Below, one piece after another: positions 1 through 34,553 of a DNA stretch of 34,553 bases; position 1 is the first letter of the stretch, and each line of letters begins with the position of its first letter. The DNA comes from Rhodospirillales bacterium (GTDB taxonomy: Bacteria; Pseudomonadota; Alphaproteobacteria; Acetobacterales; Acetobacteraceae). The stretch spans positions 1 through 34,553 of the forward strand of contig JANXSM010000015.1 of the NCBI GenBank assembly GCA_025352665.1, read 5' to 3'. The notes under the pieces are model-generated. The model was given only the letters and a program-made list of their open reading frames with translations. It made no database searches and was not told the origin of the DNA. Both the position numbers and the translations under genes were made by a program.

Positions 1-283
1 TTTGGGCGACGATAGATCGCCTCGATGCCCATGCGCCTCATCAGCCGGGTTACCATCTCCCGGCCAACCATAACGCCGTCAGCCCGCAGCATGTCGCGCA
101 GCATCCGACTGCCCGCGAAGGGATAATTCAGGTGCAGTTCGGCGATCCGCCGCATCAAGGTAAGGATGGTCGGCGAAACCGGCCGCAGCTCGTAGTACAG
201 GCAGCTGCGGCTGAGATGGAGAAGTTCGGCTTGTCGGCCGACAGCGAGCTCGTGCTCTCGGTTGACCAACGCTTTGCGCTCAG
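1..283 (-). pseudogene. IS3-family transposase OrfB, 5' fragment (copy 1)
   Basis: Reading leftward, this encodes the N-terminal part of an IS3-family OrfB (HTH-like region with an RRIDELH-like segment and an RRMGIEAIYRRP motif). It aligns without gaps to the reverse complement of 2142-2424; I count about 11 mismatches in 283 bases. Similarity stops abruptly at 283/284, just before the OrfB start. There the codon matching the ATG of the other copy is TTG (267-269), so a normal start is missing. The catalytic domain would lie left of base 1 and cannot be judged. An IS5-type end begins a few bases later, next to a TA, which suggests a second insertion cut this element. Confidence 0.85.
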
Positions 284-302
284 CTCTAGGGCCTGTTGAG
301 TT

Positions 303-605
303 TCATCGTGAATTGATGAGTACGGAGCTAAGATAGATCATGGCTGCGAAGCTGGTGTCGGTCTTGCAGCTTCGCATAGCTACTCTATTAAATCCCTTGA
401 GCTTGCAAAAAAAGTTTTCGACGAGGTGCCGCCATTTATAGATCTCGCGGTCAATTTGTGGTGGCAACGTTCGGTTCACCTTTTACGAGATGACGATCTT
501 TGCGCCGCGTTGGTTCAATTCGGCGATGATCCCGTTCGCGTCGAATGCTTTGTCTGCGATCAGCCCCTTGAACTCGATCCCCTTGATAAGCGATGCGGCG
601 CCGAT
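303..605 (-). pseudogene. IS5-family transposase C-terminal fragment with in-frame stop
   Basis: The minus strand encodes a recognisable IS5-family (IS427/IS1031-like) DDE C-terminus: a segment containing FKGLIADKAFDA, then NQRGAKIVIS, then YKWRHLVENFFCKLK, which includes the usual C-terminal Glu region. An in-frame TAA (minus codon at 485-483) falls in the place of a residue between the IVIS and KVNRT segments, so the reading frame is broken. The terminal stop is at 305-303, and a GGCCTGTTGAG-type putative terminal repeat lies just beyond, around 289-300. The N-terminal half is not recognisable upstream of about 605, so this is a dead 3' remnant. Family assignment is from motif memory; boundaries are approximate. 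Confidence 0.8.
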
Positions 606-863
606 CGTGCATCGGCTACACGCTCTTGCAGTCTCCAGACAAGTTCAGCCCGGCGCAACTAGAATTGAATCGTACCATTCGATCAGCATGGCTCAAGGTC
701 GACGGCAAAGGCTCGACACAAGCATCGGACTGCGTTTCAACCCCGACTGCGCCAAACTGAAGAGCCACGACACGCCTCGACGAGTGAGAAGCTTCACTCG
801 GCCAGACAGATCTTCGAATCGTTCAAGATATTTATGACACAGTAAGACTACGAGCCTTCTGTG
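606..863. other. Unassigned stretch between IS5 remnant and fasciclin gene
   Basis: About 260 bases with no convincing gene. Short open frames exist on both strands but show no familiar motif, no good ribosome binding site and unusual composition. It probably holds decayed IS sequence. Confidence 0.4.
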
Positions 864-896
864 AAAACGCGGCGGGGAATGACCCCGCCGCGTTTT
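864..896 (-). terminator. Intrinsic terminator of the fasciclin gene
   Basis: A perfect 14-bp stem (864-877 with 883-896) with a 5-base loop starts a few bases after the fasciclin stop codon. The stem is GC-rich in the middle and flanked by four A/T pairs, so the minus-strand transcript would end in a GC hairpin followed by TTTT. It is nearly symmetrical and could work in both directions, shielding the gene from the IS remnants to its left. Confidence 0.8.
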
Positions 897-898
897 GA

Positions 899-1315
899 TC
901 AGATCGGCATCAACACATGGTCGATGACATGAATGACACCGTTGGTGCAATCGACATCAGCAAGGGCGACGGTTGCGTTGTTGACGTGAACGCCTTCGCC
1001 GGTAGCATCAATCTTCACGGTGCCGCCCTCGACTGTGACGGGATTCATCATCTTTCCCGCGAGGGCCGATGACATCACCTTGCCAGGTACAACATGATAT
1101 GTCAGAATCTTCACTAGTTTCGCTTTTGCGTCGGGCTTGAGCAAGCCTTCAACGGTGCCCGCGGGTAGAGCCGCGAACGCTGCGTCTGTCGGTGCGAACA
1201 CGGTGAACGGGCCCGCGCCCTTTAGCGTGTCGGCTAGGCCGGCAGCAGTTACGGCAGCGACAAGTGTTTTAAACGAACCATTGGCGATGGCGGTGTCAAC
1301 GATATCATGGGGCAT
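899..1315 (-). CDS. Fasciclin (FAS1) domain protein without signal peptide
   Basis: A 138-residue protein consisting of a single FAS1 domain. The first conserved box ([11 protein letters not shown]) lies near residues 37-47, the YHVVPGK motif in the middle, and the closing [12 protein letters not shown] box at the C-terminus. FAS1 domains mediate adhesion or surface contacts and are usually exported, but this protein begins directly with the domain and shows no signal peptide or lipobox. The start is supported by an AGGAG at 1328-1324, eight bases before the ATG, and no in-frame upstream extension offers a leader. The region upstream (1316-1549) is relatively AT-rich, holds no gene and presumably carries the promoter. 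A strong terminator follows directly. It is the only intact-looking non-transposase gene inside the IS zone. Confidence 0.9.
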
Positions 1316-1549
1316 AAAAATAACTCCTAAGAAAACACTCTATTCGGCGTGACGCCATACGGCGGTAGAGAAATTGATCTGGTCGCAGCAACGGTTTGTA
1401 AGCATCCAGTTCAACGAATCCGGGACGGAATCCACACCGGACAGACAGATGCTTCCGGTCTGATTATTTATAAGAGGGCGAATTGCTTTAATTTCTAAAA
1501 ATCAAAACATAATCCTAAGGAACCTTTGTAAGTCCGTCCGAAAACTCTT

Positions 1550-1800
1550 TCACTGACTACAGAGTTTCCGTATCATTAGGGTGGCTGACGAAAGTCTCGG
1601 AAACGCAAGTGCGTTGCTGGCTTTGTTCTCTAAGTCCTTGGAATGGCGGCGACAACGATTGAGGTATGCGAAGGCGCGCTCGACAACCAATTGCCGCGGC
1701 AGCACAACGAACTCCTTCGCGCTATCGGCGCGCTTGACGATTTCGACATGCATCTGCGCCAGACATTCAGAGGTGGCTGGCCAAATTCGGACACGACTAT
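1550..1800 (-). pseudogene. IS5-type transposase C-terminal fragment (second kind)
   Basis: The minus strand encodes a typical IS5-type DDE transposase tail: VEIVKRAD, then FVVLPRQLVVERAFAYL, NRCRRHSKDLE and a final LMIRKLC. It ends at a TAG at 1552-1550. It differs from the IS5 fragment at 303-605, so it comes from a separate element. Its upstream part is missing because the frame runs into the left side of the IS3-family element, whose OrfA begins at 1854; the exact junction (roughly 1780-1845) is not resolved. Only the last 75-80 residues remain, so this is a non-functional remnant. Confidence 0.75.
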
Positions 1801-1853
1801 AAGTGGAATATCCTGCCTGAACTCGGCACCCGTGGTGTCGATCAGGAGTGAAG

Positions 1854-2159
1854 ATGACGAAACGCACACGGCGAGCGCACAGCGCAGTTTTGAAGGCAAA
1901 GGTGGCTCTGGCTGCCGTGAAGGGCGAGAAGACGCTGGCGGAGTTGGCGCAACAGTATGAGGTGCATGCCAGCCAGATCACGGCGTGGAAAGCCCAGTTG
2001 CTCGCCGGTGCTGAAGGGGTCTTCGGCGGCACTGCACCCAATGCGGCCCCAGCGGGGGATTTGACGGTGCTTCACGCCAAGATCGGCGAGATGGCACTTG
2101 AGAGTGATTTTTTGTCCAATGCGCTCAGAAAAGCCGGTCTTCTGAGCGCAAAGCGATGA
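1854..2159 (+). CDS. IS3-family transposase OrfA
   Basis: A 101-residue OrfA of the IS3 family. It has the expected basic N-terminus (TKRTRRAHS), an HTH of the kind that binds the IS ends (segment with GEKTLAELAQQYEVHASQI, then TAWKAQLL), and a C-terminal leucine-rich stretch. An AGGAG sits upstream of the ATG at 1854. Its TGA overlaps the OrfB ATG (ATGA at 2156-2159), the normal coupling of IS3 elements. This frame looks intact, but the partner OrfB is broken, so the element cannot move by itself. An earlier GTG at 1848 is in frame but less likely. Confidence 0.85.
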   Translation: MTKRTRRAHSAVLKAKVALAAVKGEKTLAELAQQYEVHASQITAWKAQLLAGAEGVFGGTAPNAAPAGDLTVLHAKIGEMALESDFLSNALRKAGLLSAKR

Positions 2160-2424
2160 TCAACCGAGAGCACGATCTCGCTGTCGGCCGACAAGCCGAA
2201 CTTCTCCATCTCAGCCGAAGCTGCCTACACTACGAGCCGCGGCCGGTTTCGCCGACCATCCTTGCCTTGATGCGGCGGATCGACGAACTGCACCTGAATT
2301 ATCCCTTCGCGGGCAGTCGGATGCTGCGCGACATGCTGCGGCCTGACGGCGTTATGGTTGGCCGGGAGATGGTGACCCGGCTGATGAGGCGCATGGGCAT
2401 CGAGGCGATCTATCGTCGCCCAAA
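2142..2424 (+). repeat. Inverted copy of the IS3 fragment at 1-283
   Basis: This interval is the reverse complement of bases 1-283 at roughly 96% identity with no gaps (position x here pairs with 2425-x). The pair flanks 1.86 kb that includes the fasciclin gene and both IS5 remnants. Inverted copies this long could recombine and flip the segment between them. Confidence 0.85.
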
Positions 2425-2640
2425 CACGTCCAAGCCGGAGGTTGGACATAAGATTTACCCGGCGGTTTCTGGCTTGGCGTGTATCGATTACGATGGAGGC
2501 AGATTTCTGCATCGAGGCGGTGGAAGAGGCTTTGGCCAGCAACGGGAAACCAGAGATTTTCAACTCCGATCAGGGAAGCCAATTCACCAGTTTACCCTTC
2601 ACTGGGATGCTGCTGAAACATGGCATTGCCATGATTGCAA
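2156..2640 (+). pseudogene. IS3-family transposase OrfB, internally deleted
   Basis: The first ~100 codons read as normal OrfB (HTH-like part, RRMGIEAIYRRPNTSK, then GHKIYP near 2450). After about 2460 the match continues only in another frame, with SITMEADFCIEAVEEAL and NSDQGSQFTS (to about 2625). About 40 residues that normally carry the first catalytic Asp are missing, and the frame is shifted. The match ends at about 2640 within LKHGIAM, before the region of the third acidic residue. Only the second catalytic Asp (in NSDQGSQ) is left, so the gene is dead. Beyond 2640 the sequence belongs to something else, so the element's right end is also lost. Confidence 0.85.
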
Positions 2641-2879
2641 ATCGCGTTGACCGAGAACAGCGTGCGATGGGCGTTCTCCTGCACGAAGAGCCAGATTTCC
2701 AGCAGCGTCCAAGCGTCTTCAATTGCGGGCCCTCCATGCCCACGAGTAGGCCGAACAGGGAGACGCGTCTTACCGGGGGAAGGCTTTCTGGGGATGGCCA
2801 TGGTGACCCTAAAACGCTGTGTCGATTCGGCGCAGAGTATAGCGAAACCCGCACAAGCATTGTTCACAATTTTGAACAT
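2640..2879 (-). pseudogene. Unidentified gene cut off by the IS3 remnant
   Basis: A leftward frame starts with ATG at 2879-2877, preceded by a good AGAGGA ribosome binding site six bases upstream and an AT-rich stretch (about 2885-2945) that could hold a promoter. It encodes about 80 residues, with a basic proline-rich part (PRKPSPGKTRLPVR) followed by a likely amphipathic helix (AWTLLEIWLFVQEN). It then runs into the broken end of the IS3 element near 2640 and reaches a stop in foreign sequence. I do not recognise the family. An internal start near 2805 (MAIPRKP) is possible. It looks like the 5' end of a resident gene truncated by the IS event. Confidence 0.4.
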
Positions 2880-2944
2880 CAAATTCCTCTGTGATATCTT
2901 CAAATGGACGATCACATTTAAATTTTATTTAAAATATTACTAAA

Positions 2945-3700
2945 CTGGGCACTATACACAGCTCTTTGACGTGAAAACGGCCTCTGCGTTGACAAGCCGG
3001 AGAAAAATTCAGCGTATGGTGGAGCGCGGCCATAGCCCCATTTATTTGTGGTATTCGCGACCCCCGGTATTTTTGCCTAAAACTCTCGCCGAGCTCGATC
3101 GGCGATTCTGTTTGGCGCGATTTTGACCCCTGTTCGCGCAATTAATTTCGCTGTTGGAGCGGGATGACGTCTGATAGGCGACGTAATCCTGCTCTAGCTC
3201 TTTGTTCTATCGCGTGATTCAGACCTTTCGGTGATTCCACCTTCGGTCATCACGCTCTAATCGCCAAAGAAGTCGCTGTTATCGACCGTAGGGAATTTCA
3301 TACCAATCCATTGAAATAATTTAAATAAACACGCAACGCGCCGCGTAGAAACGCCCAAATCACCCCACTTTTGCCGATAATACCCGGGTAAACACGGAAA
3401 TGCGGCAAAGAGAGGTTCGCTCGCGACTGGTCCCTCCGCCACTTCCGAACAGAACTGTGACTTTTGGAGGCCCGGCGAGGGCCTGTGTAACCTCCGCGCA
3501 CTATCTCGTCGGCCATCCCATTTGCGTGCCCTGGGTGAGCCTGCCAGGCCGAGGAACATGAGCGCGGCCTGATTGACCAGCAGAATATCCGCATCGTCCA
3601 ATCTGCGACGCGCGCCCACATGTCCCCGTGCAGGCGCGCGATGTGCGCCTACCTTCATGCGCGAGGCCTTGGGGTTTGAGGCGGATGTCACGGCGGCATT
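2945..3700. other. Gene-poor stretch with no recognised product
   Basis: About 750 bases. Open frames exist on the minus strand (for example around 3257-3745) but have low-complexity, out-of-frame-looking translations, no ribosome binding site and no familiar motif. The only structure I can support is the repeat-like segment at 3157-3260. The rest is probably degraded IS or intergenic DNA. Confidence 0.5.
3157..3260. repeat. Intergenic palindromic repeat, alphaproteobacterial type
   Basis: A 15-base imperfect inverted repeat (GAGCGGGATGACGTC at 3157-3171 against GACGTAATCCTGCTC at 3180-3194) is followed by two imperfect direct copies of GTGATTCNNACC(T)TTCGG and a closing ATCACGCTCTA. Short elements with AGAGC..GATCACGCTCTA features are common between genes in alphaproteobacteria and behave like MITE/REP elements. 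The assignment is from general resemblance. Confidence 0.45.
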
Positions 3701-3710
3701 TCCCAGATGG

Positions 3711-3930
3711 TTACATGTAATACCCGCCCGCCCAAAGACTGACACACGCCCATTGCCGGGTTTCGATTGACGTGATCCGGTCTGGGTCTTTGATCAACCA
3801 GTTCCATGCGGTTTTACAGGCCACGACGATTTGGTCATAGCTGTCCTCCACGAGGGCGCAGAGTTTGTTTTGGCGGAGATAGTCCCAGACATTCTCCATC
3901 GAGTTGAGGTTGGGACTATGGGGCGGCTAG
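3711..3930 (-). pseudogene. IS630-family transposase C-terminal fragment
   Basis: The minus strand encodes the end of an IS630/Tc1-type DDE transposase: PHSPNLNSMENVWDYLR carries the conserved Pro-Asn-x-x-E element with the final catalytic Glu, followed by SYDQIVVACKTAWNWL and a segment with RITSIETRQWA. A TAG stop directly precedes the match near 3930, and nothing upstream resembles the rest of the enzyme, so only about 65 residues survive. It is a dead remnant. Confidence 0.75.
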
Positions 3931-4397
3931 AGCCTGACTGCTACGCCGACCACAAGCAATCACGCTCACATGAATTTGCGGCTCGCTGGCCTCAATAGGG
4001 GCTGGCGATTCGTTGTTCTGGAAAGCCATCTGAGTTTGAAATAACCGCTTGCCGCTGCCCTCAGGTCAAAGATCTTGAGTCTGGGCCTGGGGGGGGTGTG
4101 CTCCGGCAGACCATCCGCCTGTGCACACCCCAGGCACTCACTAACGCCTAAAATTTTAAAAGGCAGGCTTAGGATGCCAAGAACTCGGTACAATATTTCT
4201 ATCGGTGGCAGGGGATCGGCGGCCGAAGTCGCCGTGCGACCCGATAAATTCGTGGCCGCTCAACTTATTTGTATTGCACGCCTGGGTTGGCGCCCTGAAG
4301 TGGCTGTTACGATCTTGTGTTTTGCCGAAGTGGGATCGTTTCTGATAGAAATAAGGTGAGGGCACGCGTTTTCGCCATCGTTGCTTTGGAGTAGGCC
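3931..4397. other. Intergenic region upstream of the membrane protein gene
   Basis: No gene is supported. The only clear structure is a 9-bp inverted repeat, GGGGTGTGC at 4093-4101 with GCACACCCC at 4123-4131 (21-base loop). It could be a terminator-like hairpin or an IS end. The promoter of the gene at 4398 should lie in the right half; I cannot place it confidently. Confidence 0.5.
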
Positions 4398-4973
4398 ATG
4401 CCATCGGATGCCGTGCTTGCCGATCCGCCGTCGATCAATCTGTTCAACCTGGTGTGGTGCGGATTGGCGCTTGCATTCACCGTGGGGGTTATCCAGTTCG
4501 GCAATCTTTGGTTGCTGAACTTCGTTCATGTGATGGCGGGGTTGTTGTGGACCGGCATTGATCTGTTCATGGGGTTTGTGATCGGGCCCATCATGCGCTC
4601 GCTGCCGGTGCCGGCGCGGCGGGCGATGATCCTGCGGCTGATGCCGAAGACGTTGTTCTTGCTGCCGACGTTGTCGATCGTCACCGGCACGGCGGGTTAT
4701 TTCTATGCGAAGCAGATTGGCTTTCTTGATCTGGATTATCCTGAGTATGGCTGGGTGCTGGCTGCGCTGATTATCATCACGCTGCTGACGGTGCAGGGGC
4801 TGGGGGTGCTGCTGCCGACCAACCTGCTGGTCTATCTTGAGATGCGCCGGGATCAGCCAGACGGGGCGCGGATCGGGCGGCTGATGAAGCGTTACGTGTA
4901 TGCGGTCGGGTTTCAGGGGCTGATGCAAGTGGCGATGATCACCATCATGGCGCGCTTCGTGACAGGGCTGTAG
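4398..4973 (+). CDS. Integral membrane protein, CopD/DUF2269-like (unknown function)
   Basis: A 191-residue, strongly hydrophobic protein with about four to five predicted transmembrane segments (roughly residues 16-36, 42-65, 86-106, 116-140 and 168-188). The second segment contains FVHVMAGLLWTGID, where a His in a membrane helix is followed by GxxWxG, as in CopD-type or DUF2269-type membrane proteins that may bind heme or metal. There is no signal peptide apart from the first helix. A GGAG sits about eight bases before the ATG. It stands alone between the IS zone and the convergent marR gene, so context does not help. The family placement is tentative; that it is a real membrane protein is well supported. 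Confidence 0.75.
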   Translation: MPSDAVLADPPSINLFNLVWCGLALAFTVGVIQFGNLWLLNFVHVMAGLLWTGIDLFMGFVIGPIMRSLPVPARRAMILRLMPKTLFLLPTLSIVTGTAGYFYAKQIGFLDLDYPEYGWVLAALIIITLLTVQGLGVLLPTNLLVYLEMRRDQPDGARIGRLMKRYVYAVGFQGLMQVAMITIMARFVTGL

Positions 4974-5034
4974 CAGAGCGCCGCGCGAACCGGCGAGCAG
5001 CGGCTTTTGTGTGCGGGCTGGACGGCTGGGATTT

Positions 5035-5064
5035 CAGCGCCTGGCGCCAGCAAGTGCGGCGCTG
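5035..5064. terminator. Possible bidirectional terminator between convergent genes
   Basis: CAGCGCC at 5035-5041 pairs with GGCGCTG at 5058-5064 in the 99-base gap between the convergent membrane-protein and marR genes. There is no clear T-run, so it is only a candidate. Confidence 0.35.
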
Positions 5065-5072
5065 GCACGGGT

Positions 5073-5543
5073 TCACGCCTGCGGTGGCCCACCGACTTGC
5101 TTCTCAGGCCCTTCCTGATCCAGCGTGCGCAGCATCGAACGCAGCGCTTGCGGGGCGACCAGACGCTGCACCGGATCCAGATCTGCTACCATTGCGTCGT
5201 TGATCCGCCGGCTGAATTCGTCCACCGCTGCCGCTGCACTGCGTCCGGCCTCGGTCAGCGCCACCAGCACCACGCGGTTGTCTTCCACGGACCGCCGCCG
5301 CGTGATGTGGCCTTGCTTTTCCAAGCGCGAGATCTGATGCGAAAGCGTTGATTGCGGCAGCGCCATGATCTCGACCAGATCGCCCACCGTGCGCTCGCCG
5401 GTATCCACCAACAGCAACAGAATACGCGAGCTGAAGATGTCGAGGCCGTGTTGGCGGAACAGCCGGTTGGCAACCAGTGTCAGTTTGGCCGTGACCCGAT
5501 AGACCAGAAAGGTCAGCCGCGCGTCGAATGTGCCGTCATCCAT
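5073..5543 (-). CDS. MarR-family transcriptional regulator
   Basis: A 156-residue MarR-type repressor. The winged helix spans about residues 40-105: FSSRILLLLV helix, TVGDLVEIMALPQSTLSHQISRLEKQG as the HTH, then the wing with RRRSVEDNRVVLVALTEAG. The long N- and C-terminal helices would form the dimer interface. MarR proteins usually bind a palindrome and release it when an aromatic or other small ligand binds. It is the last gene of the leftward ten-gene catabolic operon, 18 bases after the binding-protein gene, so it likely controls its own operon and the divergent one. A candidate target is the inverted repeat at 13715-13735. The inducer is unknown. Confidence 0.9.
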   Translation of the reverse strand: MDDGTFDARLTFLVYRVTAKLTLVANRLFRQHGLDIFSSRILLLLVDTGERTVGDLVEIMALPQSTLSHQISRLEKQGHITRRRSVEDNRVVLVALTEAGRSAAAAVDEFSRRINDAMVADLDPVQRLVAPQALRSMLRTLDQEGPEKQVGGPPQA

Positions 5544-5561
5544 CGCGCGGCCTTTCGAAGT

Positions 5562-6686
5562 CTATTGCGGGGGTGCGACGAACTTGCCGCCTTTCACTGT
5601 CAGCAAGGCGGCGCCGTAGTGCACCAGACGATCCTTGTCGATGGTGAAGGTGCCATCGCCTAGGATAGTGGGGGTGGGCGGCATGGTTGCAAAGGCGTCG
5701 CGGAATTTTGCGCGGTCGGTGTGCGTGCCGGCGCGCAGGATGGCGTCGCCCACGAGATGCATCATCGTGTAGCCGATGGCTGCGTAATTATCGGCGACGG
5801 CGCCGAACCGCTTCTGATAGTTGGCAACGAAATTGCGGCCGGCGTCGTCGCGCCCGCCGGGCACGAAATCAGCCGTCATGAATGTGCCTTCGGCCGCAGC
5901 GCCCGCAACCGAGAGATACTGGTCGGTCGCCATCGAGGGCGTGCCGATAATCTTCGTGCTGTCCGGTAGTCCGTTCTGGCGCAGTTGGATGGCCAGGTTG
6001 CCGTCCACGGGCCCCTGGGCCGACAGGAATACGCAATCTGGCTGCAGATCGATCACCTTGGTGGACAGAGCGGCGAAATCCGTATCGCTGCCGAGAATGC
6101 CGTCATCGGACAGGATCGTGCCGCCCATCTGCTTTTGCAGATCCCGGAACAGATTCTTCTGAGCGACGGTTGCCTCGTTCTGGCGGTCAAAGATCAGCGC
6201 GCAGCGGCGCAGCTTCAGCTTCTCGAAGGCGTATTTCGCCACGACGGTGATGAAGTCCTGCGGTGCGGTGGTGCCCTTGAAGGCATAAGGGCCGGCCTTC
6301 AGCACCTCGCCCGACAAGGCCGTCATCACGGTCGGCAGCTTGAGGTCGTTGATGAGCGGGGCCACGGCGAGCCCCTCGATGCTGGAGGTCGGGCCAAGAA
6401 ACACCAGGATTCCGGCATCCTCGCCGTAACGCCGGGCGAGGGTGAGGGCCTGGGTTTTGTCGCTGCCGGTGTCTGCCGTCTCCAGCACGATCTTGTCGGC
6501 GCCGAGCCTGCCGCTGGCGTTGATCTCGTCGGCGGCGAGTTTGATGGCGTTCATCACCGGAATGCCCACGAAGGCGACCGGGCCCGTGAGCGCGTGGGCC
6601 ACGGCAATACGGATGGTCTCGGCGCGCGCTGGCGGAGCGAGCAGCAACACGGCGAGAGCCGTCGACAACAAGATTCTGCGGTTCAT
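5562..6686 (-). CDS. ABC transporter substrate-binding protein, LivK/Peripla_BP_6 type (A)
   Basis: A 374-residue periplasmic binding protein of the branched-chain amino acid (HAAT) type. A signal peptide covers residues 1-22 (MNRRILLSTALAVLLLAPP, cleavage after ARA). The mature part starts with IRIAVAHALTGPVAFVG, the usual first lobe, and continues with EINASG and LARRY. In catabolic clusters such proteins often bind aromatic acids or other organic acids rather than leucine. Its ATG overlaps the stop of the LivF-type gene by four bases, so it is translated from the transporter operon. It is clearly paralogous to the binding protein at 16399-17511 in the divergent operon (shared LTG, EINASG, ITLARR/LTLARR, LAVAP and ND-LK-P positions). 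The ligand is unknown. Confidence 0.92.
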   Translation of the reverse strand: MNRRILLSTALAVLLLAPPARAETIRIAVAHALTGPVAFVGIPVMNAIKLAADEINASGRLGADKIVLETADTGSDKTQALTLARRYGEDAGILVFLGPTSSIEGLAVAPLINDLKLPTVMTALSGEVLKAGPYAFKGTTAPQDFITVVAKYAFEKLKLRRCALIFDRQNEATVAQKNLFRDLQKQMGGTILSDDGILGSDTDFAALSTKVIDLQPDCVFLSAQGPVDGNLAIQLRQNGLPDSTKIIGTPSMATDQYLSVAGAAAEGTFMTADFVPGGRDDAGRNFVANYQKRFGAVADNYAAIGYTMMHLVGDAILRAGTHTDRAKFRDAFATMPPTPTILGDGTFTIDKDRLVHYGAALLTVKGGKFVAPPQ

Positions 6687-7423
6687 GTCAAATCCCTTTC
6701 TTTCTGGAGATCTGGCGTCTCCGTTCCAAGATAATGCGCGATGATGCGTCCATCGGCGGCAAGGTCTGCGCTGGCCCCCGTATGCACGATGCGACCTTGT
6801 TCCAGCACATAGGCGCGTGTGGTCGACGCCAGCGCCCGCGTGGCATTCTGTTCCACCAGCAAGATGGTCAGTCCGTCGGCATTGAGCCTGCGGAGAGCAT
6901 CGAACACCTGGGTGCAGATCATCGGGGCCAGGCCCAGGCTGGGTTCGTCGAGCAGCAACATGTCGGGTGCGCCCATCAGCGCGCGGCCGATCGCCAGCAT
7001 TTGCTGCTGTCCGCCGCTGAGCGAGCCCGCCAGCTGGCGGCGGCGTTCGGCGAGGATGGGGAACAATGCGCGCACCGAAGCGAGGTCGTGGCGCTGCTTG
7101 CGCGCACCCAGGGCCAGCTGACCGAGCAGGAGATTCTCGTCGACCGTGAGATCGGCCAGGATCTGGCGCCCTTCCGGCACCTGCAGCAAACCGAGCCGGC
7201 TGATCCGGTGCGGTGCTGTGCGCGACAACGACCGGCCGGCAAAGCTGATGCTGCCCGATCGCGGCCGCACGACGCCGCTGAGCGCGTTGAGCAAGGTGGA
7301 TTTGCCGGCGCCGTTGGGTCCGATCAGCGCCACCAACTCGCCCGCCGCGACCGTGAGGTCGATGCCGCGCAGCGCATCGATGCCGTCATAGGCCACGGCG
7401 AGATTTTTGACCGTGAGCATCAT
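6683..7423 (-). CDS. ABC transporter ATP-binding protein, LivF type
   Basis: A 246-residue ATPase of the LivF subfamily. It has Walker A GPNGAGKST at residues 35-43, the Q-loop region with LLQVPEGRQIL (the PEGR sequence is typical of LivF), the signature LSGGQQQM, Walker B MLLLDEPSLGL and the switch region with LLVEQN. It powers the LivH/LivM permease together with LivG. The start at 7423 is chosen because ATGA overlaps the LivG stop and the protein then begins at the normal beta-strand; longer upstream readings give non-homologous sequence. It overlaps the next gene by four bases. Transported substrate unknown. Confidence 0.93.
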   Translation of the reverse strand: MMLTVKNLAVAYDGIDALRGIDLTVAAGELVALIGPNGAGKSTLLNALSGVVRPRSGSISFAGRSLSRTAPHRISRLGLLQVPEGRQILADLTVDENLLLGQLALGARKQRHDLASVRALFPILAERRRQLAGSLSGGQQQMLAIGRALMGAPDMLLLDEPSLGLAPMICTQVFDALRRLNADGLTILLVEQNATRALASTTRAYVLEQGRIVHTGASADLAADGRIIAHYLGTETPDLQKERDLT

Positions 7424-8184
7424 CCGGTTCCCAGATATGCGGCGATCACCGCAGGGTCTCGCATCACGGTTCCGGGCGGGCCAGAGGCGATGAGGCGGCC
7501 GGTGTCGAGCACGTTGATCTCGGCACACAGCCGCATGACGAAGGGCACGTTGTGTTCGATCAACAGCACCGCCATGCCGTCACGGGCGAGGGATGCGAAG
7601 ATGTCGCCGAGTTCTGCGGCCTCAACGTCGTTCATTCCCGCCACGGGTTCGTCGAGCATCAGCAGGCGAGGCTGGGTCGCCAGCGCCCGCATCATTTCGA
7701 CGCGGCGCTGATGGCCATAGGACAGGCCACCGGCCGGGTATTCCGCGTATCGCTGCATGCCGAAGCGGTTCAGCAGATCGCGGGCGCGGGCGCGGAGGTC
7801 ACGGGTCTCGCGCCAGGAGGCTGGCAGGCCGAGTAAGTGGGAAGCGAGCGAGGCGCGTTCCAGCCGGTGAAAGCCGACCAGCACGTTGTCGAGCACGCTG
7901 GCCTCGGCGAGCAGGCGAATATTCTGGAAGGTGCGGGCGATCCCGCTGCGAGCAACCTCGAAGGCAGGCGCCTGGCTCAGCAGGCGCGATCCGAGGCGGA
8001 TGTCGCCTTCGCTCAACGTGAGCACGCCAGCGATCATGTTCACCAAGGTGGATTTGCCGGCGCCGTTCGGGCCGATGAGACCGGTGATGCGCCCCGGTGG
8101 AATGTCGAAGCTGACATCGGACACGGCGGTGACGCCGCCGAACCGCTTGGTCACGTGGCGGAGGGTGAGAGTTTCAGACGGCAT
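7420..8184 (-). CDS. ABC transporter ATP-binding protein, LivG type
   Basis: A 254-residue ATPase of the LivG subfamily. Walker A is GPNGAGKST at residues 38-46, followed by the LivG-typical GIARTFQNIRL. The signature is LSYGHQRR, where Gln-to-His is a small departure from the usual SYGQQR. Walker B reads LLMLDEPVAGMN, the switch LLIEHN, and the end resembles VIAAYLGTG as in family members. The start at 8184 overlaps the LivM stop by 11 bases; a longer in-frame reading to 8235 translates the LivM end out of frame and is rejected. It forms the heterodimeric motor with the LivF-type protein. Confidence 0.92.
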   Translation of the reverse strand: MPSETLTLRHVTKRFGGVTAVSDVSFDIPPGRITGLIGPNGAGKSTLVNMIAGVLTLSEGDIRLGSRLLSQAPAFEVARSGIARTFQNIRLLAEASVLDNVLVGFHRLERASLASHLLGLPASWRETRDLRARARDLLNRFGMQRYAEYPAGGLSYGHQRRVEMMRALATQPRLLMLDEPVAGMNDVEAAELGDIFASLARDGMAVLLIEHNVPFVMRLCAEINVLDTGRLIASGPPGTVMRDPAVIAAYLGTG

Positions 8185-9022
8185 TGGCGGCGCGGCGTCG
8201 ACGGCGCAGGAGCGCCAGAGAATCGGCCACTCCATGTGGCAGATAATTGATGATGACGATCAGCAGCAGCCCGTGGATCAGCGGCCGGTTCTCGGCGAGC
8301 GGGCGAGCCAGTTCGGGAAGAGCGGTCAGAATGGCCGTGCCGATGATCGGGCCGATCACCGTGCCGCGCCCGCCCAGCACGATCGAGGCCAGCATGGACA
8401 CGAGCAGCGCGAACCCGAATTGCTGCGGCTCGATGCTATAGACGTAAAGGCTCTGCAGCCCGCCGAACAAGCCGCCGATGCCGCCGCTGATGATGAAGGC
8501 GATGGCGTGGCTGCGTTGCACGGAGATGCCCAGCGAGCCTGCCACCGTCTCGTCTTGGCGCACCGTGTCGAAGGCGCGTCCCAGGCCGGAACGGTCGATC
8601 GCCACCATCAGATACAGCACGGCACCCAAGGCCACGCACAACGTGCCGGTGCCGACCAGCTTGGGAATGCCGTTGATGCCCATGGCGCCGCCGGTCAGAT
8701 CCTCGGCATAGAACCCCAACGACACCACGATTTCGACAAAAGCCAGCGTGGCAATGGCCTGATACACGCCGCGCAGCCGCGCCAGCGGGATCGAGAGCAC
8801 GCCCGCCACGATCAGCCCGAGTGCGGTGGCGGCAGCGACGGCCACCGGCGCCGACACGCCGTATCGGGTCACCAAGATGGCGGTGGCATAGCCGCCGATC
8901 CCGGCGTAGGCGGCCGACGCGATGGAAAACACACCGGCGCGCAACACGATGAACTGGCTGAACGCAAAACCGCAGTTCAGCAAGAACACGTCGAACAGCG
9001 ACTGATAAACGCCCAAGCCCAT
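8174..9022 (-). CDS. ABC transporter permease, LivM type
   Basis: A 282-residue inner-membrane permease with about eight hydrophobic segments. It contains the LivM hallmarks: a GVFSIASAAYAGIGGYATAI-like segment near the N-terminus, LRGVYQAIATLAFVEI, and a C-terminal loop SMLASIVLGGRGTVIGPIIG that contacts the ATPase. The start at 9022 shares one base with the LivH stop (TGATG). A much longer open frame to 10084 exists, but its N-terminal 350 codons are an out-of-frame reading of LivH. It pairs with LivH to form the channel. Confidence 0.92.
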   Translation of the reverse strand: MGLGVYQSLFDVFLLNCGFAFSQFIVLRAGVFSIASAAYAGIGGYATAILVTRYGVSAPVAVAAATALGLIVAGVLSIPLARLRGVYQAIATLAFVEIVVSLGFYAEDLTGGAMGINGIPKLVGTGTLCVALGAVLYLMVAIDRSGLGRAFDTVRQDETVAGSLGISVQRSHAIAFIISGGIGGLFGGLQSLYVYSIEPQQFGFALLVSMLASIVLGGRGTVIGPIIGTAILTALPELARPLAENRPLIHGLLLIVIINYLPHGVADSLALLRRRRRAANAV

Positions 9023-9906
9023 CAGCGCCGTCCCACGCCGGTGTTCGCCACGCCGAACAATCCGTTGGGACGCACCATCAGCACCAGAAACAGCAGCGAG
9101 AAGATGATCGTGTCGGTGAGGCCAGATGGCAGATAGGCGGTGGCCAGGGTCTGCAGCACGCCGAGCCCCATACCAGCCACCACGGCGCCGGCGATGCTGC
9201 CGAGCCCGCCCAGGATCACCACCACGAATGCGCGCAGCAGATAAGGCTCTCCCATCATGAAATGCACCGAGTTGAACGACAGACCCACCAGCACGCCGGC
9301 CAGCCCAGCCATGGCGCCGGACAGGAAGAAGGTGCGCAGATAGATGGCGTCTGGGTTCACGCCGAGCAGCACGGCGGCACGCGGGTTGCCCGCGACGGCA
9401 CGAACCTGACGGCCCAGGCTGGTGTGAAAAATCAGCCAGCTCAGCAGCCCCAACAGGAACGCCACGGACCCCGCGATCGCCAGTTGCAGCAGCGACACCC
9501 GCAGGCCCCAGAAGCGGTAGAAGACCACCGGAAACGTGGCGAAGGGAAAGCGCAGCACCTTGGTTTCCGAAATCCGCTGGGCAATGCTCACCAGCACCAG
9601 ATTGGCGCCGATGCTCGAAATGATCGCGCCGAACTCCGCCTGTCCGCTGGCGCGCAGGCGGCGAAATGCCAGGACATCGATCAACACCGACAAGGTTCCA
9701 GCGCCGACCATCGCCAAGATGATGGCGAACCAAAGCGGAATGCCGGCGAGCACCGCGTAAAGCCCGATGAAGGCGCCAGCCATCAGCAGCGCGCCATGCG
9801 CGAGGTTGAGAATGCGGTGCACGCCGAAAACGAGGGTAAAACCCAGTGCGAACAGCGCGTAAACCGCGCCAGCGACCAGTCCATTCATGATCTGCTGGGC
9901 CAGCAT
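9022..9906 (-). CDS. ABC transporter permease, LivH type
   Basis: A 294-residue permease with about eight membrane segments. It begins with IMNGLVAGAVYALFALGFTL, followed by HRILNLAHGALLMAGAF, both classic LivH features. The ATPase-contact loop near the C-terminus reads LLRAFVVVILGGLGSIAGA. The ATG at 9906 shares a base with the stop of the upstream SDR (TGATG), which fixes the start; the in-frame extension to 9969 is not homologous. It works with LivM, LivG and LivF and most likely with both binding proteins of the locus. Confidence 0.92.
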   Translation of the reverse strand: MLAQQIMNGLVAGAVYALFALGFTLVFGVHRILNLAHGALLMAGAFIGLYAVLAGIPLWFAIILAMVGAGTLSVLIDVLAFRRLRASGQAEFGAIISSIGANLVLVSIAQRISETKVLRFPFATFPVVFYRFWGLRVSLLQLAIAGSVAFLLGLLSWLIFHTSLGRQVRAVAGNPRAAVLLGVNPDAIYLRTFFLSGAMAGLAGVLVGLSFNSVHFMMGEPYLLRAFVVVILGGLGSIAGAVVAGMGLGVLQTLATAYLPSGLTDTIIFSLLFLVLMVRPNGLFGVANTGVGRR

Positions 9907-10667
9907 CAGAAATTGGAAACCCCGAGCCCGAGTCCGCCATCGACGTCCAGCACCGCGCCCGTGGTCCATTCCGCGCAGGCGAGATGGGCGACGGCCTCGG
10001 CGATCTCCAAAGCGGTGCCGATGCGGCCGAGCGCATGCAGCGGCCCCAGCGCCTGCATGCGTTCGGCGGCGGCGGCATCGTCATAGAGCCCGGCGCGTTG
10101 GTTGATTTCAGTGGGCACGGCGCCGGGAACGATGCAGTTCACCCGGATCTGCCGTGGCCCGAGTTCGGCGGCCAGCACCCGGGTGAGCGCTTCCAGCGCG
10201 CCTTTGGTGGCGGCATAGGCGGAGGCGCCGGGGAAGGCGCGACGGGTATGGACGGAGCCAAAAAAGATGACGCTGCCTTGCCGTTCGGCCAGATGCGGCA
10301 CGGCCTGGCCCGTCAACAGCATCGCGCCGATGACGTTGGTGTTGAACAGATCCAGCAACGCCGCCTGGTCCAGTGCCTCGATCGGGCCGCGGAGCATGTT
10401 GCCGGCGGCGTTCACGAGAACGTCGATCCCGCCGCCATGGCTCAGTGCGGCATCGATGATGGCCGTGCGGTCTGCCTCCGAAGTGATATCGCCCGCGACC
10501 GCCCGGCAGGCAGAGCCGATTTCGGCTGCGACAGCTTCGATCTTGTCCGCGCGCCGGCCGCAGATGGTGACCATGGCGCCGTGTGCTGCGAAAAACCGCG
10601 CCGTTCCCGCGCCGAGACCGGAGCCTGCACCCGTTACGATGACCGACATGCCAGCGATCGCGCGCAT
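9906..10667 (-). CDS. Short-chain dehydrogenase/reductase (SDR) 1
   Basis: A 253-residue classical SDR oxidoreductase. The cofactor motif TGAGSGLG is at residues 12-19, NAAG at 86-89, and the catalytic set is Asn111, Ser138, Tyr151 and Lys155 (YAATK). The GRR after the second strand (37-39) hints at NADP(H). The C-terminal part includes an IVPGAV loop and ends in DVDGGLGLG. It sits between a second SDR and the permease genes with one-base overlaps on both sides, so it belongs to the catabolic operon. It probably oxidises an alcohol produced by one of the oxygenases, or reduces a ketone; the substrate is not deducible. Confidence 0.93.
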   Translation of the reverse strand: MRAIAGMSVIVTGAGSGLGAGTARFFAAHGAMVTICGRRADKIEAVAAEIGSACRAVAGDITSEADRTAIIDAALSHGGGIDVLVNAAGNMLRGPIEALDQAALLDLFNTNVIGAMLLTGQAVPHLAERQGSVIFFGSVHTRRAFPGASAYAATKGALEALTRVLAAELGPRQIRVNCIVPGAVPTEINQRAGLYDDAAAAERMQALGPLHALGRIGTALEIAEAVAHLACAEWTTGAVLDVDGGLGLGVSNF

Positions 10668-11434
10668 CAGCGTTTTTCCTCGCGTGGCAGCAGCGACAGC
10701 AGATTGGCGACAACGCCGCCATCGACCACCAGTTGGTGCGCGTTGATGTAGCGTGCCGCATCCGAAGCCAGGAAGGCCACCGCATTGGCGACGTCTTCGA
10801 CAAGCCCCAATGCGCGCAGCGGCACGCCGGAGCCGCGCAGCGCGCGGACCTTCGGGTCGGCGAAAATGGGAGCGGACATGCCGCCATCGATGAAGCCTGG
10901 CGCCACAGAGTTCACGCGCACGCCGTGTGGACCCAGCTCGACGGCGAAATGTTCCGTGAGCCTGGCGATCGCAGCCTTCGTGGCCGGATAGGCGCCGGCG
11001 TTCGGCCCAGGCGTGATGGCGTTGATCGAGGTGATGTTGACGATCGCCCCTGACCCTCGCGCCACCATGCGGCGTGCCACGATCTGCGAGACGATGAACA
11101 CACCGACAAGGTTCACATCCACCACGCGGCGGAAATCTTCGACACTTTGCTCCAGCAACGATCCGAAGCGAACGATCCCGGCGTTGTTGACCAGCACATC
11201 CAGACTGGCGCCGAACGCCAACTCGGCCGCAGCCACGGCCTGTTCCACTTGCGTCGCCTCGGTCACATCGGCTTGCAATCCGATGGCGCCGTCGAGCCTG
11301 GCTGCCGTCGCGCGGGCAGTCTCGCCGTTCGCGTCGACCACGGCGACGCGGTAGCCATCCGCCGCCAGTTTCAGGGCGATCGCGGCGCCAAGCCCTGCGC
11401 CGCCGCCGGTGACGAAGGCGGTTCTATGAGCCAT
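10667..11434 (-). CDS. Short-chain dehydrogenase/reductase (SDR) 2
   Basis: A 255-residue classical SDR. It has TGGGAGLG at residues 9-16, Asp34 after the second strand (VVD), which favours NAD(H), NNAG at 83-86, and the catalytic Ser136, Tyr149 and Lys153 (Y-P-A-T-K). A C-terminal VDGG is present. The start at 11434 overlaps the P450 A stop by 11 bases; the longer frame to 11518 reads through the P450 tail out of frame. With SDR 1 it makes a pair that may act on successive alcohols or with different cofactors, consistent with NAD-linked oxidation after P450 hydroxylation. Confidence 0.92.
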   Translation of the reverse strand: MAHRTAFVTGGGAGLGAAIALKLAADGYRVAVVDANGETARATAARLDGAIGLQADVTEATQVEQAVAAAELAFGASLDVLVNNAGIVRFGSLLEQSVEDFRRVVDVNLVGVFIVSQIVARRMVARGSGAIVNITSINAITPGPNAGAYPATKAAIARLTEHFAVELGPHGVRVNSVAPGFIDGGMSAPIFADPKVRALRGSGVPLRALGLVEDVANAVAFLASDAARYINAHQLVVDGGVVANLLSLLPREEKR

Positions 11435-12626
11435 GGGATAGCACCGGATAGGTTCCCCAGTTCGCGCGTTTGGTATGCGGAGCAGATGTCGGCGGATTTG
11501 CCGGATCTGGCCGCGCACCGCGGTCGCGCAATTCGGCCAGCAGCCGCGTCACGATGCCGAACTGATGCGTGGCCGGATCGGCGCCGTCGCCGGGCACCAC
11601 CCCGCCGTCGAGATCGCGGCCAAGGCAGAGATGCGGTCCGGTGCCGAAGGTCAGTCCCCACGGCGGCGTTGGTTTTTTGATGTCGCGATGCGGGTTGAAC
11701 CGGTCCGCATCGGTGCCGAACAGATGCTGATCGCGGTTGGCCGCGTGGAGATCGACCACGATCTCATCCCTATCGTCGGCATCTCCCCCTGGCAGCGACA
11801 CCGGGCAAACCGGCCGGCGCCACGCCACGGGACTGGCCGGATGCAGCCGGAAACTTTCGAACACGCAACGCTGCAGAAAGAATGGATCGTTTTGCAGGCG
11901 TGCTTCGTCCTCAGGATGCTCGGCGAGCCAGCAAACCAGATCGTGAAACGCATGGGCGATCGAGTTGGCCGTGCTGTGCGAGCCCGCCTGGAGATAGAAT
12001 GCCATTTCCCGGACCAACAAATCCGGTGGCAGCAACATTTTGTCTTCGTTGCGTAGCAGCACTGTCAGCACGTCGCTGGGCAGCGCCTGCTCGCCGATCT
12101 CGCCGCGGTTGAAGCGGGCCAGAAGGTTTTGCCGCCGTGCGATGGATGCTTGCAGAAAATCCGTCTCCAGCTCGGCAAGGGCGGCGCGCACCTCGACTTC
12201 GACATCTGCTTTGTTTCGCGTCGAGTGCACCAGCGTGGCGCCTTCGCTGAAACAATGCACCAGAGCCAGCAACTGCTCGGTCTCTGTCGGCGTGCGCGCC
12301 GGCCGATCGATGCCGGCGAAATCCGCCGTGAGGTTCATCGTCACCCGATAGGCAAAATCCAGCAGGTCGAAGTGACCGGCGGCCAGGAATGGCGCCAGGG
12401 TTTCAGCCATGGTGCGGGGGAACACCGTGTTCTCGTAGCGATGGAAGAAGTCACGGCGGAACACCCGAAACTCCAGCACGCGGCGCAGCCGATGCGCGTC
12501 GCCATGCAAGGTCAGCAGCACCTGGTCCATGATGACGGCGCCGGCGTCGTACAGCGACTGGCGCAGATCCTTGTGGCGCAACACCTCCGACGCATCGGCG
12601 TAGGTGCTGAAGTGCAGAACGCTCAT
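11424..12626 (-). CDS. Cytochrome P450 (A), atypical I-helix and post-cysteine insert
   Basis: A 400-residue soluble bacterial-type P450 with no membrane anchor. The HGDAHRLRR C-helix motif is near residues 41-49, the K-helix ESFR at 257-260, and the heme loop FGTGPHLCLG has the thiolate ligand Cys334. The I-helix reads AGSHST (214-219): the usual acid before the Thr is His217 and the Thr position is Ser. His in that place is known in CYP51 enzymes. After GRDL, where other P450s go straight into the L-helix, there is a polar insert rich in Gly, Asp and Pro (about residues 340-355). The ATG overlaps the amidohydrolase stop (ATGA). It is paralogous to the P450 at 15184. Substrate unknown, and no redox partner is encoded nearby. 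Confidence 0.92.
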   Translation of the reverse strand: MSVLHFSTYADASEVLRHKDLRQSLYDAGAVIMDQVLLTLHGDAHRLRRVLEFRVFRRDFFHRYENTVFPRTMAETLAPFLAAGHFDLLDFAYRVTMNLTADFAGIDRPARTPTETEQLLALVHCFSEGATLVHSTRNKADVEVEVRAALAELETDFLQASIARRQNLLARFNRGEIGEQALPSDVLTVLLRNEDKMLLPPDLLVREMAFYLQAGSHSTANSIAHAFHDLVCWLAEHPEDEARLQNDPFFLQRCVFESFRLHPASPVAWRRPVCPVSLPGGDADDRDEIVVDLHAANRDQHLFGTDADRFNPHRDIKKPTPPWGLTFGTGPHLCLGRDLDGGVVPGDGADPATHQFGIVTRLLAELRDRGARPDPANPPTSAPHTKRANWGTYPVLSHGS

Positions 12627-13636
12627 GCAGATTGGCGCAGCAGACGACGCGCATTGTCGGCCAAAGCGGGCTCGGGCGGCGCATGGTGGGCTGCGTCTGG
12701 CGCGTCCCACCCCGCGAAATTGGTGCCATAGACCAAGCGGTCGCCGCCGACGCGGTGTTTCAGCAACGCAAGCGAGGCGTCATCGTTCACATGCGTGTCG
12801 AACCACAATCTTGCCAGGAGTGCTTCGAACGCGCCGTCGGGACGCAGCGCGTCGCGCGACCAGGGGCGTTTGCGAGCGGCCTGGGCCAAACGTCCGGCGA
12901 GGAAGGCGATGGCGCCGCCACCGTGGCTGACGCAGATGTCGATCGTGGGATGGCGTTCCAGCACGCCGCCAAAAATGAGAGTGGCTGCCGCGATGGTTTC
13001 CTGTGCCGCAAAGCCTGCCACCAGGTCGAGATCGAACCGTTTCAGGTTGGGGTCACCGGCCAGGCCGTCGATCCCTGCTGGGGCCGGATGAATGAACAGC
13101 GGCACGTTCAGTTTCACACAGGTCTCATACAGCCGGTCGAAGGCGGGCGCGTGCAGCGGCTCGACATTGTCGGTGCCGATATACGCACCCCACAAACCAA
13201 GCTCGGAAACCGCGCGATGCAGCTCCTCGCAGGACGCGCCGATGTCCTGGGTTGGCAGAGCTGCGAGACCGGCCAGCCGCGTGGGGTGGCGCGCCACGGT
13301 CTTGGCCAAAGTGTCGTTGTGGATACGGCAGAACGCCACGGCTTCAGCGACGTCGATATGGCTGAAATAGGTCAACGGATTGGGGCTCAGCACCTGGAAG
13401 TCGATGCCGGCCTCATCCATCCGTTTGATCCGTAGAACCGGGTCCATGAACGGGCTGCCGGCGTATCGCACGCCGATCAGCCGATAATCCCCGACTCGGA
13501 ACAAAGACGTGCCGTCCTCGGTTGCCGCGATTTCGGGGCCGTATCGACCGGCGGCACCCATGGTTTCGGCGAACACGGCATGTGCGTGCACGTCAAGCAC
13601 CGCAGCATGCGCGATGCCGCCCGTCGTCGCGCTCAT
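12623..13636 (-). CDS. Amidohydrolase family 2 protein (ACMSD-like) 1
   Basis: A 337-residue TIM-barrel protein of the amidohydrolase_2 family, which includes aminocarboxymuconate-semialdehyde decarboxylase and related decarboxylases and hydrolases. Visible active-site features are the HxH metal motif (His17, His19 in DVHAHA), His183 (FIHPAP) and His238 (SHGGG). The position of the last metal-binding Asp in the usual G-S/T-D-Y/F motif is Asn306 here (YGTNFAGWD), which may alter or remove one metal contact. It is the first gene of the leftward operon; GGGGGAAG upstream of the ATG is a good ribosome binding site. It likely cleaves a C-C or C-N bond in an oxidised intermediate; decarboxylation is one option. 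Confidence 0.88.
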   Translation of the reverse strand: MSATTGGIAHAAVLDVHAHAVFAETMGAAGRYGPEIAATEDGTSLFRVGDYRLIGVRYAGSPFMDPVLRIKRMDEAGIDFQVLSPNPLTYFSHIDVAEAVAFCRIHNDTLAKTVARHPTRLAGLAALPTQDIGASCEELHRAVSELGLWGAYIGTDNVEPLHAPAFDRLYETCVKLNVPLFIHPAPAGIDGLAGDPNLKRFDLDLVAGFAAQETIAAATLIFGGVLERHPTIDICVSHGGGAIAFLAGRLAQAARKRPWSRDALRPDGAFEALLARLWFDTHVNDDASLALLKHRVGGDRLVYGTNFAGWDAPDAAHHAPPEPALADNARRLLRQSA

Positions 13637-13781
13637 GCGCTTCCCCCAAATCTATTGTTTTCGATGCTATAAGCGGCGTTCACAAAAGAAAAGCGCAATT
13701 TTTCTGCTGCATTGCACAACAAAATCATCGTTGTGATCTATCGATCTCGATGTTACTTGTCGTCGAAACGGAGAAGCCAAC
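13637..13781. promoter_or_regulatory. Divergent promoter region of the two catabolic operons
   Basis: The 145 bases between the two amidohydrolase starts must hold both promoters. This part is clearly more AT-rich than the surrounding genes. It contains CACAAC-N9-GTTGTG (13715-13735) and the partly overlapping GCAAT-N12-ATTGC (13694-13698 with 13711-13715). TATAGC-like sequence on the minus strand near 13670 could be a -10 element. MarR repressors bind such palindromes, so this is the likely control point, but the operator assignment is inference. Confidence 0.6.
13715..13735. promoter_or_regulatory. Candidate MarR operator, CACAAC-N9-GTTGTG
   Basis: A perfect 6-base inverted repeat with a 9-base spacer lies in the middle of the divergent promoter region, 47 bases before the rightward start codon. 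Half-site spacing of about 15 bases centre to centre is somewhat wide for MarR but possible. The overlapping GCAAT/ATTGC pair is an alternative. Confidence 0.4.
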
Positions 13782-15149
13782 GTGAAGCATCCGCTGCTCA
13801 TCGAGCATGGATCCATCATCGACGGAACCGGCGCGGTGCCCGTTTCAGCCGATATGCTGGTGGTCGGGCAGACCATCGCAGCCATCGGGCCGGAAGCCCG
13901 CGCCCAGGCCGATCATTTGCCGCGCGTCGAAACATTCGACGCCACGGGCTGCACGATCATGCCAGGGCTGATCGACGCGCATTGCCATTTGTCGTTCGAC
14001 GATGCGTCCTCCAATGCCGAGTTGTTCACCCATCGGCGCAATGCGCTGTCGGCTCTGGTCGCCGCCTACAACGCGCGGAAACTGTTGCGGGCAGGCGTTA
14101 CCTCTCTCCTCGACCCAGACAGCCTGTTCGAGAACATGATCGATCTGCGCGACGCCATCGAGGCCGGCATGGTGGAAGGGCCGCGCATGTCCTGCGGCGC
14201 CTATGCGCTGATGACAGCGGTCGGCGGCACCGCAGGGCGGCTGATCGCCGATACCGGTGTCACCGGCTATGCCCGCGTGGTGAACTCACGCGACGAGTTG
14301 GTGAGTGAGGTGCGCCGCCAGATCAAATACGGCGCAGACTGGATCAAAGTGCATGTCACCGGCGTCATTCCCCGCCAGGCGCACAAGGGCGAGCTTTCGG
14401 TGTGGTCGTTCGATGAGCTCAAGCTGCTGTGCGACGTGGCCCATGATCTGGGCACGCCCGTCATGGGCCATTGCCGCGGTGCGACAGCGGTCCGCGACGC
14501 AGCCCGGGCCGGGTTCGACCTGTTGTTCCACGCCACCGGCATGGACGACGAGGCGCTTGACGAGGTTGTGAAGCGACAAATCCCGATCTGCCCGGCGCTG
14601 ACCTTTCAGGCCAATATGGTCGATTTCGGTCACCGCCTCGGCACCGACGCCGCGTTGCGGAACATGTTCGAGCGCGAGATCACCGACAGCGCCGAGACGC
14701 TCATCCGCGCCCGCAAGGCAGGCGTCCCGCTGCTGTGCGGCAGCGAAAGCGGGTTCTCGATGGTACCTTACGGCCATTGGCATTATCGCGAGATGGAGGT
14801 GTTCGTCCGCTATCTCGGCATGACGCCGTTGGAAGCGCTTGCCTGCGGCACCAGTGCCGGTGCTTTCGCCATGAAGATGGAAGGCCAGATCGGTGTGTTG
14901 AAACCGGGCTACCAGGCCGATCTCATCTGCCTCGAGGGCGATCCGTCGCAAGACGTCACGATCCTTGGCGAGACCGAACGCATGCGCCTGGTGATGATCG
15001 CCGGCAAACAGATGGACATCTCCCCGCTGCCGCCGCGCAAGCGTCTGCAAGGCTGGACCATCGCTTCCATGGGCACGCAGCTGACGCGCGAACTGGCCTT
15101 CTCCAACCAATACCCCAACGAACCTGTCGAGATCCAAGAACTGCACTGA
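13782..15149 (+). CDS. Metal-dependent amidohydrolase (imidazolonepropionase/prolidase-like) 2
   Basis: A 455-residue amidohydrolase_1-type protein: a beta-sandwich formed by the N- and C-termini around a TIM barrel. Features seen are PGLIDAHCHL with His67 and His69, Lys189 in DWIKVHVTG (the position of the bridging, usually carboxylated Lys), His230 (MGHCRG) and His250 (FHATG). The usual GTD-S/A-G motif with the catalytic Asp reads GSESG, giving Glu322. The C-terminus has GMTPLEAL and GVLKPGYQADLI as normal. The start is GTG at 13782, supported by GGAGAAG six bases before it. First gene of the rightward operon. It probably hydrolyses an amide, lactam or lactone ring; the true substrate is unknown. 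Confidence 0.88.
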   Translation: MKHPLLIEHGSIIDGTGAVPVSADMLVVGQTIAAIGPEARAQADHLPRVETFDATGCTIMPGLIDAHCHLSFDDASSNAELFTHRRNALSALVAAYNARKLLRAGVTSLLDPDSLFENMIDLRDAIEAGMVEGPRMSCGAYALMTAVGGTAGRLIADTGVTGYARVVNSRDELVSEVRRQIKYGADWIKVHVTGVIPRQAHKGELSVWSFDELKLLCDVAHDLGTPVMGHCRGATAVRDAARAGFDLLFHATGMDDEALDEVVKRQIPICPALTFQANMVDFGHRLGTDAALRNMFEREITDSAETLIRARKAGVPLLCGSESGFSMVPYGHWHYREMEVFVRYLGMTPLEALACGTSAGAFAMKMEGQIGVLKPGYQADLICLEGDPSQDVTILGETERMRLVMIAGKQMDISPLPPRKRLQGWTIASMGTQLTRELAFSNQYPNEPVEIQELH

Positions 15150-15183
15150 ACAAGCGGCCAAAGAGTCGCGGCGAGGCAAACGA

Positions 15184-16386
15184 ATGGCTGTCCATAGCGT
15201 CAAAACCTATGCCGAGGCGGAGGAACTGCTCCGCCGCGACGATCTGCGCCAGGGCCTCTATGACGAGGGCGCGGTGCTGATGGAGAAGGTGCTGGTCAAC
15301 TTGCACGGCGCCGAGCACCGCGCCCGGCGCATGGTGGAGGCCAAGGTGTTCCGGCGGGACGTGTTCTTCGCCTACGAGCAGAAGATCTTCCCGCACACCA
15401 TCGCCGAGACCCTGGCGCCGTTCCTGGTCGACGGCTGCTGCGACCTTGTCGATTTCGGCAACCGGGTGATGCTGAATCTCACCGCGGATTTCTCCGGCAT
15501 CGACCGACCGGAGCGCAGCGCCGCCGAAACCGCCACCCTGCTCGGCCTGCTGCGCAGCTTCGGCAAAGCGGCGACGCTCGGCCAGGCCACTGGAGACCGC
15601 GAGGCGATCCGGGCCGAGGTGCGTGACAGCCTGAAATTGTTCGACGACGCGTTCTTCACCCCCTCGATGCAACGCCGCCAGGCGTTGATCGAGGCGGGAG
15701 ACGAGCTGCCGCGTGACGTGCTGACCGTGCTGCTGCAGTTCCGCTCGGAGTTGCCCGACAGCACGCACGACACGTTGATGAAGGAGCTCGCCTTCTATCT
15801 GCTCGCCGGCGCCTTCACCTCGGTGCATTCCATGACCGATGCGATGCACGAGCTGTTCGTGTGGCAGACGGCAAATCCGGATCAGGCCGCGCGCGTGCTG
15901 GCGGACCCCGTCTTCGCACAAAGCTGCGTGATGGAAAGCACGCGGCTGCACCCGTCCAGCGCCGTCGCCTGCCGTAGACCGACCGGCACGGCCGAGATGC
16001 CCGCGGTGGGTCTGGTGGGGCCGGAGGACGTGCTGATGATCGATCTTCTCGCCGCCAATCAGGACGTCTCGCGGTTCGGCGCGGATGCCGCAGCCTTTCG
16101 CCCGGGCCGCGAGACCGTGGGCAATGTCGGCCCGTACGGATTGTCGTTCGGGATGGGTGCGCATGCCTGCATCGGCCGCAACCTGGCCGCTGGCGCGCTG
16201 CCGCGCGGCACCGTTGACCCCGCAGCCCATCATTACGGCACCATCACGCTGCTGGTGCTGGCACTGCTTCGCCATGGTGCGCGGCCCGATCCGGCCGACC
16301 CCGCGAGGCAGGACGCCTCGATCACCCGCCTGAAATGGGCGCGCTATCCGGTTCTGTTCAATCCGCCGCAGCAAGACGGCCCGTAA
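15184..16386 (+). CDS. Cytochrome P450 (B), paralogue of P450 A
   Basis: A 400-residue soluble P450. The K-helix ESTR is at 251-254 and the heme loop FGMGAHACIG has Cys329. The I-helix motif is AGAFTS (208-213): Thr212 is present, but the acid is Phe211. As in P450 A, GRNL is followed by a polar insert (AAGALPRGTVDPAAHHYG) before the hydrophobic L-helix, and the C-terminus ends in RLKWARYPVLF-type sequence. N-terminal similarity to P450 A is strong (DDLRQGLYDEGAVLM against KDLRQSLYDAGAVIM), so the two arose by duplication. It lies 34 bases after amidohydrolase 2 and 12 before the binding-protein gene. Electron donors are not encoded nearby. Confidence 0.92.
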   Translation: MAVHSVKTYAEAEELLRRDDLRQGLYDEGAVLMEKVLVNLHGAEHRARRMVEAKVFRRDVFFAYEQKIFPHTIAETLAPFLVDGCCDLVDFGNRVMLNLTADFSGIDRPERSAAETATLLGLLRSFGKAATLGQATGDREAIRAEVRDSLKLFDDAFFTPSMQRRQALIEAGDELPRDVLTVLLQFRSELPDSTHDTLMKELAFYLLAGAFTSVHSMTDAMHELFVWQTANPDQAARVLADPVFAQSCVMESTRLHPSSAVACRRPTGTAEMPAVGLVGPEDVLMIDLLAANQDVSRFGADAAAFRPGRETVGNVGPYGLSFGMGAHACIGRNLAAGALPRGTVDPAAHHYGTITLLVLALLRHGARPDPADPARQDASITRLKWARYPVLFNPPQQDGP

Positions 16387-16398
16387 AGGAATTTTCGC

Positions 16399-17511
16399 AT
16401 GCGCATGTCACTCGCAGCCCTGGCGCTGCTGCTGGCGCCACTCACGGCGCACGCCGAGGAGTTCATCCTCGGCGCGCCGCTCTCGCTGACCGGCACCTAC
16501 GGCTATATCGGGCCGGACGTGCAGAAGGGCATGATGCAGGCGATCGAGGAGATCAATGCCAGCGGTGGCGCCGGTGCCGGGCGCACCTTGAAGCTGATCG
16601 TGGAAGACGACGGCAGCGACCGCAACCAGTCCATCACCCTCGCCCGGCGCATGGCGCAGCGTGACAACGCGCTGGCGATCGTCGGGCCGAATTCCACCGT
16701 GACCGCCCTGGCCGTGGCACCTGTGGTCAACGACCTCAAGATCCCCATGCTGGGTATCGCGGTGTCATCGGCAGTGACGCAGGCGGGACCTTGGTCGTTT
16801 CACGTAATGGCGCCGCCGAACCTGCTGATGACGGGGCTTGCGAAATACACCATGGACAAACTCAAGCCCAAGACCGTGCTGACCGTCGCCGGGCGCGACA
16901 ACGAAGGGGCCGTGGCGCAGATCAAGGCGGCGCGCGCCTATTTCGAAGGAAAGACGACTTTGCTGCCGGAGGAATCGGCGCTGATGTCCGAAACCAATTT
17001 CTCCGCCCTCGCCACCAAGATAGCCAGCTTCAAGCCAGATGTGGTGATGATCGCCATGGCCGACGCCAACGCCGCCAGCCTGATCGTGCAATGCCGTGAG
17101 GCCGGGGTGGACGAGAGCACGAAATTCGTCGGCAACAACGCCCAGGCCTCACCGAGCTTCATCAGCATTGGCGGAGCCGCCGTCGAAGGCGCGTTCATGG
17201 CAGCCGACGCGTTTCCGCAGGCACGGCAAGACGCGACGGCCGTGAAATTCATGGCCGACTACCAGGCCCGCAACAAGGCGGCGCCGTCTCAGTGGTCGGC
17301 CATGGGCTACACCATGATCCGCATCATGGCCCGTGCCATCGCCGCCACAGCCACACCGACGCGCGACGGCGTACGCGAGGCACTCGGCAAGGTTCAGGGC
17401 GTGGAAACCCTGCTCGGCCGCGACAGCTTCAGCTTCGATGCGGCCCGCGAGCCAAGCTACGAACCGCTGGTTCTGACTGTGAAGAACGGCGCCTTCCAAC
17501 TGGCCCCGTAG
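16399..17511 (+). CDS. ABC transporter substrate-binding protein, LivK/Peripla_BP_6 type (B)
   Basis: A 370-residue periplasmic binding protein with a signal peptide (about residues 1-19, cleavage after AHA) and a mature start EEFILGAPLSLTGTYGYIG. It has the HAAT-family first-lobe features (EINASGG, ITLARRM, IVGPNSTV). AAAGGAA upstream is the ribosome binding site; ATG at 16405 is an alternative start. There are no permease or ATPase genes in this rightward operon, so it most likely delivers to the LivHMGF-type transporter encoded divergently. Two receptors would let one channel accept two ligands, such as a parent compound and a breakdown product. Confidence 0.92.
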   Translation: MRMSLAALALLLAPLTAHAEEFILGAPLSLTGTYGYIGPDVQKGMMQAIEEINASGGAGAGRTLKLIVEDDGSDRNQSITLARRMAQRDNALAIVGPNSTVTALAVAPVVNDLKIPMLGIAVSSAVTQAGPWSFHVMAPPNLLMTGLAKYTMDKLKPKTVLTVAGRDNEGAVAQIKAARAYFEGKTTLLPEESALMSETNFSALATKIASFKPDVVMIAMADANAASLIVQCREAGVDESTKFVGNNAQASPSFISIGGAAVEGAFMAADAFPQARQDATAVKFMADYQARNKAAPSQWSAMGYTMIRIMARAIAATATPTRDGVREALGKVQGVETLLGRDSFSFDAAREPSYEPLVLTVKNGAFQLAP

Positions 17512-17519
17512 GAGCTCCA

Positions 17520-18086
17520 ATGACCGAGATGTCAGACTTGCTGGCCCGCGTCGAGAAACTCGAGGCGCGCGCCGAGATCGCCGAACTCGTCAGCGCCTAC
17601 GCGATCGCCTGCGACGACCACGACATGCCACGTCTCATGAGCCTGTTCACCGATGATGCGGTTCTGGACTCGCCCAGCGGCCTTATGCACGCCATCGGCA
17701 AGCCTGCGATCGATGCGCTGTTCATCGCAACCTTCAAGATCCGCGGCCCGGCGTTTCACTGGACCCATGACCATTTTGTTCGCTTCGATCGCGGTCCCGA
17801 CGAAGCCAGCGGCCTTGTGTTGGCCCATGCCGAGACGTCGCCGAACAACGAGGTCAGCCTTGCTGCCATGCGCTATGCGGATGTTTATCGCAGGGTAGGC
17901 GGGCGCTGGCTGTTTGCACGGCGGCAAATCAACTTTCTCTATTACGTGCCAGCCAAGGATTACCTGCAAAGTCTTACCACGCCCGCGCGCATCACCGTCT
18001 CTGGCCGGTCGTTGTCGGCGGATTATCCTGAACGGACCGACGCCTGGAGGGCGTTCGACCTTGACCACGACGTAAAGGAACGGTGA
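17520..18086 (+). CDS. NTF2/SnoaL-like protein
   Basis: A 188-residue protein with the SnoaL/NTF2-like start LEARAEIAELVSAYAIACDDHD, then LFTDDAVLDSPSG and a C-terminal sheet with YADVYRRVGGRWLFARRQINFLY. Proteins of this fold act as isomerases, dehydratases or hydrolases, or serve as beta subunits of ring-hydroxylating dioxygenases. Its stop overlaps the Rieske alpha-subunit start (TGATG), so a beta-subunit-like role or action on the Rieske product is attractive, but the sequence looks more SnoaL_4-like than a true Ring_hydroxyl_B subunit. The start at 17520 is chosen for the GGAG seven bases before it, nine bases after the binding-protein gene; a longer in-frame reading to 17292 overlaps that gene and is rejected. 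Confidence 0.82.
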   Translation: MTEMSDLLARVEKLEARAEIAELVSAYAIACDDHDMPRLMSLFTDDAVLDSPSGLMHAIGKPAIDALFIATFKIRGPAFHWTHDHFVRFDRGPDEASGLVLAHAETSPNNEVSLAAMRYADVYRRVGGRWLFARRQINFLYYVPAKDYLQSLTTPARITVSGRSLSADYPERTDAWRAFDLDHDVKER

Positions 18087-19231
18087 TGACCGACGCCATC
18101 GATTTCGCAGCGCTGACCCGCCGTGCGGTTGCCAACGTCGCCGCCCGCACCACTGACCAGGCGGAGGGCACCATGGCGCTTCCGGTCGAGGCCTATTTCG
18201 AACCGGAGCGGTATCGGCGCGAGGTGGAGCACATCTTCCACCGCCTGCCGCTGGCCGTGGCACTGAGCCTGGAGATCGCAGCGCCCGGCAGCTATGTCGC
18301 GCGCACGATCATGGGCGTGCCTGTGCTGCTGGCCCGCGCCGAGGACGGAGTGGTGCGTGCCTTCATCAATGTATGCCGCCACCGTGGGGCTCCGGTGTGC
18401 GAACCCGGCGCCGGATCGCGCAAGCGGTTCCTATGCCCGTATCACGCCTGGTCCTATGACCTGACCGGCGCGTTGGACAACGTGTATGGCGAAACCACCT
18501 TCGGCGAAATCGACCGCAGTGCGTTGTCGCTGACCCCACTTGCCTGCGCCGAGCGAGCCGGGCTGATCTGGATATCGCTGAAGCCCGGCGCCACGTTCGA
18601 CATCGACCAGTGGCTCGGCGATTTCGTGGGGCAGCTTGAGGCGCTCGATCTCGACAATTGGCATATCTATGAGCGTCGTGAAATCGACGGCCCCGGCTGG
18701 AAGGTGGCGTGGGACGGATATCTGGAGGGCTACCATCAATCCGCCCTGCACCCGAACACGGTGGGCAAGAACACCATCGGGAACATGATGCTGGTGGACG
18801 CCTACGGCCCGCACCAGCGCATTGTGTTCGGCCGCAAGACGCTGGCCGGGCTGGTGGGAAAGCCGGAATCTGAATGGGACATGACCGGCCACATCCGGCT
18901 GATCCACTCGGCGTTTCCCAATCTTTCGATCTCGGGCGTGCTGGGCGACCACGCCCTGGTCTCGCAGCTGTACCCAGGCCCGACGCCTGACCGCTCGCTC
19001 ACGGTGCAAACCATGTTGTGCCGAGAGAAACCAACAACGGAGGCGCAGGCGGCGGCGAACCGGCTGTTCAGCGCCATGGTGCTGGAGGCGGTGGCAGAGG
19101 AGGATTACGCGGTCGGGTTCAAGATCCAGGACGGATTGGCGTCTGGCGGGAACCGGGAGTTCGTGTTCGGGCGCAACGAGCCGACGCTGCAGCATTACCA
19201 TCAATGGGTGGCGCGGTTCTCAGCCGGATAA
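18086..19231 (+). CDS. Rieske non-heme iron oxygenase, alpha subunit
   Basis: A 381-residue oxygenase large subunit. The Rieske [2Fe-2S] ligands are Cys97, His99, Cys117 and His120 (C-x-H-x17-C-x2-H). The mononuclear iron site is His217 and His222 (GYHQSALHP), with a likely third ligand at Asp340 in AEEDYAVGF. The bridging position three residues before the first His is Glu214 rather than Asp; Glu is found there in carnitine/choline-type Rieske monooxygenases such as CntA. The enzyme would hydroxylate or demethylate its substrate using electrons from a reductase that is not encoded here. It is the last gene of the rightward operon. The start is ATG at 18086; GTG at 18083 is possible. Confidence 0.92.
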   Translation: MTDAIDFAALTRRAVANVAARTTDQAEGTMALPVEAYFEPERYRREVEHIFHRLPLAVALSLEIAAPGSYVARTIMGVPVLLARAEDGVVRAFINVCRHRGAPVCEPGAGSRKRFLCPYHAWSYDLTGALDNVYGETTFGEIDRSALSLTPLACAERAGLIWISLKPGATFDIDQWLGDFVGQLEALDLDNWHIYERREIDGPGWKVAWDGYLEGYHQSALHPNTVGKNTIGNMMLVDAYGPHQRIVFGRKTLAGLVGKPESEWDMTGHIRLIHSAFPNLSISGVLGDHALVSQLYPGPTPDRSLTVQTMLCREKPTTEAQAAANRLFSAMVLEAVAEEDYAVGFKIQDGLASGGNREFVFGRNEPTLQHYHQWVARFSAG

Positions 19232-19251
19232 TACCAGCCCGCCTTGAGGTT

Positions 19252-19270
19252 GACACATGAAGAATGTGTC
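19252..19270. terminator. Hairpin after the Rieske gene
   Basis: GACACAT (19252-19258) pairs perfectly with ATGTGTC (19264-19270) over a five-base loop, 20 bases after the Rieske stop and before the convergent esterase end. There is no T-run, so it may be a weak or Rho-assisted terminator or a protein site. Confidence 0.4.
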
Positions 19271-19326
19271 GACTGCGATTTGGCATGAATCGTATTTTGC
19301 GCGTCGCCGCCGGCCAGCCCCGTCCA

Positions 19327-20631
19327 TCAACGGCCGAGGCCGATGCGGAAGGCGATGCACCAGTTCATCAGCGGGTAGGGCTTGCCGACCAGTTCCGGGA
19401 TGTTCGCTGAGGGCCAGTGGCCGGGGGCGTATTCGTAGTGGTCCTGGGCCGTGGCCGTTTCGCTGTCGTGCAGGTTGCCGGTGCCGTGGTGGAAGGCGTC
19501 GGCGTAGCGGATGGTACAGCCGGGGCCGGCGGGGCGGGCCAGGTGCAGGATGACCTGGGTGGGGCGCAGTTCGACCTGGGTGATGTCGATGCGGCCTTCG
19601 TGGTCCAGTGCTGTGAAACCGCGGTCGTCCCACAAATGGCGGGTGTGGCCGAGATGGGCGGCGCCCCACGCGAGTGGCGGGGCGGGGACGTGGAAGTCGA
19701 TGCGGATGGTGCTTTCGTGCAGCAGGGCTGCGCGCGGATGCAGGGGTTGCCAGTCTTCGCCCAAGGTCAACACCTTGTGCATGATGCGGCCGAACTGGGC
19801 GCCGAGCCAGCGGTAGCCGTTGGCATCGAGATGGCCGCCTTTGTCGGTGACGGGATAGACGGGGCCGACCAGAAACACACGGCGGTTTTCGCGGGCGATC
19901 TCGAACTGCGCCTGCGCGATGCTGAGGTCCTCCGAGCTGTAGGCGCCGCCGGTCTGGTGGGTGAACACGGCGGGTTTTGCCGACTGGCGGGCGATGCCGC
20001 TGGTGATGTCCGTGTCGAAATCGTCCAGGAAACGACTGAACAATGCCTTGTAGGCCTGGGTGCCGGCGGTGGCGCCGCCGAGCGCCCAGGCGTTGTTTTC
20101 GCCTTGCAGCATGATCAGCGCGGCGATGGCGTAGTCGCCCTGGGCGAGGTCGCGGGCGAGGCGGGCGCAGTCGCGCAGGCGGTTGAACAGCTCGGGGTCG
20201 GCACCTTTGGACAGCGCCTCGAGGCTGCGGCCGCCGACGCCGGCCGAGCTTGCCAGCAGGCGTCGTGGCGGGACCATGGTGCGCAGGCGGGCGCGCCATT
20301 CGAACAGCGCTGCCTGCAGCACGGTTTCGCCGAGCACGATCTGGTCGGGTGGCAGGCTGGCCACCGTTTCGAGGGACAGGTGGTGGCCGTCGAGGCTTTC
20401 GTTGGTGGCGATCAGCGGCTGGAAGATTGCGGATCCCTGTGGGGTCCAGACCGATGCCTGTTCGTGGACGGGGCGCACGCTAGAGCCGAGCATGAGGTTG
20501 TCGTGATGGGACTTTGTCGAGAGCGCCGGAGCACCTTCCCAGCCGGAGGAGAGCGACTGGCCGTAGGCGATGACGTGGTTGATGGCGCGGTCGGCCGCAG
20601 CGAGCGTGCCCGGCGGCAGGTAGGCGCTCAT
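19327..20631 (-). CDS. SGNH-type esterase, sialate O-acetylesterase-like (SASA/DUF303)
   Basis: A 434-residue protein with the GQS nucleophile motif (IAYGQSLSSG, Ser26), a central MLQGENNAW (family QGE block) and a later GGHLDANGYRWLGAQF that supplies the Asp/His-type block. These match carbohydrate or acetyl esterases of the SASA/DUF303 group. No signal peptide is visible, so it is probably cytoplasmic. The last 150 residues form an additional beta-rich region (FHVPAPPLAWG, VELRPTQVILHL) not needed for the SGNH core. It ends the leftward group with the HAD and AsmA-like genes (22-base gap to the HAD gene). The ribosome binding site is weak, so the start is moderately sure. Substrate unknown. 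Confidence 0.75.
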   Translation of the reverse strand: MSAYLPPGTLAAADRAINHVIAYGQSLSSGWEGAPALSTKSHHDNLMLGSSVRPVHEQASVWTPQGSAIFQPLIATNESLDGHHLSLETVASLPPDQIVLGETVLQAALFEWRARLRTMVPPRRLLASSAGVGGRSLEALSKGADPELFNRLRDCARLARDLAQGDYAIAALIMLQGENNAWALGGATAGTQAYKALFSRFLDDFDTDITSGIARQSAKPAVFTHQTGGAYSSEDLSIAQAQFEIARENRRVFLVGPVYPVTDKGGHLDANGYRWLGAQFGRIMHKVLTLGEDWQPLHPRAALLHESTIRIDFHVPAPPLAWGAAHLGHTRHLWDDRGFTALDHEGRIDITQVELRPTQVILHLARPAGPGCTIRYADAFHHGTGNLHDSETATAQDHYEYAPGHWPSANIPELVGKPYPLMNWCIAFRIGLGR

Positions 20632-20653
20632 GCCGGTGCGCCGCTAAAGCGGC

Positions 20654-21361
20654 TCATGCCCCGAGTTGGCTCGCGAGATCGCCGATGTCGGTCGCCACGA
20701 TGTCCCAGTCGCTGAGAGCCGTGGTGTCGTGGGTTTGGTGGGGACCGTATTCTGTGGGGCGGGCGAAGAAGCCAGTGCGCAGGCCGAGGGCGCGGGCGGC
20801 GGCAAGGTCGTAGTTATGGGCGGCGGCCAACATCACCTGGCCGGGCTGCAGGCGTAGCAGGGCGCAGGCGCCGAGATAGACCTCGGGGTCTGGCTTGAAG
20901 TGGTGGAAGGTCTCCGAGCCGAACACCACGTCCCACGGCAGGCCGGCGAACTTGGCGAGGTTGACCAGCAGCGCGATGTTGCCGTTGGACAGCGGGCCGA
21001 TGATGAATCGCTGCTTGAGCCGGGTGAGGCCGGCGACGGTGTCGGGCCAGGGGTGCAGCCGGTGCCAGACGCGGGTGATGTGGTCGAGATCGGCTTCGCT
21101 GAGGCCGGGGATGGCGAATTGTGTGACCAGCGTTTCGAGCGAGCTGCGGTGCAGGTCGTCGAGCACGGTCCAGGGTTGTTGTCCCGTGCGTACTCGGTCC
21201 ATCGAGGGTTTGTAGGCGCCGCGCCAAGCGTCGGCGAAGGCGGTCCAGTCCACGGTGAGGCCGCGGGTGGCGCCGAATTCGGTGAGCTCTGCGATCAGGC
21301 TGGAGCGCCAGTCCACCACGGAGCCGAACGTGTCGAACAGGACGGCCTTGAGATTTTGCAT
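20654..21361 (-). CDS. Haloacid dehalogenase, type II (HAD superfamily)
   Basis: A 235-residue HAD hydrolase. Nucleophile Asp10 lies in LFDTFGSVVDW, motif II Ser125 in GPLSNGN, Lys156 in HHFKPDPE and Asp185 in AAAHNYDLAAARALGL. The AHNYDL sequence and overall length fit L-2-haloacid dehalogenases (which invert C2 and release halide), although Phe12 and Ser14 replace the more common Tyr and Thr of the first motif, so substrate choice may differ. The start at 21361 has GGAGG eight bases upstream; ATG at 21376 is in frame but lacks one. It lies 53 bases after the AsmA-like gene on the same strand. Confidence 0.85.
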   Translation of the reverse strand: MQNLKAVLFDTFGSVVDWRSSLIAELTEFGATRGLTVDWTAFADAWRGAYKPSMDRVRTGQQPWTVLDDLHRSSLETLVTQFAIPGLSEADLDHITRVWHRLHPWPDTVAGLTRLKQRFIIGPLSNGNIALLVNLAKFAGLPWDVVFGSETFHHFKPDPEVYLGACALLRLQPGQVMLAAAHNYDLAAARALGLRTGFFARPTEYGPHQTHDTTALSDWDIVATDIGDLASQLGA

Positions 21362-21414
21362 GTCGTGCCTCCGCAATCGTTGCCTTCATGGCCCGCCACC
21401 CGGCCTCGCGCAAG

Positions 21415-24400
21415 CTACCGCTTGCTGTTGGTCTGGCCGGCGGCGGGGGCAGCGGGGCCGTCGAAGATGCCGAACAGGCCGCGCAGAAACCCAGGGGTGA
21501 GGGCGGCCAGCGGGTTGACGCTGACGGAGGGGTCGGCGAGCGGGCCGTTGATGGTGTAGGTGGCCGCGAACAAGCCGCCGCCGGTCTCAGGGCTGAACAG
21601 TCTGCCCACCAGCGGCACGCGGCCGAGCAGCGTGTTGAAGAAATAGGCCGGCACGATGGTGCCTTCGATGGCCGCCGTCTGGCGGCGCAGGTCGATGCGG
21701 CCCTTGGCGGTCATGCCGAGCGAGGCGCTGTAGGCCCGCGCCTCGCTCAGGGTCAGCTGCTCGTTCTGGAGCGAGAACGGCGCCACCAGCCGGTCGAAGC
21801 CCAGCCCCGGGCCACGGGCCAGCTCGACCAGGCCATAGAGCGACATCGCCTGCAGCAGGCGGCCGATGGCCGGTGCGTTCTGCATGCGAAAGCCGGTGAT
21901 CTCGGTCACGCCAGTCAGCGTGTGGGCGGGGGTGGTGTCGTCGTAGCGGGCGTTGAACTGCAAATGGCCACCGCGCATGTCCTCGATCACGTCCAAGGCG
22001 CTCAGCAGGCCGCCGGCGTCCTCCGCGGTGCCGGTCAGGTGGCGGCTGCCTTGCTGGGGCACCAGGGTGAGGGCGAAGGCGCCGTCGCCAACCCGCGCGT
22101 CGATCCGGCCGCCGGTGGTGACCAGGCCGTCGTTCTCGATGTGGGCGCTGACGCCGGTGATCTGGCGGCCTCGGTTCAGCACCACACGGTCGAGTGTGGC
22201 ATCGATGCTGAACGGAGTGCCGCGGATGTCGGTCTTGGCCGCGGGCTCGGGCTTTTCGGGGGCGTGGCGGTCCAGCACGGCGGTCAGGTCGAGGCTGGGT
22301 CCGGTCACGCGCACCCGGTAGGGCTGGCCGTCGCGGGCGGGGAAGCCGACCTCGCCGGTGACGTTGGTGGCATCGCCCACCAGCATTTTCTGGATGTGCA
22401 GCAGCGAGGGGCGGCCGCCTACCGCATCGGCGGTGGCCTCGATCGCAAGGCCCGGCGCCTGGGCGTGCACCCGGTCGATGCTGGTAATGCGGTCGTGGTC
22501 GAGGCGGAGGCGAACGCCGATATCGCCGGCCGAGCCTGCCGCTTTGCGCCAGCCTAGCTGGCTTGCGTCAAGGCCTGCGCGTTGCAGGTCGCCGGTGGCG
22601 GTGACAGTGCCGAAGCCGTCGCGCCGCTGGTTGAAGCCGACCTGGAGTGCGACCGGCCCGGTCAGCCGGCCTTGCGTGTCCAGGCCGAGCCTGGCCAGCT
22701 GTGGCGCCTCGACCTGGGCGTTGAGCTGCACGCGGGTGAGCACCTGGCTGGGCGGGCCCGGCTTGAAGTCCAACACCACGTCCAGCGCCGAGGGCAGGGT
22801 TGCGACATCGGCACGGCCTGCGACGTGCAGGCCGTCGTTGCTGACATCGACGTCGAAATTGCCGCGGTCGATGTCGCGGCCGGCGGCGACGGCGCCGAGA
22901 TGGGCCTGGGTGAGCTTGCCCACAGCGTGGATCGCGACGTTGTCCAGATCGACATCGTTCCTGAGCGGCATGTTGACGGTGAGGTTGGTGACCACCGTGC
23001 CGGCGGGATTGTTGAGCGGCAGCGGCCGGCGGTCGAGGATTTTGATCTTGGGGTTGTGCAGCAGGGTCACCACGTCTGCGAGCGGGCCGGCGATGTCCGA
23101 GTCGATGGCCATGAACTGGTCGTGCGCGGCAAGCCCGGTCAGGCGCACACGGGCGCGGCGGATGTTGAGATTGGTTCCGTTCTGGCGGCCGGCGGAGATC
23201 ATCACGTCGAGCGTGTCGGGGTCGACGAACACCAGTTTCGCCTCGCCATGCTCGATCGGCGGCACCGGGCGCAGCCACCAGGCGGTGACGTCGCTGGCGT
23301 CGATGCCGCCGGCGATGCTGGTCACCGTGGCGTCGGAGAAATCCTCGGGTGCGGTGAGGTTCAGCTCGACATGGCCGTTCGAGGCGCGACCGGCGGTGAT
23401 GTTCCGGGTGACCCAGGGCCTTGTGCCCGGGCCGCCCACACCGGCGGGCCACAGCACCGGCAGGTCGACGAAATCGGCGTGGTCGAGATCGACCACGATC
23501 CGGGCAGTGATCTTGCCTTGGGCGCGGGTGGCGGTGACGGCGGTGGTGATGGAGGTGGGGTCGGCGTCCGGACGTGCCGCGAGGCGCAGCGGGTCGATGC
23601 GCAGGTTGAGGCTGGTGGGCGTGGCGTCGGCCACCACATGCGCGCCCAGCACCGGCATGGTGCCTTCGCCGATATGGGCGGTGCCGGCGCCGATATCGGC
23701 GATGAGGGTGCCAGCGCGGGGGGCGAAATGCGCGTCCAGCGTCACGGTGCCGGACAGGGTCAGCGGCAGTTCGACGGCAGCCAAGGGTGCCAAACGGGCG
23801 GAAATGGCGGCGTAGCGGGCGGGCACCACCGGGGCGATGTTGATGGCGGCGACCAGGCCGCCCTGATTGGGCAGCAGGGCCAGGCGCGACCGGATTTTGA
23901 TCGGCGCGGCATCGCCGGTGGCGACGGCCAGTTCCACCTGTCCGCCGGCGGCCCCGCCAGGGGCACGGTTCAGGGTGAGGTCGAGCTCGGGCACGCGCCA
24001 GGTCAGGCCAAGCTGGCGATCATCGACCACGATCTGCGTGTCGTGAATGTGCAGCGACTGGAGTTGGCCGAGCATGTCGGAGAGCGTGTTGCCAGAGCCG
24101 GATGGCGCGGTGGGTGGGCTTGCCGGATCGAGCCTGACCGATCCGTCGGCGGCGCGGGTGAGGTGCAGGCGCAGGCCATCGACCTCGGCGGTGCGCGGGA
24201 CCAGCTGGCCTGCCAGCAGAGCGCGCGGGGCGAGGGTGATGGCCGCATGCGGCAGCACCATGCTTTGGCCGGCGTCGTCGTGCACCGCGATGTCGCCGAG
24301 TATCAACTGCAACGGCGCATCCATGCCGTGGCGCACGCCCTGCCAGGCCAGCGAAACGGTGCCGACCGAGGCATCGCCGCCCATCCAGGTGGTGGCTTGG

Positions 24401-24570
24401 CGGGCAAGCCAGTCGAGCTCGAGCGGCCCCTGCGACAGGCGGACGAACAGCGCGCCCACCGCCACCACGGCGATCACCACCAGGGCCAGCACGAGCTGCA
24501 ACAGCCGGTGCAGCCAGCGCCCGGCGTGGGCTGCGACCTGTTTCGTTGCTTGACCCACCAGTCGCCTCAT
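21415..24570 (-). CDS. AsmA/YhdP-family protein (DUF3971, AsmA-like C-terminus)
   Basis: A 1051-residue protein with one N-terminal membrane helix (about residues 21-46, LLQLVLALVVIAVVAVGALFV in part) and a very long periplasmic region of repeating beta-strands. The C-terminal part contains ITGFRMQNAPAIGRLLQAMSL and an AKGRIDL..IEGTIVPAYFFNTLLGRVPLVGRLF-like block typical of the AsmA_2/YhdP C-terminus. Such bridge-like proteins are thought to move phospholipids between inner and outer membrane. The leftward HAD and esterase genes follow. Its start codon lies only 14 bases from that of the divergent glnE, so its promoter must lie inside glnE or the two promoters overlap. Confidence 0.88.
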   Translation of the reverse strand: MRRLVGQATKQVAAHAGRWLHRLLQLVLALVVIAVVAVGALFVRLSQGPLELDWLARQATTWMGGDASVGTVSLAWQGVRHGMDAPLQLILGDIAVHDDAGQSMVLPHAAITLAPRALLAGQLVPRTAEVDGLRLHLTRAADGSVRLDPASPPTAPSGSGNTLSDMLGQLQSLHIHDTQIVVDDRQLGLTWRVPELDLTLNRAPGGAAGGQVELAVATGDAAPIKIRSRLALLPNQGGLVAAINIAPVVPARYAAISARLAPLAAVELPLTLSGTVTLDAHFAPRAGTLIADIGAGTAHIGEGTMPVLGAHVVADATPTSLNLRIDPLRLAARPDADPTSITTAVTATRAQGKITARIVVDLDHADFVDLPVLWPAGVGGPGTRPWVTRNITAGRASNGHVELNLTAPEDFSDATVTSIAGGIDASDVTAWWLRPVPPIEHGEAKLVFVDPDTLDVMISAGRQNGTNLNIRRARVRLTGLAAHDQFMAIDSDIAGPLADVVTLLHNPKIKILDRRPLPLNNPAGTVVTNLTVNMPLRNDVDLDNVAIHAVGKLTQAHLGAVAAGRDIDRGNFDVDVSNDGLHVAGRADVATLPSALDVVLDFKPGPPSQVLTRVQLNAQVEAPQLARLGLDTQGRLTGPVALQVGFNQRRDGFGTVTATGDLQRAGLDASQLGWRKAAGSAGDIGVRLRLDHDRITSIDRVHAQAPGLAIEATADAVGGRPSLLHIQKMLVGDATNVTGEVGFPARDGQPYRVRVTGPSLDLTAVLDRHAPEKPEPAAKTDIRGTPFSIDATLDRVVLNRGRQITGVSAHIENDGLVTTGGRIDARVGDGAFALTLVPQQGSRHLTGTAEDAGGLLSALDVIEDMRGGHLQFNARYDDTTPAHTLTGVTEITGFRMQNAPAIGRLLQAMSLYGLVELARGPGLGFDRLVAPFSLQNEQLTLSEARAYSASLGMTAKGRIDLRRQTAAIEGTIVPAYFFNTLLGRVPLVGRLFSPETGGGLFAATYTINGPLADPSVSVNPLAALTPGFLRGLFGIFDGPAAPAAGQTNSKR

Positions 24571-24584
24571 GCCCAGCCTTCTGC

Positions 24585-27503
24585 ATGGAGAAGTCTCGGA
24601 GCCGTGAGAAGTTCACTCTGCCTGACGCATGGCCGCGACCCGCCGATGCCGCTGCCGCCGCCCGGCTGGTGGAGCGGTTTTCGCAACTCGGCGCCGCCGA
24701 GGCCCGGCTCGCCGCGGGCAAGGCGGCGGGTCTTTTGGCGGCCCTGGGCGGCAACAGTCCGTATCTGTCGGATCTCGCCTTGCGCGAGGCCGCCAGCCTG
24801 AAGCTGCTGGTGGCGCGTGGGCCGGACGCGGTGGTGGATCGGGCCATGGCGGGCCTGGCAAAGCTGGCGCCGACGATTGCCACCCCGCGGCTGGCGCGGC
24901 TGTTGCGCGAAGCCAAGCGGCAGGTGGCGCTGGCCACTGCGATCGCCGATATCGGCGGCATCTGGACACTCGACCAAGTGACCGGCGTGCTCAGTGATTT
25001 CGCTGAAATGGCTTTGCGCAAATGCGTGGCGCAGCTGCTGCGCGCGGGTCATGACCAGGGTGCTTTGGTGCTGCCGAATCCCGCCGATCCCGAAGCGGGA
25101 TCCGGTTTCACGGTGCTGGCCATGGGCAAGCTGGGCGCGCGCGAGCTGAACTACTCCAGCGATATCGATCTCGTGTTGCTGCATGATCCTGAACAGGGCG
25201 TGTATCGCGGCGATCAGCCGTCGGCTTGGTTTAGCAGAATGTCGCGCGGTCTGGTGGGGCTGATGGAGGCGCGCGATGCAGACGGATACGTGTTCCGCAC
25301 GGATCTGCGGCTGCGGCCAGATCCGGCGGCAACACCTGCTTGCATCGCCTTGCCCGCAGCGCTCGCCTACTACGAGAGCATGGGCCAGAACTGGGAGCGT
25401 GCCGCCATGTTGAAGGCGCGGCCCGTGGCGGGGGATATCGCGCTGGGCCTGGGGTTTCTTGCGGCGATCCGGCCGTTCATCTGGCGGCGACACCTGGATT
25501 TTGCGGCGGTGGCCGACATCCACGCCATGAAGCGCCGCATCGATGTGCATCGCCAGACCGCACTTTCGGCCTCGCCCGATCCGGTGGCCGTGATCGCTGG
25601 GCATAACGTGAAGCTGGGGCAAGGCGGCATCCGCGAGATCGAGTTCCTGGTGCAGACGTTGCAGTTGGTGTGGGGTGGGCGCAACCCGGCGCTGCGCGCA
25701 CCGCGCACGCTGGATGGGCTGCGGCTGCTGGCGCGCGCCGGCCATATCGGCAAGCGCGCGGCAGGAGAGCTGGTGCAGGCGTATCGGATGCTGCGGTCCG
25801 TGGAGCATCGGCTGCAGATGGTGGCCGACCGGCAGACCCATGAGCTGCCCGAGCGGAAGGAGCAGCTGCAGGCTTTCGCTGTTTTCATGGGGTATGCCGA
25901 TGCGAACAGCTTCGCGGTGATGCTGCTGCGTCAGCTCGACCGCGTGCGCCAGCGCTATCAGGAGGTGTTTGACGCGGTCCCCGGCGGCTCCGCGCCGACG
26001 CTGGAGTTTGCCGGGGCGACGACCCCGCAGGCGACGCTGGATGTGTTGAAAGCGATGGGATTCGCCCATCCGGAGCGCATCGTCGATGCCGTCGCGGGAT
26101 GGAATTCCGGGCGGGTGCGCGCGCTGCGTTCATTGCGGGCGCGCGAATTGCTGGACCTGGTGCTGCCGCGGTTGCTGGAGGCGCTGGCGCGACAGCGGGC
26201 GCCGGATTTGGCGTTCATGCGGTTTTCCGCCCTGCTGGAACGACTGCCGGCCGGGGTGCAGATTTTGTCGCTGTTCCAGCGCAACCTCGGGCTGGTCGGG
26301 CGGATCGCCGATGTGCTGGGGGCTTCGCCGCAATTGGCCGATTACCTCGCCCGCACGCCCTCGGCACTGGACGGGCTGTTGGAGGAGGCCGATCCGCCGC
26401 CGCCTGCGCAGGCGCTGCGGGTGCGGCTGGCCGATGCGCGTGGGTTGGAGGAGGCGATTGCCATCATTCGCCGGCTGGTGCGAGAGACTGAGTTCGCGCT
26501 GAGCGTGGCGACGCTGGAGGGGCGGCTGGATGCGGATGCCGCAGGGCTGCAGCGCGCCGCCCTGGCCGATGCGGCGCTGGCGGCGCTGCTGCCGCGGGTG
26601 TTGTCCGATTTCGCCGAGCGGTTCGGGCGCGTGCGAGGCGGCAGCATGGCCGTGGTGCTGCTCGGCAAGGCTGGGGGGCGAGAGATGATGGCGGGCTCCG
26701 ACCTCGACTTGATGTTGATCTACGACCATCCGGCTGGAGTGAGCGAAAGCAGCGGCGGCCGGCCGATGCCGGCGAGCCAGTGGTTCATCCGTGTGGTGCA
26801 TGCGTTTGTGGCGGCGCTGACCGCGCCGGATGCCGAGGGCCCGACCTATTCGATCGACATGCGGCTGCGGCCTTCGGGCAACAAGGGCCCGGTGGCGGTG
26901 TCGCTGGCGGCGTTCGAGGCGTATCACGCCGGGGCTGCCTGGACCTGGGAGCGCATGGCGCTGACCCGGGCGCGTGTGGTGGCGGGGCCGAAGGCGTTGC
27001 GGGAACGGATCGAGGGTTTGATCGACTATGCCGTGGACCACTCCGATCGCAGCCGGGTTCTGGCCGATGCCGCGGCCATGCGCGGTCGCATGCTGCGCGA
27101 TCTGTCGCAAGCCGGGCCGTGGGATGTGAAGGGGCGGCCAGGCGGGCAGGTGGAGGTGGAATTCATCGTGCAGACCCAGCAGCTGCTGCACGGAAGATGC
27201 AGCCCGACCCTGCGTGTTGCGGTGGGCAAACTGCGGGCGGCCAGCCATCTGTCTGCTGATGATGCCGATTTGCTGATCCGCGCCGATCGGATCTGGCGGA
27301 CGGTGCAAGGCAGCCTGCGGCTGACCGAAGGGGCGCGGCCGCCGGTGCTGCTTTCGGATGCCGCGGGTGCAGCACTGCTGCGCGCGCTGGCGGGGGCCGG
27401 TGTGGAGGCGGTTGACTTGGACGGGCTGCGGGCCACTCTGGACGCGTTGGCCCGCGACGTGCGGCAAGCCTTCATCCGCCTGGTGGGAGCGATCGAGATA
27501 TGA
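24585..27503 (+). CDS. glnE: Bifunctional glutamine synthetase adenylyltransferase/deadenylylase
   Basis: A 972-residue GlnE. The N-terminal nucleotidyltransferase domain (normally deadenylylation) has GKLG at 181-184 and SDID at 192-195 (ELNYSSDIDL). The C-terminal domain (adenylylation) has LLGKAGGREMMAGSDLDL with Gly694-Lys695 and SDLD at 705-708. Both domains keep the metal-binding Asp-x-Asp pair, and each is followed by a helical linker (segments with REIEFLVQTLQL and VEVEFIVQTQQLL). The enzyme adds or removes AMP on glutamine synthetase in response to PII and glutamine. ATG at 24585 is chosen; a TTG at 24546 would extend into the AsmA-like gene. Its stop overlaps the bcp start by four bases (ATGA). 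Confidence 0.97.
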   Translation: MEKSRSREKFTLPDAWPRPADAAAAARLVERFSQLGAAEARLAAGKAAGLLAALGGNSPYLSDLALREAASLKLLVARGPDAVVDRAMAGLAKLAPTIATPRLARLLREAKRQVALATAIADIGGIWTLDQVTGVLSDFAEMALRKCVAQLLRAGHDQGALVLPNPADPEAGSGFTVLAMGKLGARELNYSSDIDLVLLHDPEQGVYRGDQPSAWFSRMSRGLVGLMEARDADGYVFRTDLRLRPDPAATPACIALPAALAYYESMGQNWERAAMLKARPVAGDIALGLGFLAAIRPFIWRRHLDFAAVADIHAMKRRIDVHRQTALSASPDPVAVIAGHNVKLGQGGIREIEFLVQTLQLVWGGRNPALRAPRTLDGLRLLARAGHIGKRAAGELVQAYRMLRSVEHRLQMVADRQTHELPERKEQLQAFAVFMGYADANSFAVMLLRQLDRVRQRYQEVFDAVPGGSAPTLEFAGATTPQATLDVLKAMGFAHPERIVDAVAGWNSGRVRALRSLRARELLDLVLPRLLEALARQRAPDLAFMRFSALLERLPAGVQILSLFQRNLGLVGRIADVLGASPQLADYLARTPSALDGLLEEADPPPPAQALRVRLADARGLEEAIAIIRRLVRETEFALSVATLEGRLDADAAGLQRAALADAALAALLPRVLSDFAERFGRVRGGSMAVVLLGKAGGREMMAGSDLDLMLIYDHPAGVSESSGGRPMPASQWFIRVVHAFVAALTAPDAEGPTYSIDMRLRPSGNKGPVAVSLAAFEAYHAGAAWTWERMALTRARVVAGPKALRERIEGLIDYAVDHSDRSRVLADAAAMRGRMLRDLSQAGPWDVKGRPGGQVEVEFIVQTQQLLHGRCSPTLRVAVGKLRAASHLSADDADLLIRADRIWRTVQGSLRLTEGARPPVLLSDAAGAALLRALAGAGVEAVDLDGLRATLDALARDVRQAFIRLVGAIEI

Positions 27504-27964
27504 GCTTGAACGAAGGCGATTTGGCCCCGGATTTCACCATGCCGGCCAGCGGTGGCCGCACCGTGAGTCTGGCGGAGCTGAAGGGCAAACCCTTCATCCT
27601 ATATTTTTACCCCAAGGCCGACACGCCCGGCTGCACCAAGCAGGCCTGCGCGTTCCAGGAGGCGTTGCCGCAGCTGGGCAAGCTCGGCGTGCCGGTGATC
27701 GGGGTTTCGAAGGACAAGATGAAGCCGATCGAGAAATTCGCCGAGAAGTTCGGCCTGAAGTTCCCGCTGGCGTCCGACGCGGAGACGCAGGTGGCGGAGG
27801 CCTATGGGGTGTGGGTCGAGAAATCGATGTACGGCAAGAAATACATGGGCCTGGAGCGCACCACGTTCCTGGTGGACGGCGCCGGCAAGATCGCCAAGAT
27901 CTGGCCGAAGGTTAAGATCGACGGCCATGCGCGCGCCGTGATGGATGCGCTGGCGGGACTGTAG
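27500..27964 (+). CDS. bcp: Thiol peroxidase, BCP/PrxQ-type peroxiredoxin
   Basis: A 154-residue peroxiredoxin. It has the N-terminal LAPDFTMP, the segment FYPKADTPGCTKQAC with peroxidatic Cys45 and the likely resolving Cys50 five residues on (atypical two-Cys BCP arrangement), then GVSKDK and a conserved Arg in ERTTFLVD. It reduces hydrogen peroxide and organic peroxides using thioredoxin in the cytoplasm. It is translationally coupled to glnE (ATGA). Its stop is one base from the stop of the convergent gene at 27966. Confidence 0.95.
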   Translation: MSLNEGDLAPDFTMPASGGRTVSLAELKGKPFILYFYPKADTPGCTKQACAFQEALPQLGKLGVPVIGVSKDKMKPIEKFAEKFGLKFPLASDAETQVAEAYGVWVEKSMYGKKYMGLERTTFLVDGAGKIAKIWPKVKIDGHARAVMDALAGL

Positions 27965-27965
27965 C

Positions 27966-28379
27966 TCAGCCGACCGGCTTGGCGTCGCGCAGGGCGCGGA
28001 AGGCCCGCACGGCGGCCTCGGCGCGGTCGAGGGCGGGGTTTTGGCGCAGTTGGGCGCAGGTGACGGCGGGTGTGTCGGCGGCGAAATCCTCCAGCGCCTC
28101 CATCTCGCCGTAGCCGAGGGCGGCACCGAGCTGCTCGTGGCCGGGGGCGGCGTTGAGGCTGGCGTCGTCGGTGTCGTGGCTGGGACCGGCCAATTGGCGG
28201 GCGGCGCGGCGCAGATCCTGCGACCAGGCGTCGTCATGCAGGCCGCACAGCGGCGCCAGAGTCGCGACGGCGCCGAAGGTCGTGGCGTCGGCGACACTTT
28301 GTCCGCCCGGTTGCTGGGCTGCCGCGGGCATGGCGACGAACAGCGCCAGCATCGCGCTTCCTACCCAAAATCCCTGCAT
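27966..28379 (-). CDS. Small secreted protein of unknown function
   Basis: A 137-residue protein with a clear signal peptide (MQGFWVGSAMLALFVAMPAAA, quoted with hydrophobic core at about residues 5-17; cleavage near AAA-Q). The mature part is alanine-rich and mostly helical, with two cysteines (PLCGLHD and TCAQL) that could form a disulfide in the periplasm. I do not recognise a family. GGAGG six bases upstream supports this start rather than the in-frame ATGs further upstream (28448 and 28430). It is divergent from the NHL-repeat gene and convergent with bcp, with a single base between the two stops. Confidence 0.75.
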   Translation of the reverse strand: MQGFWVGSAMLALFVAMPAAAQQPGGQSVADATTFGAVATLAPLCGLHDDAWSQDLRRAARQLAGPSHDTDDASLNAAPGHEQLGAALGYGEMEALEDFAADTPAVTCAQLRQNPALDRAEAAVRAFRALRDAKPVG

Positions 28380-28512
28380 TGTCACCTCCGCTTCTTTGCC
28401 AAACATGCCACTCGGTGCGGACGCTGTCATGGTCTGGCGATTTGACATCGCTGGCCGGCACCGCCCTCAATGCCGGCAAGACGCCGTTCGGGCGCTATCT
28501 GGGGAGGCTAGC
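28380..28512. promoter_or_regulatory. Divergent promoter region for two exported proteins
   Basis: 133 bases separate the small secreted protein from the NHL-repeat gene. A GCTGGCCGGCACC..ATGCCGGC-type GC-rich repeat lies near 28450-28483 but no clear -35/-10 pair is visible. Both genes must be expressed from here. Confidence 0.35.
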
Positions 28513-29604
28513 ATGAACAAGGTGATGCTTGGCGTGATGGCGATCGGGCTTGGCGTGCCGGCGGCGCAGGCGCAACCGGCGCCGCAGAGTGTTCCGCAGA
28601 TCGCGTTCGACTCGGTGCCGAACCCGCTGAAGCTGCCGTCCGACCTGTATCTGGGCGAGGTTTCGGGGGTTGCGGTGAATTCCAAGGGGCATGTCTTTGC
28701 GTTTTCGCGGGGCAGCACGTCGGGGCCCGCCTACGCGGCAGCGGCGGCACAGCTTCTGGAGTTCTCGGCGGATGGGCAGTTCCTGCGCGAGATCGGCCAT
28801 AATCTGTACGCCTGGTCGTTCGCGCATGCGGTGAAGGTCGACAGCGAGGACAATGTCTGGGTGACGGACAAGGGGTCCGACCAGGTGGTGAAATTCGACC
28901 CGGACGGGCGTGTGGCGATGGTGTTCGGGCGCAAGCAGGAGGCGTCGGACGAGTCGACCGAGCCTTTGAAGCACCCCAAGACGCCGCTGCCGCCGGTGGA
29001 CGGCATGTTCCGCCAGGTGACCGACATCGCCTGGGACAGCGTGGGCAACGGTTATATCAGCGACGGCTACATCAACGCCCGCGTGGCGAAGGTGAGCCAT
29101 GATGGGGAGTGGCTTGGCTCGTTCGGCACACCCGGCGACGGGCCGGGCCAGCTCAACACGCCGCACAGCATCGCCGTCGACGCGCAGAACCAGATCTATG
29201 TGGCCGATCGCGGCAACCGGCGTATTCAGGTGTTCGACGTCGACGGCAAGCTGCTGCGCCAGATCACCATCGACGTGCCGTATGACAGCAACGCCAAGCC
29301 CGCGATCGGGCCGAAGCCCAGCCTGCCGATGCCGGCCGGTCAGCCGCAGACGATGGCGCCGGGCTCGCCCTGGACGGTGTGCATCACGCCGGGGCCGAAC
29401 CAGGTGCTTTATGCGTCTGACGCCTATCCCGGGCGCATCTACAAGATGACGCTGGACGGCAAGGTGCTGGGCGTTCTCGGCAGCTCGGGCAAGCAGCTCA
29501 AGCAGTTCGGCTGGATCCATGAGATCGCCTGCCCGTCGGAAAACGTGCTGTATGTCGGCGAGCTTTTGAACTGGCGGGTGCAGAAGCTCATTCTGCACCC
29601 GTGA
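28513..29604 (+). CDS. Exported NHL-repeat beta-propeller protein
   Basis: A 363-residue protein with a signal peptide (residues 1-21, cleavage after AQA) and repeated NHL-type strands: GEVSGVAVNSKGHVFAFSR, AHAVKVDSEDNVWVTD, VTDIAWDSVGNGYISD, PHSIAVDAQNQIYVADRGN and IHEIACPSENVLYVGE, about six blades. The pattern and length resemble the peptidyl-alpha-hydroxyglycine alpha-amidating lyase-like propellers common in Proteobacteria, but enzyme activity cannot be claimed. GGGGAGG six bases before the ATG fixes the start; the open frame further upstream (to 28153) crosses the divergent gene and is rejected. The stop is six bases from the end of the convergent SDR 3. Confidence 0.87.
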   Translation: MNKVMLGVMAIGLGVPAAQAQPAPQSVPQIAFDSVPNPLKLPSDLYLGEVSGVAVNSKGHVFAFSRGSTSGPAYAAAAAQLLEFSADGQFLREIGHNLYAWSFAHAVKVDSEDNVWVTDKGSDQVVKFDPDGRVAMVFGRKQEASDESTEPLKHPKTPLPPVDGMFRQVTDIAWDSVGNGYISDGYINARVAKVSHDGEWLGSFGTPGDGPGQLNTPHSIAVDAQNQIYVADRGNRRIQVFDVDGKLLRQITIDVPYDSNAKPAIGPKPSLPMPAGQPQTMAPGSPWTVCITPGPNQVLYASDAYPGRIYKMTLDGKVLGVLGSSGKQLKQFGWIHEIACPSENVLYVGELLNWRVQKLILHP

Positions 29605-29610
29605 TGAGGT

Positions 29611-30450
29611 TCAGGCGTTCAGGAAGGTCTTGAACGCATCGGCGTAGTCGGGGTGCCAGCGGGACAGTGGCGGGCGGTTCTCGGTGATGTCCTGCATGGC
29701 CCAGGTCATGCGCTTGTTGTCGGTTTCGCTGGTGACCTCGTTGTCCGGGCAGATGATGTAGAAATCGCCTTTGGCCATGCGGTTCAGCAGCGTCTCCACC
29801 ACCTGGTCGGCGGTCCAGGCCCCCGGTGGCTTTTCGGTGCGGCCCTGGGCCGTCATGGCGGTGAAGGTGGAGCCGGGGACGAGCAGATGGGCGCTGACCT
29901 GGCATTGCGGCAGGGCGCGGAGGCTGTGGGCGAGGCCTTCGGTGAGCACCTTCACGCCTGCTTTGCTGACGTTGTAGGCGGTGTCGCCAGGCGGGCAGGT
30001 GATGCCCTGCTTGGAGCCGGTGTTGACGATGGCGCAGGGCGTTCCCTGGTCAATCATGCGCTGGGTGAAGCTTTGGACGCCGTTGATGACGCCGAACAGG
30101 TTGACCTCGAGCAGGCGGCGCCAGCGGTCCGGGTGATCGAACGGGCCACCGCCGGGGGCAGTTGCGGCGTTGTTCATCAGCAGGGCGACCTCGCCGAATT
30201 CGGCGAAGGCGCGGTCGCGCAGGTGGTCGATGGCTTCGGCCTGGCTGACGTCGGTGACCACGGTTATAACCGTTCCGGGGATTTCGGCGGCGGCGCGGTC
30301 AAGCGCATCCTGGGCGAGGTCGGCCAGGCAGATCTTCATGCCGATGGCGGCGAGGCGGTGAGCGGCGGCGAGGCCGATGCCGCTGGCGCCGCCGGTGATG
30401 ACGGCGACGCGGCCGGGCTGCAGGGCCGGATGAGTATTCGTTGCAGGCAT
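29611..30450 (-). CDS. Short-chain dehydrogenase/reductase (SDR) 3
   Basis: A 279-residue SDR with TGGASGIG at 19-26, Asp44 after the second strand (NAD-favouring), NNAA at 93-96, Asn117, Ser146, Tyr159 and Lys163 (YNVSK). The C-terminal extension after residue 200 includes a segment with GDFYIICPDNEV, which is found in some SDRs acting on hydrophobic alcohols. It is more than 10 kb from the catabolic locus and stands alone, so its role is open. A GGAG lies about ten bases before the ATG. The nested palindrome at 30482-30738 lies directly upstream. Confidence 0.9.
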   Translation of the reverse strand: MPATNTHPALQPGRVAVITGGASGIGLAAAHRLAAIGMKICLADLAQDALDRAAAEIPGTVITVVTDVSQAEAIDHLRDRAFAEFGEVALLMNNAATAPGGGPFDHPDRWRRLLEVNLFGVINGVQSFTQRMIDQGTPCAIVNTGSKQGITCPPGDTAYNVSKAGVKVLTEGLAHSLRALPQCQVSAHLLVPGSTFTAMTAQGRTEKPPGAWTADQVVETLLNRMAKGDFYIICPDNEVTSETDNKRMTWAMQDITENRPPLSRWHPDYADAFKTFLNA

Positions 30451-30481
30451 ATGATTTTTCTCCGTGTGCTTGCTGGTGGGT

Positions 30482-30738
30482 TCCGGCTATCGCCGGATGG
30501 CCTTCGGCCCAACCAGGACTTCGTCCTGGACCTATCAGGGGCAAGCCCCTGAACCCCGCTCATTGAAGCGGGTCTCTGCGTGAAGAGGGGTTCAACCCGC
30601 GAGTGTCAGCACGGCGCGGGTATGAATCCCTCTTCACGCAGAGACATGCCTTAAACGAATGGAGTCCAGAGGCACTGCCTCTGGCGGGTCCAGGGCGGAT
30701 GCCCTGGTCGGGCCGAAGGCCATCCGGCGACAGCCGGA
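30482..30738. repeat. Large nested REP-like palindrome
   Basis: Two 37-base arms (30482-30518 and 30702-30738) are inverted copies with 34 matches. Each arm is itself built from small hairpins: TCCGGC..GCCGGA, then TGGCCTTCGGCC, then CCAGG/CCTGG blocks. Further inward are AGGGGC/GCCCCT (left) and CAGAGGC/GCCTCTG (right) hairpins. The centre holds a perfect 18-bp inverted repeat (separate entry). The whole occupies the gap between the PPOX gene and SDR 3. It looks like two head-to-head copies of a mobile palindromic repeat, as in BIME/REP units. Confidence 0.8.
30572..30645. repeat. Perfect 18-bp inverted repeat at the palindrome centre
   Basis: GTCTCTGCGTGAAGAGGG (30572-30589) is exactly complementary to 30628-30645, enclosing 38 bases that contain a smaller CCCGCG..CGCGGG hairpin. 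Such a structure would form a stable cruciform or RNA hairpin and could end or protect the pheST transcript. Confidence 0.85.
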
Positions 30739-30742
30739 GACC

Positions 30743-31351
30743 CTACCAGAGCGACGCAGCGGCGCGGGCGGGCCATTCGCGGTCGTAGGTCTCGCCGTTG
30801 ATGCGTTGTTCGCTGAGGGCGGCGAGCACCTGGCCGGGGGTGGGAAGGCCGGCGGCGTCGGCGTGGTGCTTGGGGCTCCAGAGTTCGGAGCGGACGATGG
30901 CGCGGGAGCATTGGAAATACATTTCGTCGATTTCGATGACGATGACGGATCGGGGTGCCTTGTTGTCCACTTCAAAGGAGGCGAGCACGTCTGGCGCTGT
31001 GGTGAGGTGGGCGCGGCCGTTGACGCGAAAGGTGGTCCCGGAGCCGGGAATGAGAAAAAGCAAGGCCACGCGGGGGTCGCGGATGATGTTGCGCAGACTG
31101 TCGACGCGATTGTTGCCGCGGCGGTCTGGCATCATCAGGGTGCGGTCGTCGTGGATGCATACGAAGCCGCGGCCGTCGCCACGGGGCGAGCAGTCGAGGC
31201 CTTCGGGGCCGACGGTGGCCAACGCCACGAAGGGCGAAGCTTCGATGTAGGCGCGGTATTGCGGGATCATGCGGTCGACCACCTTGACGGTGGAGGCTTC
31301 GCCCGCGGCACCGTAAATGGCTTCGAGCTGTTCGATGGTTTGGACGATCAT
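30743..31351 (-). CDS. PPOX-class FMN-dependent flavoprotein (MSMEG_1061-type)
   Basis: A 202-residue split-barrel flavoprotein related to pyridoxamine 5'-phosphate oxidases. Typical features of the MSMEG_1061-like group are SPRGDGRGFV, PDRRGNNRVDSLRNI and LLFLIPGSGTTFRVNGRA. Members bind FMN, but their reactions are largely undefined. The ATG overlaps the pheT stop by four bases (ATGA), so it is expressed from the pheST operon. The start at 31351 follows from that overlap; the long frame upstream (to 32200) is a shadow of pheT. A link to translation is not implied by sequence; it could simply use the same transcript. Confidence 0.88.
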   Translation of the reverse strand: MIVQTIEQLEAIYGAAGEASTVKVVDRMIPQYRAYIEASPFVALATVGPEGLDCSPRGDGRGFVCIHDDRTLMMPDRRGNNRVDSLRNIIRDPRVALLFLIPGSGTTFRVNGRAHLTTAPDVLASFEVDNKAPRSVIVIEIDEMYFQCSRAIVRSELWSPKHHADAAGLPTPGQVLAALSEQRINGETYDREWPARAAASLW

Positions 31352-33807
31352 CGCAGCACTCCCCCGGTGGCTTTGGTGACGGCGGCGACGATCTTGGCGC
31401 TGGCAGCCTCGATCTCGGCGTCGGTGAGGGTGTGGTCGCGCGGTTGCAGGATCACTTCGATGGCGAGGGATTTTTTGCCGGGTTCGAGCTTGTCGCCTGC
31501 GTAGACGTCGAAGAGTGTGACGCCGGCGATCAGATTGCGCTCGGCGCCACGGGCTGCGCGGAGCACGGCGTCGGCACGGATGTCGGTGTTCACGACGAAG
31601 GCGAAGTCGCGGCGGAGTTTTTGGAAGGTGGGCAGGTCGGGCACGGACTTGCGGCGACGCTTGGGCTCGGCGATGGCGTCGAGATGGATTTCGAAGGCGA
31701 CGACGGGGCCGGGCAGGTCGATGGCTTCGGCGACGCGGGGGTGCAGCCTGCCGAAGGTGGCGAGGATGGTTTTGGGGCCTTGGCGGAGGGTGCCGGATTG
31801 GCCGGGATGGTAGAAGGCGGGTGCGTCGGGGGTGACGGTGAGGGCTTCCATCGGCACGCCGAGGGCTTGGAGCACGGCCAGCGCGTCGGCCTTGGCGTCG
31901 AGCGCTGTAGCGGGAGTGGCGCCTGCCCAGTGGCGGGGCGGGTGGCCAAAGCGCAGGCCTGAGGCGCGCATCGGCTGCTCGTCGGCGCCGCTGCCCAGGA
32001 AGGCGGGTCCGATTTCGAAGAGGCCGCCGCAATCCTCGCCGCGGGCAAGGTTGCGGGCGGCGGCGAGGGCGAGGGTGGCGACGGCGGTGGGGCGCATCTG
32101 GTCGAGGTCGGACGCGATCGGGTTGGACAGATGCAGGCTTTCGGGGGCGTGGCCGAACAGGGCGGCGACGGCGGAGGGCATGAAGCTGAAGGTGACGCAT
32201 TCCATCAGCCCGGCGGCAGCGAGGGTGCGGCGAGCGAGGGCACGGCGCGATTGTGCGGGTGTGAGAGTGGCCGGGGACACGACGGAGAGGACCGGCATCG
32301 AGACGGGGGGTATGGCGTCGAGGCCACGCAGGCGCAGGATTTCCTCGATGAGGTCGGCTTCCGGCTCCATCTGGCGGGCGCCTTCGGTAACCTTGGCCGA
32401 CTGGGCGGTTTCCATGCCGGGGAACAGTTCCAGCTCCTGGAGAGCAGCGATGTCGTTGCGCCAGGCGGGCACGTGGACGGTGACGCTTTCAGCGTCTTGG
32501 GAGGCCACCGTAAAACCGAGCTTTGCCAGATCTGCCACTGCCGCATCGGCATCCACGGCGAGGCCGCCGAAGCTTGCGATCCGGGCGAAGCGCAGGGTGG
32601 CGGTGCGCTGCCAGGCGGGGGGGCTGCCGGCCTGGGCGACATCGCTGGCGGTGCCGCCGCAGAGCTCGATGACCATCGCGGTGGCGGCGTCGAGCGCTGC
32701 GGGCATCAGGGCGATGTCGATGCCGCGTTCGAATCGGGCGCGGGCGTCTGACGTCAGGCCGTGGAAGCGGCCGGTGTGGGCGATGCGGACGGGGTCGAAC
32801 CAGGCGCATTCGATGAAAACGCTGGTGGTGGTGGCGTCTGAGCCGGTGGCAGCGCCGCCCATGACGCCGGCCAGGGATTGCACGCCGACGGTGTCGGCGA
32901 TGACGCAGTCTTCGGAGCGAGCCGTGTAATCGCGGCCGTTCAGCGCGCGGAAGCTTTCGCCGGCACCGCGGCGGAAGACCAGCTTGCCGCCGGTGATCTT
33001 ATTCGCGTCGAACACGTGCAGCGGGCGGCCGAGGTCGATGGTGAAGAAGTTGGTCATATCGACCAGGGCGTTGATCGGGCGCAGGCCGATGGAGATCAGC
33101 CGATCCTGCAGCCATTGCGGGCTGGGACCGTTGGTGAGGCCTGTGATGGTGCGGCCGATGACGTAGGGGCAGGCTTCGGGGAACTGGATTTCCCAGGCGA
33201 TCGGGCTGCAGCCGTTGGCGACGATGGTGGGAGGTGTGAAGGGCTTCAGCGTGCCGAGGCCGGCGGCGGCGAGGTCTCGCGCCACGCCGCGGATGGCCAG
33301 GGCGTCGCCGCGGTTGGGGGTGACGGCGATTTCGATGATCGGGTCGTCGAGCCGGGCGTAGGTGGCGTAGGGCATGCCGATGGGGGCGTCGTCCGGCAGG
33401 TCGATGATCCCCTCGTGGTCGTCGCCAAGGCCGAGCTCGCGGCTGGAGCACATCATGCCTTCGGATTTCACGCCGCGGATATCGCCGACCTTGAGGGTGA
33501 TGCCGGTGCCGGGGACGAAGGCGCCGGGCAGGCCGAGCACGGTTTTCATGCCGGTGCGGGCGTTAGGGGCGCCGCAGACGACTGTGACGATCTGGGTGCC
33601 GGTGTCGACCTTGCAGGCGCGCAGACGGTCGGCGTTGGGGTGCTGCACGGCTTCGATGACATGGGCGATGCGGAAGTCTGCCAAAACGGCGGCACGGTCC
33701 TCGACGCCTTCGAGCTCGAGTCCGATGCGGGTGAGCGTGTCGGTGATTTCAGTGAGCGAAGCCTCGGTTTGGAGGTGTTCGCGCAGCCAGGAGAGGGAGA
33801 ATTTCAT
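31348..33807 (-). CDS. pheT: Phenylalanyl-tRNA synthetase beta subunit
   Basis: An 819-residue PheT, the large subunit of the (alpha-beta)2 enzyme that charges tRNA-Phe. In order: N-terminal MKFSLSWLREHL, an EMAP-like tRNA-binding domain (about 40-150, with HPNADRLRACKVD and SEGMMCSSRELGL), the B3/4 editing domain (about 210-390, with TPNRGDAL before it), B5 (about 410-500), the catalytic-like core and the C-terminal FDX-ACB domain (from PTFQKLRRDFAFVV on). Within B5 the segment after WRND (449-452) carries about 26 extra residues before EPEADLIEEI (from 481) compared with the E. coli layout. The ATG is one base after the pheS stop. Confidence 0.97.
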   Translation of the reverse strand: MKFSLSWLREHLQTEASLTEITDTLTRIGLELEGVEDRAAVLADFRIAHVIEAVQHPNADRLRACKVDTGTQIVTVVCGAPNARTGMKTVLGLPGAFVPGTGITLKVGDIRGVKSEGMMCSSRELGLGDDHEGIIDLPDDAPIGMPYATYARLDDPIIEIAVTPNRGDALAIRGVARDLAAAGLGTLKPFTPPTIVANGCSPIAWEIQFPEACPYVIGRTITGLTNGPSPQWLQDRLISIGLRPINALVDMTNFFTIDLGRPLHVFDANKITGGKLVFRRGAGESFRALNGRDYTARSEDCVIADTVGVQSLAGVMGGAATGSDATTTSVFIECAWFDPVRIAHTGRFHGLTSDARARFERGIDIALMPAALDAATAMVIELCGGTASDVAQAGSPPAWQRTATLRFARIASFGGLAVDADAAVADLAKLGFTVASQDAESVTVHVPAWRNDIAALQELELFPGMETAQSAKVTEGARQMEPEADLIEEILRLRGLDAIPPVSMPVLSVVSPATLTPAQSRRALARRTLAAAGLMECVTFSFMPSAVAALFGHAPESLHLSNPIASDLDQMRPTAVATLALAAARNLARGEDCGGLFEIGPAFLGSGADEQPMRASGLRFGHPPRHWAGATPATALDAKADALAVLQALGVPMEALTVTPDAPAFYHPGQSGTLRQGPKTILATFGRLHPRVAEAIDLPGPVVAFEIHLDAIAEPKRRRKSVPDLPTFQKLRRDFAFVVNTDIRADAVLRAARGAERNLIAGVTLFDVYAGDKLEPGKKSLAIEVILQPRDHTLTDAEIEAASAKIVAAVTKATGGVLR

Positions 33808-33808
33808 C

Positions 33809-34553
33809 TCACGCGGCCTCGTGCAGGATGTAGGGGGCCAGCGGGTTGAAGCCGTAGTGGCGCAGCCAGCGCAGGTCGCTTTCGTAGAAGGGGCGTAGGT
33901 CGGGCATGCCGTATTTGAGCATCGTGACCCGTTCGATCCCCATGCCGAAGGCAAAGCCCTGCCACTCGCGCGGGTCGATGCCGCAGTTGGCGAGCACCTT
34001 GGGCTGGACCATGCCGCTGCCGAGGATTTCCAGCCAGTCGGTGCCGGCGCCGAGCTCGCCGGTTTTGCGGTTCCAGCCGATGTCGACCTCCATCGAGGGC
34101 TCGGTGAACGGGAAGTAGGAGGCGCGGAAGCGGACCGGCAGATCGGAGATGGCGAAGAACTGGCGGAGGAAGTCGATCAGGCAGCCCTTGAGATGGCCGA
34201 GCGTGAGGTCGCGGCCGAGGGCGAGGCCTTCGCATTGGTGGAACATCGGGCTGTGGGTGGCGTCGTGGTCGGCGCGATAGGTGCGGCCGGGGACGATGAC
34301 GCGGAACGGCAGCTCGCGGGTGAGCATGGAGCGGACCTGGACGGGGGAGGTGTGGGTGCGCAGCACCCCGCGGCGGTTCGATCCCGGGGGCGCGGGCACG
34401 TAGAACGTGTCCATGTCCTCGCGTGCCGAATGGTGAGCTGGGATATTGAGGGCACCGAAATTGCGCCAGTCGTCCTCGATGTCGGGCCCTTCGGCGACGG
34501 AGAAGCCCATGGCGCCGAAGATGGCCGCCATTTCCTCCATAGTGCGCGAGATG
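33809..34553 (-). CDS. pheS: Phenylalanyl-tRNA synthetase alpha subunit (partial, 5' end outside)
   Basis: The C-terminal 247 residues of PheS; the reading frame continues past base 34553, where [12 protein letters not shown] matches the family's HPISxxMxEM region, so the ATG at 34540 is internal. Class II motifs are present: motif 2 as [18 protein letters not shown] and motif 3 as [25 protein letters not shown] near the N-terminal side is also conserved. This subunit holds the active site that activates Phe. It is the upstream gene of the leftward pheS-pheT-PPOX operon. Confidence 0.97.

Follow-up and report, generated by a model that had tools for sequence, protein, structure and literature searches.

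The divergent locus at positions 5073–19231 of the window, the whole 34,553-nucleotide stretch that was analysed, is read here, with a probability of roughly 0.7, as a catabolic unit that takes up and degrades a small organic compound under the control of MarR. The core of the unit comprises twin cytochromes P450 (P450a and P450b), an Amidohydro_1 metallo-hydrolase (AH1) and two short-chain dehydrogenases (SDR1 and SDR2), usually joined by a second amidohydrolase (AH2). The compound it breaks down is probably widespread, because the core order recurs in several bacterial families, one of them with very small genomes.

Organization of the locus

Each of the 15 genes is there, matches a Pfam family above its curated cut-off and has intact start and stop codons and no internal stop, which confirms the gene inventory of an earlier, sequence-only reading. 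They form two divergent, tightly packed operons around one 145-bp promoter region (13637–13781), the gap between AH2 and AH1. Outward from this region, the minus strand encodes AH2 (12623–13636), an Amidohydro_2, ACMSD-like metallo-hydrolase or decarboxylase; P450a (11424–12626; Pfam p450); SDR2 (10667–11434) and SDR1 (9906–10667), both adh_short; the LivH-type (9022–9906) and LivM-type (8174–9022) permeases, both BPD_transp_2; the LivG-type (7420–8184; ABC_tran and BCA_ABC_TP_C) and LivF-type (6683–7423; ABC_tran) ATPases; periplasmic binding protein 1 (BP1, 5562–6686; Peripla_BP_6); and the MarR-family regulator (5073–5543; MarR/MarR_2). The livM gene was scanned against Pfam as the 3' part of a longer open reading frame, 8174–10084. 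The plus strand encodes AH1 (13782–15149), P450b (15184–16386; p450), periplasmic binding protein 2 (BP2, 16399–17511; Peripla_BP_6), a SnoaL_4/NTF2-like protein (17520–18086; SnoaL_4) and the alpha subunit of a Rieske non-heme iron oxygenase (18083–19231; Rieske and Ring_hydroxyl_A). Nine of the 13 within-operon junctions overlap by 1–11 bp and the remaining four have gaps of 8–34 bp, so that the order, overlaps and shared promoter region are as previously described. The two amidohydrolases belong to different families, Amidohydro_2 (AH2) and Amidohydro_1 (AH1), again as claimed.

The 15 genes include neither a ferredoxin nor a ferredoxin reductase, and the three oxygenases must therefore draw their electrons from elsewhere. 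The sequence-only reading had passed over this absence.

Recurrence in other genomes

In a genome of another genus of the same family (G017; the genome of the window is G000), counterparts of all 15 genes lie in one stretch. A gene-neighbourhood comparison, which the earlier reading had proposed, thus finds the two operons conserved together. The enzymes of the two genomes are 70–80% identical (SDR1 79%, SDR2 78%, Rieske oxygenase 75%), with 70% for the SnoaL_4 protein, 71% for BP2, 67% for LivH, 58% for LivM, 69% for LivG and 65% for LivF. BP1 is the least conserved part: G017 has two binding proteins at its transporter end, to which BP1 is 38–44% identical.

The core order AH1-P450b-P450a-SDR2-SDR1 is complete on plasmid pTHN of Novosphingobium sp. 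THN1 and in all four loci read from f49, a family of very small genomes (1.3–1.4 Mb). SDR1 is 58% identical to its THN1 counterpart and 57–61% identical to those of the four f49 genomes; the values for SDR2 are 55% and 47–49%. In these five loci a ThuA gene stands between SDR2 and SDR1, confirmed by Pfam in one f49 locus and assigned by similarity in a second; G000 contains no match to ThuA. AH2, a third SDR and a marR match lie near the THN1 core, and AH2 lies on another contig in the four f49 genomes tested (4/4). Genome G523 carries AH1-P450b-P450a on one contig and SDR2-ThuA-SDR1 with AH2 on a second. G112 has AH2-AH1-P450-P450-SDR2 in a row, and there, as in G424, the core is partial, cut by contig ends. 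A molybdenum hydroxylase gene is located next to the core in THN1, f49 and G523. G000 has a 59% CoxL match, one of eight CoxL-type matches there; it is not counted in the pathway because its neighbours, by eye, are apparent succinate dehydrogenase and ATP synthase genes.

Nearly every genome with one of the P450s has both. They occur in 15 of 18 f49 genomes and in all six of those that are at least 90% complete. Genomes of 1.3–1.4 Mb afford few accessory genes and yet retain these P450s, which argues that the substrate is common enough to pay for two of them. In the window's own family the unit is rare (3 of 299 genomes at E ≤ 1e-40); a phylum-wide search with AH1 at E ≤ 1e-110 returned one of 398 genomes, the window's own, and a further genome search covered two genomes, one with a match.

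In THN1, the four f49 loci and G523, neither the transporter and binding-protein genes nor the Rieske and SnoaL genes gave a match around the core; beyond G000 and G017, no livHMGF, Rieske or SnoaL gene was found beside it. The earlier proposal of one pathway is upheld in that the genes act together, given the recurrence of the 15-gene set in G017 and of the core in THN1, f49, G523, G112 and G424, but not in the sense of equal membership of all 15. The core looks older, with the transporter and Rieske genes joined to it later.

That two unrelated operons, AH2-P450a-SDR-Liv and AH1-P450b-BP-Rieske, merely stand back to back is very improbable. The P450s do occupy separate, divergent transcription units in G000 and G017, as such an arrangement would have it, but they are adjacent and in the same direction behind AH1 in the four f49 loci, THN1, G112, G424 and G523. 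The split therefore looks like a rearrangement of one unit, and the promoter region with its operator pair is common to both halves. Only a slight probability attaches to detoxification or signal quenching, in which the unit would remove a bioactive compound such as an antibiotic or a plant or algal signal without feeding on it. MarR regulators often respond to toxic aromatic compounds, and the patchy distribution in the window's family and the plasmid location in THN1 would fit such a role; however, a steady nutrient is the simpler reason for keeping the P450s throughout most of a small-genome family, and a high-affinity importer would be an odd choice for detoxification.

Regulation

The MarR regulator has a 70% identical counterpart in G017, where it lies between SDR1 and livH, and a 43% match beside the THN1 cluster. 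A conserved ATCGA-NN-TCGAT element occurs as a pair in the 145-bp region, ahead of both operons, and is probably the MarR operator. The left copy, on the AH2 side (13654–13669, plus strand), has its counterpart in G017 at L030:12963-12978; the right copy, on the AH1 side (13740–13755, plus strand; core ATCGATCTCGAT), has counterparts at L030:13050 and, in THN1, at L034:14929. Both promoters thus carry operator-like elements in G000 and in G017; in THN1 the AH1 promoter has one, which departs from the operator pattern by two mismatches and has a perfect core. Since the consensus was built from the four G000 and G017 sites, only the THN1 sites count as independent. The 12-base core by itself is non-specific: it has 10 matches in the window at 9/10 or better, nine of them outside this promoter. 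At 8/10 or better, no site was found in the 160 bp ahead of AH1 in the four f49 loci and G523, five of the six loci listed. A scan of 13600–13820 for the sigma-70 consensus found no promoter-like site. Another palindrome, CACAAC-N9-GTTGTG (13715–13735), is not conserved in G017 and was set aside in favour of the ATCGA-NN-TCGAT element.

The twin P450s

P450a and P450b are 47% identical over 400 aligned positions, in line with the claim that they are paralogues. Both retain the EXXR motif (ESFR and ESTR) and the FGxGxHxCxG loop of the heme-thiolate cysteine. The I helix reads AGSHST in P450a and AGAFTS in P450b, without an acid in either case, and the heme signatures are CLGRDLDGG and CIGRNLAAG, the latter following the clade pattern C(I/L)G(R/L)NLA(A/I)G. 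An acid-alcohol pair in the I helix is common in cytochromes P450, though not universal. None of the 23 aligned rows has Asp or Glu at the acid position, where the 20 rows belonging to clades a and b have His, Phe or Gln.

In a tree of these 23 rows, made without the third, partial P450 of G112 (C74), a single branch separated the P450a rows from the P450b rows in 100% of the 200 bootstrap trees; the f49 genomes are represented by the four fetched only, and for THN1 P450a the row covers just the opening piece of a broken match. Branch support for the a/b split is moderate (85/93), and the deeper forks are tentative. By these sequences, P450a and P450b are old paralogues.

One scan of genome contigs returned four loci with P450 matches: an Acidobacteria metagenome-assembled fragment (45%, partial) and three matches of 26–27%. 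Structures predicted for P450b, from an alignment of the two window P450s, and for the SnoaL protein were of low confidence (mean pLDDT 39.0 and 37.4).

The best named relatives include tailoring enzymes (cypX, cyclodipeptide-associated P450s, TxtE and NascB/AspB), although all are far below the NCBIfam cut-offs; against the cyclodipeptide-associated profile the window P450s score 56.6 and 49.3 bits with a cut-off of 500. In Streptantibioticus cattleyicolor a related P450 (44%) is found amid genes for non-ribosomal peptide synthetases (L035; seven frames were scanned first, three of them long plus-strand frames without a family, and the minus-strand frames separately), so the family is not purely catabolic. 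Such relatives, together with a squalene-hopene cyclase gene near the G523 core, lend a small but appreciable probability to biosynthesis, in which the P450s, SDRs and amidohydrolases would tailor a compound of the cell's own making, be it a natural product, a lipid or a pigment, with the transporter as a mere neighbour. Yet the identified genes of the window, G017, THN1 and the f49 loci, drawn from a scan of part of the frames, include none that builds a scaffold. G000 and G017 possess a complete high-affinity uptake system, an operator-like site accompanies a TonB receptor gene in THN1, and two hydrolases with a MarR regulator fit substrate induction. Breakdown of an imported compound remains the preferred reading.

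For the ring-containing, perhaps nitrogen-bearing or lactone compound suggested by the sequence-only reading, the hints are weak. Three candidate substrates were set aside. A diketopiperazine or other cyclic amide, hinted at by the cyclodipeptide-associated similarity and by genes that look hydantoinase-like by eye beside a distant P450 homologue (G353), is too weak a case. A hopanoid is suggested by the single cyclase neighbour in G523, which is likely chance. Microcystin, degraded by THN1, was dropped after a term search of the THN1 paper, in the text searched, gave neither a P450 nor an amidohydrolase.

The hydrolases and the Rieske oxygenase

The nearest solved relatives of AH1 are Xaa-Pro dipeptidase and carboxypeptidases. 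About 400 residues of its profile align with 2qs8 and 3mtw, of the Xaa-Pro dipeptidase/arginine carboxypeptidase (Cc2672)/ochratoxinase branch of Amidohydro_1, and the HxH motif, a Lys and two His are kept in nine of nine AH1 sequences, a count that excludes the partial AH1 at a contig end in G424. In the same nine, however, the GTD of the relatives is replaced by CG(S/T)E (motif CG(S/T)ESGF), with Glu for Asp, and AH1 scores 216.7 bits against the cut-off of 500 of the NCBIfam model XaaProDiPepCaul. For AH2 the nearest solved family is ACMSD (4igm), with which about 250 residues of the AH2 profile align; HxH and two further His are kept, whereas the Asp of the GTD motif, a metal ligand in ACMSD, is Asn (GTN) in all 12 AH2 homologues. 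The Glu of AH1 and the Asn of AH2 thus probably alter a metal-site position, so neither enzyme is expected to act as an ordinary dipeptidase or ACMSD.

The Rieske alpha subunit has, by inspection, the CRH...CPYH cluster motif and the iron-site motif EGYHQSALH, both kept in G017, and so possesses the CxH/CxxH cluster and the 2-His-1-carboxylate site. Its nearest solved structures are 3n0q, carnitine monooxygenase and the demethylase 4qup; carnitine, glycine betaine and stachydrine monooxygenases are among them. A Glu precedes the iron-site His pair (EGYHxxxxH), as it does in carnitine monooxygenase. The window enzyme nevertheless scores 116.5 bits against the cut-off of 670 for the glycine betaine monooxygenase GbcA (NF058607) and, unlike those three monooxygenases, adjoins a SnoaL_4 gene.

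Proposed pathway

In this lineage the compound would enter by LivHMGF with its two binding proteins and lift MarR from the operator ahead of both operons. P450a and P450b would then hydroxylate two different positions or work in sequence, since nearly every genome with one has the other. The SDRs, by their family, would oxidise the new alcohols to ketones, whereupon AH1 and AH2 may cleave the activated skeleton, be it at an amide, at a lactone or between two carbons. The Rieske oxygenase and its SnoaL partner could add a lineage-specific step, perhaps demethylation or the opening of a ring that is left. Ferredoxin systems encoded elsewhere would supply the oxygenases with electrons. Genes for a ring-cleavage dioxygenase, a CoA ligase or beta-oxidation are missing from the core as read, so that either its end products enter other routes or the unit is a partial pathway.

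A broader reading is held tentatively, at somewhat less than even odds: the twin-P450/AH1/SDR/ThuA module with AH2 and the molybdenum hydroxylase may be a core pathway, not described before, for a compound common in the environment. It would be near-universal in a family of small genomes, some of them with rhodopsin, and would have been passed sideways to large-genome bacteria such as the lake Novosphingobium; its P450s do without the usual acid in the I helix, and the metal sites of its amidohydrolases would be redesigned. Concrete biochemical predictions follow from the missing acid and from the conserved changes to Glu and Asn, and the candidate operator offers a way to the inducer. Identifying the substrate would name a widely consumed compound that, in the literature searched, is not recognised as food by this route.

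Comparison with known systems

Like HAAT-type (LivHMGF) ABC importers, the locus has the full set of components, with two BPD_transp_2 permeases, two ABC ATPases and a Peripla_BP_6 protein in one operon; it differs from them in having two Peripla_BP_6 binding proteins, split between the operons. These score 81.8 and 74.6 bits against the 477 cut-off of PRK15404, and neither comes near the curated cut-offs of the families for branched-chain amino acids and for urea.

Among the matches listed from the open-access literature, no characterised cluster with this gene set was found, which agrees with the sequence-only reading. The nearest known system in logic, in the parts of its description consulted, is lumichrome (riboflavin) catabolism by the lum cluster of Nocardioides simplex (PMC12746152), and yet it is different. 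That cluster likewise brings together P450 oxidation, hydrolytic steps, a xanthine-oxidase-type molybdenum enzyme and a Rieske dioxygenase (PMC12746152), and the likeness extends to the molybdenum hydroxylase by the core in THN1, f49 and G523. The lum cluster further encodes a thiamin-dependent decarboxylase and an extradiol dioxygenase, besides a ferredoxin and a reductase of its own (PMC12746152). None of these, nor a self-sufficient P450, is among the window's 15 genes by Pfam, a comparison made with the lum cluster as described rather than with Lum sequences. LumU, of 81 kDa, is a single self-sufficient P450 that includes reductase domains (PMC12746152), whereas the P450s of the window are two stand-alone proteins of 400 residues.

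Gene content and conservation of the locus

The sequence-only reading had tentatively assigned the 15 genes at 5073-19231 to one pathway for the uptake and breakdown of one compound. Pfam scans of the open frames revealed exactly these 15 genes, all with intact frames as judged by their starts and stops. Ten are transcribed leftward from 13636 on the minus strand: AH2 (Amidohydro_2, ACMSD-like), P450a, the short-chain dehydrogenases SDR2 and SDR1, livH, livM, livG, livF, binding protein 1 and marR. Five run rightward from 13782 on the plus strand: AH1 (Amidohydro_1), P450b, binding protein 2, a SnoaL_4 protein and a Rieske oxygenase. Within the operons, 9 of 13 junctions overlap by a few bases. 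The 15 genes include neither a ferredoxin nor a reductase. The right flank consists of a HAD hydrolase gene and a YhdP-like gene followed by the housekeeping genes for GlnE, peroxiredoxin, PheT and PheS. At the left end, positions 1-4000 of the window have a GC content of 54-55%, compared with 61-71% elsewhere, and contain a fasciclin gene (899-1315) and an HTH_21 fragment (2156-2650). HTH_21 domains are typical of IS3-type transposases, and this left border is possibly a foreign or decayed segment.

Across 299 genomes from the window's family, P450b had strong matches in 3: that of the window, G017 from another genus, and G112. Counterparts to all 15 genes lie within one stretch of G017, with identities of 70-80% for the enzymes, 58-69% for the permease and ATPase genes and 71% for binding protein 2, the counterparts of binding protein 1 reaching merely 38-44%. 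There, marR is shifted to a position between SDR1 and livH, and the transporter end carries an additional SDR, a TIM-barrel gene and a further binding protein. In G112 (440 contigs, 73% complete) AH2-AH1-P450-P450-SDR2 are contiguous. A second G017 set (L078, G017:C107:1-19000, at 5373-9288) comprises ThuA, an SDR2-like (58%), a TIM-barrel (AP_endonuc_2) and an AH2-like (62%) gene, with a LysR-like frame and no P450 matches nearby; it perhaps represents a related pathway.

The module on a plasmid and in small genomes

A tblastn search of plasmids located the module on pTHN, a 1.16-Mb plasmid of the Lake Taihu isolate Novosphingobium sp. THN1, in the order AH1, P450b, P450a, SDR2, ThuA-like gene, SDR1, then, facing these, AH2 and a third SDR, and then a marR match. 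Upstream lie a flavin oxidoreductase gene and Mo hydroxylase genes of the CoxS/L/M/G type. As deposited, the sequence interrupts the match to P450a, and the match to ThuA runs across one stop. The main text of the THN1 genome paper (PMC6167471) mentions neither P450 nor amidohydrolase.

In a class-wide profile search 8 of 385 genomes matched. The P450 pair was present in the window's genome, G424, G523 and four small genomes of 1.3-1.4 Mb (family f49), the match in G353 being a distant, single P450; by eye, this homologue (L059:9351-14920, G353:C94) adjoins hydantoinase A/B-like and ABC importer-like genes. All four small genomes (31-35% GC in their 4-kb P450 loci; Pfam run on one locus) have the order AH1-P450b-P450a-SDR2-ThuA-SDR1, faced by a third SDR, beyond which lies a Mo-hydroxylase frame. 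Within f49, 15 of 18 genomes contain the P450s, 14 with two matches (in G1042 on separate contigs, one partial) and one with a lone match close to the edge of its contig. The three genomes devoid of them are 61-79% complete, and all six that are at least 90% complete contain both.

An AH2 homologue was found on a different contig in 4 of 4 f49 genomes tested and, in the two examined closely, adjoins an AH1-like paralogue and Rieske/SnoaL-type genes. Among the subset of frames scanned, this second cluster (L074, G565:C3:160200-180100; L075, G346:C8:72200-92100) contains AH2, the AH1-like paralogue and Rieske oxygenases, some next to SnoaL-type genes; in G565, one ABM and one FAD_binding_2 protein, a TonB receptor and a P450 with a weak match are encoded as well. 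For so tiny a genome, oxygenases are abundant. Of six f49 genomes tested, three have a rhodopsin gene; the genome of the window has one too (bacteriorhodopsin family, C49:22251-22916, E 3.4e-39), whereas none was found in G017.

The complete 15-gene stretch of G017 and the recurrence of the core (AH1, P450b, P450a, SDR2, SDR1) in THN1 and f49 strengthen the one-pathway proposal; its gene list, however, mixes an old core of wide distribution with apparent local additions. Presence throughout f49 lifts the module above a routine catabolic island.

Enzymes

P450a and P450b are 47% identical. For a tree of 23 P450s, a single branch separated the ten P450a rows from the ten P450b rows in every one of 200 bootstrap replicates (100%); support for the branch itself is moderate (85/93) and the deeper forks are open. 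The duplication therefore probably predates the split of these lineages, both copies having been kept. P450a is marked by AG(S/A)HSTxNS and C(L/F)GR(D/E)LDGG, P450b by AGA(F/Q/H)T(S/T)xH and NLA(A/I)G, and the I-helix acid is present in none of the P450 rows aligned. P450s of solved structure are all distant, the closest being cypX (82 bits with a profile). A Streptantibioticus P450 joins the b side on a long branch; in S. cattleyicolor (L035, pSCAT 695774-720955) a 44%-identical P450 lies amid NRPS, MbtH, B12-radical-SAM and TauD frames, which puts a member of this P450 family in a probable biosynthetic cluster.

In the amidohydrolase superfamily the Asp of the GTDAG and GTD motifs is a metal-site residue. 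Some 400 residues of AH1 can be aligned with the Xaa-Pro dipeptidase 2qs8 and the arginine carboxypeptidase 3mtw, but opposite their GTDAG it has CG(S/T)ESGF, with Glu in 9 of 9 sequences. AH2 is alignable with ACMSD, whose GTD is replaced by GTN, with Asn in 12 of 12 sequences, paralogues included. Nearest to the Rieske protein are 3n0q, carnitine monooxygenase and the demethylase 4qup. It matches in 948 plasmid records with at best about 42% identity; the P450 module is absent from both matching stretches examined (Sphingomonadales clusters; 2 of 948 records), and the pTHN match (40%) lies far from the module. Every enzyme falls in a known superfamily.

A candidate operator

Alignment of the divergent promoters of the window and G017 revealed two conserved blocks of the form ATYGNYYTCGATRYTA, spaced nearly equally (86 and 87 bp). 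Allowing at most one mismatch, this pattern, derived from the same four sites, occurs only at the divergent promoter in the window and in 20 kb of G017; among 99 loci scanned, exact matches are limited to overlapping loci of these two genomes. Independent support for the element comes from THN1, where a perfect ATCGATATCGAT lies immediately upstream of AH1 and a second immediately upstream of the divergent flavin oxidoreductase gene. On pTHN, operator-like near copies (L034:29100-29206) also precede a TonB receptor gene (29206-31236) by at most about 110 bp, which suggests that this receptor may import the same compound in THN1. The 31 kb of THN1 hold seven matches with at most two mismatches, against 0.68 expected, four of them away from clear promoters. 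Two results count against the element. The short core by itself is not specific: the window has 10 hits of at least 9/10, 9 of them outside this promoter, compared with 0.55 in mononucleotide shuffles. In addition, neither G523 nor any of the four f49 loci was found to have such an element upstream of AH1.

Proposed pathway and comparison with known systems

The locus is best read as a substrate-induced catabolic pathway. The substrate would be taken up and induce the pathway, with MarR as the presumed reader of the operator; two P450 hydroxylations, SDR oxidations and hydrolytic cleavage by AH1 and AH2 would follow, with an additional Rieske step in this lineage. The sequences themselves show which genes are present, their order and co-occurrence, the active-site residues and the conservation of the promoter element; from these we infer the order of reactions, breakdown rather than synthesis, and the electron source.

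Among open-access full texts, two papers bring up P450s, amidohydrolases and Rieske enzymes together with a catabolic gene cluster, one on the lumichrome pathway (PMC12746152) and one on PAH degradation (PMC10989954). The lumichrome pathway resembles the present one in its logic, but it relies on a P450 of fused type, together with a thiamin enzyme and an extradiol dioxygenase, none of which is among the 15 genes. Nothing else of relevance was among the matches listed, which cover open-access full texts and not subscription journals, so that a published match may exist.
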